Shown here: positions 1-64,000 of the stretch, in pieces | How the letters are laid out: each line of letters begins with the position of its first letter | Numbering within the stretch: position 1 is the stretch's first letter | NCBI RefSeq assembly: GCF_000972385.1 | Contig: NZ_JXTE01000024.1 | Span: 1 to 64,000, forward strand | Reading direction: 5' to 3' | Length of the DNA: 64,000 bases | Origin: Streptomyces sp. WM6386 | Lineage (GTDB): Bacteria; Actinomycetota; Actinomycetes; Streptomycetales; Streptomycetaceae | Made by a program: the position numbers and the translations under genes | Notes under the pieces: generated by a model | What the model was told of the DNA's origin: nothing | What the model saw: the letters and a program-made list of their open reading frames with translations, nothing else | The model's database searches: none

Positions 1-1275
1 GTGCTGGTGGCGGGGCGGCGGGGCGGGTGTGGGATGGAGGAGGAGGCCGCCGCTCGGGTCGTGGCGTTGTTCGACGGGGACCGGGGCAGTCGGCGGGCCC
101 TGGGGCTGGCCCGGCTGGCTCGGGCGTTGGCCGTGTTCGGGGGTGACGACAGCTGTGGGGCCGAGCGGGTCGACGAGGCCGCCCGGCTCATCGGCGTCGC
201 CGCGCGGCCACCCGTGCCGCCCGGCTCCGGGCTGCCCGCCGACCGCGGTCCCGTCACCCACGACGGCGACGGCGAGCGGCGGCCCGAGCCCGGGCCCGCG
301 AAGCCGGAACCGGTCTCCGACGACGGCCCCGCGGACCGGATACCCGGCGCCGCCGTCGCCGTGCCCGCCGGACCCGCCGAGGCTCTGGACACCTTCGCCG
401 CCGACACCGGAGACGGCGTCGGCTCACCCTTCCCCGAGGACGACGCCCGGTTCCTGCGGGAGTTCGCCCCGCTGCGGATCCCGTGGCAACGGCGCCCGGA
501 GCCCAGTTCGGCGCGCGGTCCGGTGATCGGCGTACGGTCGGCCACCACCCTGCGCGACCTCGCCTTCGTCGCCACCGCCATCGAGGCCGCCAAGCACCAG
601 AACCTCCCCGGCCGCCGCGCCCTGCGCACCGACGGCGACGGCCGCCTCGTGGTGCTGCCCGGCGACTTCCGCAGCTACGCCCGGCTCCCCGTCGCGGAAC
701 GCATGCTGGTGCTGCTGCTCGACCACACCTGCCGCCGCGGCTGGGACTGGCAGCCCGCCCTCGCCCCCTACCTTCAGTGGGCCTACACCGGACGGGCCTC
801 CATCTGCATGGTCGAGGTCGGCAACCGGGACGCGGCACACGAGCTCAAGGCCGACCACTTCGTCGCCCGCAGCGTCCTGGACCCCCGCGTCGGCCGTGCC
901 CTGCACCGCCCGGCCGGGCGCAGCAGCCCCCTCGCCCACGGCCTGGCGATGACCGACCAGTTGCTGCGCCGCGCCTTCCAACAGCGCTCCAACCTCGTCG
1001 AGGCATGGCTGGTGGTCGTCTCCGACGGTCGTGGCAATGTTCCGCTCGACACCGGCACGGGCGACCGGCTGCCCGGCCCGGTGCGCCGTACCGGCATCGA
1101 GGACGCGCTCTCGGCGGCCGGCCGGATCGGCGCGATGGGGCGGATGCGGCTGCACTCCGTGGTCGTGGACGCCGCCCGCCAGCCGTACCCGGACCTGACG
1201 TTCCAACTCGCCGACGCGCTCGGCGGAGTGACCGTCGCCGGGCGTACCGCACGGGGGGTGACCGGTGTCCGCTGA
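1..1275 (+). CDS. vWA-domain-like protein of a conflict module, possibly 5'-incomplete
   Basis: The C-terminal half reads as a von Willebrand A-like domain. It has a hydrophobic strand ending LLLDHTCRRG near residue 235, where MIDAS DxSxS would be expected, then SPLAHGLAMTDQLLRR near 309 and VVVSDGRGNVPL near 338-349, as in Mg-chelatase-D type vWA domains. The first MIDAS motif is degenerate (DHTCR), so metal-dependent ligand binding may be altered. The N-terminal 150 residues are Pro/Asp-rich and probably disordered. The reading frame is open at base 1, so the true start may lie upstream; an ATG at 34 is an internal alternative. It overlaps the CHAT gene by 11 bases, implying co-translation. 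I infer a regulatory or scaffold role for the CHAT and TIR/NB-ARC proteins downstream. The exact family is not certain. Confidence 0.6.
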   Translation: MLVAGRRGGCGMEEEAAARVVALFDGDRGSRRALGLARLARALAVFGGDDSCGAERVDEAARLIGVAARPPVPPGSGLPADRGPVTHDGDGERRPEPGPAKPEPVSDDGPADRIPGAAVAVPAGPAEALDTFAADTGDGVGSPFPEDDARFLREFAPLRIPWQRRPEPSSARGPVIGVRSATTLRDLAFVATAIEAAKHQNLPGRRALRTDGDGRLVVLPGDFRSYARLPVAERMLVLLLDHTCRRGWDWQPALAPYLQWAYTGRASICMVEVGNRDAAHELKADHFVARSVLDPRVGRALHRPAGRSSPLAHGLAMTDQLLRRAFQQRSNLVEAWLVVVSDGRGNVPLDTGTGDRLPGPVRRTGIEDALSAAGRIGAMGRMRLHSVVVDAARQPYPDLTFQLADALGGVTVAGRTARGVTGVR

Positions 1276-2566
1276 ACCGTCCGGCCCCCGCGGTCTCGGC
1301 GGGGCGATCCCGCTGGGGCCCGGCATGCCCGCCCGGCCGCCGGCGCCCGAGCCGCTGGCCGCGCCGCGCCCCGCCGCCGTACCGGATCATGTGGCCGAGC
1401 CCCAGGAAGCCGTACGGCTGCCCGCCGCACCCGTGGACCCGGACGCCCGGCTGCCCGCCGGGTTCGCGAAGCTCTCGGTGCAGCGGGCCTACGGTGAGCC
1501 GGGGCAGGACGCGTTCTGGCTGACCGGGCACAGCGGTGAGCTGGAGAGCCGTCTCGACTCCGAGTACACCCGGCTGCGCCCGGACGACCTGGTGCTGCAC
1601 AACCTGCGGCCGGGCAGCTCGATGCCGCCGAGCGAGATCCTGCTGGGGCTGGCCGAATGGTCCCAGGGCCAGGACCCCCTGGTCCGCTGGATCAATGTGC
1701 TGCGGGCCCGGCACGGTGCGGAACTGCAGCTGGTGATCTGGGACGACACGGACTACGACATCCCCTGGGAGCTGCTGCATCTGACGGACCACCAGGAACA
1801 CGGGCTGGTCGCCGGGATCCTGGGCGCCCTGGTGACGGTGGTGCGCTGGACCACCGTCCGCGAGGCCGGGACCACCCCCTTCGGCACCCCGGCGTCCTGC
1901 GCGGGCCATGTCCTGGGCTACTACGCCGAGCAGATGAGACGGGACGTCGAGGTGTTCGAGGAGTATGTGCACCGCGCGCACATCGGCACCCCGCGGACCT
2001 TCCTCACCGAACTCACCCGGCCCGACCTCGGCGCCGGCCTCGTCTACATGGGGTGCCACGCCGAGTACGGCGCCCGTGCCCACGAGGTCAGGATCGCCTC
2101 CGTCAGCTGGAGCGACCTCAACCGGCAGGCCATGCCCGCGCTCCGGGACGGGTCCACCCTCGTCTGCCTCAACGCCTGTGAGTCCGGGCGCCTGTTCGAC
2201 AACCGTGGGCGTGGGGAGAACGCCCTGCGGGGCTTCGCCGAGCTGTTCCTGCGCAAGGGGGCCGGCGGCTGCATCGCCACGTCCGGGAAGGTCGGCGACG
2301 ACATCGCCCATCTGCTGATCAAGGAGCTGGTGGGCCGGGTGTGCGCCGACCCGGACCTGCCCGTCGCCCGTGCCCTGCGCGAGTTCCGGGCCAGTGCCGT
2401 GGCCCGGTTACCCGACCCGCTGTCGTGGCTCGACGTCGGCAGCCGCGCCTACACCGAGCGGCAGCAGGAGATCCTGCTGGTTCTCTACAGCTTCATGTTC
2501 CTCTACTTCGGACATCCGCTCACCACGCTCAGGCTGCGGGTGCGCGCCCAGGAGGTGAGGGCATGA
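1265..2566 (+). CDS. CHAT-domain caspase-like protease
   Basis: After a Pro-rich N-terminus of about 65 residues, the protein has a CHAT (caspase HetF-associated with TPRs) fold. The strand QLVIWDDTDYDIPWELLHL is the typical front half. The predicted catalytic His is H265 in YMGCHAEYG and the predicted catalytic Cys is C305 in CLNACESG, followed by GGCIATSGKVGD. Both catalytic residues are present, so activity is expected. CHAT proteases act in bacterial immunity and cell death when released by a sensor. Here the GTG start lies inside the upstream vWA-like gene, and the stop overlaps the next ATG (ATGA at 2563), so vWA-like, CHAT and TIR/NB-ARC proteins look like one co-translated unit. The substrate is unknown. 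Confidence 0.85.
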   Translation: MSAEPSGPRGLGGAIPLGPGMPARPPAPEPLAAPRPAAVPDHVAEPQEAVRLPAAPVDPDARLPAGFAKLSVQRAYGEPGQDAFWLTGHSGELESRLDSEYTRLRPDDLVLHNLRPGSSMPPSEILLGLAEWSQGQDPLVRWINVLRARHGAELQLVIWDDTDYDIPWELLHLTDHQEHGLVAGILGALVTVVRWTTVREAGTTPFGTPASCAGHVLGYYAEQMRRDVEVFEEYVHRAHIGTPRTFLTELTRPDLGAGLVYMGCHAEYGARAHEVRIASVSWSDLNRQAMPALRDGSTLVCLNACESGRLFDNRGRGENALRGFAELFLRKGAGGCIATSGKVGDDIAHLLIKELVGRVCADPDLPVARALREFRASAVARLPDPLSWLDVGSRAYTERQQEILLVLYSFMFLYFGHPLTTLRLRVRAQEVRA

Positions 2567-5500
2567 CCGGCGACGCCTCCTCCTTGCTGGTCGAGCCGCT
2601 GGTCGGCTGGCCCCGCAAGGCGCAGGCCGGGCAGAGCTATCTCGTCACCGTCGACCTCAACGGCCCGGCGGGGGACGAGGACTGGCCCTACGAGGAGGAG
2701 GAGTTCGACTTCGGGGTGGCCCTGGACGGCGCCCCGCACTTCGTGTGCGAGGCCCTGAGCGAGCCCAGCGTGGTCCTGCACCGCTTCGGCGGCACGTACG
2801 GCCCGGCGCGTTTCGTGGTGACCGCCGACCGCACGCCCGGGCCCGGCACGATCTGGCTGACCATCACCAACCGCTGGGGGGTGCCGGTCCGTACGGTCGA
2901 GCTGCCCAGCGAGATCGTCGCCGAGACGGTGCCCGCAGGACCGGGACAGATCGTGGTGCCCTCGGCGAACGGCCGCCCCGCCACCCTCCCCGGCTCCACC
3001 CGTCCCGGCACGCTCCCCGCTCCCCGCCCCTCCGACCCCTGGTCCCCCGACCACGTCACCATCAGCTACGCGGGCTCCCACCGTGCCTGGGCCACCTGGA
3101 CCGCGCACCAGCTTCAGCGGCACGGCTGCCGTACCGATCTGCTGCGCTGGGACCCGCCGCCGGGCGTCCCGCTGAACTGGCTGCTGAGCGATCTGCTCGG
3201 TGCCCCGGGCCGCATTCTGCTGCTCCTGGACGAGGGGTATCTGCGGCTCGGCCACCGCACCGAGGCCGAGTGGGCCGGGGCGCTGGCCGACGTGGTCGCC
3301 CCGCGTCTGGACCGGTTCGCGGCGGTCGACCTGTCCACCCGTGCCCTGCCCGCCTCGGCCGCTGTACTGGGCCCGCCCGCCCTCAGGGACCTGGACCCGG
3401 CGGAGGCGCTGCGCCGGCTGCTGGCGGCGCTCGGTCTGGAGCACACCGAGCCGGACGCCGAGGAGGACGTACCCGTCGCGCCGCGCTTCCCGGACGCGCC
3501 GCCGGCGGTGTGGAACGTGCCGCGCCGCAACTTCCGCTTCACGGGCCGCGATCCGGTCCTGGAGGAGCTGCGCGCCCTGTTCGAGAGCGGCGGTCCGGCC
3601 GGGGCGCGGGTGGCACTGCGCGGGATCTCGGGGGTGGGCAAGAGCCAGATCGTGATCGAGTACGCGCACCGGTTCGCCAACGAGTACGACGTGGTCTGGT
3701 GGATCAGCGCGAGCTTCCGGGCCACCGCCCGCCAGCAGTTCGCCGACCTCGCCGACCGGCTCCAACTCACCGACGCCCGGGCGCTGGGCGAGCGGGTGCG
3801 CGCGGTGCGGGAGGCGTTGCGCACCGGCCGCAGGCGCTGGCTGCTCATCGTGGACAGCGCCGACGACATGGAGCAGGTCGACGACCTGCTGCCGGAGAGC
3901 GGCGGCCATGTCGCGATCACCACCCTCACCCGCGGCTGGGCGGCCTCGGGCGGGGTCGCGGAGATCCAGGTGGACCGGTTCACCCGGGCGGAGAGCGTCA
4001 GTTACGCCCGCCGGCACGTGGAGCGGCTCACCGAGGAGGAGGCCGACCAACTCGCCGAGGCCGTGGAGGACTTCCCGCTGCTGCTCGGGCAGACCGCGGC
4101 CTGGCTGGAGGCCAACAGCCCGGTGCCGGCCGCCGATTACATCGGCCGGCTGCGCGGGGCGGACGCGGACGTCATCGGCATCCAGGTCTCCTCCGACTAC
4201 CCGATCGGCTTCAGGACCAGCTGGGCCATCACCCTCGACTCCCTGGAGCAGGACAACCCCAAGACGACGGAACTCCTGCGCCTGTTCGCCATGTTCTCGC
4301 CCGGCTCGATCCCGGTGCGCCAGCTCCAGCACGCCCGCCCCGGCGACCTGCCGCCCCATCTGGCGGAGCTGGCCGCCGACCCGGTGCGCTGGCAGCGGGC
4401 GCTGGCCCGGCTGGCCGAGTCCACCGCCGTACGCAGGGACTTCGTGCAGACCTCGGACGGCGACACCTATGTCGACAGCGTGGAGATGCACCGCCTCTAC
4501 CACCGCTTCCTGCGCCGTACGCTCTCCCCCGCCGACCGTGACGAACTGTCCGCGGTGGCCTGCCGGGTGCTGGTCTCGGCCGATCCGCAGAGCCCCTCCG
4601 ACGTGCGCGCCTGGCCGACGTACGCCGGACTGCTGCCGCATCTGTATCCGTCCGGCGCGCTGGAGAGCGCCGAGGACTCGGTGCGCGAACTCGTCCTGAA
4701 CTGCATCGAGTACCTGCGGCTGCGGGACGAGGAGAGCACCGGACTCACCCTGTGCGAACAGGTGCTGGCGCGCTGGCGGGTACGGCTGCCGCCGACCCAT
4801 CCGTCGATGCTGGTCCTGGTCCACCAGCACGCCAACATGCTGCGACGCTGCGGGCGTTACCGGGAGGCGGAGGCCGTCGGGCGGGCCGTCGTGGAGCAGC
4901 TGGAGTACGAGCGGGCGCCCGACGACGCGGACCTGCTGCGGGCCCAGGTCGGGCTCGGTGGGACCTTGATGGCGCTGGGCCTGTTCGAGGAGGCGCACCA
5001 GCTCTGCGACCGGGTGTGGCGCGCGTACGACGCCCTGGAGGGGCCGGAGGCGCCGCACACCCAGGGGTCGCTGCACAATCTCGGCGTCGCCCTCGGGCTG
5101 CTGGGCCGCTATCTGGAGGCGGCCGCCGTCCACCGTGAACTGCTGGCCCTGCGGGAGCGGTTGCTGCCCCGCAACCATCGGCTGACCCTGCTCACCGGTC
5201 TCACGTACGCCCGTTCGCTCAGGCTCCTGGGACGCCACCGGGAGGCCGCCGCGCTCCAGGACACCAACACCCGGCTGCACCGCGAGACCATGGGCGAGTA
5301 CCACACCCAGACCTTGCTGGCCCTGCACAACCAGGCTCTGTGCCTGCGGCGTTCGGGCGACTACGAGGGTGCCGGGGCCCTGTTGCGCGGACTCGTGGAG
5401 CAGTGCCGGCAGTTGCAGGGCGCACGGCATCCGATGACGTTGATGATCCAGGCCGACCACGCCTCCTTCCTGCGTTCGCACGGCGATCCCCGCGAAGCCG

Positions 5501-5892
5501 CCGAGCTGACGCTCCAGGTCTCCGAGGACTACCGGCATCTGCTCGGCGAGGACCATCCGAACACCGTGGGCGTGCAGGGCAACCTGGGGCTGGTGTTCTG
5601 GCGTCTGGGGGACCACGCGGGGGCTCGGCGGCTGGTGGACCAGGCGCTGCGCGGGATGACGGCCGCGCTCGGCGCCGACCACCCGTGGACGCTCGGCTGC
5701 GCCCTCAACACGGCGGCGGTACGGCGACTTTCGGGGCTTGAGGAGGAGGCCCTCGCCAGGCGCGAGGACACCCTGCGCCGGGCGCGGGGGGCCGTCGACG
5801 AGGGGCATCCGCTGCTGCTGGCCTGCGTGGCGGCGCTGTCGACGGCCGCGGACGAGCCGCCGTACTGGGACTTCGAGCCGCAGCCGATCTGA
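2563..5892 (+). CDS. TIR / NB-ARC (STAND) NTPase with C-terminal TPR repeats
   Basis: The protein has 1,109 residues from the ATG that overlaps the CHAT stop; the frame extends further upstream, but that part is a shadow of the CHAT gene. A beta-rich N-terminal domain (about 5-115) is followed by a TIR-like domain starting VTISYAGSHRAWATW near 165. Then comes an NB-ARC module: RRNFRFTGRDPVLEELR near 325, Walker A GISGVGKSQ near 354-362, and a Walker B-like strand WLLIVDSADD near 427. Many TPR units follow from about residue 740 to 1060 (for example HNLGVALGLLGRYLEAA). STAND proteins with TIR domains sense invasion and oligomerise; TIR domains often cleave NAD. It resembles the TPR proteins of FxSxx-COOH loci, but no such peptide gene is nearby. 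Inferred role: sensor and switch for the adjacent CHAT protease. Confidence 0.82.
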   Translation: MTGDASSLLVEPLVGWPRKAQAGQSYLVTVDLNGPAGDEDWPYEEEEFDFGVALDGAPHFVCEALSEPSVVLHRFGGTYGPARFVVTADRTPGPGTIWLTITNRWGVPVRTVELPSEIVAETVPAGPGQIVVPSANGRPATLPGSTRPGTLPAPRPSDPWSPDHVTISYAGSHRAWATWTAHQLQRHGCRTDLLRWDPPPGVPLNWLLSDLLGAPGRILLLLDEGYLRLGHRTEAEWAGALADVVAPRLDRFAAVDLSTRALPASAAVLGPPALRDLDPAEALRRLLAALGLEHTEPDAEEDVPVAPRFPDAPPAVWNVPRRNFRFTGRDPVLEELRALFESGGPAGARVALRGISGVGKSQIVIEYAHRFANEYDVVWWISASFRATARQQFADLADRLQLTDARALGERVRAVREALRTGRRRWLLIVDSADDMEQVDDLLPESGGHVAITTLTRGWAASGGVAEIQVDRFTRAESVSYARRHVERLTEEEADQLAEAVEDFPLLLGQTAAWLEANSPVPAADYIGRLRGADADVIGIQVSSDYPIGFRTSWAITLDSLEQDNPKTTELLRLFAMFSPGSIPVRQLQHARPGDLPPHLAELAADPVRWQRALARLAESTAVRRDFVQTSDGDTYVDSVEMHRLYHRFLRRTLSPADRDELSAVACRVLVSADPQSPSDVRAWPTYAGLLPHLYPSGALESAEDSVRELVLNCIEYLRLRDEESTGLTLCEQVLARWRVRLPPTHPSMLVLVHQHANMLRRCGRYREAEAVGRAVVEQLEYERAPDDADLLRAQVGLGGTLMALGLFEEAHQLCDRVWRAYDALEGPEAPHTQGSLHNLGVALGLLGRYLEAAAVHRELLALRERLLPRNHRLTLLTGLTYARSLRLLGRHREAAALQDTNTRLHRETMGEYHTQTLLALHNQALCLRRSGDYEGAGALLRGLVEQCRQLQGARHPMTLMIQADHASFLRSHGDPREAAELTLQVSEDYRHLLGEDHPNTVGVQGNLGLVFWRLGDHAGARRLVDQALRGMTAALGADHPWTLGCALNTAAVRRLSGLEEEALARREDTLRRARGAVDEGHPLLLACVAALSTAADEPPYWDFEPQPI

Positions 5893-5901
5893 ACCGCCCT
5901 T

Positions 5902-5925
5902 CCGGAGCCGAGTCCTGGGCTCCGG
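5902..5925. terminator. Hairpin between convergent genes, likely bidirectional terminator
   Basis: Arms CCGGAGCC (5902-5909) and GGCTCCGG (5918-5925) form a perfect 8-bp stem with an 8-nt loop. It lies 10 bases after the TIR/NB-ARC stop and before the end of the convergent operon at 6000. There is no U-tract, as is common for streptomycete terminators. The rest of 5893-5999 holds no gene I can support. Confidence 0.6.
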
Positions 5926-5999
5926 CATGACCCCTCCATGCCATGAACGAGAGGAACGGTCTGTACCGCCTCGCCGCGACCGACGTCTCCTGACCGGTC

Positions 6000-6536
6000 T
6001 CAGTCGTCCGAGGAGCGGCAGCCCTTCGGGAACTCGGTGTCACCGTCAGGAGTGGCCAGGAAGAACACGTCGATCCTGACGTTCCCGGAGGGCCCGCCCT
6101 TCCAGTAGCCCCGCTTCGGAGCGTTTCTGAAGCGGGGCATCTCCTTGGTGATGACGGAGTTGACCCGCTCGGCGGCCGCCTGCCCCGGGCCCGGCTCCGG
6201 AGCCGTACCGAAGGAGAGCACAAAGCCCGCCGTACGGCCGTCGACGCCGGCCGAGCGGAGCTGCTCGGTGAACTGACCGCGCACGGAGGCGGCACTGCCC
6301 GTCTTCACGGTGAAGCTGCAGGGCTTGAGCACCAGCCCCTGCTCCGCGACCTGGGCGCTCTCCGACGGACTCGCCGTCTCGGACGGGGTCGGGGAGGGGC
6401 CCGGTGGATCGGGCCGTTCCTGCTTGGGCAGGGAGCCCAGCGCGATGACGAACAGCAGCAGCAGGAGGTCGGCGAAGAGCCAGCCGGCGAGCAGGACGGT
6501 ACGCCCCGACCCGCTCCGCCCGGGTCGGTAGGTCAC
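6000..6536 (-). CDS. MotB/ZorB-like single-pass membrane protein
   Basis: I chose the GTG at 6536 because it overlaps the upstream stop (GTGA) and gives 178 residues; a longer frame starts at 6611 inside the neighbouring gene. The short basic N-terminus is followed by one membrane segment (about 13-34) reading VLLAGWLFADLLLLLFVIALG. The Asp near residue 23 sits where MotB/ExbD/ZorB proteins carry their proton-binding aspartate. A Pro/Ser/Thr-rich stalk and a folded extracytoplasmic C-terminal domain (about 75-175) follow. I cannot prove an OmpA-type peptidoglycan-binding fold. Coupling to the two-TM coiled-coil gene resembles MotA/MotB and ZorA/ZorB pairs. Inferred role: ion-channel or envelope-sensing half of a membrane module serving the GTPase operon. 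Confidence 0.6.
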   Translation of the reverse strand: MTYRPGRSGSGRTVLLAGWLFADLLLLLFVIALGSLPKQERPDPPGPSPTPSETASPSESAQVAEQGLVLKPCSFTVKTGSAASVRGQFTEQLRSAGVDGRTAGFVLSFGTAPEPGPGQAAAERVNSVITKEMPRFRNAPKRGYWKGGPSGNVRIDVFFLATPDGDTEFPKGCRSSDD

Positions 6537-7687
6537 GAGCGGCCCCCGCGCGGTGGGTCGGCGTTGCGGCGGTGGCCGTTGAGGAGCTCCAGTTGGTCGA
6601 CGAGCTGCCACATGCTGTGTGTGGAGTCGACGAGGTTGTCCGCCCGTTGGGTGAACACCAGCAGCGAGTCCCCGAGCCGCTGGGCCAGTTCACGGACCGC
6701 GGCGACGGCGAGGTCGTGCCGGTGGATCTCCTGGCCGGTGGCCTCCTGGGCGCGCCGCAGGTCGGTGACGAACGCGTCGAGGGTGGACCTGAGCTGTTCC
6801 CCCTCCCTGACCGTCAGTTCCCTGACCCTGATCAGCTCCCGGGCCAGCTCGTTCGGCGGGAGCAGTGACCGGACCAGACCCGTGAGTTCGTCGACCGACT
6901 GTGTCCAGCCGTCCAGCGCCGTCTGGATCCGGCTGCCGGGTCCGGTCTCCAGGACCGTCACGATCTCTTCCGATGTGCGGCGCAGCGCGCTTTCCAGATT
7001 GACGGTGCTGGCCAGCAGCTGGGCGGCCAGGCGGTCGGCGCTGCCGTTGTCCAGTGGTTTGCCCGCCGGGCGGGCGGCGGGCGCCGCCAGCAGGAACGTC
7101 GCCCGGGCCAGCTCCGTGGCCAGCCGTGCCCGTTCCTCCTCGCGCGAGAGCTGCTTCTCCCGGATGTTCTGCAGGACGTGGAGCCCGATCGTCAGCGCCA
7201 CGACCAGGACGATGAGCAGGGTGACATGGACCGCGGACGTCCCCAGCGTGACGGTGGTCGGCTCGGCCGGGTTGCCCTTGGGGAAGCCGCGGGCCCAGCC
7301 GAGCAGGAAGGGGTCGCTGCTCTTCTGGTCGTCGTAGGCGTCGAGGGCGTCCCGCAACCGCCACCAGGTGAGCGCGATGGGCGCGAACACCAGCACGTCG
7401 CGCAGCACCCCGAGCCACCCCTCCACGCTCGGCCAGCGCTTCGGCTGGGCGTCGGGGAGCAGCACCTGGGGCGGGTAGGCCACGACCAGGTCCGCGCCGG
7501 CGAGCGTGACGCCACCGGTGTCCAGGTCATCCGCGACGAGGTCCAGGACCGAGGTGTCCGTGCCGTCGGCCCGGGCCCGGTCGGCGAGTGTTCTGATCCG
7601 TGCGGCGACATCACCCAGCCCCGTGCCGGGTCCGGGTGCGGACCGGGGTGCCGGGACGGTCGCGTTCACGGTCATTTGCCTCTTCAT
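6533..7687 (-). CDS. Two-TM coiled-coil membrane protein (possible ZorA-like partner)
   Basis: The protein has 384 residues from an ATG at 7687. There are two likely membrane segments, about residues 93-109 and 148-173, followed by a long helical, heptad-like region (about 180-365). The topology, with a long cytoplasmic helical tail and a coupled MotB-like partner, recalls ZorA-type proteins, though classical MotA/ZorA have more membrane spans, so this is an analogy and not a family call. The gene begins 48 bases after the GAP1-like gene on the same strand. It overlaps the next gene by four bases. I recognise no enzymatic motif. Confidence 0.6.
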   Translation of the reverse strand: MKRQMTVNATVPAPRSAPGPGTGLGDVAARIRTLADRARADGTDTSVLDLVADDLDTGGVTLAGADLVVAYPPQVLLPDAQPKRWPSVEGWLGVLRDVLVFAPIALTWWRLRDALDAYDDQKSSDPFLLGWARGFPKGNPAEPTTVTLGTSAVHVTLLIVLVVALTIGLHVLQNIREKQLSREEERARLATELARATFLLAAPAARPAGKPLDNGSADRLAAQLLASTVNLESALRRTSEEIVTVLETGPGSRIQTALDGWTQSVDELTGLVRSLLPPNELARELIRVRELTVREGEQLRSTLDAFVTDLRRAQEATGQEIHRHDLAVAAVRELAQRLGDSLLVFTQRADNLVDSTHSMWQLVDQLELLNGHRRNADPPRGGRS

Positions 7688-7735
7688 TCCATGTCATGCG
7701 GTGTCATTCGGTCGAGGTCGGGCGTGAGACGGGGA

Positions 7736-9715
7736 TCAGAGGGACGTCCAGACGATGTAGCCCACGGCGGCGAGGATGATGGTGAGGATGATGATCACAA
7801 AGGCCGTGTTCACGGGGTCCAGTCCGCCGAGCACGGACCGCTCCGCCGACCGCCGGTCGGCCCGCCTCTCGGGGGCATGCCTCTCGTCCGGCTCGGGATG
7901 CGGCCGCCAGGCCTGCGGAGGGCGGGCCTGAGGGTCGGCGACGGGCCTCGGCGGGGGCCTTTCGGCCCGGGCCGCGCTCCGGACGGACGGGGCGGTGAGC
8001 GCGTAACCCTCGTCCCGCAGCAGCAGGTCGGACAGGGCGTACCGGACCCGGGTCTCGGCCGCTTCCTCCCCCGCCCGCCACAGTGCGGCCGTGAGGAGCC
8101 CCAACGGTGCGTCGTCCCCGGCGCGTTCCACGACGGCCCAGGCGTCCGCGGCCTTGAGCTGGGGGCCGTAGGCGGCGGTGAGCAGAGCCGTGTAGCAGTC
8201 GACCTCTGTCGCCTTGTCCCCGCGGGCGGCCGCTTCGATCTCGGCACGCAGCAGACCGCGCTCGAACCACGCCCGGGCGACCTTCTCTCGTGCCTTCTTG
8301 TCGGTTCCGGCGCCCAGATGGCGGCGCAGCACGAGGGCGGCGGCGCCCGGGTCGGGGCCGGCGCTCCGGTGGACGAAGTCCAGCAGGGCGGACGCGGGGG
8401 ACGGTGCGAACAGCCCCTCGCGGTCCAGGTGGGACACCTCCATCCCGAGTGTCAGGGCCATGCCCACCAGATACATGGCCCAGGGTTCCGACAGGTCGAG
8501 GCCTTCGCTCGGCACCCGGCTCAGGAACTCGCCGGCCACCCACTCCGGGCGGGGCCGTGCCTGTGCCGTCTCCTGGATCAGGTCCGCCGGACAGTTCCGG
8601 GTCAGACAGACGACCACGGCTTCTCGCATGGCGGTCTCGCGCAGTTCGGGATGGCGCACGGACCGCGGCTCGTTGTGTCCCCACCGACTGACCACGTCGA
8701 TGAGCAGATGGGCGGGCTGTTCGCGCAGTTCCCCGGAGAGTCGCAGGCTCGCGCTGCTGACCTTGCCGCGCGTCGAGGCCCTGCGCAGCACATCGTCGTC
8801 GAGGAGGAGGTCGAGCGGGAGCAGGTCGTCGACGATCCGGCCGTCGACGACCGGTACCGACCGCCGCCACGCCGTGACGTCGTCGGCCGTGGCGACCCCG
8901 GCACTCGGCCGCACCCGGTGCACCGCCGCGTACCCGGCGTCCAGATACAGCTCCACCAGTTGCGCGGCGAAGCCGGTGCCGTCCGCATCGAGCGGTGCGA
9001 CGGCGGGTTCGACGCGCAGCCGTTGGTTGACGTAGTACGACTGCGGCGGCCGGGCGGAGAGGAAGACCACCCGCGGTTGATGGCCGCCCACGTCGGTGGT
9101 CTCCCGGCCGGCGAAGGTCCATGGCCGACCGGGCACCGGTCCGAGGATGTCGTGCACCGCGGTCATCATCGGCAGGGCGTATTCCGGCCGGGTGATGAAG
9201 GTGAAGTCGGCGCCGGGCGCGCGGAGCGCATGGGCGACGGCCGCGGTCAGCTGGTCCTTCGGGATGTCCCGCACCGCCGCGCGCAGGCCGTCCAGGCCCG
9301 GCCCCGCGGCATCGCGCAGCTCCTCGATGCCGAGCGGGGCGAGCCGGGCGTCCGGTCCCTGCGGTTCGCGCTCGCGCCAGCCGGACCAGTCGTGCAGCCC
9401 CAGGGCCAGGGCCGCGTCGATCAGGTGCGGGTCGCCGACCAGGGCATGGGTCAGGGTGGCACCGGCACGGCCGTGCGCGTTGCGTGCGGGGAGCTTGCGC
9501 AGTACGGCGGCCTCGTCCTCGAAGACCAGATGGACCAGGCCCGCCCGTGTCTCGCCCGGGTCGTCGGCCTCGTCCTTGGCGGCCCAGACGCTCGGCAGCC
9601 GCCCGGTCCAGCGGTCCAGGGTCGGCGCTCCGGAGTCGGCCACGGGGCGCACCCCGGCGTTGCCTGCGCTGTCCCGTTCGGCCCAGCCGAAGAGGATCTG
9701 ATGGACGGCGGTCAT
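7736..9715 (-). CDS. GTPase-associated protein 1 (GAP1)-like, C-terminal membrane anchor
   Basis: The start is the ATG at 9715, which overlaps the GTPase stop (ATGA). The frame continues upstream only as a shadow of the GTPase. The 659-residue protein begins MTAVHQILFGWAERDSAG, reminiscent of the N-terminal domain of GTPase-associated protein 1 in actinobacterial GTPase systems. A large mostly alpha/beta middle follows. The C-terminus is an Arg/Pro-rich linker and a hydrophobic helix (VNTAFVIIILTIILAAVGYIVW) that should anchor it in the membrane. No catalytic motif is evident. Position directly after the GTPase and before a membrane pair suggests it is the partner or effector controlled by the GTPase. 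Family assignment is from memory of the conserved start and context. Confidence 0.65.
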   Translation of the reverse strand: MTAVHQILFGWAERDSAGNAGVRPVADSGAPTLDRWTGRLPSVWAAKDEADDPGETRAGLVHLVFEDEAAVLRKLPARNAHGRAGATLTHALVGDPHLIDAALALGLHDWSGWREREPQGPDARLAPLGIEELRDAAGPGLDGLRAAVRDIPKDQLTAAVAHALRAPGADFTFITRPEYALPMMTAVHDILGPVPGRPWTFAGRETTDVGGHQPRVVFLSARPPQSYYVNQRLRVEPAVAPLDADGTGFAAQLVELYLDAGYAAVHRVRPSAGVATADDVTAWRRSVPVVDGRIVDDLLPLDLLLDDDVLRRASTRGKVSSASLRLSGELREQPAHLLIDVVSRWGHNEPRSVRHPELRETAMREAVVVCLTRNCPADLIQETAQARPRPEWVAGEFLSRVPSEGLDLSEPWAMYLVGMALTLGMEVSHLDREGLFAPSPASALLDFVHRSAGPDPGAAALVLRRHLGAGTDKKAREKVARAWFERGLLRAEIEAAARGDKATEVDCYTALLTAAYGPQLKAADAWAVVERAGDDAPLGLLTAALWRAGEEAAETRVRYALSDLLLRDEGYALTAPSVRSAARAERPPPRPVADPQARPPQAWRPHPEPDERHAPERRADRRSAERSVLGGLDPVNTAFVIIILTIILAAVGYIVWTSL

Positions 9716-10788
9716 CCGACGGCTCCCTGACCGAGGTCGGTGGGTCCGAGGACCCCGCACATGGCGAACAGCGCGAGCAAGGGTTTGAGGGTGCGACGCG
9801 GGGCGAAGCCCCCATGGGGAGAGCGCTGGACGCCTTCCTCGTCGATGGCGCCGTGGCCGGTCGCGGTGGCGAAGTGCAGGGTCGAGGGGGCGCAGCGGGC
9901 GAAGGGCGCGAGCCAGCCGCGGGCACCCCGGGAGCTGAGGAAGGCATAGGCGTCCTCGCTCTCCGCCTCCACGGTGCGCAGTTCCAGTTCCTCCTCGGGC
10001 GAGGTGTCCCTGAACCACCGCTCCACCAGGGCTTCGTGATGCCTGAGCAAGTCGCTCTTGCCGACCACGACGGCGGCGGGCAGCGGCATGAACTCCTCCC
10101 CCTCGTACCCGCGCAGTCGCGCGATCTTGTTCAGTACGACGTCGAAGGACGGGTCGCCGGTGACGCTTCCGGAGGAGCCGGTGAGGCCGCGGATCCGGCT
10201 CGGGTCGACGACGAAGACCAGGGCGCCGGCCGCGCCGAGGAACGGCACCTCGGCCTCGTGGTTGGCGAGCCACTCGCCGGAGACGTCGAAGAAGGCCACG
10301 GCGAAGTTGCGTCCGGTCCTGCTGCTGTGGACCCACAGGGCGTCGGTGAACTCGGGCGGCCCGGCAGGCGTACCGGGGATGCCCTGGCCCTGGTCGAGGA
10401 AGGGGCGGACGACGTTCTTCAGGTACTCCTGGTGCTTCTTCAGGTCGAGTCCGCCGACGACCAGTCCGAGCCGTGACATCCGGTCCGCGTCCGAGAGCAT
10501 GCCCACCATCGCGGCGAGCAGATGACTCTTGCCGGCCGCGGACTCGCCCACCACTCCGATCACGAGCGGATGGCCGAAGTCGCCGTATTTGCCGGGCAGG
10601 ACGTGCGGTTCACCACCGCCCTCGCACAGCCGGTAGGCGTTGAGCGTGCGCTGGCTCCAGACCACGTCGTCCTCGCCGTCCCGGCGGACGAGGGGTTCCG
10701 TACGGTTGTCGGCCGTCATGGTGACGATCTGGGCCCGCGCCCAGTCCACCATGTTCAGGCAGATGGGGCACCTCACCTGTGCTGCCAT
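9712..10788 (-). CDS. TRAFAC-type GTPase with N-terminal zinc-binding motif
   Basis: The 358-residue protein has a Walker A/G1 motif GESAAGKS at residues 81-88, a Walker B/G3-like DVSGEW at 168-173 and a plausible G4 motif GKSD (in AAVVVGKSDLL). This fits a P-loop GTPase of the TRAFAC/double-GTPase kind used in bacterial conflict systems. The N-terminus holds CPIC (C7, C10) and further cysteines (C55) that may bind zinc. It lies 10 bases downstream of the kinase-like gene and overlaps the GAP1-like gene by ATGA. Inferred role: nucleotide-driven switch of module B. Confidence 0.8.
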   Translation of the reverse strand: MAAQVRCPICLNMVDWARAQIVTMTADNRTEPLVRRDGEDDVVWSQRTLNAYRLCEGGGEPHVLPGKYGDFGHPLVIGVVGESAAGKSHLLAAMVGMLSDADRMSRLGLVVGGLDLKKHQEYLKNVVRPFLDQGQGIPGTPAGPPEFTDALWVHSSRTGRNFAVAFFDVSGEWLANHEAEVPFLGAAGALVFVVDPSRIRGLTGSSGSVTGDPSFDVVLNKIARLRGYEGEEFMPLPAAVVVGKSDLLRHHEALVERWFRDTSPEEELELRTVEAESEDAYAFLSSRGARGWLAPFARCAPSTLHFATATGHGAIDEEGVQRSPHGGFAPRRTLKPLLALFAMCGVLGPTDLGQGAVG

Positions 10789-10798
10789 GTCGTCCTCC

Positions 10799-11830
10799 TC
10801 ACCACACCAGCGCGGCGACGAGCGCCACCACGGCCACGACGGCCACCAACACGATCACTCCGGTCACGGTGGCCCCACGCGTGGTGGCGGGGCCCGCGTA
10901 GGTATGGGCGGGCGCGCGCGACACCCGGGGCGGTGGCGGCGGAGCCAGGACCCGTTGGCGGTACGCCCGCTGCCGGGCGCGCAGTTCGTGGAAGCGTCTG
11001 CGGGCCTCCATCTCCACCTCGACCGGTGTGTGGGGGCGGGCCGTCTCCGGCTTGACCGATCCCCCCTCCCAGCGGGTGCGCAGGGTGAACCCGCTGATCC
11101 GGTGCCGGGCGGAGTCGGTGAAGACCCCTTCGAGGAGGTTGCGCAGACTGCTGTCGAGGAGTCTGACCCGGCCCCGCATCTCAGGGGTCGCGGCGGCGTC
11201 CTCGCCGGTCGCCAGCTGGAAGATCACCGCACCGGCGGGGTACACGTCGTCCCGGCAGTCGGCCTTGCCCAGGGCCGCCGTCTGTTCGGGGGACCGCCAC
11301 GGATCGGTGCCCACCGCCGCGCCGCGGTCCTCGCCCTCGTGCACGGCGATGCCGGACTCGGTGAGCTGGACGGATTTGCCGTCCCAGAGCAGCGCCTCGG
11401 GCCGGATGTCACGGTGTACCACGCGTAACTCGTTCAGCTTGGTGAGGACGGCGATGATGCCGTCCACCGCACTCCACAGCTCCCCGGGAGGGAGCGGGAG
11501 TTCGTCGCGGAGCTCGGACAGCGGGCGGCCCCTGCGGACGGCGACCAGGAAGGGGGCCCGGCCGTCCGGCCGGTGACCTATGACCCGGCTGAGCTCGGGC
11601 GGATAGCTGGTGACGCCGAGCCGGCGGACCAGCAGGTCCGCGAACCTGACGGCATTGGCCAGCTCCCGGCGGGCCTGGTCGGTGTAGGCGATGCGCTGCA
11701 CGACCCGCTCGCCGCCTCCGTGCACCAGGACGCCTCGGCGTTCCCGGAACCCGTCCCTTGTTTTCTCCCCCTGATCGAAGTCGATCTCGAAGATCGACTT
11801 CTCGGCACCGCGGCCACCACAGGTGATCAT
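10799..11830 (-). CDS. Protein-kinase-like protein, probable pseudokinase, C-terminal TM
   Basis: With the ATG at 11830 (343 residues) the protein has a kinase fold signature: HRD at 139-141 (VVHRDIRPEALLWDG), an APE-like DPWRSPEQ near 176-183, and DVYPAGAVIFQLATG typical of subdomain IX. The nucleotide-binding residues are damaged. The VAIK lysine position reads VVQRI (43-47) and DFG is replaced by ESG (TESG, 157-160). It is therefore likely catalytically weak or dead and acts as a scaffold. A C-terminal hydrophobic helix (GVIVLVAVVAVVALVAALVW) anchors it, as in Ser/Thr kinases of actinobacteria. The frame is open to 11935, but upstream starts would overlap the divergent promoter region. It is first in the module B operon. 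Confidence 0.78.
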   Translation of the reverse strand: MITCGGRGAEKSIFEIDFDQGEKTRDGFRERRGVLVHGGGERVVQRIAYTDQARRELANAVRFADLLVRRLGVTSYPPELSRVIGHRPDGRAPFLVAVRRGRPLSELRDELPLPPGELWSAVDGIIAVLTKLNELRVVHRDIRPEALLWDGKSVQLTESGIAVHEGEDRGAAVGTDPWRSPEQTAALGKADCRDDVYPAGAVIFQLATGEDAAATPEMRGRVRLLDSSLRNLLEGVFTDSARHRISGFTLRTRWEGGSVKPETARPHTPVEVEMEARRRFHELRARQRAYRQRVLAPPPPPRVSRAPAHTYAGPATTRGATVTGVIVLVAVVAVVALVAALVW

Positions 11831-11964
11831 TTCCAGACGCTCGATCAAGCCCGCCCCCGATAAGTGTGCTGCGCAATCCGAAAGTACACCCACGGGACGG
11901 CTCGGCAAGTACTCTTCTTGCGAACCACCGCACACACAGGGGAAGTTGGCTCGGGGGACGAGAT
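11831..11964. other. Divergent intergenic region between modules B and C
   Basis: These 134 bases separate two divergent operons and should carry both promoters. The segment, together with the first 80 bases of the rightward gene, is visibly less GC-rich than its surroundings. I could not assign a convincing -35/-10 pair or operator. GGGGGACGAG lies just before the ATG at 11965 and is a plausible ribosome binding site. Confidence 0.5.
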
Positions 11965-12822
11965 ATGGCCGGTCCGACCTGGAAACAAATGCGCGACGAC
12001 GGTGTATTCGAATTGTTGGGCGAATTATTTCCGGACGTGACGAGCAGTCACGCCCTTTTGGAAGACCTCGGTGTCAACCCGGCGATCCTGCTTCCCTTCG
12101 CCCCACCGCTGACCGCCGCCGACTGGTGGCGCGGCACGTGTCAGGCCCTGGACCGGGGCCGGGTCGCGGGAGTGAGGCCGTCCGACCTGCTCGTGGCGGC
12201 GGCGGCCAGGTACCCCGGCCACACGGAGCTGCGGAACCTGGCCGGCGGCGCCGCGCCGGCCGCGCCCGTGCGGGTGCTGTGTCTGATGTCCGCACCGCTC
12301 GACGAGGCCCGGCTGCGGCTCGGCGCCGAGCAGCGCGTCATCCGGGAGGCCGAGGCCCGCTCCGCGGGGCGCCTGGCCGTGACGGTCCATCCCGCCACCC
12401 GGATCGCCGACATCCTGCCGCAACTCGACGCCGTACTCCCGCAGATCGTGCACTTCGCCGGGCACGGCACCGACGACGGCCGGCTGCTCTTCGAGGACGA
12501 GACGGGCGCCTCGGCGGCGGTACCCGTCGAGGCACTGACCCCCGCACTCGGTCTGCACGCCCCGCTGGACTGTGTGGTCCTCAACTCCTGCTGGACGGCG
12601 GCGTACGCGGAGGGGCTCCTCAAGTGCGCGCACACCGTGGTGGGCACGGTGAGTGAACTCGACGACGAGGCGGGACTCGCCTTCGCGGAGGGCTTCTACA
12701 TCTCGCTCGCCCATTCCCCCGACATCGAGCGGGCCTGCGCGGCCGGGCGCGCGGCACTGCGGCTGAACGGCCATTCCCCGGACGATCTGCGTCACATCTC
12801 CCGTACGGAAAGCGGCACATGA
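11965..12822 (+). CDS. EAD1-CHAT caspase-like protease with an early TTA codon
   Basis: The ATG at 11965 gives 285 residues. Residues 4-92 match an effector-associated adaptor domain (EAD1): LLGELFP, LLEDLG, WWRGTCQALDRG, YPGHTEL. The same pattern begins the E2 fusion at 14487. The rest is a CHAT protease with predicted catalytic His in HFAGHGTDDGRL and Cys in VVLNSCWTAAYAEGL, both intact. EADs recruit effectors to partners by like-with-like contact, so this protease may be brought to other EAD1 proteins. Codon 21 (12025-12027) is TTA, which in Streptomyces needs the bldA tRNA, so full expression may be tied to development. The stop overlaps the next ATG (ATGA at 12819). Confidence 0.86.
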   Translation: MAGPTWKQMRDDGVFELLGELFPDVTSSHALLEDLGVNPAILLPFAPPLTAADWWRGTCQALDRGRVAGVRPSDLLVAAAARYPGHTELRNLAGGAAPAAPVRVLCLMSAPLDEARLRLGAEQRVIREAEARSAGRLAVTVHPATRIADILPQLDAVLPQIVHFAGHGTDDGRLLFEDETGASAAVPVEALTPALGLHAPLDCVVLNSCWTAAYAEGLLKCAHTVVGTVSELDDEAGLAFAEGFYISLAHSPDIERACAAGRAALRLNGHSPDDLRHISRTESGT

Positions 12823-13475
12823 CGGGTCCTCAGCAGGGCGGCGGGCTCGACGAGTCCGTGGCCACCTCCGCCCCGCCCGAAGTGTCCAGCGCCTTCGACC
12901 GCGGCCAGCAGCGTGGGGAGAACCCCCAGGTGGCCGGCGCCGACGGACCGGCCTCCACGACGCTGGACTCACGCTGGCTCGGTACCTGGCGGCGGCCGGG
13001 CGACCGTCGCCGGGCGCCCTGCCGGGTGTGCGGACACACCTTCCGCCTGGACGACACGGTCTATCTGCGCCATTCGGCGGACGGCAAGCTCGCCGACGTC
13101 ACCCATCACCTGCGCAATCTGCCGTGCAGCGGCCACGCGACGCCTTCGGAGATGCCCGACCCCCGTGCGCAGGCCGCGTTCTTCCGCGGGGTGGACGCCG
13201 CCGACCCGTCGCCGGACACCCTGCACACCATGCGGCTGATGCCCGACGACCCGGCCCTGGGACACCCCCGACAGCGCAACGCCTGTTTCGTGTGCCGGCA
13301 CACGTTCCGGCTCTTCGAGACGGTCGTCGTCTGCCCCTGCTCCCCCCAGGACCGCGGTTGCCTCAAGGCGGTCCACCAGGATCCGGCCCGCGGCCTCGGC
13401 TGCTTCGAGCAGTGGCGCAGCGACCTCAAGGTCGTCCAGTGCCCCATGAACTTCCGTACGCTGAAGGGGAGTTGA
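12819..13475 (+). CDS. RING-like double zinc-finger protein, candidate E3-like factor
   Basis: The 218-residue protein has two Cys/His clusters after a disordered N-terminus of about 60 residues. The first reads PCRVCGHTFRLDDTVYL with LPCSGH further on. The second reads ACFVCRHTFRL, then CPCS, GCLKAVH and GCFEQW. The spacing and the shared CxxCxHTFRL motif suggest two treble-clef or RING-like modules, the second being the more RING-like. The gene lies immediately before E1-, E2- and JAB-type genes, so an E3-like or substrate-adaptor role in ubiquitin-like conjugation is a reasonable inference. It could instead be a plain zinc-binding adaptor. The gene overlaps the CHAT gene and is followed by E1 after one base. 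Confidence 0.7.
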   Translation: MTGPQQGGGLDESVATSAPPEVSSAFDRGQQRGENPQVAGADGPASTTLDSRWLGTWRRPGDRRRAPCRVCGHTFRLDDTVYLRHSADGKLADVTHHLRNLPCSGHATPSEMPDPRAQAAFFRGVDAADPSPDTLHTMRLMPDDPALGHPRQRNACFVCRHTFRLFETVVVCPCSPQDRGCLKAVHQDPARGLGCFEQWRSDLKVVQCPMNFRTLKGS

Positions 13476-13476
13476 C

Positions 13477-14490
13477 ATGGGGCGATTCGATCGGCACGAG
13501 CGCATCCCGGGCTGGGACCAACGGCAGCTCGCCGCAGCCACGGTCGTGGTGGTCGGAGTCGGCGCCCTGGGCAGCCAGCTCGCCCAGCAACTGGCTCTGG
13601 CCGGCACCGGGCGCCTGGTGCTGTGCGACCCCGACTCCGTCTCGGAGTCCAACCTCAGCCGGGCCCCGCTGTTCCGCGCCGAGGACATCGGCCGGCCCAA
13701 GGCACCGACCGCCGCGCACCGGCTCGGCGAACTCTCCCCCGTGACCCGTGTGGACGCCCGGACCGCCCCCCTGGTCAGCGGAGTGGGACTGGCCGAGCTG
13801 CGCGAGGCCACGCTCGTCGTCAGCTGCCTGGACAGCCTGGCCGCCCGGCTCCAGCTCAGCGGGCGCTGCCAGCTCGTCGGTGTCCCGCTGCTCGACGGCG
13901 GCACCAGCCCCTGGGGCGGGGAGATCCGGCTCTACGAACCGTCCGGCGCCTGCTTCGGCTGCGGCCTCACCGCCAGGGACCGGGCCGCCCAGGACGACCC
14001 CTGGGCCTGCTCGGACGCCACCACGACCGACGCCGGGGCCTCCGCCCCGGTCTCGGCGCTGATCGGGGCGTGGCTGGCGGTGACCGTCGTACGGCTGGTG
14101 TGCGGGGCCGGGACCACGCCCGGCCTGGTCCGGGTGGACGCGGCGAGCGGTACGGCGGCCCCGGTCCGGATCCGCCGCGATCCGGACTGCCCGCTGCATA
14201 CCCGTATCCCCGCCCCGCTCGTGTCCCCGACACCACACACCGTCCGGTCCACCCCTGCCGACCTCGCCGCCCATCTCGCCCCGGAGGAGTCCGTGATGAC
14301 CTGGGCGCCCCTGCCCGGATCCCCGCCGACGCAGCAGTCCACCCGGCTCACCGACGCGTCCCCGCACACCCCGCTCGCCGAACTCGGCGTGGCCCCCCGC
14401 GAGATCCTGCCGGTCCTCGGGACCGGACGTACCCGAAGAATCCGCTACCTGGAACTCTCCGAGGCCGGCGGGAAAGGAAGCTCCCGGTGA
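13477..14490 (+). CDS. E1-like (ThiF/MoeB fold) adenylating enzyme
   Basis: The 337-residue protein has a Rossmann nucleotide-binding motif GVGALG at 27-32, then LCDPDSVSESNLSRAPLF with the conserved Asp and Arg, GRPKA with the conserved Lys, and SCLDS with the late conserved Asp. CFGC (C159, C162) and C238 look like part of a zinc site. C178 in WACSDATT is a candidate thioester cysteine. Such enzymes adenylate the C-terminus of ubiquitin-like proteins. The E2-like protein is encoded next with a GTGA overlap at 14487, so this gene very probably charges the ubiquitin-like/E2 partner of this operon and not a cofactor-biosynthesis protein. Confidence 0.88.
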   Translation: MGRFDRHERIPGWDQRQLAAATVVVVGVGALGSQLAQQLALAGTGRLVLCDPDSVSESNLSRAPLFRAEDIGRPKAPTAAHRLGELSPVTRVDARTAPLVSGVGLAELREATLVVSCLDSLAARLQLSGRCQLVGVPLLDGGTSPWGGEIRLYEPSGACFGCGLTARDRAAQDDPWACSDATTTDAGASAPVSALIGAWLAVTVVRLVCGAGTTPGLVRVDAASGTAAPVRIRRDPDCPLHTRIPAPLVSPTPHTVRSTPADLAAHLAPEESVMTWAPLPGSPPTQQSTRLTDASPHTPLAELGVAPREILPVLGTGRTRRIRYLELSEAGGKGSSR

Positions 14491-15992
14491 CAAACGACGC
14501 GGGCAAACTGCCCACCGAGATCAAGCAGGTCCTGATCGACACCCTGGCCAACGTGTACGTCACCCAGGCGCAGGCCGAGGAACTCCTGGAGGACATGGAC
14601 TTCCCGCCGCAGACCCGGCCCCGCTGGGACGCGAGCCGGGAGGTCGTCGCCTTCTGGCGACAGGTCGTACGCGCCCTGGAACTCGGCGCCGTGCCGCGCG
14701 AAGGGGTCCCCCAGCTGGTGGAGACCGCGCTCCGGCGCTGGCCCGGCAATCACGACCTGCAGAAGATCAGGGAGTTCCTGCGCACCGAGCAGCGCGAGCA
14801 CACCGGAGCCGGCGGGAACGCGGACACGCTGTACCGGACCATCGAGTTCGTCGGCAGCGAGGCATATCCGGAGTTCCTCCAGCTGGTCCGCGAACTGGTC
14901 GACCACGGGGCCGTGCAGCTCTACGCCAACCACCAGCAGGCCGCGTTCCAGGTCGCCGAGATGCCCCAGGACCGGCTTCGGCAACTGCAGGAACGGGCGG
15001 CGCGGATCGCGCCCGGCGTCGAAGTGCTCTACGGGGAGCACGACTTCCGCCCGGCCCTGTACACCCGCCTCCAGTTCCGGGGCCCCGACCAGCAGTTGTA
15101 CGAGATCCCGTACGTCCCGAACACGACCCTGCCCAGCGAACTGGTGCCCACCATCTGGGCGGAGTACCGCCCCGAGGTGTCCCGGGACGCCAACGGGCAG
15201 CTGCGCCGGGCCGTGGTCGACTACCGCGACGAGAACGGCGAGGCCCGGCGGCTGGATCCGGATGTCCCGCTGTTCAACCAGGGCATCCGCGACGGCGGTC
15301 AGCTGGAGGTGTCGGCCGAGTCGACGGCGGGCGTCGACTCCCTGCTGCGCCTGGAGGCCATCGCGCAGGCCCGTGAGGACATCGCCGACTTCGCCGACGA
15401 GCACGAGGAGTTCACGCTGGTCCGCATGGACGACGACCGGCTGCCGCTGCGGTTCGAGGTGGAGCTCCATGTCCCGGGCTTCGCCCCGCCGGAGGACCTG
15501 GAGGCCTGGCCGCTGGAGCCCCGGCCGATCGACCGTCATGAACTGGTCATCGGGCTGCCGTCCGAGTTCCCCATCCAGGCGCCCCGGGTGCTGTGGCTGT
15601 CGGAGGTGTTCCACCCGAACATCGCCCGCGACGAGGAACTCGGCAAGGGCTCCGTCTGCCTGGGGCCGCTGATGACCGACTACACACCCGACCTGAGCCT
15701 GTACGCGCTGTGCCAGATGCTCATCGACATGGCCCGCTACCGCAACTACGAGATCCTCCCGCACGACTACAAGTTCGCCCTGGACTTCGAAAGCGTGGTG
15801 CGGGACATGCTGCAGCGCGGCGGCTACCTCGACCAGGCGGCGGCCGCCTGGGCGCTGTCGATCGAGGGCCAGGAACGCATCAAGGAGATCGGCGGCACCA
15901 CCTGGCTGGCCCGGGCGGGGCTGACGGCCAGGGCCGATCGTTCCCGGTCCCTGACAGTCCATCGCGTGGAGGCGAGCCCGGATGAGCACTGA
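14487..15992 (+). CDS. EAD1 - ubiquitin-like - E2 (UBC) fusion protein
   Basis: The 501-residue protein starts at the GTG overlapping the E1 stop. Residues about 8-95 form an EAD1 adaptor (ELLEDMDFP, FWRQVVRALELG, RRWPGNHDLQKI). A second small domain follows (about 105-180). Residues about 190-285 look like a beta-grasp (ubiquitin/YukD-like) domain, with DQQLYEIPYVPNTTLPSELV and LDPDVPLFNQGIRDGGQLEV. The rest is an E2 fold with HPN (H376) and catalytic C391 in GSVCLGPL. The internal ubiquitin-like domain has no exposed diglycine, so it may be a docking module; no separate ubiquitin-like gene is visible nearby. EAD1 links this conjugation enzyme to the EAD1-CHAT protease at 11965. Confidence 0.85.
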   Translation: MTNDAGKLPTEIKQVLIDTLANVYVTQAQAEELLEDMDFPPQTRPRWDASREVVAFWRQVVRALELGAVPREGVPQLVETALRRWPGNHDLQKIREFLRTEQREHTGAGGNADTLYRTIEFVGSEAYPEFLQLVRELVDHGAVQLYANHQQAAFQVAEMPQDRLRQLQERAARIAPGVEVLYGEHDFRPALYTRLQFRGPDQQLYEIPYVPNTTLPSELVPTIWAEYRPEVSRDANGQLRRAVVDYRDENGEARRLDPDVPLFNQGIRDGGQLEVSAESTAGVDSLLRLEAIAQAREDIADFADEHEEFTLVRMDDDRLPLRFEVELHVPGFAPPEDLEAWPLEPRPIDRHELVIGLPSEFPIQAPRVLWLSEVFHPNIARDEELGKGSVCLGPLMTDYTPDLSLYALCQMLIDMARYRNYEILPHDYKFALDFESVVRDMLQRGGYLDQAAAAWALSIEGQERIKEIGGTTWLARAGLTARADRSRSLTVHRVEASPDEH

Positions 15993-17061
15993 GAAACAGA
16001 CCGGCACGGCCAAGGTGCTGCTCTACAAGAGCACGTCCTTCGATCTCCTGGGCCATATGTCCCTGACCTCGCTGCTCGTCGAGGCGTTCCGGCGCGAGCT
16101 GGAGCCCGGCGATCCGGAGGACGAGGTGGACATCCGGCTGCGCTATGTGCGCAGGCCCGATCCGCGGCTGATCGACGGACCGCGCACCATCCACAATCTG
16201 CGCAGTCAGATCGGCAGGCTCGGCGTGACGATCTCACGGCGCGGCGACACCGTGGTGGACCGGGAGTTCTCGGTCCGGGAACTGCTCGGCCCGGTGCTGC
16301 AGCACGTGGTCCAGCAGATCGACCCGGAGGAAGAGGTCTGGGGGTTCTGTCTGGACCATCCCTCTTTGGCCATGGTGGCGCTCGCGCGTTCCACCCCCGA
16401 GGTCGAGGGCACCATGGACCTCAATCTGCGCGAGTCCCGGCGCAACTTCGCCATCCGCAAGGTGGAGGAGCCGCCGGTACCCCGGATCGCCCCCGAGGAG
16501 CTGGGCATCGATCCGGCCGCCCTGGGACCGGTGACCGTCCTCATCGCGGGTGAGATGTACGAGCATCTCTATTTGATGAAGCTCTCGCGGCGACTGGAGG
16601 AGGGCGGCTTCCTGCTCGGCAAGGTGCGCCGGGTCCTGGAACCGGAGCCGCAGGAGCGGGACGGCGAGGAGTCCGCCGAGCGCTATCTGGTGGAGATCAC
16701 GGATGTCACGCCGGCGGAGCACGCGGGCGCCGGCGCCCTGCACTTCACCTTCACCGGCGACTCCTTCCGTGAGGTGAACCGGCTGCTGTCCGCGTCCGAG
16801 GACAAACAGCTGATGGGCTGGTACCACACGCACCTGTTCTCCGGTCAGGAGTCAGGGCTGTCGGGCATCGACGTGGACCTGCATCTGGGCACCTTCCGGC
16901 AGCCCTGGCAGGTGGCCGGACTTGTCAACATCACCAGCGACGAGCGGCTGCTGCGTTTCTACGCACGCTTCGGCGACGGTGTGCGCGAGGTCGAACAGTG
17001 GGTGGGGGATGAGCGCGGCCGATACCGCCTTGAGCGTGCTGCAGTGGTCGAGGAACTGTGA
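15982..17061 (+). CDS. JAB/MPN (JAMM) metallopeptidase, deubiquitinase-like
   Basis: The 359-residue protein has an uncharacterised N-terminal domain (about 1-175) and a C-terminal JAB domain. The JAMM residues are visible: Glu near 206-207 (EEGGFLLG), H282 and H284 in WYHTHLF, then S294 and D297 in LSGID. The His-to-Ser spacing is nine residues, two more than the usual seven. JAB proteins remove ubiquitin-like tags or process their C-termini with a zinc ion. It overlaps the E2 fusion by 11 bases and completes an E1/E2/JAB set. The N-terminal domain contains HPSLAMVALARS and may bind the ubiquitin-like domain or E2. Confidence 0.87.
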   Translation: MSTEKQTGTAKVLLYKSTSFDLLGHMSLTSLLVEAFRRELEPGDPEDEVDIRLRYVRRPDPRLIDGPRTIHNLRSQIGRLGVTISRRGDTVVDREFSVRELLGPVLQHVVQQIDPEEEVWGFCLDHPSLAMVALARSTPEVEGTMDLNLRESRRNFAIRKVEEPPVPRIAPEELGIDPAALGPVTVLIAGEMYEHLYLMKLSRRLEEGGFLLGKVRRVLEPEPQERDGEESAERYLVEITDVTPAEHAGAGALHFTFTGDSFREVNRLLSASEDKQLMGWYHTHLFSGQESGLSGIDVDLHLGTFRQPWQVAGLVNITSDERLLRFYARFGDGVREVEQWVGDERGRYRLERAAVVEEL

Positions 17062-17866
17062 CGGGGACCGATCGGCGCCGCCGGAGGGAGACCTGAGGGA
17101 CCTCCAGGACCTGGCCGCCCCGCCGCCGGACGTGACGGACGAGGTGGTCCGGGTCGCCGTGTACGGCGCCGCCCGGCTGCGCCTGGACCGGCTGGCGGAA
17201 CAGGAGCGTCGCCCGGTCGGGGCCGGCGCGCTGCTGCTGGCGGCGGCGATAGGCGCACGGGCGCAGGAGGAGCTGGCCGCCGAGGCCGTCCGGGCGGTCC
17301 CGGCCGCCCGCTCGCTGTGGGACGTCCTCGCCCATCACACCGTGGTGGCACCCGCCCTGCCGCACTGTGCGAGCACTCCGCTGCTGGCCGAACGGCTGCG
17401 GGACGCCTCGCCACTCACCGCGGTCCTGGACCGGCCGAACCCGCCCGGCGAGTCGGCGGCCGAACTCCTTCTGGAGGACGTCCTCCTGACGCATCCTCAG
17501 GGTCGCCGTCTACTCACGAGCGTCTACTGCGCGGCCCCGGCCTCCCCCGGGCAGGCCCTGTGGCGCGGCCGGCTTCTGGACCAACTACGGATGCAGGACC
17601 GCGAGTTGGTGCTGGATGTGTACGAGGCCGCGCTGCTGCGGCACCAGGCCGAGCACCTTGTGCTGATCCGACAGGCCCGGCTGTGTCTCACCGTTCCGCC
17701 CGATCTGCCCTCGGCCCGTCCGGTCGCCCAGTGGTGGGCCGCGCTGGCCCGGCTGGAGCGTTCGCATCCGCGGCTGCTGCGGGCCCGCACGGGCATCACC
17801 CGGCAGTACCTGGCGGGCGTGAGCCTGTACCGACAGGTCGAACGACTGGAGGCGATCACCGCATGA
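17009..17866 (+). CDS. Hypothetical helical protein between JAB and FtsH-like genes
   Basis: I do not recognise this 285-residue protein. It is rich in Leu, Ala and Arg and mostly predicted helical, with no obvious membrane segment or catalytic motif. The ATG at 17009 overlaps the JAB gene by 53 bases; a GTG at 17036 is an alternative. Its stop overlaps the next ATG (ATGA at 17863), so it is tightly coupled to the AAA+ gene. Its position suggests an adaptor or subunit of the FtsH-like machine. Confidence 0.6.
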   Translation: MSAADTALSVLQWSRNCDGDRSAPPEGDLRDLQDLAAPPPDVTDEVVRVAVYGAARLRLDRLAEQERRPVGAGALLLAAAIGARAQEELAAEAVRAVPAARSLWDVLAHHTVVAPALPHCASTPLLAERLRDASPLTAVLDRPNPPGESAAELLLEDVLLTHPQGRRLLTSVYCAAPASPGQALWRGRLLDQLRMQDRELVLDVYEAALLRHQAEHLVLIRQARLCLTVPPDLPSARPVAQWWAALARLERSHPRLLRARTGITRQYLAGVSLYRQVERLEAITA

Positions 17867-19782
17867 CCACCGCCACACGCCGTATCTGCGTCATCGCCCC
17901 CGACGAGGAGTCGCTGCGGGCCCTGCGCCGGCAGCCGTCCGACGTCACGGTCGCCCAGGCGCTGGCGTCGGGCCCCTATCTGCTGCGGGCCCCGCTGGAG
18001 CCGGGCTGGGGCCTGCTGCGCTGGGAGTCCGTCGCCACCGAGCTGCTGCTCCAGTCCGAGCTTCCCTACGGCACGCCGGTCTACCCGCCGACGTATTCAC
18101 CGGCACCGGCACCGGAGACCCCTACCGCTCCCCCGTCGCCCTCGCTGTCCAAACAGCCCTCGGATTCGGGCACCGAGGCCGCGCCCCAGGAGCCGGAGTA
18201 CCGGCACCCGCAGCCCCGGGAACTGCACGAGGCCGAGTCCACGGTGCTGGCCTACGGCCGCGACATCGCCCAGGTCTCCTCGCTGCTCAGGGCGGGTCTG
18301 TCCGTGCTGGTCGTGGCCGAGAAGCCGGTCGTACCGCATCTGTGGCGGGAGATGGCGACCCGCGCCGGGCTGCGGGCGGAGGTCCTGGAGGACGCCGAGG
18401 AGCTCCAGGACGCCGAGGAGGCGTCGGCGCGGGACCAGCCGCCGCCGGACCTGATCCCGGTGCAGCAGAATCCGCGCCAGCGGCTGCTGGCCCGGCTGCG
18501 GGAACTGATCCGCGGGCTCAACGACGACCAGGTGCTGGTCGTCCAGCATCTCGATCTGCTCGCCGGGGGCAGCGACGGCTCGCTGTCTGCCGAGGCCCGC
18601 GAGGTGACCGAGCTGCTGCACGGGGCTCCGGAGCGGGTGATGCTCGCCTTCGCGGCGCCCTCGCTCTCGGTGCCCGAGGTGCTCGCCGAGCGGTTCAGCA
18701 CCCGGGTGTCCATCACCGGCGTGCCACGGACGGTGTGGTTCCGCGACGACGACGAGGAACAGCCGCTGGGCCGGGCCCTGGTGACGGTGGGCGAGGCGGC
18801 CCGGTTCAGCCGGTACGACCCCGTCGAGTTCTACAAGCACGTGGCGGGCATGAACCCGGTCCTGCTGCGCCAGGCGATGCGGTACGCGATGAGTGTGCAC
18901 CGGGACCACGCGGAGCCGAGCGCGCGCGATCTGTACGCCACCATCCGGGCGTTCAAGGCCCAGATGTCGAGCAACTTCGAGGTCCCGGACGTCGGTTTCG
19001 ACGACATCGCGGGCTACGACGAGGTGAAGGAGCAGATCCAGCGGGCGATCGACATCGTGATCGGCCACCATCGGCTGCCCCCGCAGTTCGACCATCTGCG
19101 CACCAAGCTGATCCCGCGGGGCTTCATCTTCCATGGCCCGCCGGGTACCGGTAAGACGCTGTTCGCCAAGGCCATCGCCAACCGGATGAACGCCACGATC
19201 CTGGTGGTCTCGGGTCCGGAGATCATGGGCACCTACGTCGGTGAGAGCGAGCGCAACGTCCGGGAGATCTTCGCCGAGGCGCGGCGCAACGCCCCCTCGG
19301 TGGTCGTCTTCGACGAGTTCGACTCCATCGCCTCCCGTCGCTCGGACCACTCCGACGGCGGCTCCCGGGCCGGCAACGCGGTGGTGGCGCAGATCCTCAC
19401 CGAGATGGACGGCTTCCGCCCCGAGGTGCCGACCCTGGTGATCGGCACCACCAACCGGCTGAACCTGATCGACGAGGCGCTGCTGCGGCCCAGCCGCTTC
19501 GAGACCATCAGCATCGACGTGCCCAACGACGAGGCCCGGTTGAAGATGATCGGCCTGCACGCACGGAAGTTCGGGATAGACGTCAGCGGCGGGGTCGACG
19601 AGCTGATCGCGGCGGCGCTGAAGGGCCGCAACGGCGACGACATCCACTCCGTGTTCCGTGACGCCTTCGTCGCCGCCCACTTCCAGGACCCGCCGGTGTC
19701 GCCCACGGCCGAGCAGCTCGGCCAGATCGTGGGGCAGCTCCAGCGCACCCGCCGGCAGCAGCGGCGCTCCAGCAGGCTCTGA
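17863..19782 (+). CDS. FtsH/Cdc48-like AAA+ ATPase with a degenerate first AAA unit
   Basis: The 639-residue protein has an N-terminal domain, a Pro-rich linker (about 72-105), a degenerate ATPase-like unit (about 125-330) and a full AAA+ domain. In the first unit the P-loop position reads VLVVAEKPVVPHL and the Walker B position VLVVQHLDLL. In the second, Walker A GPPGTGKT is near 426, Walker B VVVFDEFDSIA near 480, and the second region of homology near 527 (GTTNRLNLIDEALLRPSRFE). There is no protease domain or membrane helix, so it is FtsH-like only in its ATPase. Next to MoxR and vWA-like genes it fits the FtsH/MoxR/vWA ternary conflict systems known from comparative genomics. Inferred role: remodelling or unfolding tagged or invader proteins. 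Confidence 0.87.
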   Translation: MTTATRRICVIAPDEESLRALRRQPSDVTVAQALASGPYLLRAPLEPGWGLLRWESVATELLLQSELPYGTPVYPPTYSPAPAPETPTAPPSPSLSKQPSDSGTEAAPQEPEYRHPQPRELHEAESTVLAYGRDIAQVSSLLRAGLSVLVVAEKPVVPHLWREMATRAGLRAEVLEDAEELQDAEEASARDQPPPDLIPVQQNPRQRLLARLRELIRGLNDDQVLVVQHLDLLAGGSDGSLSAEAREVTELLHGAPERVMLAFAAPSLSVPEVLAERFSTRVSITGVPRTVWFRDDDEEQPLGRALVTVGEAARFSRYDPVEFYKHVAGMNPVLLRQAMRYAMSVHRDHAEPSARDLYATIRAFKAQMSSNFEVPDVGFDDIAGYDEVKEQIQRAIDIVIGHHRLPPQFDHLRTKLIPRGFIFHGPPGTGKTLFAKAIANRMNATILVVSGPEIMGTYVGESERNVREIFAEARRNAPSVVVFDEFDSIASRRSDHSDGGSRAGNAVVAQILTEMDGFRPEVPTLVIGTTNRLNLIDEALLRPSRFETISIDVPNDEARLKMIGLHARKFGIDVSGGVDELIAAALKGRNGDDIHSVFRDAFVAAHFQDPPVSPTAEQLGQIVGQLQRTRRQQRRSSRL

Positions 19783-19830
19783 CCGGCACGACAGACCCGA
19801 CAGACCCGACAGCAGAGGGAGGAGGCCACG

Positions 19831-20997
19831 GTGAGCTGGGGCCAGGAGACCGTCGACACCATCAGGGACCTGGAGTACGTACGGCGGCAGCTGGGCGACG
19901 AGTTCGTCGGCCGGGAGCGCGCCGTCAGACTGCTCCAGCTCGCCGTGGTCTGCCAGGAGCACGCGCTGCTGCTCGGCCCCACCGGCACCGCGAAGAGCGA
20001 GCTGATCTCCGCGCTGGCCCGGCAGATCGAGGCCCGGCACTTCAGCTATCTGCTGACCCGGTTCACCGAGCCGTCGGAGATCTTCGGGGCGCTGGACTTC
20101 GACCGGTTCCGCCAGGGCACCTACCATGTGCGCACCGAGGGGATGCTGCCGCAGGCCGAACTCGTCTTCCTGGACGAGGTGTTCCAGGGCAGCAGCGCCA
20201 TCCTCAACACCCTGCTGACGCTGCTCAACGAGCGCCGCTACCACAACGGCGCCCGGGCGGAGAGCGCCCCGTTGGTCAGTCTTCTGGGGGCCACCAACGA
20301 CATCCCCGACGACCCGGGGCTGACCGCGTTCTCGGACCGGTTCCTGATCCGGCTGCTGGTGGAACCCGTGGGCGGCACCGACCTGGAGCGGCTGCTGCTG
20401 GTCGGCTGGCGGCACGAGACACGGCGGCTGGCCGCGACGGGCGGCGAGGCGCCCCCGGCCCGCGGCGGCACCCTGACGGTCGAGCGTCTCACCCGGCTCT
20501 CGCTGCGGCTTCGGGACATCGACCTGGATCCGGTCCTCGGTGAACACCGGGAACTGGTACGGCAGTTGCTGATCCAGGGGGTCAAGCTGTCGGACCGGCG
20601 GCTGGTGCGCAGCCTGAAGCTGGTCGCCGGTGCCGCGCTGCTGCGCGAGTCGCAGACGGCCCAGCCGGTGGACCTGTGGCCGCTGGCCCACATCTGGACC
20701 GACCCCGCGGACCGCACCACGGTGGAGGAGGCCGTGCACGCCGTGGTGGAGAAGCACGGCGGAGAGCCCTCCCGGCGGCGCCGCCCGGACCACGAGATCC
20801 TGCTGGACGCTCGTGAGGTCAGCGCCCCGCTCACCGCCGAACGCCGCCCCAGCGAATGGAGCGTGATCGACGGGCTCCACAAACTCGGCGCCCTCTCACG
20901 GGAGTTGAGGGAGCAACAGCCGGTGAACTCACAGACCGAGGCAGAGCTGTCTCGTATCATTGCCGAAGTGAACGTGCTCCTCGACCAGTTCGAGTGA
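19831..20997 (+). CDS. MoxR-family AAA+ ATPase
   Basis: The 388-residue protein has Walker A GPTGTAKS near 50-57, Walker B LVFLDEVFQGS near 112-122, and the MoxR hallmark stretch EIFGALDFDRFRQGTYHVRTEGMLPQ split over two strands. Sensor and lid motifs (GATNDIPDDPGLTAFSDRFLIR) are intact. MoxR ATPases act as chaperones and usually pair with vWA proteins. The GTG start is preceded by a strong GGGAGGAGG site, and 48 bases separate it from the FtsH-like gene. Those bases carry two tandem copies of AGACCCGAC. Together with the FtsH-like and vWA-like genes it forms the core of module C. Confidence 0.9.
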   Translation: MSWGQETVDTIRDLEYVRRQLGDEFVGRERAVRLLQLAVVCQEHALLLGPTGTAKSELISALARQIEARHFSYLLTRFTEPSEIFGALDFDRFRQGTYHVRTEGMLPQAELVFLDEVFQGSSAILNTLLTLLNERRYHNGARAESAPLVSLLGATNDIPDDPGLTAFSDRFLIRLLVEPVGGTDLERLLLVGWRHETRRLAATGGEAPPARGGTLTVERLTRLSLRLRDIDLDPVLGEHRELVRQLLIQGVKLSDRRLVRSLKLVAGAALLRESQTAQPVDLWPLAHIWTDPADRTTVEEAVHAVVEKHGGEPSRRRRPDHEILLDAREVSAPLTAERRPSEWSVIDGLHKLGALSRELREQQPVNSQTEAELSRIIAEVNVLLDQFE

Positions 20998-21025
20998 GCG
21001 CGGGAACATTACAGGGGGTACCCCA

Positions 21026-21820
21026 ATGTGCAATCCCCGACGGGTCCGGGTCCGGGCCTCCAGCCGACTCACCCGTATGTGGCAGGAGGAGTTGCGCCGG
21101 ACAGGCCGGGCGAGCGCCGACGTGGCCGGCGAGGCGACGCTGCGCCAGGAGTTCGGGACACTGCTCGGCGCCGCGGCGCGCCGCGCGTTCGAGGCGGCGC
21201 TCGGGGCCGACACCCGCTGGACGTGGCAGGACGGCACCTACCGGATGGAGCTGGACGGCGGCACGGTCGCCTACCACCTCGACACCGGTGAGATCGAGAT
21301 GACCGCACGGCTGGTCGATATGGTGAGCGCCGAGGCCGAGGTGACCCGCGTGGTCGAGGGCACGGTCGACGTCCACACCACGGCCGAGCGGACCGAGCGG
21401 TACTACGACGACAACTGGGGCAATCTCACCAAGGAGGTCGCCGAGCGCAGCGCCCGTCTGGAGGCGCAGGACCGTGCCGACCGCAAGGCCGCCGAGCAGG
21501 CCGCCCGCGAGGAGGAGAAGGCCCGCCTCGCCGGGCAGGCGACCCTGGCCGCCCAGCGCACGGAGCTGGACGCCGAGGCCCGCGAGGAGGCCGAGCGGCG
21601 GGTCGCGGCCACGGCCGAGCAGCGGCGGGAGGAGCTCTCCCGGGACGCCGCCGACCGGCTCGCGGACGCCCGTACGGACTTTCTGCGTCCGGTGCACGAA
21701 GTACTGGCCGTGGCCTACCGGGACGCCATCGTGGAGTACGCACGTGCGAACGGCGCGCAGGCCCTCCAGGTCGACGAGACGGACGGGATGCTCAACATCC
21801 AGTTCGAGATGGAGGCCTGA
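21026..21820 (+). CDS. Hypothetical coiled-coil accessory protein of the FtsH/MoxR module
   Basis: The 264-residue protein starts at an ATG 28 bases after the MoxR stop, with AGGGGG as a likely ribosome site. A basic N-terminus is followed by an alpha/beta domain (about 40-125). Then comes a long charged coiled coil (about 130-215, rich in Ala, Glu, Arg). A short C-terminal alpha/beta segment ends the protein. No enzymatic motif is visible. It resembles the accessory proteins that accompany FtsH/vWA/MoxR ternary operons, though I cannot name the domain with certainty. Confidence 0.7.
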   Translation: MCNPRRVRVRASSRLTRMWQEELRRTGRASADVAGEATLRQEFGTLLGAAARRAFEAALGADTRWTWQDGTYRMELDGGTVAYHLDTGEIEMTARLVDMVSAEAEVTRVVEGTVDVHTTAERTERYYDDNWGNLTKEVAERSARLEAQDRADRKAAEQAAREEEKARLAGQATLAAQRTELDAEAREEAERRVAATAEQRREELSRDAADRLADARTDFLRPVHEVLAVAYRDAIVEYARANGAQALQVDETDGMLNIQFEMEA

Positions 21821-22081
21821 ATGCGGGTCAGGGTCGAGTTCCGCTACAACGCGGAGACCGGCGAGGTCGAGCTGTTCCAGATCGACGACATCGGCCGGAC
21901 CACCCGGTTGCAGGACCACGACGCCGCGCACGATGACATCGCGTATGCGATCGGCCGGGTGCTGGACCGCAGACCGGGCGTGCAGGAGGTGGTCGACGAC
22001 GGCCGTACGGGTCCCGCCGTCGCGCTGACCGTGCCCGACGAACCCGAGCGGCCCCCCGAGCGGGAGCGGCTCCAGGAATGA
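21821..22081 (+). CDS. Small acidic accessory protein
   Basis: This 86-residue protein begins directly after the preceding stop and ends overlapping the next ATG (22078), so it is translated as part of the operon. Two beta strands (RVRVEFRYN and EVELFQIDD) precede a helix (AYAIGRVLDR) and a final strand. It has no cysteines or catalytic motifs. It may be a small adaptor of the ternary system. Confidence 0.75.
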   Translation: MRVRVEFRYNAETGEVELFQIDDIGRTTRLQDHDAAHDDIAYAIGRVLDRRPGVQEVVDDGRTGPAVALTVPDEPERPPERERLQE

Positions 22082-22746
22082 CGAGATCGCCCGACCTCCT
22101 GGTACGCGCCGCCTTCTGCTACGCGGAGGCGGGCGACTACGCCCAGGCCGCCCGGTGCCATGAGCAGGCGGGGCACCGGCTGAAGGCGGCCGAGCTGTGG
22201 GAGCAGGCCAAGGATCCGGCGCGTGCCGCCGAGTGCTGGCTGCGCGAGGGCCGGCCGGGCCGGGCCGCCGAGTGCCTGCTGTCGATCGGGCGGTACGAGG
22301 CGGCCGCCGAGTGTTTCGAGGCGGCGGGCGACCTGCTGCGGGCGGGCTGGACCCTGGTCACCCTGACCCAGTCCTTCGCCACCGCGGAGCAGTTGTTCAT
22401 CACCGCCCGGCCGGAACCCGGGGGGCAGGAGCTGCGACGCCGGATCGGCCGCCGACTCGCCGCGGCCCGTGCGTACGGCGAGGCCGCCGCCCTGGTTCAG
22501 ACCCTGGCCGGGGCGGCGGACCGGCTGGGCGGCCTCTCCTCCGCCCGGGAACGGGAGGAGGTCGAGCTGTGGGCGGTGACCGCGGCGGAGCTGGTGGGCC
22601 GTCCGGATCTCGGCGCCCTGGTCTTCGCGGCCTCCTACCGGGCCGGCGTGACCGGGTGCGCCGACCGCTGGCAGCAGTGGGCGGCCCGGGTCCTGGGCGA
22701 CACCACCGGCGTGCCCACGGGACCCGCGCCCCCGCCCGCCTCGTAG
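22078..22746 (+). CDS. TPR-like helical repeat protein
   Basis: The 222-residue protein shows short regular helical repeats in its first half: AFCYAEAGDYAQAARCHEQAG, then ELWEQAKDPARAAECWLREG, then CLLSIGRYEAAAECFEAAGD. These are TPR/SEL1-like protein-interaction repeats. The second half is helical without clear motifs. It overlaps the previous gene by ATGA. It probably scaffolds the FtsH-like, MoxR and propeller proteins. The C-terminus of the following protein carries a similar repeat. Confidence 0.75.
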   Translation: MTRSPDLLVRAAFCYAEAGDYAQAARCHEQAGHRLKAAELWEQAKDPARAAECWLREGRPGRAAECLLSIGRYEAAAECFEAAGDLLRAGWTLVTLTQSFATAEQLFITARPEPGGQELRRRIGRRLAAARAYGEAAALVQTLAGAADRLGGLSSAREREEVELWAVTAAELVGRPDLGALVFAASYRAGVTGCADRWQQWAARVLGDTTGVPTGPAPPPAS

Positions 22747-22783
22747 CACCGCACCAGACTTGGATCCACGCATCGGGGGACGG

Positions 22784-24427
22784 ATGAACACTCCAAAGCG
22801 GAACAAGAGAAGGATCTTCCCTGCCGCGCGTCCCGCCTGGCCCGGCTACCCTCCCGCCCCCGGCGAGCCTCCGAAGCCCTCGCGCTTCGCGGCGGTGCCG
22901 GTGCCGAGCCAGGCCGGCCCGCCGCCGTCCGAGCCACCGCCCGCGGAGTACGAACCGGAGCCGCCACCCTGGTCGGCCGCAGCCCGGTTCCCGTCCCCCA
23001 GGGCCGCCCTGGGTCATGTCGCGGCGACCGCCGCCCTCGGGCCGCCGGGGCTGCGCAGATCACCGCACGACAACTCCGTATGGGCGCTGCTGGGCCCGGG
23101 GCAGCGGCCGGGCATACCCCTGGTGGCGGGCTACGGCGGCACGGTCTACCAGGCCGACACCGACGGCGTGTTGTGGCCCGAGGACCGGTCGGCGCCCGGG
23201 GCGCGGGCCGCGGGCCGGATCACCGCGGTCATCGGCTGGGACGACGTCCCGCTCGCCGAACTGGCCGGGCACAGCCCGGTCGGCGCCCCGCCGCGCGGCC
23301 TGCGGGAGATCGCCGTACTGGCCCCGGGGGCGCTGGCCCGCTGGCTGCTGCGGCGCGCGCTGGCCACCGGGGTGCACACCACGTTCACGCCGGTGGAGCG
23401 CGTCGGCCCGGGCGGCCGGACCGACGCGGGCTGGCTGCTGCTGCGGCTGCGTGCCACGGACGGTGCCGTGCCCGCCGGTCTGGTGGAGGCCTGCGGGCGG
23501 CTGCCGGGAACGGTCGCCTGCCGGCCGGCCGACCCGGACTGCCGGGTCCTGATCGATCTGCGGCTCCAACTGCCGCTGGAGGACACCCTGTTGCTCGACG
23601 AGCAGGCGGACGGTCTCCATGTGGTGGTGGAGTGCACGACGGCCGGTCCGCCCTGGCGGTGGCAGCCGCTGGGCAAGCCGGCCGCGGGGGCGCTGCTGGA
23701 CGCCGGTCCGGCCCTGAGCACGGCCGAGCCGCAGCGCACTCCGGTGCCCGTGCCCGCCCTGGGCCCCCCGCTGCCGGTCCGGCTGGTCCCGAGCCCCAGG
23801 GCGCCGAGCCGGGTCGACGCCGTGCTGATCTCGGACGCCGAACTGGAGGGCCTGCGCCGGTTCCTGCGCTCCCGCCCGCTGCACGAGACCGCCGTGGTGG
23901 CCTTCGGTCCGGGGCGCCATCTGGTGACCGAGCCGCCGGGCCTCCTTGAGTCCCTGCCCTTCGGGATCTGCGTCTACCAGGCCGGTCCTGGCGCCCTGTA
24001 CCTGGAGAGCGGCTGTGTGCTCAGTCCGCCGCTGCCGGACCCGGCCCGCGAGGAGGTCCTCGGCCTGGGCAGCGACGTCATCAAGGTGTTGTGCCGGGAC
24101 GGCGCCTGGGAGCTGCGCTTCGACGACGTACGGCCGGCCTGGCATCTGTGGGTGCCGCGGGCGCCCGTCTTCGCGACCGGCGTCTCGCAGTCGGCCCGTG
24201 AGCTGCTGGGGCGGCTGGCCCGGTTGGCGCCGGCACCGGAGCCGACGGCACCCGCGGCCGTACGCACCCCGGAGACGGAGCGCCGGCGGCTGAACCAGGC
24301 GGCCATGGAGCACTCGCTGCGCGGCGAGTACCGCGAGGCCGCCGAACTCCTCGAACAGGCAGGGCACTTCCAGCGTGCCGCGCAACTGTACGAGCGTGCC
24401 GCCGCCCAGCTCGACGAGGCGCAGTGA
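22784..24427 (+). CDS. Accessory protein of the MoxR/beta-propeller system, C-terminal TPR-like repeats
   Basis: I chose the ATG at 22784, which has GGGGGACGG upstream; a TTG eight codons earlier is less likely. The 547-residue protein has a basic, Pro-rich, disordered N-terminus (about 1-80) and alternating alpha/beta domains (about 85-480). Two TPR-like helices close it (MEHSLRGEYREAAELLEQAG, near 515). It looks like the uncharacterised partner encoded beside beta-propeller proteins in MoxR/vWA systems, but I see no catalytic residues. The stop overlaps the GTG of the propeller gene (GTGA at 24424). Confidence 0.65.
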   Translation: MNTPKRNKRRIFPAARPAWPGYPPAPGEPPKPSRFAAVPVPSQAGPPPSEPPPAEYEPEPPPWSAAARFPSPRAALGHVAATAALGPPGLRRSPHDNSVWALLGPGQRPGIPLVAGYGGTVYQADTDGVLWPEDRSAPGARAAGRITAVIGWDDVPLAELAGHSPVGAPPRGLREIAVLAPGALARWLLRRALATGVHTTFTPVERVGPGGRTDAGWLLLRLRATDGAVPAGLVEACGRLPGTVACRPADPDCRVLIDLRLQLPLEDTLLLDEQADGLHVVVECTTAGPPWRWQPLGKPAAGALLDAGPALSTAEPQRTPVPVPALGPPLPVRLVPSPRAPSRVDAVLISDAELEGLRRFLRSRPLHETAVVAFGPGRHLVTEPPGLLESLPFGICVYQAGPGALYLESGCVLSPPLPDPAREEVLGLGSDVIKVLCRDGAWELRFDDVRPAWHLWVPRAPVFATGVSQSARELLGRLARLAPAPEPTAPAAVRTPETERRRLNQAAMEHSLRGEYREAAELLEQAGHFQRAAQLYERAAAQLDEAQ

Positions 24428-27400
24428 CCGCGTCGGCGCCGGGGGTCCGGCACGCCCAGCGCATCCTCACCGTGCCCGCCGAGGACACGCACTGTCTGTG
24501 TCTGTCGCCCGACGGCACCGGTCTGGTGATCGTCCACGGCGGCGAGGTGGTGCGCTACGACGACGAGGGGCGCCCGGTGTGGCGGCTGCCCTGGCCGGGC
24601 CCGGCAGCGGTGGACATGGTGCCCGAGGGAACCGACGCCGCGGTGTGGAGCCCGGACGGCGACCGGCTGGTGCTGCTCGGCGCGGGCCGGCTGGTGCTGC
24701 TCGACGCGGACACCGGGCAGCTGCTGGAACTCCCCGCCCAGCTGCACGCCGAGGGCGAGGTCACCGCCGTGGGCCTGTCCCCCGACGCCCGGCTGCTGGC
24801 CGCCGGACTGCACTCCGGGGACGTGCTGCTGGTGGACCGCGCCGGTGACTCCGTGACGCGGCTGCGCGGCCTGGACCCGGTGGCGGAGGTGTGCTGGATC
24901 CCGGGCTCGCCGGACACCCTGTGCGTGGCCACCTCGACCTCCGCACAGCTGTGGGAGCCCCAGGGGCGCACCATGACCGGAACGCTCGGCGGTCCCTTCG
25001 ACGGGCTGCGCCGGGTGGCCCGTTCACCGGAGGGGCGTGCCGTCGCCGTGGAGGACTACGCGGGCATCAGACTGCTGGATCCCGGCTCCGGCCGGGAGCT
25101 GGGGCGGGAGTTCTTCCCGCACCGGATGAACGCGCTGTCGTTCAGCCACGACGGCTCCCTGCTGATCGCCGGTTCCGCCCTGGACGGGCTGCGGATCCTG
25201 GGCGCCCAGCTGGACCCACTGGGCCAGCTGCCGGGGCAGGTCACCGGTCCCGGCGAGCTCAGCCTGTCCGCGAGTGGCCTCTTCGCGGCCCGGCTGGACC
25301 CGCACACGGTCGCCGTGTGGGAGCCACCGGGTGCGGTGCCCCGCCCGCACCGGCACCGGGACCCCGCCGCGCTGCGCCGCTGGGCCAACGCGATGGGTGT
25401 CACCGTCGGCAAGGTGCACACCCGTTCGGCAGACCGTGCACAGGCGGTGCTGCGCCCGACGCGGCTCCCCGAGGCGGGCACGGGCTGTGTGGCGCCCGCC
25501 TTCGCGTGGTCCCTCGACGGGGCCCGCCACTGGTGCGAGTCGGGACCCGGCCGGCTCCTCGAACACGCCGCCGACGTGCCGGAACACGTCCGTGAGCAGG
25601 CGGTGCCGAGCTTCGCGCACGGCTGGTACGACGCGGCGTGTCTGGCAGGGCGCCGGCCGGTCCTTGTGCTGGCGTCGCACCACGAGAGCGGCGTCAACCG
25701 GCTGGTGGACCCGCGCACCGGCGAGGTGCTGGCCGAACGGCCCGCGGGTCAGGCGGTGGCCGCCGATCCGGTGCGCCCACTGCGCTGGGCCGCCCCCGAG
25801 CCCGGGGCCGATCCGGCGCGGCTGCTCGTCCACGACCTGGATCAGGAGGTCGGCGGCCTGCAGCGGCTGCCCGCCGAGGCGGGAGTACGCCGCCCCGCCT
25901 GGTCGCCGGACGGGACGCTGATCGCGGCCGGTACCCGCGGCCGGGTGATCGTGTGGGAACCGGGCCCGACCGGGCGGCTGCAGCGGACCAGGGTGCTGGA
26001 CTGGCCGGACCCGAACACCATGGTCTGCCGGGTGGCCTGGTCCCCCGACGGACACCGGCTCGCCGCGACGGCCGGCAGCGAGGGCGGTCCGGTGGTGGTG
26101 TGGGACACCGGCAGCTGGATCCGGCTGCGGGCCTTCGGACAGGCCGGCGGCCGGGACTGGGCGCCGGCGCTGTCCTGGTGCGCGGACTCCCGGCTGCTGG
26201 CCTTCCCGTCCGCGGACCAGGACTCGGTGGCCGAGGTGTGGGACGCCGAGGAGCCGCGCCGGGTCCGGGTGATACTGCCGCCGGACGGGGTGGGCGGCCA
26301 TCTGTGGACCCTGCGCTGGTCCCCGGTCGGTGACCAGCTGGCGGCCACCTACAACTCCGGGGCCGCCGTGCTCTGGGACCTGTTCACCGGGCGCTCGCAC
26401 ACGGAGTCGGCGGCGCTGCCGAGCGGCCAGGAGGAGCTGATCCGGATCGGCGCGGCCGCCGCGGGCGACGCGTTCGGAACGCCGCTGGATCTGCTGGCCG
26501 ATCTCCTGGCCCTGTTGCGCGGCTCCACTCCGCCCCGGCTGCGCACGCTGACCGACCACCGCGGTCTGCACGCGCTGCGCGAACTGAGCTGGCCCGCACC
26601 GGCGTTGGCCGGGCTGGTCCTGCTGCTGGTCGCGGATCTCACCCCCGACCCGGCGTATCTGGCACCCCCGGAGGTCACCTCCGACGATCTGGCCCAGGCG
26701 CTGGGCCGGGTCCTGGCAGGGTCCTCGGTACCGCACCTCCGGTCCGCGCCCCCGCTCACCGAACTCACGGCGGCCCTGGGGACGGTCGACGAACGGCTGC
26801 TCACGCTGTTGCGCATCCTCGGCCCCGAGGCGGTCGCCGCCGACCCCACGCTGCCCGCCCGAATGCGCCGGCTGCGGCTGTCGCTCACTCCTCCGGGGCC
26901 GGCCCAGCGGGCGCTGCTGGGTCTGCGGCTGCTGGACGGCGACGCCGGCCTCGCCACCGGCGGCCTGGGCGGCACCGGCCGTACGGGCCTGGCCAGGCAC
27001 GGCCCGGCCACCCGACTACTGCCCACCCAACTCGCCCTGCCGACCGAGCTGTTGCGGGCCCGGCACGCCCGCGACGAGCTGCTGTACCGCACCAGCAGCG
27101 GCCGGCTGCCGCGCGATCCGCACGGTGTCGTCCTGCTGCTGGACGACACACCCGCCACGCACGGCAAGGTGGGGTCCGTGCTGCGGCTCGCCGCGCATCT
27201 GCTGACCACCGCCTCGCTGCGTCTGCAACGCCCTTGCGCACTGGTGCCGTTGAGCGAGCCGTGGCGCTCCCGGCTGCTGGTGGGCCCGGAGGACCTGGTG
27301 CAGGTGTGGGCCGCCGGTTCACTGGAGGCCGGGGACGTCCGGACCGCGTTCCGGGAGGCGGAGGTGGTGGCCGGCCGGCTGACCGCCGACATGTCGGGGC

Positions 27401-27588
27401 CACCGCGGGTGATCCTGCTCTCGCACCCGTATCTCCAGCCGGTCCCACTGCCCGAGCTGCGCGAGCTTCGGGTGCACTATCCGCGCATCCCGTGGCGGGA
27501 GCCGGCCCGGCACCGCCATGTGCTGCCGCCCGACCCCTCGCCCGAGGAACTACGGGAGTCGCTCACGGCATTGCTGCTGGAGGAGTAG
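24424..27588 (+). CDS. WD40-type beta-propeller with C-terminal vWA-like domain
   Basis: The 1,054-residue protein has propeller blades marked by repeated SPDG motifs from about residue 15 to 660 (CLSPDGTGLVIVHGG, WSPDGDRLVLLGAG, WSPDGHRLAATAG, WSPVGDQLAATYN). A helical region (about 680-870) follows. The end (about 885-1054) resembles a vWA fold, with GVVLLLDDTPATHGKVG where the MIDAS should be and RVILLSHPYLQP where a DGR-like motif would be. The MIDAS is degenerate. In MoxR systems a propeller/vWA protein is the sensor or substrate platform. It is the last rightward gene and ends only 10 bases from the convergent peptide gene. Confidence 0.82.
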   Translation: MTASAPGVRHAQRILTVPAEDTHCLCLSPDGTGLVIVHGGEVVRYDDEGRPVWRLPWPGPAAVDMVPEGTDAAVWSPDGDRLVLLGAGRLVLLDADTGQLLELPAQLHAEGEVTAVGLSPDARLLAAGLHSGDVLLVDRAGDSVTRLRGLDPVAEVCWIPGSPDTLCVATSTSAQLWEPQGRTMTGTLGGPFDGLRRVARSPEGRAVAVEDYAGIRLLDPGSGRELGREFFPHRMNALSFSHDGSLLIAGSALDGLRILGAQLDPLGQLPGQVTGPGELSLSASGLFAARLDPHTVAVWEPPGAVPRPHRHRDPAALRRWANAMGVTVGKVHTRSADRAQAVLRPTRLPEAGTGCVAPAFAWSLDGARHWCESGPGRLLEHAADVPEHVREQAVPSFAHGWYDAACLAGRRPVLVLASHHESGVNRLVDPRTGEVLAERPAGQAVAADPVRPLRWAAPEPGADPARLLVHDLDQEVGGLQRLPAEAGVRRPAWSPDGTLIAAGTRGRVIVWEPGPTGRLQRTRVLDWPDPNTMVCRVAWSPDGHRLAATAGSEGGPVVVWDTGSWIRLRAFGQAGGRDWAPALSWCADSRLLAFPSADQDSVAEVWDAEEPRRVRVILPPDGVGGHLWTLRWSPVGDQLAATYNSGAAVLWDLFTGRSHTESAALPSGQEELIRIGAAAAGDAFGTPLDLLADLLALLRGSTPPRLRTLTDHRGLHALRELSWPAPALAGLVLLLVADLTPDPAYLAPPEVTSDDLAQALGRVLAGSSVPHLRSAPPLTELTAALGTVDERLLTLLRILGPEAVAADPTLPARMRRLRLSLTPPGPAQRALLGLRLLDGDAGLATGGLGGTGRTGLARHGPATRLLPTQLALPTELLRARHARDELLYRTSSGRLPRDPHGVVLLLDDTPATHGKVGSVLRLAAHLLTTASLRLQRPCALVPLSEPWRSRLLVGPEDLVQVWAAGSLEAGDVRTAFREAEVVAGRLTADMSGPPRVILLSHPYLQPVPLPELRELRVHYPRIPWREPARHRHVLPPDPSPEELRESLTALLLEE

Positions 27589-27598
27589 GCACCGCGGT

Positions 27599-27820
27599 TC
27601 ACCCGCAGAGCATCTGCTCGATCGCGTCGGGGCCCAGCGCCTCCAGCAGTCCCTCCAGCAGGTCGGGGCGGAAGGCGTCGCCGATCACCTGGACGCCCTC
27701 ACCGTCGGTCCTGATGCTGATGCGCACCAGGCGGCCCTCGGGATGGTCCTCGTACTCCTCGGGCTGGATGAGGTCGGGGATGTCCTCGACCATGCGGTAC
27801 TCGGGGGAGTCGTCGGCCAT
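27599..27820 (-). CDS. 73-aa acidic peptide, candidate radical-SAM-modified product
   Basis: The frame is open far upstream, but the ATG at 27820 lies four bases after the radical SAM stop and gives a compact 73-residue peptide. It is acidic (starts MADDSPEYRMVEDIPD) and ends with a short helix-like segment and the tail QMLCG, with its only cysteine at position 72. The pairing with a radical SAM enzyme next to an FtsH/MoxR system matches a known arrangement in which a small peptide is modified by the enzyme. I infer that it is the substrate, with the C-terminal Cys a possible modification or processing site. No leader cleavage site is obvious. Confidence 0.75.
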   Translation of the reverse strand: MADDSPEYRMVEDIPDLIQPEEYEDHPEGRLVRISIRTDGEGVQVIGDAFRPDLLEGLLEALGPDAIEQMLCG

Positions 27821-27824
27821 GGGG

Positions 27825-28898
27825 TCACCATCTTCCTTCCAGCTCGGTGCCGCAGTGCGGGCACCTTCCGTGGTCGAGCAGGGTGTTGCCGAGGGCCCAG
27901 ACGTCCCGTTCGACGACGGTGGTACGGCAGGTGGGGCATGCGGTGTTGCGGCCGGCGGCGCCCAGGGCGCGTTCCACGTACACGTGCCGCAGTCCTTCCT
28001 CGTGCCCGGTCCGCACCCCGGCCTCCAGGGCGGCCACCGAGGTGGGGGCATGGCCGGTGCGGCGGTGGGCCGGGGTGGCCCGCACCAGGTGCCAGGGGAT
28101 GGCGGGATCCAGCGCGGCCAGGGCGCGGGCGATCGGACGCAACGTCTTCTCCCCGGCCGTGAGTCCGGGGATCAGGGGCGTCGACACCTCGACCCAGACA
28201 CCGCGTTCACGCAGCCCGGTGAGCGCGTCGAGGACGGGGCCGGGGCGGGCCCCGGTGAGCTCCCGGTGGTCGTGTTCGTCCAGCGTCTTGAGGTCGACGT
28301 TGACGGCGGCGACATGCGGGGCGGCCAGTTCGACGGCCTCGGGGGTGAGGAAGCCGTTGCTCTTCCAGACGACGTCCACGCCGTGCGCACGGCCCGACTC
28401 CGCGAGTGCGACGGTGAGTTCGAGCGCCAGAGAGGGTTCGGTGTACGAGATCGCCACGCACCCGGAGCGGGCGGCGGCCTCCCGGACCACCTCGTCGGCG
28501 TCGACGGGCTCGGCGTCCCAGCCGACGGAGTCCTCCCGGCCGTACTGGGACATGCGGTGGTTGATGCAGTAGTCGCAGGCGAAGGTGCAGCCGGGGGCCG
28601 CGAGGGTGAGGCAGGGGGTGCCCGGGCGGAAGTGGTAGAGCGGCTTGCGCTCGACGGTGTCCCAGTGCCGTACGGACGAGGCGAAGGTCGCGGTCTCCAT
28701 CCGGTCGCCCGCCCGGCGGCGGACCCCGCACAGACCGGTCTCCCCGTCCTTCAGCGAGCAGCGGAAGGGACACAGCACGCACTGCACACGTCCGTGCCGC
28801 TGCCGGTGCAGGACCGCCGGCGTCCACTGCAACCCCATCGCGGTCCCCCGTCCGGTCGATGCGTCCTCGTCAGGGTAGCTCCGGTTCGGTGAACTCAT
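27825..28898 (-). CDS. Radical SAM enzyme (PFL-activase/AmmeMemoRadiSam-like)
   Basis: The 357-residue protein starts at an ATG that overlaps the metallopeptidase stop (ATGA). The iron-sulfur motif CxxxCxxC is at C104, C108 and C111 (GCTFACDYC). Upstream cysteines C40, C43, C47 and C57 form a metal-site-like cluster, as in AmmeMemoRadiSam proteins. A C-terminal zinc ribbon (CPTC ... CPHC) closes the protein. SAM-binding features such as SYTEPS are present. It should use S-adenosylmethionine to make a 5'-deoxyadenosyl radical. The 73-residue peptide encoded four bases downstream is the likely substrate. Confidence 0.88.
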   Translation of the reverse strand: MSSPNRSYPDEDASTGRGTAMGLQWTPAVLHRQRHGRVQCVLCPFRCSLKDGETGLCGVRRRAGDRMETATFASSVRHWDTVERKPLYHFRPGTPCLTLAAPGCTFACDYCINHRMSQYGREDSVGWDAEPVDADEVVREAAARSGCVAISYTEPSLALELTVALAESGRAHGVDVVWKSNGFLTPEAVELAAPHVAAVNVDLKTLDEHDHRELTGARPGPVLDALTGLRERGVWVEVSTPLIPGLTAGEKTLRPIARALAALDPAIPWHLVRATPAHRRTGHAPTSVAALEAGVRTGHEEGLRHVYVERALGAAGRNTACPTCRTTVVERDVWALGNTLLDHGRCPHCGTELEGRW

Positions 28899-30169
28899 GG
28901 GCGGATGTCCCTACTTGGCTCCCGAACGGCATCGAGCGCCCGCAACAGCAGCGGACCCGCCTCGGCATGGGCACGCAACTGGTTCTCCTCGGTGTTCGCT
29001 TCCCCGCGCCACGTGGCGGTGCGGGAGCCGGCGGTCCGCAGCCGCAGGACCTCCGCCTCGGCCCGCTGTGCCACTCCCCGTTGCTCGTATCCGGCCGGGT
29101 CGCTCTGGAAGGCGAGGGCGGCCGCGGCGAGCACGGTGGCCGCACGACCGCACTCGGACGGCCTGCGGCGCAGCAGCCGTTCGGCCCCGGCGTACACGTC
29201 CGCGGCGTCGGGCGGGACCAACAGGTCGGTGAGACGGCGGCCGCCGAGCCGGTCGTAGCCGGTGTCGAGGAGGGCGGAGACGAGGGCGGCGATCTCGGGG
29301 GCGTCGGGGGCATCCGCTTGGTTCGGTTCACCCGGTCCATCGGCGCACCGGGGATGCCCGGCCGCCGCGGCGGCGGCGCGGGCCAACCGTACTCGGGTCG
29401 CGGGCGGCGGATGTGGTCCGTCGGAGAAGGCCTCGGCCCCGGTGGACCCGCCCTCGGCGTCCAGCAGTTCCGCCAGGACATCCGCGTACGCCGTACCGCA
29501 GACGACGGCCGCGCAGGTGTCGGCGAACACCTCGCCCGTCCAGCGTTCCCAGTGGGGGACCCGGTCCGGGGGCAGGCCCGCCGTGCGGACCCGCAGACGG
29601 AGTTCGTCGCCGAGTGCGCAGTCGTCCTCGATGTGGTGTCCCGTCTCGTGGGCCACGGTCAGCAGCGCGGGCAGTTGTACGTCGTAGTGCCAGGGGACGT
29701 CGATGACGGGGAACGGCAGCCGGGCGGCGGCGGCGCGGCCCTCGCGGGTGTGGATGCCGCCGCGGGGCAGCAGGTCGTGGTAGGCGCTGCCGCGGCGGTG
29801 GGCGCGTGGCGAGGCCGTCCTGCTGAAGCCGACCAGCGGTGGCTCCTTGGGGCGACTGCCGGGCAGGTCGAGGACGGGTCGGTAACACTCCCAGGCCAGT
29901 TCGTCGGCGACGTCCAGGGTGCGCCGGTAGCCCCGGACGCGGCGCAGCAGGAACCGGCTGCGGAAGAAGTCCCAGACGTGGTGGAGGTCCAGGATCCGGG
30001 CCGGTACCTCGTCTCCCGAGCCGTCGGCCAGCCGCTCCCGGGCGTCGGCGACTCCCGCGTCGAGCAGGGCGAGGACGGCGTCGATCTGGGTGCGGTGCTT
30101 CTCCAGCGGGCCACCGCCGCGGCTGACCGCCTCCCACTGCCGCAGCTCCTCGGCCAGCCCGTCGACCAT
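28895..30169 (-). CDS. Zinc metallopeptidase (HExxH), cytoplasmic
   Basis: The 424-residue protein carries HETGHH at 174-179, with the zinc-binding HExxH and a third ligand candidate E213 in WTGEVFAD. There is no signal peptide or membrane segment, so it acts inside the cell. Known genes of this kind process small partner proteins. It is co-transcribed between the gasdermin-like candidate (41 bases upstream) and the radical SAM enzyme (ATGA overlap). It could mature the 73-residue peptide or activate the 293-residue neighbour by cleavage; both are inferences. The exact peptidase family is not clear. Confidence 0.78.
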   Translation of the reverse strand: MVDGLAEELRQWEAVSRGGGPLEKHRTQIDAVLALLDAGVADARERLADGSGDEVPARILDLHHVWDFFRSRFLLRRVRGYRRTLDVADELAWECYRPVLDLPGSRPKEPPLVGFSRTASPRAHRRGSAYHDLLPRGGIHTREGRAAAARLPFPVIDVPWHYDVQLPALLTVAHETGHHIEDDCALGDELRLRVRTAGLPPDRVPHWERWTGEVFADTCAAVVCGTAYADVLAELLDAEGGSTGAEAFSDGPHPPPATRVRLARAAAAAAGHPRCADGPGEPNQADAPDAPEIAALVSALLDTGYDRLGGRRLTDLLVPPDAADVYAGAERLLRRRPSECGRAATVLAAAALAFQSDPAGYEQRGVAQRAEAEVLRLRTAGSRTATWRGEANTEENQLRAHAEAGPLLLRALDAVREPSRDIRP

Positions 30170-30210
30170 GTGCCGTCGGACGGCCGCCCGGCGGTCGGGG
30201 AGCGCAGCGG

Positions 30211-31092
30211 TCAGAGCATCTCCCCGGCCGGGTCGCCCTGTGCCGATGCGTCGCCCTCGGACGCCGACGGATCACCCTCGGGCCGGCTCGGGAACTCCAG
30301 TACCGCCGACGGATCGTCGAGCGCCTCCTCCAGCAGCACTTCGGGCACGGGCTCACCGTCCAGCCCGCGGCCGGGCTGGACGGGCCCGAACTCCTCGCGC
30401 ACTGCGCCGAGCCACTTACGCCGCAGCCGCACGACCCGGTACAGCGGGGTGACGGCGTCCCCGATCCACTGGAATCCCAGGTGCCGGCTGCCCGCCACCT
30501 CGGCGCCGCCGGCCAGGTCGAGCAGCTGCACCGGCCCGGCACCCACGGAGGTGGCCAGTCTGAGCTCGACGGCCGCGTCCGCCCCGGCCGTGACCAGGAC
30601 GGCGGCGGCATCGGCACGCACGGTCTGGGTCACCGCGAGCAGGTCCTGGTCCCATCTCCCCTGCCAGTAGCGGCCGATGAGGTGCACGGCGAGCTGCCGG
30701 GTGTCCGGTACGGCGGTCTCCGTCAGACCCCGGTAGGCGACGAGGGCTCCGGTCTGCCGGCCGAACCGCAGCAGGACCCCGGTGTCCGCCTCCGCGAGTG
30801 CGGCGAACAGGGGATCGGTGGTGCCGGCCGCCTTGAACCGGAGGTCGATCCCGCCCCCGGCGTCGTAGAGGAACTCACCGCGCGCCTGGGGAGAGGTCAC
30901 CTCGTGATCGATCCGCCGCTCGGCGAGCGTCCCCGCGGGGCGCACGCTGCCCCGGGAGTTCTGCAGTACGTCTCCGACGGCGACGCGCTGGAGCAGGGGC
31001 CACGCCAGCCACCAGTCCTCACCCCACGCCGCCTTCATGGCGTCCCGGTACACGGCGAAAGGCTGGACCACCGCGCTCAGCTCCTTCCCCAC
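30211..31092 (-). CDS. Hypothetical protein, possibly gasdermin-like
   Basis: The 293-residue protein (GTG start at 31092) is beta-rich. It has alternating strands such as LLAVTQTVRADAAAVLVTAGADAAVELRLATSV and a later stretch GFQWIGDAVTPLYRVVRLRRKW. This pattern recalls the N-terminal pore-forming domain of bacterial gasdermins, which are often encoded beside a protease, as here. Against this, it lacks the N-terminal cysteine seen in several bacterial gasdermins, and its acidic disordered tail (about 235-293) is unusual. The resemblance is weak and needs a structural check. It is first in the leftward module D operon. Confidence 0.5.
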   Translation of the reverse strand: MGKELSAVVQPFAVYRDAMKAAWGEDWWLAWPLLQRVAVGDVLQNSRGSVRPAGTLAERRIDHEVTSPQARGEFLYDAGGGIDLRFKAAGTTDPLFAALAEADTGVLLRFGRQTGALVAYRGLTETAVPDTRQLAVHLIGRYWQGRWDQDLLAVTQTVRADAAAVLVTAGADAAVELRLATSVGAGPVQLLDLAGGAEVAGSRHLGFQWIGDAVTPLYRVVRLRRKWLGAVREEFGPVQPGRGLDGEPVPEVLLEEALDDPSAVLEFPSRPEGDPSASEGDASAQGDPAGEML

Positions 31093-31201
31093 CTGGTGCG
31101 ACGACCTGGGCGCAGGCTAGCAGCGCCCGGCTGTCACCGGCGCCCGAACTCCGCTGTTTCACCCGGGCGTTGAGACACCGGCGAGCGCCCCTCGGATCCG
31201 G

Positions 31202-31957
31202 TCACGCCGCCGACGGCGCGGACGCCGATGCCGACGCCGACGCCGTGGGGAACCCCGGCGTCCGCAGCACCCGGCGCTCCGCGTCCACCGCGAAGACCTC
31301 GCAACCCGGCAGATCCGCCGCCCAGTCGACGCCCTCGGCGCCCATGGCGAAGGCCGCCGTGGCGACCGAGTCGGCCTCGGTCAGGGTCTCGGCCACCACC
31401 GTCAGGCTGAGCAGCCCCGTGGCCGGACGTCCGGTGCGGCCGTCGATGATGTGGTCGCCGCGTTCGTAGCGGGCGGACGTCGCGACGGCGCCGTCCGTCA
31501 GGTCCAGGACGGTGCACAGCTTGTCGGCGCGTTCGGGGTGGCGTACGCCCACCCGCCAGGGCCCGCCGGCGGCGACCACGTCACCGCCGGCGTTGAGGAC
31601 GAAGCGCGTGGCGCCGGCCGCCGGCAGCAGCTCGGCGGCGCGCTGTACGGACCAGCCCTTGACCACCGCGCAGGGGTCGAGGCCCCGGCCCGGCAGCCGT
31701 ATGTCGAACGCGCCGGCCGTCGCGACCCGGTAGTGCTCGCACAGGTCGAGCACAGTCCGCAGATCCGCGCTCACCGCCCCCTCGGCGAGCTCGCCCCGGC
31801 CCAGCCGCGACACCTCGCTGTCGGGCTTGAACGGGCTGAACCGGGCGTCGACCTCGCGCAGCCACGCGAAGACGGCGTCCGCACTCTCCTCGCCCACGTG
31901 CGCGTCGTCGACCCGCAGCGAGACCGGGAACCCCATGACGTGTTCGACCCTGTGCAT
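31202..31957 (-). CDS. apbE: ApbE-type FMN transferase (flavin:protein)
   Basis: The 251-residue protein shows the ApbE order of motifs: FSPFKPDSEVSRLG near the N-terminus, VVKGWSVQRAAELL, FVLNAGGDVVAAGG, then DHIIDGRTGRPATG with the conserved metal/FAD region, and EADSVATAAFAMG. ApbE proteins attach FMN covalently to Ser/Thr in target proteins using FAD and Mg. The target is encoded two bases upstream in the operon (FMN-binding protein at 31960). No signal peptide is visible, unlike many ApbE proteins. The 109 bases before module D carry no gene I can support. Confidence 0.9.
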   Translation of the reverse strand: MHRVEHVMGFPVSLRVDDAHVGEESADAVFAWLREVDARFSPFKPDSEVSRLGRGELAEGAVSADLRTVLDLCEHYRVATAGAFDIRLPGRGLDPCAVVKGWSVQRAAELLPAAGATRFVLNAGGDVVAAGGPWRVGVRHPERADKLCTVLDLTDGAVATSARYERGDHIIDGRTGRPATGLLSLTVVAETLTEADSVATAAFAMGAEGVDWAADLPGCEVFAVDAERRVLRTPGFPTASASASASAPSAA

Positions 31958-31959
31958 GG

Positions 31960-32367
31960 TCAGCCCTTCGCGTCGATGGCGGCCTGGAGGGACTCCTTGT
32001 AGGCGTCGCTGGTGATCGTGGCACCGGACACCGTGTCGATGTCCGCGCTCTGCGCCTCCAGCGTCTGCGCGATCAGCTTCGGCACCGCCGCCGTCGTCTG
32101 CGGATGGTTCGGCTGCTGGAGCATCCTCACCGCGGTGATCTTCCCGCCCTGGAAGGTCACCTGGACCTGGACCGGGCCTTTCTCGGTGTTCAGCGTCGAA
32201 CCCTTGACGACGGTGCCCGAGGCGGACGAGGACCCCGAGGAGGAGGACGCCGACGGTGTGGACGCGGCCTCCGGCGTGGAGGTGCTGCCGCCGATGGACG
32301 GCTCGTAGCGCCAGATGGGGACCAGGCCCGCGATGCTGAGGACGACTACAGGTATGGCTCGCTTCAC
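31960..32367 (-). CDS. FMN-binding domain protein, exported or anchored
   Basis: The 135-residue protein starts at GTG with a hydrophobic N-terminal segment (AIPVVVLSIAGLVPIW) acting as signal or anchor. A Ser-rich linker follows, then an FMN_bind domain. The motif SGATITSDAY is the flavinylation site, with Thr the likely attachment point, near residue 118. ApbE encoded next should load it. With the ferric-reductase-like protein encoded upstream it forms a short electron-transfer chain across the membrane. Confidence 0.9.
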   Translation of the reverse strand: MKRAIPVVVLSIAGLVPIWRYEPSIGGSTSTPEAASTPSASSSSGSSSASGTVVKGSTLNTEKGPVQVQVTFQGGKITAVRMLQQPNHPQTTAAVPKLIAQTLEAQSADIDTVSGATITSDAYKESLQAAIDAKG

Positions 32368-32377
32368 GATCTCTTCC

Positions 32378-33718
32378 TCATCCCGCCAGGCTGAAGCGCT
32401 CGAAGTGGGTCTGCGCCTTGGGCACGTTCAGCGCGCGCAGGCTGCCGAGCACGGCGTTCATCATCGGGGGCGGTCCGCACAGGAAGACGTCCCGGTCGGT
32501 GATGTCGGGGACCAGCCGGAGCAGCTCGGCCGGGGCCAGCTTGTCGGGCACCGGCGGGCCGGTCACCAGGTGCAGCTCGGCGCCCTTGGCGTGGGCGAGC
32601 TCGCGCAGCTCGTCGTAGAGGACGGCGTCCCGGTCGGTGGCCACGCGGTAGATGACGACCGCGTGGCCGTGCAGCTCCTCCAGGAGCGCCCGGATCGGGG
32701 TGACGCCGACGCCGCCGGCGATGAGGACGGCCTCGGGGCGGGTGCGGTGCAGCGCGGTGAAGGCGCCGTAGGGGCCCTCGGCGAAGACGCGCGTGCCGGC
32801 CTTCAGGTGGCGCAGGGCGGCGGTGCCGTCACCGGCGACCTTCGCGGTCAGGCGCAGGGTGCGGCCGTCGGGGGCCGCCGACAGGGAGAAGGGGTTCGCC
32901 TGCCACCAGCGGTCCTTGGTCAGAAAGCGCCACAGGAAGAACTGGCCGGCCCGGGCGGGCAGCTTGTCCAGGTCACGGCCGGTGACGTAGATCGAGACGA
33001 CGTTGTCGGACTCGGGGACGACGGCCTGGATACGGAACTGGTGGCGCAGGTTGCGCCACAGCGGCAGCACCATCCGGCCCAGGACCACCGAGCCGAGGGC
33101 GACGGTCCACAGTCCGTACCAGTACGTCTTCGCGGCGTTCGACGAGGTGAACGTCGTACCGACCGCGACCTGGTGGGTGAAGGCCAGCAGCACCGCGACG
33201 TAGGTGTACAGGTGGATGAAGTGCCAGGTCTCGTAGGCCAGCCGGCGGCGGGCGTAGCGGGCCGAGACGCAGCCGATGACGAGGATGATCGCGAAGGCGG
33301 TGAGCGCGCGGAGCACGCCCTCGGTGGTCTCGGCGAGGTCGACGACCGTGCCGATCGGGCCCACCTCGGTGCCCTCGGCGTAGCCGAAGGCGATGAAGAC
33401 GAGGTGCGCGAGCAGCGTCCACAGGATGCCGAAGCCGGTCCAGCGGTGCCAGGAGGTCAGCCGGTCCATGCCGATACGGCGGTCGAGCCACGGCAGCCGG
33501 GCCACCAGGAGCAGCTGGAAGGCCATGAACAGGGCGCCGTAGAGACCGGCGAGCCGGCCGATCACGATCAGTGCGTTGGAGGCGAACCCGGCCTGGGCGA
33601 AGAAGAGGGCGACCACGGCCACGTTCGCGGCGATCACGGCGTACAGGCCCGTGCGGGCCACCACTTTGGGCCGTATCGCCGTGGGGGGCGCGGTGGGCGG
33701 TTTGACGGTCGTCGTCAC
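32378..33718 (-). CDS. Ferric reductase-like membrane oxidoreductase with FAD/NAD(P)H domain
   Basis: The 446-residue protein (GTG start) has about six membrane segments in residues 20-250 and a C-terminal FAD- and NAD-binding module. Histidines in the helices (SWHRWTGF, LLAHLVFIAF, WHFIHLYTYVAV) fit heme ligands as in ferric-reductase/NOX proteins. The C-terminal half has the FAD motif FFLWRF, the NAD motif GGVGVTPIRALLEEL and the terminal FLCGPPPMM. It likely passes electrons from NAD(P)H through FAD and heme to the FMN-binding protein encoded ten bases downstream. The start of the operon faces the two-component regulator at 33851. Confidence 0.88.
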   Translation of the reverse strand: MTTTVKPPTAPPTAIRPKVVARTGLYAVIAANVAVVALFFAQAGFASNALIVIGRLAGLYGALFMAFQLLLVARLPWLDRRIGMDRLTSWHRWTGFGILWTLLAHLVFIAFGYAEGTEVGPIGTVVDLAETTEGVLRALTAFAIILVIGCVSARYARRRLAYETWHFIHLYTYVAVLLAFTHQVAVGTTFTSSNAAKTYWYGLWTVALGSVVLGRMVLPLWRNLRHQFRIQAVVPESDNVVSIYVTGRDLDKLPARAGQFFLWRFLTKDRWWQANPFSLSAAPDGRTLRLTAKVAGDGTAALRHLKAGTRVFAEGPYGAFTALHRTRPEAVLIAGGVGVTPIRALLEELHGHAVVIYRVATDRDAVLYDELRELAHAKGAELHLVTGPPVPDKLAPAELLRLVPDITDRDVFLCGPPPMMNAVLGSLRALNVPKAQTHFERFSLAG

Positions 33719-33850
33719 GGACGGAGCTCCTCGATCGGGGCCTGGGTAATCGAGCTTCGCTTGAGCGACCTGTCGATTTACTGTCGTACAACTTTCAAGT
33801 GGTTATCGATCTGACTGTGAGGAAGTATCGGCTCTGGAGTCGGGGCCCGC
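33719..33850. promoter_or_regulatory. Divergent promoter region, redox operon / two-component system
   Basis: These 132 bases lie between divergent starts and contain less GC-rich sequence (around 33750-33840). A short repeat CTGTCGATTTACTGTCG occurs near 33770 and TATCGATCTGAC near 33805. These could be binding sites for the response regulator encoded to the right, but I cannot identify a clear consensus or -35/-10 pair. Confidence 0.4.
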
Positions 33851-34558
33851 GTGACGCACTATGAACGGGTGGAAAAAGTACGCCTCCTCGTCGTGGACGA
33901 CGACCCGCCCATCGCCGACCTCGTGGCGACCGTCGCCCGTTACGAGGGCTGGGACGCGGTGACGGCGAACTCCGGGGAGGAGGCGCTGAGCCGTGCCGCG
34001 TCGTTCCGTCCGGACATCGTGGTCCTCGATCTCATGCTGCCCGACATCGACGGCTTCGGCGTCCTGGAGCGGCTGCGCAGCACGGGCACGATGGTGCCCG
34101 TGGTGTTCCTCACCGCCCGGGACGCGGTCGCCGACCGGGTGGCGGGGCTGACCCGGGGCGGCGACGACTATCTGGTGAAGCCGTTCGCGGTGGAGGAGCT
34201 GATGGCCCGGCTGCGGACCGTGCTGCGGCGCTCCGCGGGGCCCGGCTTCCAGCGGTCGGTGCTCCAGGTGGCCGATCTGACGATGGACGAGGACACCCGC
34301 GAGGTGCGCCGCGGCGACAAACTGCTCACGCTCACCCCGACCGAGTACGAGGTGCTGCGCTATCTCATGCGCAAGTCACCGACCGTCCTCACCAAGGCGC
34401 AGATCCTCGACCATGTGTGGGAGTACGGCTTCGGCGGCCGTTCCAACGTCGTCGAGCTGGTCGTCAGCCGGCTGCGCCGCAAGCTGGACGACACGGGTGA
34501 TCCGCTGATCCACACCGTCCGGGGCTTCGGCTATGTGATCCGGCAGGCGGCCGAGTGA
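33851..34558 (+). CDS. OmpR/PhoB-type response regulator
   Basis: The 235-residue protein has a receiver domain with acidic pair and phosphorylation site (LVVDDDPPI, then VVLDLMLPDIDG with the phospho-Asp near 58), the conserved Thr/Lys positions (FLTARD, YLVKPF), and a winged-helix DNA-binding domain (about 135-232) ending TVRGFGYVIR. The GTG at 33851 is the longest start; a GTG at 33869 is possible. It overlaps the kinase by GTGA at 34555. It probably regulates the divergent redox operon and itself, by position. Confidence 0.92.
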   Translation: MTHYERVEKVRLLVVDDDPPIADLVATVARYEGWDAVTANSGEEALSRAASFRPDIVVLDLMLPDIDGFGVLERLRSTGTMVPVVFLTARDAVADRVAGLTRGGDDYLVKPFAVEELMARLRTVLRRSAGPGFQRSVLQVADLTMDEDTREVRRGDKLLTLTPTEYEVLRYLMRKSPTVLTKAQILDHVWEYGFGGRSNVVELVVSRLRRKLDDTGDPLIHTVRGFGYVIRQAAE

Positions 34559-36012
34559 TCCGGCGGTTCCGTCAGGCGTATCGCAGGCTCCGGCTCGGCA
34601 CCCGGCTGGCACTGGGTCTGGGCGTGCTGGCGCTGCTGGTGTTCGGCGTCGTGGGCACCGCGCTGACCACGTACATGCGGGACTATCTGTCGGCCCAGCT
34701 CAACGAGCAGCTCCAGATCGCCCAGGTCGCCCAGTCCAAGAGCATCCTGGACAACGGCTCGCTGGCCGGCAAGAAGTACTACCGCTGGTACTACGCCGTG
34801 TACGACGTGAAGGACGGCACCGCCGAGCTGCGTACCCCCGAGGACGCCACCGACCTGCCGGAGGACGTCGACGACTTCACGTCCCTGGCGCAGGCGCAGA
34901 CCGCCCACGGCACCGAGGTGCTGAGCACCGAGCACCTCAGGGGCGCGGGCGACTACCGGCTGCGCGCGTGTGAGGTCGAGCCCGGTGTGGTCCTGGTCAG
35001 CGCGGCGCCCATGGACGAGATCGACGAGACCGTGGGGCAGCTGATCACGATCCAGGTCGTCACGTTCGGCCTCGCGCTGCTGGCGCTGGTGCTGTTCGGG
35101 CGGAAGGTGCTGCGCAAGGGGCTGAAACCGCTGAGCGACATGGCGCACACCGCGCACGGCATCTCCTCGCACAACCTCACCGACCCGGAGGCCCGGCTGC
35201 CGCTGCGCGCGGACCGCAAGGGCGGCGGCCCGGAGGTCGAGGAGCTGCGCACCGCGTTCAACACGATGCTGGAGCACATCGACGACTCGCTCGCGGTGCG
35301 CGCGGAGGCCGAGCAGCGGCTGCGCCGGTTCGTCGCGGACGCCTCGCACGAACTCCGTACGCCTTTGATGTCGGTACGGGGCTATGCGGACCTCTTCCAG
35401 TACGCAGCCGCGAACGCACCCGAGGAGCGGGAGCGGCATCTGGCGAGGCTGCGCGCGGAGGCGGCCCGGATGGGTGTCCTGCTGGACGACCTGCTGATGC
35501 TCGCCCGTCTCGACGCCGCCGAGGTGGACACCCCGCTGCGGCCCAAGGACACGGACCTGGTGGAACTGGTCCACGACGCGGCCGACGCCTTCCGCGCCGC
35601 GCACCCGGACCGCCCGTTGACGCTGACGGAGGGCCCCGGGTCATTGGTGCTGCGGCTGGACCCGCACCGCATCCGCCAGGTCCTGGACAACCTCCTCACC
35701 AACGCGGCCGTGCACACTCCGGCCGGCACCCCGGTGTCGGTGGCCGTCACGGCCGTTTCCGGCCGGGCCCTGGTCCGTGTGACGGACGCCGGCCCCGGCA
35801 TTCCGCCCGCCGACCAGGAGAAGGTCTTCGACCGCTTCTACCGCGTCGACAAGGCCCGCAGTCGCGACCGCGGCGGCAGTGGCCTGGGCCTGGCGGTCGC
35901 CCGAGCCCTGGTACGGGCCCACGGCGGCACGGTGGAGGTGAGCGGCGAGCCGGGCCGGACGGTGTTCACGGTGTCGCTGACGCTGGGGCGGGGCGGCGCG
36001 GCGGGCGGCTGA
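34555..36012 (+). CDS. Sensor histidine kinase, EnvZ-type
   Basis: The 485-residue protein has two membrane helices (about 22-42 and 165-185) flanking an extracellular sensor region of about 120 residues. A HAMP linker follows, then an H-box with the phospho-His in DASHELRTPL near 265, an N box (LDNLLTNAAVHT), and G boxes (DAGPGIP, GGSGLGLAVA). All catalytic elements are intact. The extracytoplasmic sensor has no obvious ligand motif. It forms an operon with the upstream regulator. Confidence 0.92.
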   Translation: MIRRFRQAYRRLRLGTRLALGLGVLALLVFGVVGTALTTYMRDYLSAQLNEQLQIAQVAQSKSILDNGSLAGKKYYRWYYAVYDVKDGTAELRTPEDATDLPEDVDDFTSLAQAQTAHGTEVLSTEHLRGAGDYRLRACEVEPGVVLVSAAPMDEIDETVGQLITIQVVTFGLALLALVLFGRKVLRKGLKPLSDMAHTAHGISSHNLTDPEARLPLRADRKGGGPEVEELRTAFNTMLEHIDDSLAVRAEAEQRLRRFVADASHELRTPLMSVRGYADLFQYAAANAPEERERHLARLRAEAARMGVLLDDLLMLARLDAAEVDTPLRPKDTDLVELVHDAADAFRAAHPDRPLTLTEGPGSLVLRLDPHRIRQVLDNLLTNAAVHTPAGTPVSVAVTAVSGRALVRVTDAGPGIPPADQEKVFDRFYRVDKARSRDRGGSGLGLAVARALVRAHGGTVEVSGEPGRTVFTVSLTLGRGGAAGG

Positions 36013-36206
36013 ACGGACAGGGCCGGGCCCGCGGGCGGTGAAATGTCACCGGACGGGTAAGTCTCGTTTGCGGAAGCCAAGTTGGCAGGCCCGGCTCTCC
36101 ATGAACGGCTGGACAGATCTTCCGGGCTCCCCCAGGATGGCTGTCGCCGGACTGTGGAGTCCGTGCCCTGGGAGGCAACCCCCGTGGTCACCTGCGCGGA
36201 GAGGCG

Positions 36207-38699
36207 ATGCGGTCCGATCCCCAACGTTTGCTTGCCACGGCTGTTCGTCGCATCGCCCGCGCCGAGGACCGTGCGGAGGTCGTCCACGAACTCTGTGCGG
36301 TGAGCGTGGAGCACTTCGCGGACGCGGTTCTCGTCTACCTCGCGCCCTGCCCCGGCCCCTCGCATGAGCCGGAAGCGGTCCCCGGCCAACTCCATCTGAC
36401 CGCAAGCCGGTTCCCGGAAGGCGGACAGGACCTGGCGGAAGCGAGTGGCGCTCCGCTGCCGGCTCTCGCGTCGGTGGCGCAGTCCGGTGCCCTGGCCGAA
36501 GTCCTGCGTGCGGGTGAGACGTTGAGCCGGCTCTCCCCCGCGATCGACCCGGCACTTCGCGAACTGCTGGGCCCGACTCCAGGTCTGCCAGAGGGGCATC
36601 GCGTCCTCCTCGCCCCCCTGTCCGACGCGCGGGGCGTGGTCGGCGCGGCCGTGTTCCTCCGCCGCCCCGACCGCGAGGCCTTCGACACCGACGACGTCCT
36701 GACGGCCGGCCGGCTCTCGGCACAGGCCGCACTCGGCGTGAGCGAGGCACCGGCCGACCCACCGCCGACGGCCCCCGCACCCTCCCCGTCCTGCCCACCC
36801 TCCACGACTGGCTCACCACCCACAGCTTCCACACCCTCCACGGCCGCCTCACCACCCACGGCCTCCGCACCCTCCACGGCCGCCTCACCGCCCCCCGCCG
36901 CCCGGACGCACAAGCCGCTCCCACCGTCCCCGGCCTCCACAGCCGCCCCCACGCCCATGCGCCGCGAGGGCGACCGGCTTCGCTTCGCCGGTGCGGCGAC
37001 CCGCCGGATCGCGCGCGGCATCGACCTGGACGAGATCGTGATCGGGCTGTGCCGGGCCAGCGTGCCGACGTTCTCGGACGCGATCCTGGTCTACCTCCGC
37101 GAACCGCTGCCGGTCGGCGACGAACGTCCCGTAGAACCGCTCGTCCTGCGACTGCACCGAACCGACCGGATCCCGCAGGACGACGGTCTCCTGTCCATGG
37201 ACGACCCGAGGCCGAAGCCGCCCGCGCTGGACGAGCTCGTCGCCGAGCGCTGCACCGTGCCGGGCGGTGGCGCGCTCGCCGAGGTGCTGCGAGGCGTACG
37301 CCCCGTCTTCACGGGCTCTCCCGCCGCCCAGGCCGCCCTGCCCGAACTCCTCGGCAAGGGCAGCGAGTCGATCACCCCCGACGGCCAGCACGCCATCCTC
37401 GCCCCCCTGCGCGGCCGCCGCCGCGTCATCGGCGCCGCCCTCTTCCTGCGCAGCCCCGAACGCCCCGCCTTCGAACAGGACGACCTCCTGCTCGCCGCCC
37501 AACTCGCCACCCACAGCGCCCTCGGCATCGACAAGGCGGCCCTGTACGGCCGTGAGGCCTACATCGCCGACGAACTCCAGCGCGCGATGCTCCCCGAGAC
37601 CCTGCCCCGCCCGACCGGCGTACGCCTGGCGTCCCGCTACCTCCCGGCCGCCGAGACCGCGCGCGTCGGCGGGGACTGGTACGACGCGATCCCCCTGCCG
37701 GGCAGCCGCGTGGCGCTGGTCGTCGGTGATGTCATGGGCCACTCCATGACCTCCGCCGCGGTCATGGGCCAGCTGCGCACGACGGCCCAGACGCTGGCGG
37801 GTCTCGACATGCCGCCGCAGGAAGTGCTGCACCATCTCGACGAGCAGGCCCAGCGGCTGGGCGCCGACCGCATGGCGACCTGTCTCTACGCCGTCTACGA
37901 CCCCGTCGCGCACCGCATCACCATCGCCAACGCCGGCCACCCCCCGCCCATCCTGGTGCACCTGGGCGGCCGCACCGAGGTGCTGCGGGTGCCTCCGGGC
38001 GCGCCCATCGGGGTCGGCGGCGTCGCCTTCGAAGCCGTGGAACTGGACGCACCGGCCGACGCCACCCTGCTCCTCTACACGGACGGGCTCGTCGAGTCAC
38101 GCCTGCGGGACGTGTGGACCGGTATCGAGCAGGTGCGCGAGAAGCTCGCCGCGACCGCGCGGTTGACCGGCCCCGATCGTCCGCCGCCGCTGGAGGAGCT
38201 GTGCGACGAGGTGCTCGACATGCTCGGACCGGGCGACCGGGACGACGACATCGCGCTGCTCGCCGCCCGCTTCGAGGGGATCGCGCCGAGCGACGTGGCG
38301 TACTGGTTCCTGGAACCGTCGGAGGCGACACCCGGCCGGGCCCGCCGGCTGGTCCGGCGCACCCTGTCCCGCTGGGGCCTCGAGGAGCTGAGCGACTCCA
38401 CGGAACTGCTGGTCAGCGAGGTCGTCACCAATGCCGTGCGGTACGCGTCCCGGCCCATCACCGTGCGGCTGCTGCGCACCCACGTCCTGCGCTGCGAGGT
38501 CACCGACGACGAGCCCCGGCTCCCGGTGCTCGGGCAGGCGCGGGCCACGGACGAGGGCGGGCGGGGCCTGTACCTGGTGAACAGGGTGGCCCGGCGCTGG
38601 GGAGCGTCCCGGCTGAGCACCGGCAAGGTCGTCTGGTTCGAGCTCGACCGACCGGCCGTGACCGGGTCCGTCACGGCAACGGCAGCTCCGTCCAGATGA
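36207..38699 (+). CDS. SpoIIE-family PP2C phosphatase with two GAF-like domains and C-terminal ATPase domain
   Basis: The 830-residue protein starts at an ATG with GGAGAGG upstream. Order: a GAF-like domain (about 1-180), a low-complexity Pro/Ser/Thr linker (about 185-245), a second GAF-like domain (about 255-445), a PP2C/SpoIIE phosphatase (about 455-690; GGDWYDAIPL, VGDVMGHS, ANAGHPPP, LLYTDGLVE, GDRDDDIALL), and a HATPase_c anti-sigma-like domain (about 700-820). Such proteins control anti-sigma/anti-anti-sigma switches in Streptomyces stress and development. The PP2C metal-binding Asp residues look intact. The 194 bases before it hold no gene. Its last 29 bases overlap the opposite gene. 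Confidence 0.9.
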   Translation: MRSDPQRLLATAVRRIARAEDRAEVVHELCAVSVEHFADAVLVYLAPCPGPSHEPEAVPGQLHLTASRFPEGGQDLAEASGAPLPALASVAQSGALAEVLRAGETLSRLSPAIDPALRELLGPTPGLPEGHRVLLAPLSDARGVVGAAVFLRRPDREAFDTDDVLTAGRLSAQAALGVSEAPADPPPTAPAPSPSCPPSTTGSPPTASTPSTAASPPTASAPSTAASPPPAARTHKPLPPSPASTAAPTPMRREGDRLRFAGAATRRIARGIDLDEIVIGLCRASVPTFSDAILVYLREPLPVGDERPVEPLVLRLHRTDRIPQDDGLLSMDDPRPKPPALDELVAERCTVPGGGALAEVLRGVRPVFTGSPAAQAALPELLGKGSESITPDGQHAILAPLRGRRRVIGAALFLRSPERPAFEQDDLLLAAQLATHSALGIDKAALYGREAYIADELQRAMLPETLPRPTGVRLASRYLPAAETARVGGDWYDAIPLPGSRVALVVGDVMGHSMTSAAVMGQLRTTAQTLAGLDMPPQEVLHHLDEQAQRLGADRMATCLYAVYDPVAHRITIANAGHPPPILVHLGGRTEVLRVPPGAPIGVGGVAFEAVELDAPADATLLLYTDGLVESRLRDVWTGIEQVREKLAATARLTGPDRPPPLEELCDEVLDMLGPGDRDDDIALLAARFEGIAPSDVAYWFLEPSEATPGRARRLVRRTLSRWGLEELSDSTELLVSEVVTNAVRYASRPITVRLLRTHVLRCEVTDDEPRLPVLGQARATDEGGRGLYLVNRVARRWGASRLSTGKVVWFELDRPAVTGSVTATAAPSR
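36800..36905. repeat. Tandem repeat coding a Pro/Ser/Thr-rich linker
   Basis: Two near-identical units of about 45 bp (CCCTCCACGGCCGCCTCACC followed by related ACCCACGGCCTC sequence) encode repeats of STAASPPTA in the linker of the SpoIIE protein. The repeat is likely to vary in length between strains by slippage. Confidence 0.7.
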
Positions 38700-41600
38700 T
38701 CTTCCCCTCGGGGGTGTACCGCGTTCCCCACCGCTCGGTGAGCTGGGCGACGAGGAACAGGCCGCGGCCGCCCTCGTCCTCGTTCTTCGCGCGGCGCAGT
38801 CGCGGGGACGTGCTGCTGCCGTCGGAGACCTCGCAGATCAGGGCGCGGTCGCGGAGCAGCCGGAGCTGGACCGGGCCGTGGGCGTGCCGGATGGCGTTGG
38901 TGACCAGTTCGCTGGCGACGAGTTCGACGGTGAACGACAGCTCCTCCAGGCCCCAGGCCGCGAGCTGTTCGGTGACCGCCGCGCGGAAGCGGGAGACGGC
39001 CGCCGGGTCGCTGGGCACGTCCCACTGGGCGACCCGGTCGGAGTCCAGGGAGTGCGTCCGGGCCACCAGCAGGGCCACGTCGTCGCTCGGCCGGGCCGGC
39101 AGCAGCGCGTCCAGGACCGCCTCGCAGGTCTCCTCCGGCGGTCGCCCGGCCTGGGCGAGGACGGCGCCGAGCCGCTCCAGACCGGCGTCGATGTCCCGGT
39201 GCCGGTCCTCGATCAACCCGTCGGTGTAGAGCACGAGTTGGCTGCCCTCGGCCAGTTCCAGCTCGACGGTCTCGAAGGGCATCCCGCCGAGCCCGAGCGG
39301 CGGGGCGGACGGCAGGTCGACGAAGGTGACCGTGCCGTCGGGGTCGACGACCGCGGGCAGCGGGTGCCCGGCGCGGGTGAGGGTGCAGCGCCGGGACACC
39401 GGGTCGTACACGGCGTACAGACAGGTCGCTCCGACGATCCCGCAGTCCGGGCTGCTCTCCGCCGCCCAGCCCTCACCCCGGTCGAGGCGGCCGACGAGGT
39501 CGTCGAGGTGGGTGAGGAGGTCGTCGGGCGGCAGGTCGAGGGAGCAGAAGTTGTGGACGGCGGTGCGCAGCCGGCCCATCGTGGCGGCCGCGTGCAGTCC
39601 GTGGCCCACGACGTCCCCGACCACGAGCGCGACCCGCGCGCCGGAGAGCGGGATGACGTCGAACCAGTCGCCGCCGACGCCGGCCTGGGCCGGCAGATAG
39701 CGGTAGGCGACCTCGACGGCGCTCTGCTCGGACCGGCCCCGCGGCAGCAGGCTGCGCTGGAGGGCGAGCGCGGTGTTGTGCTCACGGGTGTAGCGGCGGG
39801 CGTTGTCGATGCAGATCGCCGCGCGGCCGGCCAGTTCCTGGGCGAGGGAGAGGTCGTCGTCCTCGAAGGGGGCGGCCTTCTCGGAGCGGTAGAAGCTGAC
39901 CAGGCCGAGGGTCTCGCCGCGGGCCCGCAGCGGCACCGTGACCAGGGAGTGGATGCCGGCCGCGAGGATCCGCTCGCCCCTGGCCGGGTCGTGGGCGAGC
40001 CAGCCCCCGGCGGCGGCGAGCACGGGTTCGAGCATCGACTGCCGGGCCTCCAGACCGCGGGCCTGCGGTGCGGACGGGGCGTAGCGCACGAGGTCGCCGA
40101 CCGGGTGCAGATGCGATTCCTCATGTACGGCGCCCAGGGCGACCCGCCGTAGCGGGGTGTCCGCGCCCAGTGGCCCCGGCTCCTCGCCGAGCAGCACCCC
40201 GTCCGGCAGGTCCACGGCGACGAAGTCGGCGAACCGGGGGACGGTCACCTCCGCGAGTTCCTCCGCGGTGCGGGTGACGTCGAGGGTGGTGCCGATGCGC
40301 ACGCCCGCGTCGTGCAGGAACTCCAGTCGCCGGCGCGCGAGCAGGGCCAGCCGTCCGACACCGGGCTCACCGAGAAGGAGGAGCCGGGCGTCGATACCCG
40401 GGGCGTCCGTACCGGGGGCGTCGCTGCCGCGCTCGGTGCCGACGGACGGGAGTGCCTCGACACTCGCGACTCCCACGGCACCCTCGGCGAACTCGACCCC
40501 GGCGAACGTCCCGGGCCGGACAGGCCTCCGGGCAGCGATGCCCACGGCCGTATCCGGCTCCACGCCGACAGCCGGGTCCGTCGCGGCGGACGCCCTGGCC
40601 TCCACCCCCGCAGCCGGTTCGGCCCCGACGGCCTCCCCGCTCTCCGTACCCGCGCCCGTCCCGCTGCGGGTGGGCGCCCCGGTCTCCCCCTGCTGCGCGC
40701 CCCGCTCCACTTCGGGAGGTGTCGGTACGACCGTCCGCAGCCCGGCGGATCTCACCGCGGGCCGGGCCGGTGCCGGGGAGGGGGCCGGCGCCGGCCCTGG
40801 TGGGACGGTGGGCTGCGGGAGGGCCCGGGTCGGGGTGACCGGGGCGGCCGGTGCGCTGAGGCAGACCTGGCGCACGTGCGGGCTGCCGACGATGCGGGCC
40901 TCGACGACGACGCCCGTCTCGCCCGCCGCGCCCCGGACCTGACGGCGCAGCAGGGTGGCGGTGCGGCCGCCGGAGAGGGTCACCTCGTCGAGGGTGCGGT
41001 GCGGGGAGGCGAGGAGTTCCTCGGCCTTCTCGCGCAGCACGGCCCGGTCGACGGGGCCGAGTTCGTCCCCGTCCGGGCGCCCCGGCTGCCGCCACTGTGT
41101 CGACGCCCGGGTGGTGGCCCGCCGGTACGCGGCCAGGAGCGCCCGCTCGCGTTCCGTGGCCACCTCCAGCATCCGCGCCTCGATGGCGTGGGCGGCCTCA
41201 CGGACCAGCCGCAGCATGGCGGGGTCGCCCTCGTCGCGCAGACAGGTCAGGTCGAGGACGGCCTCGATGCGTCCGCTGAGCGGGTCGCGGACGGGCGCGC
41301 CGGCGCAGGCGAAGGGCTGGAGACAGTCGGCGAAGTGCTCACGGCCGACGACGTAGACGGGGTTGCGTTCGGCGAGCGCGGTGCCGACGCCGTTGGTGCC
41401 CACGACCCGTTCGGAGGCGTCGAAGCCGGGGGCGAAGTTCACCTCGTCGAGGCGGTCGCACAGCTGTCGTCCGCCGCCGAGCCGCTGGACCATGCGGCCC
41501 TGTCCGTCGCAGAGCGCGATGGTCATGCCGGCCTCGGAGAGCGAGCCGGCGAGGTTCTTCAGGACCGGCTCGGCCGCGTGCAGGAACGGGCCGTCCAGGG

Positions 41601-41781
41601 TGAGGTCCGGCGCGTAGGGGACCTGGAGGCGGTCCGGTTCCAGCCCTACGGACCTGCACCGCTTCCAGGAGTCGAGCACGGAGCCCCGGACGTCCGCGTC
41701 CACTCGGGCACCGGCCAGAAATCGTTCGTGGGCATCGACGAGCCCGCCGATGTCGTCCCAGGCGACGGACAACAGGATCAC
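38671..41781 (-). CDS. Large SpoIIE phosphatase with GAF domains and C-terminal ATPase domain
   Basis: The 1,036-residue protein has an AcoR-like N-terminal GAF region (about 1-190; GTNGVGTALAERNPVYV, DCLQPFACAGAP). A middle domain and a long Ala/Pro/Val-rich linker follow (about 315-450). Then come a second GAF domain (about 460-650), a PP2C/SpoIIE domain (about 660-890; GGDWFDVIPL, VGDVVGHGL, TRAGHPLP, VLYTDGLIED) and a HATPase_c domain (about 905-1030). It shares architecture with the convergent gene and overlaps it by 29 bases. The AcoR-like part suggests a sensor for a small molecule. The GTG at 41781 is the longest start. A CRP-type palindrome lies about 90 bp upstream. Confidence 0.87.
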   Translation of the reverse strand: MILLSVAWDDIGGLVDAHERFLAGARVDADVRGSVLDSWKRCRSVGLEPDRLQVPYAPDLTLDGPFLHAAEPVLKNLAGSLSEAGMTIALCDGQGRMVQRLGGGRQLCDRLDEVNFAPGFDASERVVGTNGVGTALAERNPVYVVGREHFADCLQPFACAGAPVRDPLSGRIEAVLDLTCLRDEGDPAMLRLVREAAHAIEARMLEVATERERALLAAYRRATTRASTQWRQPGRPDGDELGPVDRAVLREKAEELLASPHRTLDEVTLSGGRTATLLRRQVRGAAGETGVVVEARIVGSPHVRQVCLSAPAAPVTPTRALPQPTVPPGPAPAPSPAPARPAVRSAGLRTVVPTPPEVERGAQQGETGAPTRSGTGAGTESGEAVGAEPAAGVEARASAATDPAVGVEPDTAVGIAARRPVRPGTFAGVEFAEGAVGVASVEALPSVGTERGSDAPGTDAPGIDARLLLLGEPGVGRLALLARRRLEFLHDAGVRIGTTLDVTRTAEELAEVTVPRFADFVAVDLPDGVLLGEEPGPLGADTPLRRVALGAVHEESHLHPVGDLVRYAPSAPQARGLEARQSMLEPVLAAAGGWLAHDPARGERILAAGIHSLVTVPLRARGETLGLVSFYRSEKAAPFEDDDLSLAQELAGRAAICIDNARRYTREHNTALALQRSLLPRGRSEQSAVEVAYRYLPAQAGVGGDWFDVIPLSGARVALVVGDVVGHGLHAAATMGRLRTAVHNFCSLDLPPDDLLTHLDDLVGRLDRGEGWAAESSPDCGIVGATCLYAVYDPVSRRCTLTRAGHPLPAVVDPDGTVTFVDLPSAPPLGLGGMPFETVELELAEGSQLVLYTDGLIEDRHRDIDAGLERLGAVLAQAGRPPEETCEAVLDALLPARPSDDVALLVARTHSLDSDRVAQWDVPSDPAAVSRFRAAVTEQLAAWGLEELSFTVELVASELVTNAIRHAHGPVQLRLLRDRALICEVSDGSSTSPRLRRAKNEDEGGRGLFLVAQLTERWGTRYTPEGKIIWTELPLP

Positions 41782-41870
41782 TTCCCTACCCGGAGACGGG
41801 CCCGGTGGCGCGCCGCCGTTCGGCTCGCCCCCCGGCGGAGTCCTCCCAGTCGTTATTCACCCTAGACCCT

Positions 41871-41888
41871 TTGTGATACCGATCACAA
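41871..41888. promoter_or_regulatory. CRP/FNR-type palindromic operator
   Basis: TTGTGATACCGATCACAA is a perfect 7-bp inverted repeat with a 4-bp centre and matches TGTGA-N6-TCACA exactly. It sits about 90 bp upstream of the GTG of the leftward SpoIIE gene. CRP-family proteins are present in Streptomyces. The remaining bases of 41782-41954 carry no gene I can support. Confidence 0.65.
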
Positions 41889-41954
41889 CAAAGTCCCGAA
41901 GTGCCCCGGAGGCACCTTTCATCCCCATGTTCGACCGCGCCCCTTCGCGTTCGA

Positions 41955-43484
41955 TCAGGAGCGGGACTCGGCCCCCCATCGGGTCGTCGCCTCCATGAGA
42001 TCGACGGTGAAGGGGTGCCGCGGCTCGGTCAGGACACGCCGGGCCGAACCCTGTTCGACGAGCGCCCCCGCGTCCAGGACGGCGATGCGGTCGGCGAGGC
42101 GCGCGGTGTCCAGGTCATGGGTGATGAGGACGAGGGAGAGGTCGTCAGCGCCGTCCCGGACGAGGCCCGTGAGGAGGTCCAGGAGGCCACGGCGGCTGAC
42201 CGTGTCGAGCCCGCAGGTGATCTCGTCGCAGATCAGCACCCGGGGGCGGGCGAGAAGGGCGCGCGCCAGGGCCGCGCGCTGGAGTTCGCCTCCGGAGAGC
42301 TCGCCGGGGCGCCGGCGCGCGAGCCCCTCCGGGAGCCCGAGCTCCGCGAGAGCCCGAAGGGCCTCCTCCCGCGCCTCCCGCTCGCCGCTGCCCCGCAGCC
42401 GGACGGCGGTGCGGGCGGCCTGGTCCAGGACGGTCCGGTGCTCGTCGAAGGCGGCACGGGCGTCCTGGAAGACGTACTGCACGGCCGCCAACTGCCCCCG
42501 GTCGCGGCGGCGCAGACTGCGCGGCAGGGCCGAACCGTCGAGCAGGACCTCCCCGGCGAAGTCGCGGTGGAGGCCGGACAGACAGCGGGCGAGGGTGGTC
42601 TTGCCGCTGCCGGAACGGCCCACGACGGCAAGGCACTCGCCCGCGCGCAGCGTGAGCCGCGGGGCGCGCAGCACCGTGGTGGTGCCGTGTACGGCGGTGA
42701 GGTCCCGGACCTCCAGGACGGGCCGCCCACCCACCGCGTCCCGGACGGGGACCCGCCGCTCGTCGAGGAGCCGCCGCGTCCACGGGTGCCGGGGAGCGCG
42801 CCACAGCCGATCGGCGGGCCCCGACTCCACGACCCGGCCCTCCCGCATGACGAGGACCTCGTCGGCGAGGGCACGCACGACGTCGAGGTCATGGCTGAGC
42901 AGCACGACCGCGATACCGCGCGCGGCGACCGCCGCGAGCTGCTCGACGACACGGCTCTTGGTGAGCGCGTCCTGCCCGGTGGTGGGCTCGTCGGCGACGA
43001 CGACCCGGGCGCCCAGGAGGAGGGCCTGGGCGAGGACGACACGCTGCTGCTGACCACCGGAGAGCTGATGCGGATGCCGACGCAAGAGGGCTTCCGCGTC
43101 CGGGAGCTGGGCGTCGGACAGGGCCCGCAGGACGCGCTCGCGGGCCGCCGCGCGGCGTTCGGCCCGGGGCAGGTGCCGGACCTGGGCGCGGGCGATGTCG
43201 TACAGCAGCGTGCCGACCCGGCGGGCGGGGTTGAGGACGGCCGCGGGATGCTGCGGCACGTATCCCACCGGGCCGTCCGCGGTCAGCCGTACGTCGCCCG
43301 AGACGCGTGCTCCGGCCGGGTACTCCCCGAGCAGCGCCAGCCCGGTCGTGGTCTTGCCACTGCCGGAGGCGCCGACGAGCGCGGCGACCTTCCCGGGCCG
43401 CACCCGCAGGTTCACCCCGTCGACGATGGCGCGGCCGTCGATCTCGACGCGCAGCTCACGGATCTCGGCGACGATGTCGCTCAC
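41955..43484 (-). CDS. ABC transporter protein with two fused ATPase domains (Dpp/Opp/Nik-type)
   Basis: The GTG at 43484 overlaps the permease stop (GTGA) and gives 509 residues; the frame continues upstream only as shadow. Two complete nucleotide-binding domains follow each other. The first has Walker A GASGSGKTTT near 38, LSGGQQQR, and Walker B VVVADEPTTG. The second has Walker A GRSGSGKTTL near 300, LSGGELQRAALARAL, and VLICDEITCGLD. In Dpp/Opp/Nik systems these are usually two proteins (D and F); here they are joined. It powers the two permeases and the binding protein encoded just upstream. Confidence 0.92.
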   Translation of the reverse strand: MSDIVAEIRELRVEIDGRAIVDGVNLRVRPGKVAALVGASGSGKTTTGLALLGEYPAGARVSGDVRLTADGPVGYVPQHPAAVLNPARRVGTLLYDIARAQVRHLPRAERRAAARERVLRALSDAQLPDAEALLRRHPHQLSGGQQQRVVLAQALLLGARVVVADEPTTGQDALTKSRVVEQLAAVAARGIAVVLLSHDLDVVRALADEVLVMREGRVVESGPADRLWRAPRHPWTRRLLDERRVPVRDAVGGRPVLEVRDLTAVHGTTTVLRAPRLTLRAGECLAVVGRSGSGKTTLARCLSGLHRDFAGEVLLDGSALPRSLRRRDRGQLAAVQYVFQDARAAFDEHRTVLDQAARTAVRLRGSGEREAREEALRALAELGLPEGLARRRPGELSGGELQRAALARALLARPRVLICDEITCGLDTVSRRGLLDLLTGLVRDGADDLSLVLITHDLDTARLADRIAVLDAGALVEQGSARRVLTEPRHPFTVDLMEATTRWGAESRS

Positions 43485-44272
43485 GAACGCCTGCCCTTCT
43501 TCTCCAGCGCGGCGTCGAAGAGCAGGTTGACGCCCGTCGTCAGGGCCACGATCAGCAGCGCGGGCACGACCACGGCCCACGGCTGCACGAACAGGCCGGT
43601 ACGGTTGCGGTCGACCATGACCGCCCAGTCGGCGGCGTCCGGCGCGACGCCGACGCCCAGGAAGGCGGCCGTGGACACCAGGTAGAGCACGCCGGTCAGC
43701 CGGATCCCGGCGTCGGCGGCGAGGGTGCGCAGAGTGGAGCGAGCGACGTACCCGACGGCGATGTGCCACCACGTCTCCCCCTGCATCCGCAGCGCCTCGA
43801 CCGCGGGCCGCGCAGCCGCCTCCCCCGCCGCGGCCCGTACGATCCGCGCCGCGTCGGGCACGTTGACGAGCGCGACGAGCAGCGCGAGGCCGACGGCACC
43901 GGGCGAGAACACCGAGGCCACGAGCAGGATCAGCAGCAGTGACGGTACGGCGAGCAGCACGTCCAGCGGCCGCATGAGCAGCTCCTCCAGCCGGCGAAGG
44001 TGGGTGAGCGCGCTGACGAGTCCGACGGGTACGGCGACCAGATAGGCGAGCGCGGTCGCGGCGAGGGCGGTGACGACGACCGTACGTCCGCCGTGCAGCA
44101 CCTGCTGCCACACGTCCCGTCCCACGAAGTCGGTGCCGAGCCAGTGGCCGTCGCCGAGGGTGAAGGAGAGGGCGCGGGGTCCGGGGTCGCCGACGAGGAG
44201 GGGGCCGAGCAGGGCGAGTACGAGGGGGACGGCGAGGATCGCCAGGCCCAGGGCGAAGCGACCGCGCGTCAC
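43481..44272 (-). CDS. ABC transporter permease, DppC-type
   Basis: The GTG at 44272 overlaps the upstream permease stop and yields 263 residues. The N-terminal helix (FALGLAILAVPLVLALLGPLLVG), the extracellular loop GTDFVGRDVWQQVLHGGRTVV and the cytoplasmic EAA-like loop VEALRMQGETWWHIAVGYV are typical of DppC/NikC permeases. It has about six membrane spans and pairs with the DppB-type permease. Confidence 0.9.
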   Translation of the reverse strand: MTRGRFALGLAILAVPLVLALLGPLLVGDPGPRALSFTLGDGHWLGTDFVGRDVWQQVLHGGRTVVVTALAATALAYLVAVPVGLVSALTHLRRLEELLMRPLDVLLAVPSLLLILLVASVFSPGAVGLALLVALVNVPDAARIVRAAAGEAAARPAVEALRMQGETWWHIAVGYVARSTLRTLAADAGIRLTGVLYLVSTAAFLGVGVAPDAADWAVMVDRNRTGLFVQPWAVVVPALLIVALTTGVNLLFDAALEKKGRRS

Positions 44273-45222
44273 GCCGCCACCGCCGACCTGGGCGTGAGCC
44301 GATGGGCCACCAGATCGGCCCCCAGGTTGAGTACGACCGTCAGTACCCCGAACACCACCGCCAGCCCCTGCACGACCGGCACATCGCGCTCGGCGACGGC
44401 GTTCAGCAGGACCGTCCCGAGTCCCGGGATCACGAAGAGCGCCTCGACCACGATCACCCCGCACAGCAACCAGTCGACGGTTCGGGCGAGTTGCTGGACC
44501 GCCGGGGCCAACGCGTTGGGCAGGGCGTGAAGATAGCGGACGCGAGCGCCGGAGATGCCGTAGCGGCGGGCGTGGGCGGCGTAGGGCGAGGCGAGGGCGT
44601 CGACCATGCCGGCCCGCACCAGGCGGGACAGGGAGCACACCGGGCGGGAGAGGAGGACCAGGACCGGGAGGACCAGCGCGGCCGGATGGGCGAGCAGGTC
44701 CGTGCCGTATCCCAGCGCGGTCGGCGGCAGCCAGGCCAGTTTCAGAGCGAAGACCGTCACCAGGAGCACCCCGAGGGCGAACTCGGGGACGGCGTACACC
44801 GCGAGGGTCACCGAGCTGACCAGCCGGTCGACGAGCCGTCCCTCGTGGCGGGCGGCGAGGACGCCGAGGCCGAAGCCGACCGGGACGAGGAGGGAGAGCG
44901 TGAGCGCGGCCAGCAGCAGGGTCGGGCCGAAGCCGTCGCCGATGTACTGCGTGACCGGGCGGCCGGAGGCCAGGGAGACGCCGAAGTCGCCGTGGAGCAG
45001 GCCCGTCGCCCAGTCGGCGAGGCGCTCGTAGGCGGGCCGGTCGAGGTGCATGGCCTCGCGGATGGCGGCGATGCGCGCCGGGTCGGGCTGGTCGCCCGCG
45101 AGGGCCACCGCCGCGTCGCCCGGCAGCGCCTCGGTGAGCGCGAAGACCAGCAGCACCACGGCCACGGTCTGCGCCACGCCGAGGAGGAGCCGCCGGGCGA
45201 CGAAGGAACGGAGTCCCGTCAC
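44269..45222 (-). CDS. ABC transporter permease, DppB-type
   Basis: The N-terminal RRLLLGVAQTVAVVLLVFALTEALPGD is the hallmark of DppB/NikB permeases. It has six or more membrane spans and an EAA loop (AAHARRYGISGARVRYLHALPNAL). I prefer the GTG at 45222, which gives a GTGA overlap with the binding-protein stop like every other junction here; a GTG at 45231 is possible. Confidence 0.9.
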   Translation of the reverse strand: MTGLRSFVARRLLLGVAQTVAVVLLVFALTEALPGDAAVALAGDQPDPARIAAIREAMHLDRPAYERLADWATGLLHGDFGVSLASGRPVTQYIGDGFGPTLLLAALTLSLLVPVGFGLGVLAARHEGRLVDRLVSSVTLAVYAVPEFALGVLLVTVFALKLAWLPPTALGYGTDLLAHPAALVLPVLVLLSRPVCSLSRLVRAGMVDALASPYAAHARRYGISGARVRYLHALPNALAPAVQQLARTVDWLLCGVIVVEALFVIPGLGTVLLNAVAERDVPVVQGLAVVFGVLTVVLNLGADLVAHRLTPRSAVAA

Positions 45223-46787
45223 GCGAGCCACACCTTGTCGAAGCGCGCCCAGTCGAGGGTGTTGGCGGGCGCCTTGGTCTCAACCCCCTTCACCGTGCGG
45301 CCCGTTCCGATGATCCAGTCGGCGAACCCCCAGATGAGGAAGCCGCCCTCGGTGTACAGCCGGCGCTGCATCCGCTCGTAGACGGCGGCCCGTTCGGCCT
45401 TGTCGCGGAGGGACTGCGCCTGCTCGTACAGCGCGTCGAAGTCCTTGTGCCGCCATTTGGTGGCGTTGGTGGTGGAGTCGGTGAGCAGCCGCTGCGAGAT
45501 GTGGGCCTCGATGGGCATCGCGCCGGAGCGGTAGCAGGACAGCGTGCCGGAGTCGAGGATGTCGCTCCAGTAGGAGTCCTTGCTGCCCATCCTCACGTCG
45601 ACGGTGACGCCCGCCTTGGCGGCCTGGTCGCGGAAGATGCCGGCGGCCTCGGTGAACCCGGCGGCGACGGCCGAGGTGTCGAGGGTGACCTTGAGCTTCT
45701 CGGCACCGGCCTTCTTCAGCAGGGCGCGGGCCCTGTCGAGGTCCTGCTCGCGCTGGGGCAGATCGGCGGCGTAGTACTCGTAGCCCTTGCCGAACAGGTC
45801 GTTGCCGACCACGCCCGCCCCGGACAGTGCGCCGTCGACAAGTTCCTTTCGGTCGGCGATGAGGAAGAACGCCTCGCGCACCCGCTTGTCGTCGAAGGGC
45901 GCCCGGTCGGTCTTCATGCAGAAGGCCTGCATGGCGCTGCCCCGCAGCCGCACGATCTCGATCCGGCCCTTGCCCTCGTGGGCGCGGGCGGTGGTGGGGT
46001 TGAGCTCGTGGGCGTACTCGACCTGGCCGCCGAGCAGGGCGTTGACGCGGGCGGACTCCTCGTTGGCGACGACGAACTCGAGCTCGTCGAGGTGCGGGGC
46101 GCCTTCCCAGTAGCCGTCGTGGCGGCGGAAGACGGCGGAGCGGCCGGGCGCGAAGGAGACGAACCGGAAGGGCCCGGAGCCGACCGGCTTCTTGTCGAAG
46201 TCCTTGGCGCCCGACGGGACGATGTACGCGCCGAACGCGGCCAGGATGTTGGGGAATTCGGCGGTCGGCCGCTTCAGGACGAACTCGATGCCGCGCTCTC
46301 CCGTGGCGTGGCTTGCGTCGAGGTCGATGGGTTCCAGAGATGCCTTGGCGCGGAAGGTTTGCTTCGGGTCGGCTATCCGGTGGTAGCTGTACAGGACGTC
46401 TTCGGCGGTGACCGGGCTGCCGTCGTGGAAGGTGGCCTCGCGGAGGGTGACCTGCCAGCGGTCGAGGGTCTTGTTCGCCTCCCACCTGGTGGCGAGGCGG
46501 GGCTGCGCGGAGAGGTCGGCGCCGTAGTCGGCGAGCTTGTCGTAGAGGGCCTTGGCGCGGGCGACATCGGCGAACAGGTTGGCCAGGTGCGGGTCGAGGG
46601 TCTCGCTGGCGCCGCCGCCGGCGAACGCGGCGCGCAGTCGTCCGCCGCGCTTGGGGGTGCCTCGGCTGCCGCTGTCCGCCTGGTCGTCCGTACCGCTTCC
46701 GCAGCCGACGAGGGCGAGGGCGGCGGCTCCGGTCGTGGCGGCGAGGAAACCGCGTCGGCGCAGGCCGGGAAAACGTTCGTCGTACAT
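45219..46787 (-). CDS. ABC transporter substrate-binding lipoprotein (family 5)
   Basis: The 522-residue protein has a Tat-like start (LRRRGFLAATTG) and a lipobox LVGC, so it should be anchored as a lipoprotein. The body is a family-5 (peptide/nickel/opine) binding protein: LDPHLANLF, FHDGSPVTAEDVLYSYHRI, GSGPFRFVSFAPGRSAVFRRHDGYW. The ligand cannot be read from sequence. The operon order with an MFS exporter and a metal-box upstream fits a metal-ligand (metallophore) uptake system. Confidence 0.9.
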   Translation of the reverse strand: MYDERFPGLRRRGFLAATTGAAALALVGCGSGTDDQADSGSRGTPKRGGRLRAAFAGGGASETLDPHLANLFADVARAKALYDKLADYGADLSAQPRLATRWEANKTLDRWQVTLREATFHDGSPVTAEDVLYSYHRIADPKQTFRAKASLEPIDLDASHATGERGIEFVLKRPTAEFPNILAAFGAYIVPSGAKDFDKKPVGSGPFRFVSFAPGRSAVFRRHDGYWEGAPHLDELEFVVANEESARVNALLGGQVEYAHELNPTTARAHEGKGRIEIVRLRGSAMQAFCMKTDRAPFDDKRVREAFFLIADRKELVDGALSGAGVVGNDLFGKGYEYYAADLPQREQDLDRARALLKKAGAEKLKVTLDTSAVAAGFTEAAGIFRDQAAKAGVTVDVRMGSKDSYWSDILDSGTLSCYRSGAMPIEAHISQRLLTDSTTNATKWRHKDFDALYEQAQSLRDKAERAAVYERMQRRLYTEGGFLIWGFADWIIGTGRTVKGVETKAPANTLDWARFDKVWLA

Positions 46788-46841
46788 GACTGTCCTTCAG
46801 ATGTGGTGTCGAGGAGTGGAGTTGGGGAGGCGCGGCGAAGG

Positions 46842-48065
46842 TCAGACGGTGGTTTTCGCGCGCTCCGGCGCCGTGGAGGCGGGCAGCGCTCCGTGTCGGT
46901 GCAGCCATGCCACCCCGCCCGCCGAGGCCAGCCCGAACAGGGCGCAGCACACCCACGGCAACCAGACGTGGCCGCCGCGCTCCCCGGCGTCCATGGCCCA
47001 GCCGACGACGGTGTTGCCGAGGGCGGCGGCGATGCCGGAGACGGCGTAGAAGATCCCGAAGTACGTGCCGGTCAGCTCGGGGCGGCCGAAGCGGGGGATC
47101 AGTTCCATCACGAACGGCGCGGCGATCATGAGGCCGAGGTAGAGCAGGAGCGCCCCGGCCAGGACGGACCCGACACCCGGCAGGAAGGCCGGCGGGAGGA
47201 ATGCCAGGCCGGTGACGGCGAGCCCGGCGGCGATCCAACGACCCCTGTCGCCCCGGGACTTCAGGGCCCGGGTGATCCGTAGCTGGAGCGCGAGGTTGGC
47301 CAGTGTCCCGACGAGGAAGACCAGGCCCGCCGCGCCGTCCCAGCCGGTCGCCGCACGCGCCCCGGCGGGCAGCAGCAGATAGAGCTGGTTCTCCAGGGTG
47401 AACATGCCGACCATGGCGAGAGCGAAGGCCAGAAAGGCCCGGTTGCCGACGACTTCACGCCAGTCCGCGAGGACGCTGCCGCCCGTCGGCTCGACCTTCC
47501 GCGCGGGCAGGACGGCGGCCTGCGCCACGGTGAGCACGGCGAAGATGGCGGCGGCGGTGAGCGCGGACGTACGGAAGTCGACGAGCAGCAGCGCGCTGCC
47601 GAGCAGCGGGCCGATGAGCGCGCCCGTGGTGGCGAAGACGTTGAAGAGCGCGAACGCCTCCGCCTTGCGCTCCCCCGCCTCCTGCGCGAGATAGGCCCGC
47701 ACGGCCGGGTTGAACAGCGCTCCCGCCACCCCGCTGAGCACGGACGCCGCGAGCAGCACCGCCAGCCCGTCACCGAGCGCGAACAGCGCGAACCCGACCG
47801 TCCGCAGCGCGCACCCGGCGATGATGACGCCCTGCGCCCCGAGCCGGTCGGAGGCCGACCCGCCGATGAGGAACAGCCCCTGCTGGCTGAGGTTGCGCAC
47901 CCCGAGGACGACCCCGACGACGGCGGCCGACATACCGAGGTTCTCGCCGAGATGGACGGCGAGGTAGGGGACGAGGAGGTAGAAGCCGGTGTTGACGCCC
48001 AGCTGGTTGACGAGCAACAGCCGCACGGCGAACGGAAAACTCCGCACCTCATGCCACGTCTTCAA
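46842..48065 (-). CDS. MFS transporter, first gene of the transport operon
   Basis: The 407-residue protein has twelve predicted membrane segments and the loop motif GGSASDRLGAQGVI resembling MFS motif A. The longest in-frame start is TTG at 48065 with GAGGGGGCGGG upstream; GTG at 48047 is an alternative. It is 54 bases before the binding-protein gene. In opine-metallophore (Cnt-type) systems an MFS protein exports the metallophore that an Opp-like importer retrieves; I infer a similar role, but no metallophore synthase gene is visible here. Confidence 0.82.
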   Translation of the reverse strand: MKTWHEVRSFPFAVRLLLVNQLGVNTGFYLLVPYLAVHLGENLGMSAAVVGVVLGVRNLSQQGLFLIGGSASDRLGAQGVIIAGCALRTVGFALFALGDGLAVLLAASVLSGVAGALFNPAVRAYLAQEAGERKAEAFALFNVFATTGALIGPLLGSALLLVDFRTSALTAAAIFAVLTVAQAAVLPARKVEPTGGSVLADWREVVGNRAFLAFALAMVGMFTLENQLYLLLPAGARAATGWDGAAGLVFLVGTLANLALQLRITRALKSRGDRGRWIAAGLAVTGLAFLPPAFLPGVGSVLAGALLLYLGLMIAAPFVMELIPRFGRPELTGTYFGIFYAVSGIAAALGNTVVGWAMDAGERGGHVWLPWVCCALFGLASAGGVAWLHRHGALPASTAPERAKTTV

Positions 48066-48112
48066 ACGGTCCCGCCCCCTCGGTCACCCCGGTTCGACGC
48101 GGCACACGCTAT

Positions 48113-48127
48113 CGATAATCATTTTCA
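48113..48127. promoter_or_regulatory. Zur/Fur-like metal box
   Basis: CGATAATCATTTTCA lies 48 bp upstream of the MFS start. It matches the streptomycete Zur 7-1-7 palindrome TGAAAATGATTTTCA at most positions (right arm perfect, left arm two differences). It would place the whole MFS-to-ATPase operon under zinc or another metal's control. Confidence 0.6.
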
Positions 48128-48183
48128 TATGCCAGTCACAGAACGACCAAGGTCCAAGACCGAGGAAATGGGAGTGCGGCCTG

Positions 48184-49245
48184 TCAGCCGCGCGGAGGCC
48201 GCCCGCTGCTGCGGCGGACGATCAGCTCGACGGGGATGACCGGCTCGGTCCGCTCCTCGGCGCGCCCGTCGATGCGGTCCAGCAGGAGCCGTAGCGCACG
48301 GGTGCCGATCTCGGCGAAGTCGGTGCGCACGGTGGTGAGCGGCGGCAGCAGATGAGCCGCCTCGGGGATGTCGTCGTAGCCGACGACGCTCACATCGTCG
48401 GGGACCCGGCGCCCCGCCTCGTGGAGGGCGTGCAGCAGGCCCAGGGCCATCTGGTCGTTGGACGCGAAGATCGCGGTGACGTCCGGGCGCCGGGCCAGCA
48501 GCCGCCCCGTCTCGTACCCGGAGTCCGAGCTCCAGTCGCCGACGAGGAGCTCGGGGATCTCGGCGCCGGCCGCCGTCAGGGTCTCCCGCCAGCTCCCGAT
48601 GCGCTGGTCGGCGGAGGTCCAGCCGGTCGGCCCGGCGATGTGCCACACGGTGTCGTGCCCGAGGCGCAGCAGATGCTCGACGGCCTTGCGGGCGCCGGCC
48701 CAGGAGTCGGCGGTGGCGAGCGGAGTGCTGCCCCTGACCTCGTTCTCCATCACCACCAACGGTGTGTCGAGCCCGGCGTCGGCCAGCGCCCGCCCCACGC
48801 GGTGCTGCGGCGCGATGGCGATGACCCCGTCCGCCCCCTCGGCCGACAGCCGGTCCACGGCCTCGGTGACCGTGTCGTGGTCGGCGGTGTCGTCGAGGGC
48901 GATGGAACTGAGCAGATACCCCGCCTCCTGGGCGGCCGTGTTGATGGCGGTGAGGATGTTGGCGGGCCCGTACCTCGCCGCGTCGAACGAGATGACCCCG
49001 AGCATCCGCGTCCGCCCGCTGGCCAACGACCGCGCACTGCGGCTGGGCCGGTAGCCGAGGCTCCGCATGGCGGCCTGCACGGCCTCACGCGTCTCGGGCC
49101 GGACGGCCGGGTTGTCGTTCAGCACCCGCGAAACGGTCTGCTTGGACACCCCGGCAAGGCGTGCCACGTCGTCCATCACCGGCCGCGCACCCGCGAAGTT
49201 GCGTCGACTGCGCCCCTTGGGGGCGGGAGCGGCGCTGGAGCTCAT
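48184..49245 (-). CDS. LacI-family transcriptional regulator
   Basis: The ATG at 49245 has GAGGAAG eight bases upstream and gives 353 residues. The N-terminal helix-turn-helix reads MDDVARLAGVSKQTVSRVLNDNP near 24-46, including the hinge SARSLASGRT. The sugar-binding domain ends with a standard LacI tail. The gene is the last of the leftward MFS-GH35-GH35 set, so it likely represses that operon through the palindrome at 54645. It ends 118 bases before the metal-regulated operon and is probably not part of it. Confidence 0.92.
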   Translation of the reverse strand: MSSSAAPAPKGRSRRNFAGARPVMDDVARLAGVSKQTVSRVLNDNPAVRPETREAVQAAMRSLGYRPSRSARSLASGRTRMLGVISFDAARYGPANILTAINTAAQEAGYLLSSIALDDTADHDTVTEAVDRLSAEGADGVIAIAPQHRVGRALADAGLDTPLVVMENEVRGSTPLATADSWAGARKAVEHLLRLGHDTVWHIAGPTGWTSADQRIGSWRETLTAAGAEIPELLVGDWSSDSGYETGRLLARRPDVTAIFASNDQMALGLLHALHEAGRRVPDDVSVVGYDDIPEAAHLLPPLTTVRTDFAEIGTRALRLLLDRIDGRAEERTEPVIPVELIVRRSSGRPPRG

Positions 49246-49306
49246 CGGAGGCGCTTCCTCGGTAGGCTGCCGGAACGGCTTCAGCATACGGCCGGCCTAC
49301 GCACCG

Positions 49307-49350
49307 AAGGGGTGCGGGGAACTGCGCGACCAGCCCCCACGCACCCGCGG
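49307..49350. repeat. Streptomycete intergenic repeat, copy 1
   Basis: The sequence contains GTGCGGGGAACTGCGCGACC followed by CAGCCCCCACGCACCCGC. It shares a GCGGGGAACTGCGCGACC core with 57833-57872. The element lies between the LacI and GH35-like genes and can fold into short GC-rich hairpins. Confidence 0.75.
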
Positions 49351-49358
49351 CCGACACG

Positions 49359-51686
49359 TCATCCCACGGCCCTACGGCGAACAGTCACCAGCTCCACCCG
49401 CTCGATGTCCGCCCTCCCCCAGCCGTCCCCGGCCTCCGGCGGAACGTACACGTCGGCGCCCTCGAAGCCAGGAAGCACCCGCAGCCGCAGCGGCCCCGCC
49501 GGAATTCGGTCCAGCCCGATGTCCCACACCCGCCCGGAGAAGAACTGGTCGGCGACAAGGGTGTCCCCCACGTACGCGCGCCCCACGTCCCCGGTCCAGT
49601 GGATACGCAGCAGCGTCCCCGGCGGCACCTCCTGCGGCAGGTCGACCCGGTACTCGGCGGCCGACTTGTCGAAGTACTTGTCGATGGGCGCACTGGCCCG
49701 CCCCTGCACCCCGGTGGCGGGCTCGGGCGCGGGACCGGCGGGTCTGAGGAGCGTGACCGACGCCTCCCCCGCACCGGTGCCGTCCGCCGGCAGGGTGTAC
49801 CGGGTGAACACCCCGTCCGGCCTTCCCTCCCGGCCGGGCGGCGCGGGGAACACGGCGAACGAAGGCCGCTCCACGGCGCTGTGCAGCCGTACCTCACCCC
49901 GGTCGAAGACCACACCGCCGTCGGCCAGCACCAGCCGCTCGGCACCCCACGCCTCCCCCCGGTAGGCGGTCCGTGCCGTGGCCGCGTCCAGCACCAGCAG
50001 CCCGACACGGTCGCCGGCCGCCGTCTCCACCTCGACCAGGGCATCGGTACCGGGCCGCAGCCCGGTGACCAGTACCCGGCCGGCGGTGTACGCGACCTCC
50101 CCGGACGGCGCGCTCAGCGAGCCCACCGTGCCCTCGTCCAGGGCGAGTTCGGGTGCGATCCCCGCCACCGCGGCGAGCACCAGCACGGTACGACCGCCGT
50201 CCTGGACCGTGCACACCGGTTGCGCCGTCGCCCACTCCACGCGCAGCCCGGCCACGTCGAGCCGCAGCGGCCAGCAGAAGGTGGCCCCCGACGGGACGGT
50301 CACGGGAGCGCTCGGGAGGCTCACCGAACCTCCCTCGGGGAACTCCACCGTGAAGGACGTCCCCGGATGGTCCGGCAACGGCTCGTGGGGCTGGTGGTTG
50401 TTGACGAACAGGAATCCCGAACCGCCGTCACCGCGCACCGCCCAGCGCAAGGTGTCCCGGTCGTCCTGCCCTCGCGGCCGCGTCGGGGGCAGCACCGACT
50501 CCATCGGCGCGACGAGATGCCCGAAGTCGGCCAACAGCAGGTGCTGGAGCCGGAGTTCGTCGTACGCGGCCCGGTACTGCCCGTACTCGCCGAGCGGTGC
50601 CTGGAAGTCGTACGTCAGGACGGGCAGGTCGTTCGGGTAGCCGGAGGCGTGGGACTCCTGGAGGGAGGTCAGTTCGCCCGCGGGATTCGTGCCGCCGTGG
50701 AACATGTAGTACCCCTGCCACACCGAGCCGCACCCGATCTTGGTGAGCCCGAGCGCGGCGATGTCGGCGGCGTCCACGCGCGGTCGCCGGTGATAGGAGA
50801 CGGCCATGCCGCCGCCCAACTCGCAGGTGGCCCAGGGGAATCGGTACGCACTGGCGTCCGGGGCACCGCCTCGGACGTGCACCGGGCGCAGGTCGGATCC
50901 GATGCCCTCGTCGTCACGCTGGTGGGTGAAGAAGAAGTGCTTGCGGCAGGTGTCGGGCCAGCCGCCGTCGGCCTCGGTCCAGAAGGTCTCGGTGTAGCCG
51001 CCGTACAGCGGAAGCAGTTCGTCGGGCGGGAGCTGGACACCGCCCCAGGCGGTCGACGTCCACAGCGGGGCGCTCATGCCGGCCTTCTGGGCCATGTTCT
51101 TGAGGGTGAGCAGGTGGCCGGGCTGGTCGTAGAGCTCGTTCTCGATCTGGACGGCGACGATCGGGCCGCCGTTCGCCCGGTCAAGGCCCCGCAGCTGCTC
51201 GGCGACGGCCTCGAACCAAGCGCCCACCGCCTCCAGATAGACCGGGTCGTCGGTACGCGGCACGCAGTCGCGGGCCGACACCCAGTCCGGCAGGCCGCCG
51301 CCCCGGACCTCGGCGTGCACCCAGGGGCCGATACGGGGGATGAAGTCCAGGCCGTGGCGGGCGCAGAGTTCGGCGAAGCGGCGCAGGTCGCGGTCGCCGT
51401 CGAAGCGGACGCGGCCCTCGATCTCCTCGTGGTGGATCCAGATGACGTAGCTGGCGACGACGGTGACACCGCCGGCCTTCATCTTGAGGAGTTCCTCCTC
51501 CCACTCCCCGGCCGGGTAGCGGGTGTAGTGGAACTCCCCGGAGACCGGGAACCAGGGACGGCCACCGCGGGTGAGGTAGCGGCTGGTGACCCCGATGGGG
51601 TCGGGCACGCCCGGCGCGTCGGCGAACGGGAGATGCCCGGTGAGCGGCGGCCCGGAGGGCGCGGGAACGCGCAGACGGTGCGGCAT
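49359..51686 (-). CDS. GH35-type beta-galactosidase-like glycoside hydrolase
   Basis: The ATG at 51686 touches the upstream GH35 stop; the 775-residue protein has no signal peptide. The TIM-barrel start SRYLTRGGRPWFPVSGEFHYTRYP fits GH35. The acid/base Glu is in AVQIENELYDQ and the nucleophile Glu is probably in WATCELGGGMAVSYHRR. A C-terminal region of beta-sandwich domains follows (ending near a jelly-roll-like FEGADVYVPPEAGDGWG). It differs enough from its neighbour to suggest a different substrate or linkage. Confidence 0.85.
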   Translation of the reverse strand: MPHRLRVPAPSGPPLTGHLPFADAPGVPDPIGVTSRYLTRGGRPWFPVSGEFHYTRYPAGEWEEELLKMKAGGVTVVASYVIWIHHEEIEGRVRFDGDRDLRRFAELCARHGLDFIPRIGPWVHAEVRGGGLPDWVSARDCVPRTDDPVYLEAVGAWFEAVAEQLRGLDRANGGPIVAVQIENELYDQPGHLLTLKNMAQKAGMSAPLWTSTAWGGVQLPPDELLPLYGGYTETFWTEADGGWPDTCRKHFFFTHQRDDEGIGSDLRPVHVRGGAPDASAYRFPWATCELGGGMAVSYHRRPRVDAADIAALGLTKIGCGSVWQGYYMFHGGTNPAGELTSLQESHASGYPNDLPVLTYDFQAPLGEYGQYRAAYDELRLQHLLLADFGHLVAPMESVLPPTRPRGQDDRDTLRWAVRGDGGSGFLFVNNHQPHEPLPDHPGTSFTVEFPEGGSVSLPSAPVTVPSGATFCWPLRLDVAGLRVEWATAQPVCTVQDGGRTVLVLAAVAGIAPELALDEGTVGSLSAPSGEVAYTAGRVLVTGLRPGTDALVEVETAAGDRVGLLVLDAATARTAYRGEAWGAERLVLADGGVVFDRGEVRLHSAVERPSFAVFPAPPGREGRPDGVFTRYTLPADGTGAGEASVTLLRPAGPAPEPATGVQGRASAPIDKYFDKSAAEYRVDLPQEVPPGTLLRIHWTGDVGRAYVGDTLVADQFFSGRVWDIGLDRIPAGPLRLRVLPGFEGADVYVPPEAGDGWGRADIERVELVTVRRRAVG

Positions 51687-53449
51687 CAGAAATTCTCCGG
51701 GCCGAGGTCGGGGGTGTCGGTGAGATGGGCGGTCGTGCCGGTGGTGGCGTGCAGTTCGAACAGGACCAGTTCGTTGGTGCCGGGGCGCAGGACCGGGGCG
51801 GGCACGTACAGGGTGTGCTGGGGACCGCGGTTCCAGTAGCGGCCGAGGTGGAAGCCGTTGACCCAGGCCTGGCCCTTGGTCCAGCCGGGCAGGGCGAGGA
51901 AGGCGTCGGCCGGTTCCGCCACCTCGAAGGCGCCGCGGTGGAAGGCGGGTACGGCGTCCGACGTGGCGTCCGACGGGGTGAAGGGCACGGCCGTGAGGTC
52001 GGTCAGGGGCAGCGGGTGGTTGTCCCAGGCGCGCAGTACGGTGCCGTTGAAGGAGACCGGACCGAGCAGACCCTTGGGGGCGCCGATGCGGGGGCCGTAG
52101 TTGACGCCGCCCATGTTCTCCACGAGCACGTCCAGCGTGGCGCCGGCGCGGGGCACGAGGACGGCCAGGGCCTCGTCGTGGTGGCGGCGTTCGAGTACGC
52201 CGACGGGGGCGCCGTCCAGGAAGACCTGGGCGCGGTCGCCGACGCCGCCCGCGAAGTGCAGCAGGCCTTGGCCGGCCGTGGGGACGGTGGTCCGGTAGAG
52301 CGCGTATCCGGAGCTGAGGCCCAACTCGTCCATCATCGCGGGGTCTTCGGTGCGCAGCGGGGCGGCGAGGGTGCCGGCGTGCGGGACCAGTGCGGCGCGA
52401 TGGGTCAACTCGACTGTCGTGGGCGGGAGTTTGGCGCCGGGGGCCGGGACAGGTTCGTCGGGGACGGGTGCGTGGCGGGCGATGACCTCGCGGAAGGCGT
52501 GGTACTTGGGGCCGGGGTCGCCGGACTCGGTGAGCGGGGCGTCGTAGTCGTAGGAGGTGACGGTGGGTTCGTAGGCGTGCTTGTGGTTGGCGCCGTTGCT
52601 GAAGCCGAAGTTGGTGCCGCCGTGGAACATGTAGATGTTGACGGAGGCGCCCGCGGAGAGCAGCCGGTCCAGGTCGGCGGCGGCGTCGGCCGCGTCCCGG
52701 GTGTGGTGCGGCCCGCCCCAGTGGTCGAACCAGCCGATCCAGAACTCCGCGCACATCAGCGGGTCTTCGGGCCGGTGCGCACGGTACTGGTCCAGCGCGG
52801 CGTCGATCCTGCCGCCGAAGGTGCCGGCGGCCAGGACGCCGGGGAGGCTGCCGGCGGCCAGGTGCTCGGGGTCGGCCTGGTCGCAGGTGAAGAGGAACTC
52901 CTCGACGCCCCTGTTCCGGAAGGCCTGTTCGAGGTGTTTCAGGTAGGCGCCGTCGTCGCCGTAGGCGCCGTACTCGTTCTCCACCTGGACGGCGATGACG
53001 GGACCGCCCGCCTCGGCCATGTGGGGCAGCAGCGGGGGCAGCAGCAGGTCGAGGTAGCGGTCGACGGCGCCGGTGAAGCGGGGGTCTGAGCTGCGCAGCC
53101 GGATGTCCGGGTCCGAGGTGAGCCAGCCGGGCAGACCGCCGCCGTCCCACTCGGCGCAGATGAACGGTCCGGGCCGGAGCAGGACGTGCAGCCCCTCGTC
53201 CTTGGCGAGGCTCAGATAGCGGGGCAGGTCGAGGAGGCCGTCCAGGACCAGCTCGCCCTCCGGATCGGGCTGGTGGAAGTTCCACGGCACATAGGTCTCG
53301 ACGGTGTTGAGGCCCATCAGCCGGGCCTTGCGCAGCCGGTCGGCCCACTGGTCGGGGTGGACGCGGAAGTAGTGCATGGCGCCGGAGAGGATGCGGAAGG
53401 GCTTGCCGTGCAGCAGGAAACCGTCGGACGTCGTCGTCAGTGCGGGCAT
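51686..53449 (-). CDS. GH35 beta-galactosidase
   Basis: The ATG at 53449 gives 587 residues. GH35 signatures are clear: LSGAMHYFRVHPDQWADRLRK and RPGPFICAEWDGGGLPGWL. The acid/base Glu is in VIAVQVENEYGAYGDD and the nucleophile Glu in LMCAEFWIGWFDHWGG. There is no signal peptide, so it works on imported oligosaccharides. It lies 14 bases after the MFS gene and touches the second GH35 gene, forming a leftward operon that ends with the LacI regulator. Confidence 0.93.
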   Translation of the reverse strand: MPALTTTSDGFLLHGKPFRILSGAMHYFRVHPDQWADRLRKARLMGLNTVETYVPWNFHQPDPEGELVLDGLLDLPRYLSLAKDEGLHVLLRPGPFICAEWDGGGLPGWLTSDPDIRLRSSDPRFTGAVDRYLDLLLPPLLPHMAEAGGPVIAVQVENEYGAYGDDGAYLKHLEQAFRNRGVEEFLFTCDQADPEHLAAGSLPGVLAAGTFGGRIDAALDQYRAHRPEDPLMCAEFWIGWFDHWGGPHHTRDAADAAADLDRLLSAGASVNIYMFHGGTNFGFSNGANHKHAYEPTVTSYDYDAPLTESGDPGPKYHAFREVIARHAPVPDEPVPAPGAKLPPTTVELTHRAALVPHAGTLAAPLRTEDPAMMDELGLSSGYALYRTTVPTAGQGLLHFAGGVGDRAQVFLDGAPVGVLERRHHDEALAVLVPRAGATLDVLVENMGGVNYGPRIGAPKGLLGPVSFNGTVLRAWDNHPLPLTDLTAVPFTPSDATSDAVPAFHRGAFEVAEPADAFLALPGWTKGQAWVNGFHLGRYWNRGPQHTLYVPAPVLRPGTNELVLFELHATTGTTAHLTDTPDLGPENF

Positions 53450-53463
53450 GCGGGTGTTCCCCT

Positions 53464-54636
53464 TCAATGCGAGCGGGATGGAGTACTGCGGATCAGCCAG
53501 AGGGTCGCGGCCAGGCACAGCGCCGAAACTCCTCCGAGCAGCAGGGGTACGGCCTTGATGTCGGACCACTCGATGACCTTGCCGAGTGCCGGTCCGGCCA
53601 CCACACCGCCGGCCATCGAGGCCGCGATGACCAGGGCTCCGGCCCGCCGGGCCTGTGGGGCGGCCTGGTGGAGCCAGGGCAGTCCGGTGGGGAAGATCGG
53701 CGCGATGAACAGACCGACGCCGGCATAGGCGTAGGGCGCCAACTCGCTGATGGACGCGAGAAGGAGACAGACCGTCATTCCGGCGCACGAGACCGTGATG
53801 ATCGTCTGCGCCGAGAAGCGCAGCGCGAGCGGCGCGACCAGGAACCGGCCCACCGTCATCATCAGCCAGTACACGGAGGTGGCGGTGGCGGCGATCCCGG
53901 CGCCGTAGCCGACGGTCTCCAGGTGGGTGGGCTCCCAGCCGCCGACGCCGGCCTCGATGCCGACGTGCAGGACGTACAGCGCGACGAACACGGCGAGCAC
54001 CGAGCCGAGGCTGCGGCCGAGGACGCGACCGGAGTCGGGGACCGTGTCGGACGGCTGCGGCGCCTTGTCCCGTACGCCCTTCAGACACCACAGCAGCGGC
54101 AGGTCGACCAGCGCGAAGGCGAGGAAGACGGCCGGGTAGCGCTCGGCGCCGACCGCGCCGATCACGGCCGGTCCCAGGATCGCGCCGATGCCGAAGTGGG
54201 CGTTGAGGATGTTCAGCATCGCCGCCGATCGATGCCCGAAGCCGACGGCGAACAGCTGGTTGAGCCCGTAGTCGATACCGCCGAAGCCGAGCCCGGCCAG
54301 CAGGGCGGCGGTGAGTGCGAGCGGCCAGTCGGGGGCGAGCGCGAAGCCCGCCGCACCGGCGGCCATCAGGAGATACGAGGCGCCGAGGATCCGCCGGTTG
54401 CCGATCCGCCCGAACCACCGGTCGAAGAGCAGCACCCCGGCCACCCCACCCACGAAGTGCGCGCTCAGCCCCAGCCCGGCGGCCGACGGGGACAGCCCGA
54501 ACTCCTCACGGAAGGCGGGGATGGCGGGCCCGTAGAGAGCCTGGAGCGCACCGATCAGAACGAAGCCGACGCACGAGGCGACGACGGCGGCCGGGCTGAA
54601 CACCGGGGCTTCGACTACACGGGTTTCTCGGAGCAC
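53464..54636 (-). CDS. MFS transporter, likely sugar or oligosaccharide uptake
   Basis: I chose the GTG at 54636 (390 residues) because a promoter ends eight bases before it and no ribosome site precedes it, implying a leaderless mRNA. Longer starts at 54660 (ATG) and 54705 lie within or upstream of the palindromic operator. About twelve membrane segments are visible (AAVVASCVGFVLIGALQALYG, LYVLHVGIEAGVGGWEPTHL). The protein resembles the FGP/sugar MFS group. It starts the operon with both GH35 genes and probably brings in the galactosides they hydrolyse. Confidence 0.85.
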   Translation of the reverse strand: MLRETRVVEAPVFSPAAVVASCVGFVLIGALQALYGPAIPAFREEFGLSPSAAGLGLSAHFVGGVAGVLLFDRWFGRIGNRRILGASYLLMAAGAAGFALAPDWPLALTAALLAGLGFGGIDYGLNQLFAVGFGHRSAAMLNILNAHFGIGAILGPAVIGAVGAERYPAVFLAFALVDLPLLWCLKGVRDKAPQPSDTVPDSGRVLGRSLGSVLAVFVALYVLHVGIEAGVGGWEPTHLETVGYGAGIAATATSVYWLMMTVGRFLVAPLALRFSAQTIITVSCAGMTVCLLLASISELAPYAYAGVGLFIAPIFPTGLPWLHQAAPQARRAGALVIAASMAGGVVAGPALGKVIEWSDIKAVPLLLGGVSALCLAATLWLIRSTPSRSH

Positions 54637-54644
54637 GACAGGAA

Positions 54645-54660
54645 ATGTTACCGGTAACAT
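54645..54660. promoter_or_regulatory. LacI-type operator, perfect palindrome
   Basis: ATGTTACCGGTAACAT is a perfect 16-bp palindrome with the central CG common to LacI-family operators. It overlaps the -10 and spacer of the leftward MFS/GH35 promoter and would block it directly. The candidate regulator is the LacI protein encoded at 48184-49245. Confidence 0.85.
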
Positions 54661-54672
54661 CCAGCCCGTCAA
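54645..54672 (-). promoter_or_regulatory. Leftward promoter of the MFS/GH35/LacI operon
   Basis: Reading leftward, -35 TTGACG (54672-54667), a 16-bp spacer and -10 TAACAT (54650-54645). The GTG at 54636 lies nine bases beyond the -10, where transcription should begin, so the mRNA is probably leaderless. The 16-bp palindrome spans the -10. Confidence 0.7.
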
Positions 54673-54692
54673 GATTGCCGACAACGACACCA

Positions 54693-54721
54693 TTGAATGA
54701 TTCAACCAACATCAATAGACT
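54693..54721 (+). promoter_or_regulatory. Rightward promoter of the GH84 gene, overlapping a palindrome
   Basis: -35 TTGAAT (54693-54698), 17-bp spacer, -10 TAGACT (54716-54721). The GTG start at 54728 lies seven bases after the -10, so the mRNA is likely leaderless. TTGAATGATTCAA (54693-54705) is a palindrome over the -35, and ATTCAACCAACA (54700-54711) matches the motif shared with 58693 and 59799. Confidence 0.65.
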
Positions 54722-54727
54722 CTGCCG

Positions 54728-57700
54728 GTGGATGAATTCACCTTGCGTTCGAGACTCTCCAGGAGATCGGCGGGGGTGGCCGCCGTGCTGCTGATGGCCG
54801 CCGGTCTCACCACCCCCTCCCTGTCACCGGCGTCGGCCGCACCCCGGCACCACACCCCCGAGGTCTGGCCGAAACCCCGGAGCATGCAGACCGGCCCCGA
54901 CCGGTTCACGGTCCCCGACCGGGTCGTGGAGGTCGTCGGCCCGGACACGGACGCCTCGGCCCGCAAGGTCGTCGAGTCCGCCCTGCGCGAGGCCGGCGCC
55001 GACCGGATCGTGACGGTCGACAAGCCGCCCGCGTCGGCCGCCTTCACCGTCTATCTCGATGGCCCCGGCACCGCCGCCGCACTGAAACGACTGGGCGCCC
55101 GGTCCCCGGCCGGCCTCCCTTCCGGCGGTTACACCCTGGCGTCCGGGCGCCGGGACGGCCGTACCCTTCTCGCCCTCTCCGGATCCGACGCGACCGGCAC
55201 CTTCTACGCCGCCCAGACCCTGCGCCAACTCCTGGGCACCTCGGGCAAGTTGCCCGGGACCAGGATCCGCGACTGGCCCACCACCGCACTGCGCGGAGTC
55301 ATCGAGGGCTTCTACGGCACTCCCTGGACGCATGCCGAGCGCCTGAGCCAGCTCGACTTCTACGGCCGCACCAAGCAGAACGTGTACGTCTACTCCCCCA
55401 AGGACGACCCCTATCTGCGCGACCGGTGGCGGGACGAGTACCCGTCCGCGGAACTGGCCCGGCTCAAGGAACTGGTCGACCGCGCCACCGCCAACCACGT
55501 CCGCTTCACCTACGCCCTCTCCCCCGGCCTGTCGGTCTGCTATTCGTCCGACTCCGACATCGCGGCCCTCACCCGCAAGTTCGACTCGCTGTACGCGATC
55601 GGTGTGCGGTCCTTCGCGGTCCCGCTGGACGACATCAGCTACACCAGGTGGAACTGCGCCGCCGACGAGCGGGAGTTCGGCACGGGCGGAGGAGCGGCGG
55701 GCGCGGCCCAGGCGCATCTCCTCAACAAGGCGTGGAAGTCCTTCTCGGCCGGCCACACCGGCCTCGACCCCCTGGAGATGGTCCCCACCGAGTACTCCGA
55801 CCTCGCCGACTCCCCCTACAAGACGGCCCTGCGCGAGAAGCTGGACCCGTCCGTGGTCGTCGAGTGGACCGGCGTGGGAGTGATCGCGCCGGCCATCACC
55901 GCCGCGCAGGTCGCCCAGGCCCGTGAGGTGTTCGGCCACCCGATCCTGATCTGGGACAACTATCCGGTCAACGACTACGTCACCAGCCGCCTCCTCCTCG
56001 GCCCGTACACGGGACGGGAGGCCGGCGTGGCCAAGGCGGCGACCGGCGTCACCGCCAACCCGATGGTCCAGGGCGAGGCGAGCAGGCTCGCGCTGTTCAC
56101 CTCGGCCGCCTACCTCTGGAACCCGGACTCCTACGATCCCCGGGCCGCCTTCCTCGCCTCGGTCCGCGACCTCGCGGGTCCGGGCGCCGCCACATGGCTG
56201 CGGATCTTCGCCGAGAACAACTACTCCTCCCAGCTCGACGCGACCGAGTCCCCCACCCTGACCGAGCTCATCGCCGACTTCCGCACGGCGTACGAGCAGG
56301 ACCGCGGCCTCGACCGGGCCGCCGCCGCGCTGCGCTCGTACTTCACCGACATGGCCGCCACACCCGCCGAGTTGCGCGCCCGGCTCGACAACCCGGGGTT
56401 CCTCGACGAGACGTCCGCGTGGCTGGACAAGCTCGGCCGGTACGGGAGCGCGGGGCGCACAGCCGTGGATCTGCTGCTCGCCAACAAGCGGGGCGACGCG
56501 GAGGCGGTGTCGAGGTACTGGGCCGAACTGCGCGACACGCGCAAGGAGTTGGATGCCATGCCGGAGCAGGTCTCGCCGGGTGTGATGGACCAGTTCCTCT
56601 ATACGACGATGCTGGAGACCGCCCCCGACCCGGGCGTCGACGCCGCCTTCTCCCCGCGCTCGCTCTCCCTGAAGCCGGGCGCCACCGAGACGGTGACGCT
56701 CGACTTCTCGGACAAGGAGGCCCGCACGGTCACCTGGAGACTGGACGTTCCGGACGGCGTCACCGCCTCACCGACCGGGGGCACCGTGACAGTCCCGGCC
56801 GGGGGCAGCGTTTCGGCCACCGTCACGCTGACCGGGGTCACCGAGGGCGTCCACTCGGTCGTGGTGTCGGGTACGGGCGTCCTCGACCGGGCGATCCCGG
56901 TCCAGGTCACCGAGAAGACCGGTTCGTTGACGGCGCTGACCGCCAACTTCAGTGGCGCGTCGGTCAGTTCGATCGACCTGGCCTCCGGCACGTCCAAGAA
57001 CATCGCGGTCGGCGACAACCCCGGCGAGGTCGTCGTGAGCGCCGACGGCCGCACCGCCTACGCCGCCAACCAGGGCTCGAACACCGTCAGCGTCATCGAC
57101 GTGGCGAGCGGCTCGGTCACCGGCACGGTCGCCGTGGGCCGCGTTCCCGCCGGGCTCGCGCTCACGCCGGACGGTGGGACGCTGTGGGTGGCCAACTACA
57201 CGGACGGGACGGTCCAGCCGGTGAACACCACGACCCTGGTGGCGGGTACGCCGGTCATGGTGGGCGACGGTCCCGAGAACATGGCGATCACCCCGGACGG
57301 CACGACTCTGTACGTGGCCAACATCCACGACAACACGGTCACCCCGGTCGACCTCACGGAGAAGAAGGCCGAGACCGCCATCCCCGTCGGTCCCCGCCCC
57401 TTCAATGTCGTCGCCGCACCCGACGGCAGAACGGTCTACGTGTCCAACTCCGGCGGCTCGACGGTGACCCCGATCGACACGGCGACGAACGACACCGAGC
57501 CGACCCTCCTGGTAACCGGCCAGGCGTACGGACTCGGCCTGTCTCCGGACGGCCGGACACTGTGGGTGAGCCCCAGCACCGGGGACTACGTCACACCCGT
57601 CGACACGGTGACCGGCGCCCCGGGCACGAAGGTCACGGTCGGCAGGTCGGCCTTCGACGTGGGCCTGGACTGGAGCGGCAGCACGGCGTACGTCACGACG

Positions 57701-57814
57701 GCCGACGGAAACAAGCTGGTGCCGATCGACACGGCGACCGGGACGCCGGGGACACCGCTGACGACGGGCGCATATCCGCTGGCCGTAGCCCTGACACCGG
57801 TACCGATGAAGTAA
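54728..57814 (+). CDS. Secreted GH84 beta-N-acetylglucosaminidase with C-terminal YVTN-type propeller
   Basis: The 1,028-residue protein has a signal peptide (about 1-38; VAAVLLMAAGLTTPSLSPASAAP), an N-terminal GH20b-like domain (about 40-180) and a GH84 catalytic barrel (about 185-480). RGVIEGFYGTPWTHAERL starts the barrel and the adjacent catalytic aspartates are in FAVPLDDISY. A helical region follows, then a beta-sandwich domain (about 638-735), then YVTN-type propeller repeats (about 740-1025; ALTPDGGTLWVANYTDGTVQPVN, AITPDGTTLYVANIHDNTV). GH84 enzymes remove terminal N-acetylglucosamine from glycans by substrate-assisted catalysis. The start is a GTG on a probable leaderless mRNA. Confidence 0.9.
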   Translation: MDEFTLRSRLSRRSAGVAAVLLMAAGLTTPSLSPASAAPRHHTPEVWPKPRSMQTGPDRFTVPDRVVEVVGPDTDASARKVVESALREAGADRIVTVDKPPASAAFTVYLDGPGTAAALKRLGARSPAGLPSGGYTLASGRRDGRTLLALSGSDATGTFYAAQTLRQLLGTSGKLPGTRIRDWPTTALRGVIEGFYGTPWTHAERLSQLDFYGRTKQNVYVYSPKDDPYLRDRWRDEYPSAELARLKELVDRATANHVRFTYALSPGLSVCYSSDSDIAALTRKFDSLYAIGVRSFAVPLDDISYTRWNCAADEREFGTGGGAAGAAQAHLLNKAWKSFSAGHTGLDPLEMVPTEYSDLADSPYKTALREKLDPSVVVEWTGVGVIAPAITAAQVAQAREVFGHPILIWDNYPVNDYVTSRLLLGPYTGREAGVAKAATGVTANPMVQGEASRLALFTSAAYLWNPDSYDPRAAFLASVRDLAGPGAATWLRIFAENNYSSQLDATESPTLTELIADFRTAYEQDRGLDRAAAALRSYFTDMAATPAELRARLDNPGFLDETSAWLDKLGRYGSAGRTAVDLLLANKRGDAEAVSRYWAELRDTRKELDAMPEQVSPGVMDQFLYTTMLETAPDPGVDAAFSPRSLSLKPGATETVTLDFSDKEARTVTWRLDVPDGVTASPTGGTVTVPAGGSVSATVTLTGVTEGVHSVVVSGTGVLDRAIPVQVTEKTGSLTALTANFSGASVSSIDLASGTSKNIAVGDNPGEVVVSADGRTAYAANQGSNTVSVIDVASGSVTGTVAVGRVPAGLALTPDGGTLWVANYTDGTVQPVNTTTLVAGTPVMVGDGPENMAITPDGTTLYVANIHDNTVTPVDLTEKKAETAIPVGPRPFNVVAAPDGRTVYVSNSGGSTVTPIDTATNDTEPTLLVTGQAYGLGLSPDGRTLWVSPSTGDYVTPVDTVTGAPGTKVTVGRSAFDVGLDWSGSTAYVTTADGNKLVPIDTATGTPGTPLTTGAYPLAVALTPVPMK

Positions 57815-57832
57815 CAGCCGGCTTCCCCACCC

Positions 57833-57872
57833 AGGGGCGCGGGGAACTGCGCGACCGGCCACCGGCCCGCAG
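57833..57872. repeat. Streptomycete intergenic repeat, copy 2
   Basis: AGGGGCGCGGGGAACTGCGC followed by GACCGGCCACCGGCCCGCAGC. It shares the GCGGGGAACTGCGCGACC core with 49307-49350 and sits between the convergent GH84 and SIS genes, where a hairpin could help end transcription. Confidence 0.75.
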
Positions 57873-57903
57873 CTCCCCGCGATACCCCAGAACCCCCGAA
57901 CGC

Positions 57904-58668
57904 CTAACTAGCCGTACGCCGAACCCGCCCCGCGTACTTCTTCTCCAGCTCCAGATTCCCCTCAAAGCCGCCAGGCACATTGGCGGAGACATACACCGGC
58001 GGCCGCTCCCCCGCGGCAAGCAGCACGGCAGACGCCTCGGCGACAGCCATCTGCACCAGCATCACCCCGGTAAGCGTCGACAACGCACACACCGCACCCC
58101 CGCCCGGCAACTCCAGCAGCGCGTCCCCGCGCGGGGCCGCGTTGTCGAGGACCACGTCGGCGAGGTCGGCGAGCTTCTTGCCGCTGGGGTGGCCGGCGGG
58201 GACCGCGCGGGTGTGGGCGAGGGAGGTGATGGCCAGCAGCTTGTGGCCCTGCTGCTTGGCCTGGAGGGCCATCTCGACGATGACGGTGTTCACGCCGGAG
58301 TTGGAGATGATCACGAAGAGGTCCTGGGGCCGGGGGGCCGCGAGGTCGTACAGCCGCGCTGCCACGCCCGGCTGCCGCTCCAGGAGCGGGTCGTCGAGGA
58401 CGGACGGGGCGTCACCGCCGTACAGGACGAGGTCGGCGATGCTCAGCCGGTTCGTGGGCACCAACCCGCCCGCGCGGCCCGCGACTTCGAGGACCATGGC
58501 CTGGGAGTGGCCGGTGCCGAAGGCCTGGATGACGCCGTCGGCGCGCACACAGTCGGCGATCAGTTCCGCGGCGCGGGCCACGTCGGCGCGGGCGGACTCG
58601 GTGATCTGCTGAAGGACGGCCAGGCTCTGCTGCGCGAAGCCCTGGGCGCTGACGGACTCGACGGACAC
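57904..58668 (-). CDS. SIS-domain phosphosugar-binding protein
   Basis: With the GTG at 58668 the protein has 254 residues and a single sugar isomerase (SIS) fold: QAFGTGHSQAMVLEVAGRAG, then FVIISNSGVNTVIVEMALQAKQQG, and GDALLELPGGGAVCALSTLTG. SIS proteins bind phosphorylated sugars. It resembles the uncharacterised family of SIS proteins near N-acetylglucosamine genes. A motif ATTGAACCACCC lies 25 bp before the start. Longer starts exist to 58752. Likely role: isomerising or sensing an amino-sugar phosphate from glycan breakdown. Confidence 0.85.
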   Translation of the reverse strand: MSVESVSAQGFAQQSLAVLQQITESARADVARAAELIADCVRADGVIQAFGTGHSQAMVLEVAGRAGGLVPTNRLSIADLVLYGGDAPSVLDDPLLERQPGVAARLYDLAAPRPQDLFVIISNSGVNTVIVEMALQAKQQGHKLLAITSLAHTRAVPAGHPSGKKLADLADVVLDNAAPRGDALLELPGGGAVCALSTLTGVMLVQMAVAEASAVLLAAGERPPVYVSANVPGGFEGNLELEKKYAGRVRRTAS

Positions 58669-58692
58669 GCGGCACTCACTCCCCACTGATGG

Positions 58693-58704
58693 ATTGAACC
58701 ACCC
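58693..58704. promoter_or_regulatory. Shared operator-like motif upstream of the SIS gene
   Basis: ATTGAACCACCC lies within GATGGATTGAACCACC and matches TTTGAACCATCC at 59799 and ATTCAACCAACA at 54700. The divergent region 58669-58866 also contains GATGAATCAA near 58719. The regulator is probably the RpiR protein encoded next door. Confidence 0.55.
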
Positions 58705-58866
58705 TATACATCTCCATCGATGAATCAATAAACCATAGGATGGCCACTGCATTCAATCGACCCGCACAACGGTCCCGACCTCACCCCTCCCTCGCCCCTC
58801 CCTCACCCGTGAATCCGGTCCTGGTATTCAACAGGTGGCCTGAACGGTGGCTGGTACCTTCTTCTC

Positions 58867-59748
58867 ATGCCTCCGACGGACGTCACGACACTGATCCGCA
58901 CCGAGCTGCCCCGGCTGGCCGGCTCCCTGCGCAAGGTCGGCGAGCTGATCCTGGAGGATCCGGCCGCCGTCACCCACTGCTCGGCCGCCGAGCTGGGCCG
59001 CCGCACCGGCACCTCGCAGGCCACGGTGACCCGCTTCTGCCGGGCCATCGGCCTGGACTCCTATCAGCATCTGCTGATCGAGCTGGCCAAGGAGCACGGC
59101 CGCGGCGAGGTCTCCGACTGGGGCACCGCCGAGATCGGCCCGGACATCTCCCCGGACGACAGCCTGGAGCGGGTCGTACAGGTCGTGGGCAACGCCGACC
59201 TGCGGGCCGTTCAGCAGACCATCGACCGGATCGACCTCGACGCGATCGAGCGCGCCGCCCAGGCCACGGCCCGGGCCCGCCGTATCGACCTCTACGGCAC
59301 CGGGGGCAGCGGGGCGGTGGCGCTGGAGACCGAGACCCGGCTGTTCCGTATCGGCTGCTCGGTGCGCGGCTGGACCGAGGTGCACGGCGCGGTCACGTCC
59401 GCGGCCCTGCTCACCCCGGCGGACGTCGCCGTGGGCATCTCGCACTCGGGGGCCACGCGGGAGACCATCGAGCCGTTCGAGCTGGCCAAGGAGCGCGGCG
59501 CGACCACGGTGGCGATCACCTCCGACCCGCGCTCACCGCTCGCCAAGGCCGCCGACATCCGGCTCGTCTCGTCCGCCTCGGAGACCAACTTCCTCACCGG
59601 TATCGGCGGTCGGCACTCCGTCCTGGTGCTGCTCGACTGCCTCTACGTCCGGGTCGCGCAGCTCTCCTACCAGCGCGCGAGCGCCTCCCTGGCGCTGACC
59701 GACCACATCGTGCCGCAGCACTCGGCGAAGGGTCGGCGCACCCGCTGA
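58867..59748 (+). CDS. RpiR-family transcriptional regulator (HTH + SIS)
   Basis: The 293-residue protein has an N-terminal RpiR helix-turn-helix (CSAAELGRRTGTSQATVTRFCRAIG, about 38-62) and a SIS domain (about 130-270; IDLYGTGGSGAVALE, AVGISHSGATRETIEPFELAKERGATTVAITS) that senses a phosphosugar. TACCTT ends six bases before the ATG and there is no ribosome site, so the mRNA may be leaderless. It is divergent from the SIS gene and upstream of the mannosidase, so it likely controls both and the GH84 gene. Confidence 0.92.
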   Translation: MPPTDVTTLIRTELPRLAGSLRKVGELILEDPAAVTHCSAAELGRRTGTSQATVTRFCRAIGLDSYQHLLIELAKEHGRGEVSDWGTAEIGPDISPDDSLERVVQVVGNADLRAVQQTIDRIDLDAIERAAQATARARRIDLYGTGGSGAVALETETRLFRIGCSVRGWTEVHGAVTSAALLTPADVAVGISHSGATRETIEPFELAKERGATTVAITSDPRSPLAKAADIRLVSSASETNFLTGIGGRHSVLVLLDCLYVRVAQLSYQRASASLALTDHIVPQHSAKGRRTR

Positions 59749-59790
59749 CGGCAGTGGCATTGCATAGATGATTCACCGAGAACACGCGTA

Positions 59791-59809
59791 GATGGTTGTT
59801 TGAACCATC
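59791..59809. promoter_or_regulatory. Inverted-repeat operator upstream of the mannosidase gene
   Basis: GATGGTTGTTTGAACCATC has perfect 7-bp arms (59791-59797 and 59803-59809) around a 5-bp centre. It contains the shared motif TTTGAACCATCC. It lies 49 bp before the mannosidase ATG and downstream of the RpiR stop. Confidence 0.65.
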
Positions 59810-59857
59810 CCTACGGTGCCAGGATGGTGCTCCGCCGAGCATCCTCGTAGGAGACCC

Positions 59858-62800
59858 ATGCGCGTCACCTCTGTCGAGTCGACCGAGCTTTTCGTCGGAA
59901 CCGTCGAGCAGCCGTACCAGGTGGTGGTCGCCGAGATCAGCCACGTCCCCGGCCGCACGGTCCGCCTCACGGCCGAGGGCCCGGGCGGTCTCCGCAGTGT
60001 CAAAGAGACGCTGGTCACCACCGCCGACGACGGCACCGCACGCGCCGAGATACCCGTGACCGGCGAGGGCGACGAGATCACGGTCGTCGCCGTCGACGAT
60101 GCGCTCAGCGACCGGCACACCGCCCCGTTCACGGCCGCCGAGCCCGGCTGGACCATGTTCATGGTCAGCCACTTCCACTACGACCCCGTCTGGTGGAACA
60201 CCCAGGCCGCCTACACCGAGACCTGGGACGTCGCCGACGACCCGGCCACCTCGGGCCTGCCGGCCCGCACCTTCGACTCGCGCGGCCAGTCCGGGATGAG
60301 CCTGGTGCGCGCCCACTGCGACCTCGCGCGCCGCGACCCGGCCTACACCTTCGTGCTCGCTGAGGTCGACTACCTCAAGCCGTACTGGGACGCCTTCCCG
60401 GAGGAGCGCGCCTTCCTGCGCCAGCTGATCCGCACCGGCCGCGTCGAGATCATGGGCGGCACCTACAACGAGCCCAACACCAACCTCACCGGCGCCGAGG
60501 CCACCGTACGCAACGCTCTGTACGGCGACGGATACCAGCGCGGGATCATGGGGGCGTCGCCCGAGACCGCCTGGCAGCTGGACGCGTTCGGTCACGATCC
60601 GCAGTTCCCCGGGCTGATGGCGGACGCCGGGGTCACCTCCAGCTCCTGGGCGCGCGGGCCGTTCCACCAGTGGGGGCCGACGCTCTCCGTGTTCGGCGAG
60701 GAGCCCAGGGATCCCCAACGGATGCAGTTCCCGGCCGAGTTCGACTGGATCGCCCCCTCGGGGCGCGGCATCCTCACCGCGTACATGGTCAACCACTACG
60801 GCGCGGGCTGGGCGATCGACAACGCGCCCACCCTGCCCGAGGCCGAACAGGCCGCGTTCAAGCTGTTCAAGGGTCTGAAGAAGGTCGCGCTCACGCGCAA
60901 CGTCCTGCTGCCCGTCGGCGGGGACTACGCGCCGCCGTGCCGCTGGGTGATGGGCATCCACCGCGACTGGAACGCCCGTTACGTCTGGCCGCGGTTCATC
61001 AGCGCGATACCCCGGGACTTCTTCGCCGCCGTCCGGGCGGAGTTGGCGGCGGAGGGCCGCAAGGCCTCCCCGCAGACCCGGGACATGAACCCGGTCTACA
61101 CCGGCAAGGACGTCTCCTACATCGACACCAAGCAGGCCCAGCGGTACGGCGAGAGCCTCCTCGCCGACGCGGAGGCCTGGGCGACACTCGCCTCCCTCAC
61201 CGCCGGGCATCCCTATCCGGACGCGGCGCTCGACAAGGCGTGGCGGCAGCTCGTCTACGGCGCCCATCACGACGCCATCACCGGTTCGGAGTCGGACCAG
61301 GTCTACATCGATCTCCTCACCGGCTGGCGGGAGTTGTACGACCTCGCCGAGACCGTCCACGCCGACGCCACGCAGGCCCTCGCGGACCGGGTTCTCCCGC
61401 TGCCGGGCGACGGCCCCGATCTGGTGGTCTTCAACTCCGCGACCTGGACGCGGGGGGACGTGCTGAGCGTCCGGGACGAGGGGCTCCTGCCGGTCGACGA
61501 GAGCACCGGGCTTCCCCTGCCCGCCGTGCGCGAGGAGGACGGCCGGCTGAGCGTCGTCGTACCGGACGTGCCCGGACTGGGCCTCAAGGCCGTCCCGCTC
61601 GCCGAGGGCACCGTCTCCGAGTGGACGCCGGCCGAAGGGGCCACGATCCGCAACGAGTTCTACGAGCTGACCGTCGACCCTGCGCGCGGCGGCGGCGTCA
61701 GCAGTCTGCGAGCCCTTCAGGAAGGGGCCCGGGAACTGCTGCGCGCCGGCGACATCGGCAACGAGCTCGTCGTGCAGGAGGAGTACTCCAGACACCCGCG
61801 CTTCGGCGAGGGGCCCTGGCACCTCACGCCGACCGGGACGACTGCCGCTCGCGGCAGGGATGTCAGGGCCGACATCGGTGTCGAGCACTCCCCCGCCGGA
61901 CAGCGCATCACGGTCCGCGCCGACCTCGGCCTCTTCACCTACACGCAGCGGCTGACCCTCTGGAAGGGCGTCGACCGTCTGGACGTCTCCACGACCGTCG
62001 ACGGGTACGACGGCGCCGACCGGCTCATCCGGGTGCGCTGGCCGTCCGACGTGCGCGGCGGGCTGCCGGTGCACGAGGTGGCGGACGCGGTGATCGGGCG
62101 CGGGTTCGGGTTCGTGGAGGTGGACAGCGAGCAGTTCCCGTGGACGCTGGACAACCCGGCCAACACCTGGTTCGGGCTGGGGTCGACCGCGCGGGTCGCC
62201 GTGCACGACGACACCGGCGCGCTCCTCGGGCACCGCTCGATCGGGGTCGCCGAACTGATCTACTCCGACTGGGACGTGGCCGGTGAGCTGGGCGCCGAGC
62301 TCGCCGCCGCCCTCGTCCGCGCGGGGGTCACCGCGACCTCGACCATCGCGGGCGGGCCCCGTTACGGCGACCTGGAGGTCGACTCCAACCTGCCCGACAT
62401 CCGGATCGCCGTCGGCGGTCCCGACCGTAACTCCGTGGTCGCCGAGGCCCTCGGCTGGGACCCGGCGGCCGGACGCGAACTCCGGCGGCAGCTCGCCGAG
62501 GGGGATGTGGCGGCCGTGTGGGTCGCGCCGCGCGCCTCGCTGCGGGAGGAGTGGGTGCCGGGAGCCGATCTGCGGGATCTTGAGCGGCTGCCGCTGCTCG
62601 TCGTGGCGGGCGGTGAGGATGACGCCAAGGCGGTCGACGCCCTCATCGCCGACCTGGACGACTTCACCGTCACGGCCACCGCCGCGGGCAGCGGCGAGGC
62701 CCTGCCGCCCGGCGACGCCTGGGACGGCCGGAGCTTCTCGGTCCTGAACCGGGGCACGCCCGGCTGTGTGGTCACCTCGTCCGGCGACCTCCACATGTCC

Positions 62801-64000
62801 CTCATGCGGTCCTGCACCGGCTGGCCCTCCGGCATCTGGGTCGACCCGCCGCGCCGAACAGCCCCCGACGGGTCCGCCTTCCAGCTCCAGCGCTGGTCGC
62901 ACACCTTCGAGTACGCCGTCGTCGCGGGCGAGGGCGACTGGCGGGAGGGGCAACTGCCCAAGCGCGGCCACGAGTTCAACCGTCCGCTCACCGCGCGGCT
63001 GCGGACCCGGCCCACGGACGCGCTCCTGCCCCGGAACAGCTCCCTGCTCCAACTGGAGCCCGCGGGCGAGGTGTTGCTCGACGCCCTCAAGCCGGCCGGC
63101 TCCCCGCTCGCCCGGGGCGGCACGGCACATCCGGATCCGGGCAGCGGTGTCGTCGTCCGCATGCACGAGGTGAACGGCCGTCCGGTGCGGGCGCGTCTGT
63201 CGCGGCCTCGCGGGTGGACGGAGGGCGCCCGGGCAAACGTACTGGAGGCGCCCGGAAAGCCGCTCACGCCGGGCACGGACGGGACGCTGCGGGTCGATCT
63301 GGCCGGCTTCGAGGTGGCGACCGTCCTCGCCACGCCCGCAGGCGCCCTGGAGACAGCGCCGGGCCCCGGAGTCGCCGCCGCCGAGCCCGCCCAGCCCGTC
63401 CACACCCGCTACTGGCTCCACAACTCCGGTCCCGCCCCACGCGGCAACATGCCGGTCGCCGTGTACGTCTCCCCCACCACGCTCACCGTCTCCGGCCCCG
63501 TCACGGCGACCGTCCGGATCGGCTCGGAGCTGACCGACGCGCCGGTGTCGGGCACGGTGACCTTCGAGGTGCCTCCCGGCTGGTCCACCGAGCCCACCGA
63601 ACTGCCGTACACGCTCGGCCCCGGGGGCTTCAGCCTCACCGAGGTCACAGTGTCACCGCCGCCCGAGCCCGAACCCGGCCGGCACTGGCTGGCCGCGCGG
63701 CTGTCGTACGGCGGGCAGACGTACGAGGACGTGGTGGCGCTGGACGTGCCGGACGGGCACACAGGTCCAACCCTCGTATCCGCTCTGGGAGTTGACCGAG
63801 TCGTCGTGCGACGAGGCGAGCGCGCCCGCGTCCCCGTCACCCTGCGCAACACCACCCGGGGCCCCGTCAGCGGCACCCTCTGGGCGGTGTCCTCCTGGGG
63901 CACATGGCCCGGGGTCGGGCCTGGCGTCCAGGGCTTCACCGTGGCCGGCGGAGCGGAGGCCGAGTGCGTGATCGAGGTGGACGGCTCGGCGGTGCCGCCG
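59858..64000 (+). CDS. GH38 alpha-mannosidase, 3'-incomplete at the window end
   Basis: The ATG at 59858 is preceded by TAGGAG. All 1,381 codons to the last base are open. An N-terminal beta domain (about 1-85) is followed by the GH38 catalytic barrel: metal-site motif HFHYDPVWW (104-112), nucleophile D242 in QLDAFGHD, and HHDAITG (470-476), a family hallmark. Middle and C-terminal beta-sandwich domains follow. No signal peptide is present. It removes alpha-mannose from glycans and uses zinc. With GH35 and GH84 enzymes next door it fits stepwise trimming of complex glycans. It is longer than many bacterial GH38 proteins, and the true C-terminus lies outside the window. Confidence 0.92.
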   Translation, partial: MRVTSVESTELFVGTVEQPYQVVVAEISHVPGRTVRLTAEGPGGLRSVKETLVTTADDGTARAEIPVTGEGDEITVVAVDDALSDRHTAPFTAAEPGWTMFMVSHFHYDPVWWNTQAAYTETWDVADDPATSGLPARTFDSRGQSGMSLVRAHCDLARRDPAYTFVLAEVDYLKPYWDAFPEERAFLRQLIRTGRVEIMGGTYNEPNTNLTGAEATVRNALYGDGYQRGIMGASPETAWQLDAFGHDPQFPGLMADAGVTSSSWARGPFHQWGPTLSVFGEEPRDPQRMQFPAEFDWIAPSGRGILTAYMVNHYGAGWAIDNAPTLPEAEQAAFKLFKGLKKVALTRNVLLPVGGDYAPPCRWVMGIHRDWNARYVWPRFISAIPRDFFAAVRAELAAEGRKASPQTRDMNPVYTGKDVSYIDTKQAQRYGESLLADAEAWATLASLTAGHPYPDAALDKAWRQLVYGAHHDAITGSESDQVYIDLLTGWRELYDLAETVHADATQALADRVLPLPGDGPDLVVFNSATWTRGDVLSVRDEGLLPVDESTGLPLPAVREEDGRLSVVVPDVPGLGLKAVPLAEGTVSEWTPAEGATIRNEFYELTVDPARGGGVSSLRALQEGARELLRAGDIGNELVVQEEYSRHPRFGEGPWHLTPTGTTAARGRDVRADIGVEHSPAGQRITVRADLGLFTYTQRLTLWKGVDRLDVSTTVDGYDGADRLIRVRWPSDVRGGLPVHEVADAVIGRGFGFVEVDSEQFPWTLDNPANTWFGLGSTARVAVHDDTGALLGHRSIGVAELIYSDWDVAGELGAELAAALVRAGVTATSTIAGGPRYGDLEVDSNLPDIRIAVGGPDRNSVVAEALGWDPAAGRELRRQLAEGDVAAVWVAPRASLREEWVPGADLRDLERLPLLVVAGGEDDAKAVDALIADLDDFTVTATAAGSGEALPPGDAWDGRSFSVLNRGTPGCVVTSSGDLHMSLMRSCTGWPSGIWVDPPRRTAPDGSAFQLQRWSHTFEYAVVAGEGDWREGQLPKRGHEFNRPLTARLRTRPTDALLPRNSSLLQLEPAGEVLLDALKPAGSPLARGGTAHPDPGSGVVVRMHEVNGRPVRARLSRPRGWTEGARANVLEAPGKPLTPGTDGTLRVDLAGFEVATVLATPAGALETAPGPGVAAAEPAQPVHTRYWLHNSGPAPRGNMPVAVYVSPTTLTVSGPVTATVRIGSELTDAPVSGTVTFEVPPGWSTEPTELPYTLGPGGFSLTEVTVSPPPEPEPGRHWLAARLSYGGQTYEDVVALDVPDGHTGPTLVSALGVDRVVVRRGERARVPVTLRNTTRGPVSGTLWAVSSWGTWPGVGPGVQGFTVAGGAEAECVIEVDGSAVPP

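What the first reader, a model, noticed from the sequence alone, without database searches (positions are those of the whole stretch)
1..31092. Compound conflict island with four adjacent modules
Four modules sit side by side: vWA/CHAT/TIR-NB-ARC, pseudokinase/GTPase/GAP1-like/MotB-like, EAD1-CHAT plus ubiquitin-like conjugation plus FtsH/MoxR/propeller, and a radical-SAM peptide operon with a metallopeptidase. Their ends abut tightly (10 bases at 27589-27598). Each part resembles known comparative-genomics families, but this combination may be new. I infer one layered sensing and execution system, though it may only be neighbouring independent systems.
Basis: partly seen in the sequence, partly recalled or inferred. 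Interest (0 to 1): 0.9.

Follow-up and report, generated by a model that had tools for sequence, protein, structure and literature searches.

The report
Membrane GTPase module joined to ubiquitin-like system
A rare 25-kb gene cassette in Streptomyces joins a membrane-linked GTPase module to an already described bacterial ubiquitin-like tagging and protease system, and keeps this arrangement in a distant relative; the TIR/NB-ARC genes beside it are a separate system.

Summary
The genes are there, but the four-module division is not right. Modules 3 and 4 (11989-31092) are one known system, the 'FtsH ternary system' with ubiquitin-like conjugation and a radical-SAM peptide (Kaur et al. 2020; Pfam fvm families). 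Module 1 (1-5892) is the 3' part of a separate FxsB/TIR-NB-ARC-TPR peptide system, cut by the contig start; it lies beside the cassette in only 3 of 10 genomes.

The new part is module 2 (6000-11830): kinase-like protein, DO-GTPase, an unassigned partner protein, a two-TM coiled-coil protein and a TM protein with a folded domain. In 10 Streptomyces genomes it sits divergently beside the fvm genes, with at least four different flanks; nine are close relatives and one is distant (33-57% identity). A search by an fvm gene alone found module 2 beside it in 4 of 5 Streptomyces. Two non-Streptomyces genomes carry the five genes alone, and other fvm systems lack them.

The 'GAP1-like' label fails sequence tests; 'MotB-like' is inconclusive. 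Best guess: a membrane GTPase switch gates EAD1-Ubl tagging and CHAT recruitment. Coupling rests on linkage; the mechanism is inferred. I found no printed description of the joint cassette in the searches made.

The parts
1..1275 (+). Module 1 (not part of the cassette): ChlD/BchD-like vWA protein, cut at its 5' end by the contig start
   Evidence: TIGR02442 E=3.1e-13, TIGR02031 E=3.6e-12, both far below cut-off; 749 aa in S. canus; missing part on G000:C5
1265..2566 (+). Module 1: CHAT protease-like protein
   Evidence: PF12770 E=5.6e-8, over cut-off
2563..5892 (+). Module 1: TIR-NB-ARC-TPR protein of the FxSxx-COOH type
   Evidence: TIR_2 E=1.8e-11, NB-ARC E=8.7e-7, TPR_12 E=3.8e-33; NF040586 FxSxx_TPR E=1.3e-215
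6000..6536 (-). Module 2: one N-terminal TM with an invariant Asp (LAGWLFAD) plus an alpha/beta domain after the TM; 'MotB/OmpA-like' only tentatively
6533..7687 (-). Module 2: two-TM protein with a long helical/coiled-coil C-terminal part (the hydropathy cut-off finds one TM in the window, two in G934 and G485)
   Evidence: 22 proteins at E<=0.001, the query itself included; no Pfam match; TM and alignment; AF2 model poor, pLDDT 57
7736..9715 (-). Module 2: GTPase partner protein with a C-terminal TM; stands where GAP1 would stand but is not matched by Pfam GAP1-N2
   Evidence: hhalign probability 99.65%, E=4.3e-25, with the proteins directly downstream of the GTPase in 17 other loci; Pfam negative; PF20013 finds nothing here
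9712..10752 (-). Module 2: DO-GTPase (TRAFAC-type) with P-loop, DxxGE and KxD motifs
   Evidence: PF19993 E=2.6e-9, 37.5 bits, cut-off 27; motifs in 5 of 5 aligned rows
10799..11830 (-). Module 2: kinase-like protein with a C-terminal TM; degenerate in the window
   Evidence: PF00069 E=4.1e-8; of 5 aligned rows DFG is lost in 4 (window TESG; G961 keeps it), HRD is lost in 3 (window and G961 keep it)
11831..11988 (.). Divergent intergenic region between module 2 and module 3; better conserved at 11831-11900
   Evidence: between-clade identity 0.87 in the 70 bp upstream of the kinase, 0.68 in the middle, 0.82 in the last 24 bp; neighbours: kinase coding 0.81 (third positions 0.70), CHAT coding 0.70 (third positions 0.65)
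11989..12822 (+). fvm: EAD1-CHAT protease-like effector (an upstream start at 11965 is possible)
   Evidence: CHAT E=5.4e-9, EAD1 E=3.9e-6; His and Cys in 10 of 10 rows, no row obtained from 4 of the 14 loci given
12819..13475 (+). fvm: prokaryotic RING-like protein (likely E3)
   Evidence: Prok-RING_1 E=0.002, below cut-off
13477..14490 (+). fvm: E1-like ThiF/MoeB enzyme
   Evidence: PF00899 E=6.7e-44
14487..15992 (+). fvm: EAD1 - YukD-like Ubl - E2 fusion; conserved Ala-Gly between Ubl and E2
   Evidence: fvmYukDl_N E=1.7e-25, EAD1 E=9.9e-15, UQ_con E=8.4e-7; E2 Cys and linker A-G in 13 of 13 rows from 14 loci
15982..17061 (+). fvm: JAB isopeptidase
   Evidence: fvmJAB_N E=9.7e-61; HxH...SxxD in 13 of 13 rows from 14 loci
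17009..17866 (+). fvm: protein X1
   Evidence: PF19998 E=1.9e-94
17863..19782 (+). fvm: FtsH/CDC48-type AAA ATPase; the FtsH protease part is not matched
   Evidence: PF00004 E=7e-40; TIGR01241 matched only at 125-382 of 598
19831..20997 (+). fvm: MoxR ATPase with the GPTGTAKS P-loop
   Evidence: PF20030 bpMoxR E=5e-73; motif seen in the translation
21026..21820 (+). fvm: X2
   Evidence: PF20000 E=1.8e-71
21821..22081 (+). fvm: X3
   Evidence: PF19999 E=4.9e-32
22078..22746 (+). fvm: TPR-like protein
   Evidence: weak TPR matches only; conserved in 9 of 9 cassettes, the window included
22784..24427 (+). fvm: X7
   Evidence: PF20005 E=2.7e-113
24424..27588 (+). fvm: WD40 propeller protein; the C-terminal part is probably the divergent vWA (no Pfam vWA match)
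   Evidence: WD40 E=4.1e-15
27599..27820 (-). fvm: precursor peptide, ends QMLCG
   Evidence: PF20007 fvmRadSAM-pep E=7.3e-40; QM(L/M)CG in 5 of 5 rows
27825..28838 (-). fvm: AmmeMemo-type radical SAM enzyme
   Evidence: TIGR04337 E=1.1e-67, over cut-off
28895..30169 (-). Zincin-like metallopeptidase (HETGHH)
   Evidence: motif in the translation; no family match; present in 8 of 9 cassettes
30211..31092 (-). Last gene of the cassette, no known domain
   Evidence: no family match; present in 8 of 9 cassettes

Best explanation
The unit is a 25-kb cassette, 6000-31092: the known FtsH ternary system (complex variant, with ubiquitin-like conjugation and its radical-SAM peptide) joined to a five-gene membrane GTPase module. 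Module 1 is an unrelated neighbour. Proposed working, inferred unless marked: (a) the module-2 proteins with TM segments, one carrying a folded domain after its TM, sense an envelope event and flip the DO-GTPase; (b) this state, together with MoxR/propeller-vWA and the FtsH-like AAA protein, remodels a cytosolic complex; (c) JAB cuts the EAD1-Ubl from its E2 fusion, probably after the conserved Ala-Gly, and E1, E2 and RING attach it to targets; (d) EAD1-EAD1 contact brings the CHAT protease to tagged proteins, which stops growth or kills the infected cell; (e) the radical-SAM-modified peptide amplifies the response. Shown here: gene content, intact JAB/E2/CHAT motifs, conserved linkage, a partly conserved divergent intergenic region and the independent existence of both halves. 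Steps (b) to (e) follow Kaur et al. 2020, except the Ala-Gly site, which is mine, as is the link from (a) to (b).
For: Same order and orientation of 5/5 module-2, 13/13 fvm and 2/2 peptide/radical-SAM genes in 9 of 9 cassettes read whole, the window included, down to 33%, 39% and 57% mean identity in G934; the tenth, Streptomyces sp. S3, is split over two contigs. In a search by fvmJAB alone, 5 of 392 Streptomyces have fvm and 4 of these 5 have module 2 beside it. At least four different flanking contexts, with edges at the TM-protein gene and the last gene, or in G934 the radical SAM gene. One GTPase match per cassette genome at E<=1e-10, and it is the one in the cassette. Cassette-type fvm form one side of a branch in the AAA tree of 14 rows, 100/99, though the tree tool warns of long branches. 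Intergenic identity between clades is 0.87 in the 70 bp upstream of the kinase gene, against 0.70 and 0.65 at third codon positions of the flanking genes. JAB and E2 motifs 13/13, CHAT 10/10 of the rows obtained. Module 2 alone, in the same five-gene order, in G485 and G493; no fvmJAB anywhere in either genome.
Against: fvm exists without module 2: G887, G540, G564 and G613 have fvm and no module-2 GTPase at E<=1e-10 in the genome (G564 and G613 are 87% and 81% complete). Module 2 stands alone in G485 and G493. So neither half needs the other, and linkage may reflect shared mobility. No expression, binding or phage data. The MotB, GAP1 and vWA labels that would support the membrane-switch reading are not confirmed. 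Nine of the ten genomes are close relatives (fvm proteins at 76% or more to the window); only G934 is distant. The intergenic conservation is uneven (0.68 in the middle) and no higher than first and second codon positions of the kinase gene (0.86, 0.89).
Confidence: 0.55

Rival explanations
1. Defence-island neighbours: module 2 and fvm are independent systems that travel together because they share a mobile segment or hot spot, without functional contact.
For: Both occur alone; operons of conflict systems often cluster in the same regions (passage of PMC7159879). Module 2 diverges faster than fvm (65-67% against 76-79% for L003-L007).
Against: The same order and divergent arrangement is kept in a lineage at 33-57% identity and in at least four flanking contexts. 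A neighbour such as module 1 does not persist (3 of 10). Part of the shared intergenic region is conserved.
Confidence: 0.3
2. All four modules form one layered system.
For: Module 1 is adjacent in the window, in S. canus and in Streptomyces sp. S3.
Against: Not found beside the cassette in 7 of 10 genomes: L003-L007, G961 and G934, with 6.0-8.6 kb of flank each and further 10-kb stretches in three of them. In S. canus a roughly 2-kb multi-TM gene lies between, and module 1 belongs to its own FxsB operon. The FxSxx_TPR model has 23-45 matches at E<=0.001 in each of seven genomes, many of them partial or below cut-off.
Confidence: 0.04
3. Module 2 acts in envelope or developmental control, not in conflict, and the joint cassette couples a cell-envelope checkpoint to programmed cell death.
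For: Four of the five module-2 proteins of the window carry a TM segment. Related kinase-GTPase pairs lie by tubulin-like genes (2 of 2 large TM-free genes tested) and an FtsW/RodA-like gene (1 of 1 tested).
Against: Rare and patchy (fvmJAB in 5 of 392 Streptomyces; fvmX1 over cut-off in 1 of 327 genomes of the family), which is unlike a developmental core gene.
Confidence: 0.11

Closest known systems
FtsH ternary system, complex variant with Ubl tri-ligase (Kaur, Burroughs, Iyer and Aravind 2020, PMC7159879; Pfam fvm families)
   Same: AAA (FtsH-type), MoxR with a TAKS P-loop, propeller protein, EAD1-Ubl-E2, E1, RING, JAB, EAD1-CHAT, X1/X2/X3/X7, peptide plus Memo-type radical SAM and metallopeptidase.
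   Different: Carries a divergent five-gene GTPase module on the side of the EAD1-CHAT gene; the fvm loci of G887, G540 and G564 do not, and those genomes and G613 lack the GTPase altogether.
GTPase-centric systems (DO-GTPase/GAP1, same paper)
   Same: DO-GTPase2 over the Pfam cut-off; partner gene directly downstream; TM-bearing members; kinase neighbour.
   Different: No GAP1-N2 match; no tubulin, HSP70, PP2C or FNIII family matched in the module; kinase degenerate in the window; a two-TM coiled-coil protein and a TM protein with a folded domain instead.
Kinase-GTPase-partner loci of other Actinobacteria (L074-L092 and others, found here)
   Same: Kinase homologue beside or fused to the GTPase in 18 of 20 fetched stretches; partner protein homologous, hhalign 99.65% over 17 loci.
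   Different: Neighbours include tubulin-like (PF13809, L080 and L092) or FtsW-like (L074) genes; the Streptomyces profiles of the module-2 coiled-coil and TM proteins had no hit in the 20 stretches.
Zorya ZorAB / MotAB-type membrane motors (resemblance recalled; only a search listing seen)
   Same: A membrane pair of which one has an N-terminal TM with an invariant Asp and a folded domain after it.
   Different: No sequence-profile match to solved MotA/B or ZorA/B chains; fold comparison inconclusive; coiled-coil model poor and not searched.
FxsB cyclophane peptide systems with TIR-NB-ARC-TPR (module 1)
   Same: YxD-tail peptide, FxsB, ChlI- and ChlD-like proteins, CHAT, FxSxx_TPR in S. canus.
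   Different: Not part of the cassette.

Membership tests
FtsH ternary system (complex variant) | MoxR ATPase of the system with GXXXTAKS P-loop | tested here: met
   PF20030 E=5e-73; GPTGTAKS read in the translation; motif named in a passage of PMC7159879 section 22
FtsH ternary system (complex variant) | FtsH-type AAA component with active second domain | tested here: met
   PF00004 E=7e-40 at 422-549
FtsH ternary system (complex variant) | inactive first AAA copy | tested here: inconclusive
   no AAA match in residues 1-370; a degenerate domain could be missed
FtsH ternary system (complex variant) | propeller fused to divergent vWA | tested here: inconclusive
   WD40 found, vWA not matched by Pfam
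FtsH ternary system (complex variant) | E1, RING, EAD1-Ubl-E2 and JAB | tested here: met
   motifs; the RING match is below its Pfam cut-off (E=0.002)
FtsH ternary system (complex variant) | EAD1-caspase-like effector | tested here: met
   EAD1 and CHAT over cut-off
FtsH ternary system (complex variant) | peptide plus Memo-type radical SAM | tested here: met
   PF20007 E=7.3e-40, TIGR04337 over cut-off
GTPase-centric (GAP1-N2) system | DO-GTPase | tested here: met
   PF19993 37.5 bits, cut-off 27; below cut-off in L074 and G934
GTPase-centric (GAP1-N2) system | GAP1-N2 domain protein | tested here: not met
   no Pfam match; PF20013 has no match in the module-2 loci of G000, G485 or G493; hhalign to the single PF20013-positive protein of G667 gives probability 0.1%. 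A very divergent GAP1 is not excluded.
GTPase-centric (GAP1-N2) system | FNIII, tubulin, HSP70 or PP2C companions | tested here: not met
   no such Pfam match among the five proteins of 6000-11830
MotB / ZorB-like | OmpA-like domain after a TM with Asp | tested here: inconclusive
FxSxx-COOH/FxsB system (module 1) | FxSxx_TPR protein plus FxsB and precursor peptide | tested here: met
   NF040586 in the window; peptide NF041709 and FxsB TIGR04269 in S. canus; DNA match of that stretch on G000:C5

The most novel reading that the evidence does not exclude
A two-switch immune machine: a membrane GTPase complex with a kinase-like protein reads the envelope and licenses a cytosolic ATPase complex that cuts and conjugates a ubiquitin-like tag, so that a caspase-like CHAT protease is called to tagged proteins through EAD1-EAD1 contact. 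This would be a bacterial case of GTPase-gated ubiquitin-like signalling. The five-gene GTPase module would be a conflict system in its own right that has not been described.
Probability: 0.3. Interest if true: 0.8.

Novelty: new variant of a known kind. Interest (0 to 1): 0.55.

Why it matters
In the sections I read of the paper that predicted the FtsH ternary system, no trigger is assigned to it. A fixed joining to a membrane GTPase module names a candidate trigger and makes it testable: remove module 2 and ask whether Ubl tagging and CHAT activity still switch on. It also separates a five-gene GTPase module, which exists alone in other Actinobacteria, from the GAP1 systems already described. 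The conserved Ala-Gly at the Ubl-E2 junction gives a concrete site to test for JAB cleavage.

Tried and rejected
Four-module single system: rejected by gene order (module 1 in 3 of 10).

Reading the 10-base gap as a module junction: rejected, since it is a convergent end inside one system and varies between loci.

GAP1: Pfam negative for the window, for three GTPase-adjacent proteins elsewhere and for G934; PF20013 negative in the module-2 loci; hhalign to one PF20013-positive protein negative (single sequence as target, so a weak test). The homology kept is only to GTPase-adjacent proteins of 17 other loci; as controls, the coiled-coil and GTPase alignments against the same set gave probability 0.8% and 0.1%. 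A third control, with the WD40 alignment, was started but its result was not printed and is not used.

Kinase: I first noted DFG as lost in 5 of 5 rows (notebook); the alignment shows it kept in G961, so the count is 4 of 5.

PADLOC (10 of the proteins): no Zorya match; for the module-2 proteins given, only two weak GTPase matches, E=0.0036 and 0.013 (the kinase was not in that call). E1 matches E1-E2/BilD models and the AAA protein IetA models.

Plasmids: JAB no match; GTPase one match, on an 11.85-Mb Nonomuraea record labelled a plasmid.

A shared operator: the conserved block at 11838-11861 occurs once in the window; a different conserved block lies upstream of the last cassette gene. No shared box was seen, but no exhaustive motif search was run. 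The promoter scan found nothing in the intergenic region itself.

Sampling and dropped rows: the seven loci were fetched with the GTPase, so they contain module 2 by design; one search was run to correct for this. G343 and G613 were left out of the adjacency statement because their contigs end near the fvm genes. In the GTPase tree the cassette rows need two changes, because G430 (GTPase and partner without fvm, contig cut) falls beside them. Of the 27 GTPase-positive genomes, one is the window's own; of the other 26, 19 were fetched (20 stretches) and five more; two (G517, G592) were not read in context. In G493 the kinase-like gene was not found by the kinase profile and is placed by position and alignment.

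Full report
SETTING. The window is C157:1-64000 of a 9.2-Mb draft genome in 856 contigs, and starts at the contig's first base. Its nearest relatives in a genome-contig search are Streptomyces. Genes were called with a codon model made from the window and corrected by hand where it chose a shadow frame.

WHAT IS THERE. Module 1 (1-5892, +): ChlD-like vWA protein, CHAT protein, TIR-NB-ARC-TPR protein. Module 2 (6000-11830, -): kinase-like protein with a C-terminal TM, DO-GTPase2 protein, a 659-aa protein with a C-terminal TM, a 384-aa two-TM helical protein, and a 178-aa protein with one N-terminal TM. Modules 3 and 4 (11989-31092): EAD1-CHAT, RING-like, E1, EAD1-Ubl-E2, JAB, X1, AAA, MoxR, X2, X3, TPR-like, X7, WD40 protein, and convergently the fvmRadSAM peptide, radical SAM enzyme, metallopeptidase and one unknown gene. 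Eight of these genes match Pfam families named after the FtsH ternary or MoxR-vWA-propeller systems: fvmYukDl_N, fvmJAB_N, fvmX1, X2, X3, X7, bpMoxR and fvmRadSAM-pep.

MODULES 3 AND 4 ARE ONE KNOWN SYSTEM. Kaur et al. 2020 (PMC7159879; I read the outline and abstract, sections 21, 27, 28, 29, part 1 of 2 of section 35, and passages found by term) describe a complex FtsH ternary variant with a propeller-vWA protein, E1, RING, JAB, EAD1-Ubl-E2 and an EAD1-caspase-like effector (section 21). [quoted passage not shown] The window fits. Catalytic motifs are intact in the relatives that gave a row: JAB HxH...SxxD in 13 of 13, E2 Cys in 13 of 13, CHAT His and Cys in 10 of 10, out of 14 loci given. 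The peptide family lies with fvm in G564, G613, G887, G934, G941 and G961, but was not found in G343 or G540 (6 of 8 genomes).

MODULE 1 IS SEPARATE. In S. canus (L040) its homologues follow a YxD-tail cyclophane peptide, an FxsB radical SAM enzyme, a CU044_2847 protein and a ChlI-like AAA protein, next to a second FxsB/FxSxx_TPR cluster. In the window's own genome the missing front lies at the edge of contig C5, 96% identical over 2812 bases, so the window shows only the back half. It is beside the cassette in the window, S. canus and Streptomyces sp. S3, and was not found beside it in L003-L007, G961 and G934: 3 of 10. FxSxx_TPR matches number 23-45 per genome in seven genomes at E<=0.001, many partial or below cut-off.

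MODULE 2 IS JOINED TO FVM. A GTPase search in genome contigs gave 7 Streptomyces loci, all with module 2 beside fvm. Since the query was module 2 itself, I then searched with the fvm JAB family: 5 of 392 Streptomyces. Of these, G000, G961, G934 and G941 (the L006 record again) have module 2 in the same place, and G887 does not. Distinct cassette genomes: the window, seven loci, G961 and G934, that is 10. The 9 read whole have 5/5 module-2, 13/13 fvm and 2/2 peptide/radical-SAM genes; 8 of 9 also have the metallopeptidase and last gene. G934 is distant (33%, 39%, 57%), and its kinase-like and GTPase parts are one protein. Outside the edge genes the flanks differ in at least four ways, which defines the unit as 6000-31092.

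BOTH HALVES EXIST ALONE. The window's GTPase finds 27 of 394 class genomes at E<=1e-10, and fvmJAB_N 5 of 394; they overlap in G000 and in G343, there on different contigs. In G485 and G493 the five-gene module stands alone, and neither genome has fvmJAB. G430 shows GTPase and partner at a contig end, also without fvmJAB. G887, G540, G564 and G613 have fvm and no such GTPase at E<=1e-10. In 18 of 20 fetched GTPase stretches a kinase homologue is beside or fused to the GTPase; the two large TM-free neighbouring genes tested are tubulin-like.

LABELS THAT DID NOT HOLD. 'GAP1-like': the 659-aa protein is homologous to the GTPase-adjacent protein of 17 other loci, but is not matched by Pfam GAP1-N2. 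Module 2 should therefore not be filed as a GAP1-N2 system. 'MotB-like': an invariant Asp in the TM (44 of 44 rows) and a well-predicted domain, but the fold comparison does not separate OmpA-like from unrelated folds. 'FtsH': only the AAA part is matched. 'Pseudokinase': plausible for the window. In the five aligned rows the DFG is lost in the window (TESG), G934, G485 and G493, but kept in G961; HRD is kept in the window and G961 and lost in the other three. So the G961 protein may still be active.

HOW IT MAY WORK. The 158-bp region between the kinase gene and the EAD1-CHAT gene has a between-clade identity of 0.87 in its 70 bp next to the kinase, above the 0.70 and 0.65 of third codon positions, but 0.68 in the middle; both sides may be controlled together (inference). 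The EAD1-Ubl-E2 proteins carry an invariant Ala-Gly where the Ubl ends, in 13 of 13 rows including fvm without module 2; I propose this as the JAB cleavage site. The rest of the mechanism follows the cited paper, with the membrane GTPase as the proposed upstream switch. No functional data exist here.

NOVELTY. A search for the terms FtsH ternary, MoxR-vWA, DO-GTPase, GAP1-N2 and vWA-MoxR found 12 papers; only PMC7159879 holds both an FtsH ternary and a DO-GTPase term. The parts of it that I read do not describe the joint cassette; I did not read the rest, and its supplementary data could not be read. Six further searches listed nothing else on it by title or abstract start; only listings were seen. 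The halves are known or related to known kinds; the joint cassette and the five-gene module appear new within that limit.

Noticed in passing
window 27599-27820 and relatives: The precursor peptide of the radical-SAM operon ends in QM(L/M)CG in 5 of 5 aligned rows; a fixed C-terminal Cys-Gly could be the modified or activated end.
   Followed up: no
window 14487-15992: Invariant Ala-Gly right after the YukD-like Ubl in 13 of 13 rows, a likely mature Ubl C-terminus.
   Followed up: partly
L074:4875-6296: Gene downstream of a kinase-GTPase-partner set matches FtsW/RodA, PF01098 E=5.9e-38. Several other loci of the set have multi-TM proteins in the same place, not tested. A GTPase system with a cell-wall polymerase relative may be of interest.
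   Followed up: partly
L081, L091, L104: Kinase-like and GTPase parts fused into one protein in G092, G033 and G934, which suggests direct contact of the two.
   Followed up: partly
L040:7859-15343: Two FxsB/YxD cyclophane peptide clusters in tandem next to module 1 in S. canus.
   Followed up: partly
G000:C346:67745-68146: A GAP1-N2 domain (E=1.1e-44) elsewhere in the window's genome, so a classical GTPase-centric system may coexist.
   Followed up: no
L042:10679-11392 and L043:4448-5161: The FMN-binding part beside the ApbE gene is matched twice in S. canus and Streptomyces sp. S3, apparently as one 238-aa protein, against 135 aa in the window.
   Followed up: no
NZ_LT559118.1: An 11.85-Mb Nonomuraea gerenzanensis record is listed as a plasmid in PLSDB; by size it looks like a chromosome.
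   Followed up: no
window about 31110-31125: An invariant 16-base block GCGCAGGCTAGCAGCG in 9 of 9 aligned loci upstream of the last cassette gene, possibly part of its promoter.
   Followed up: partly
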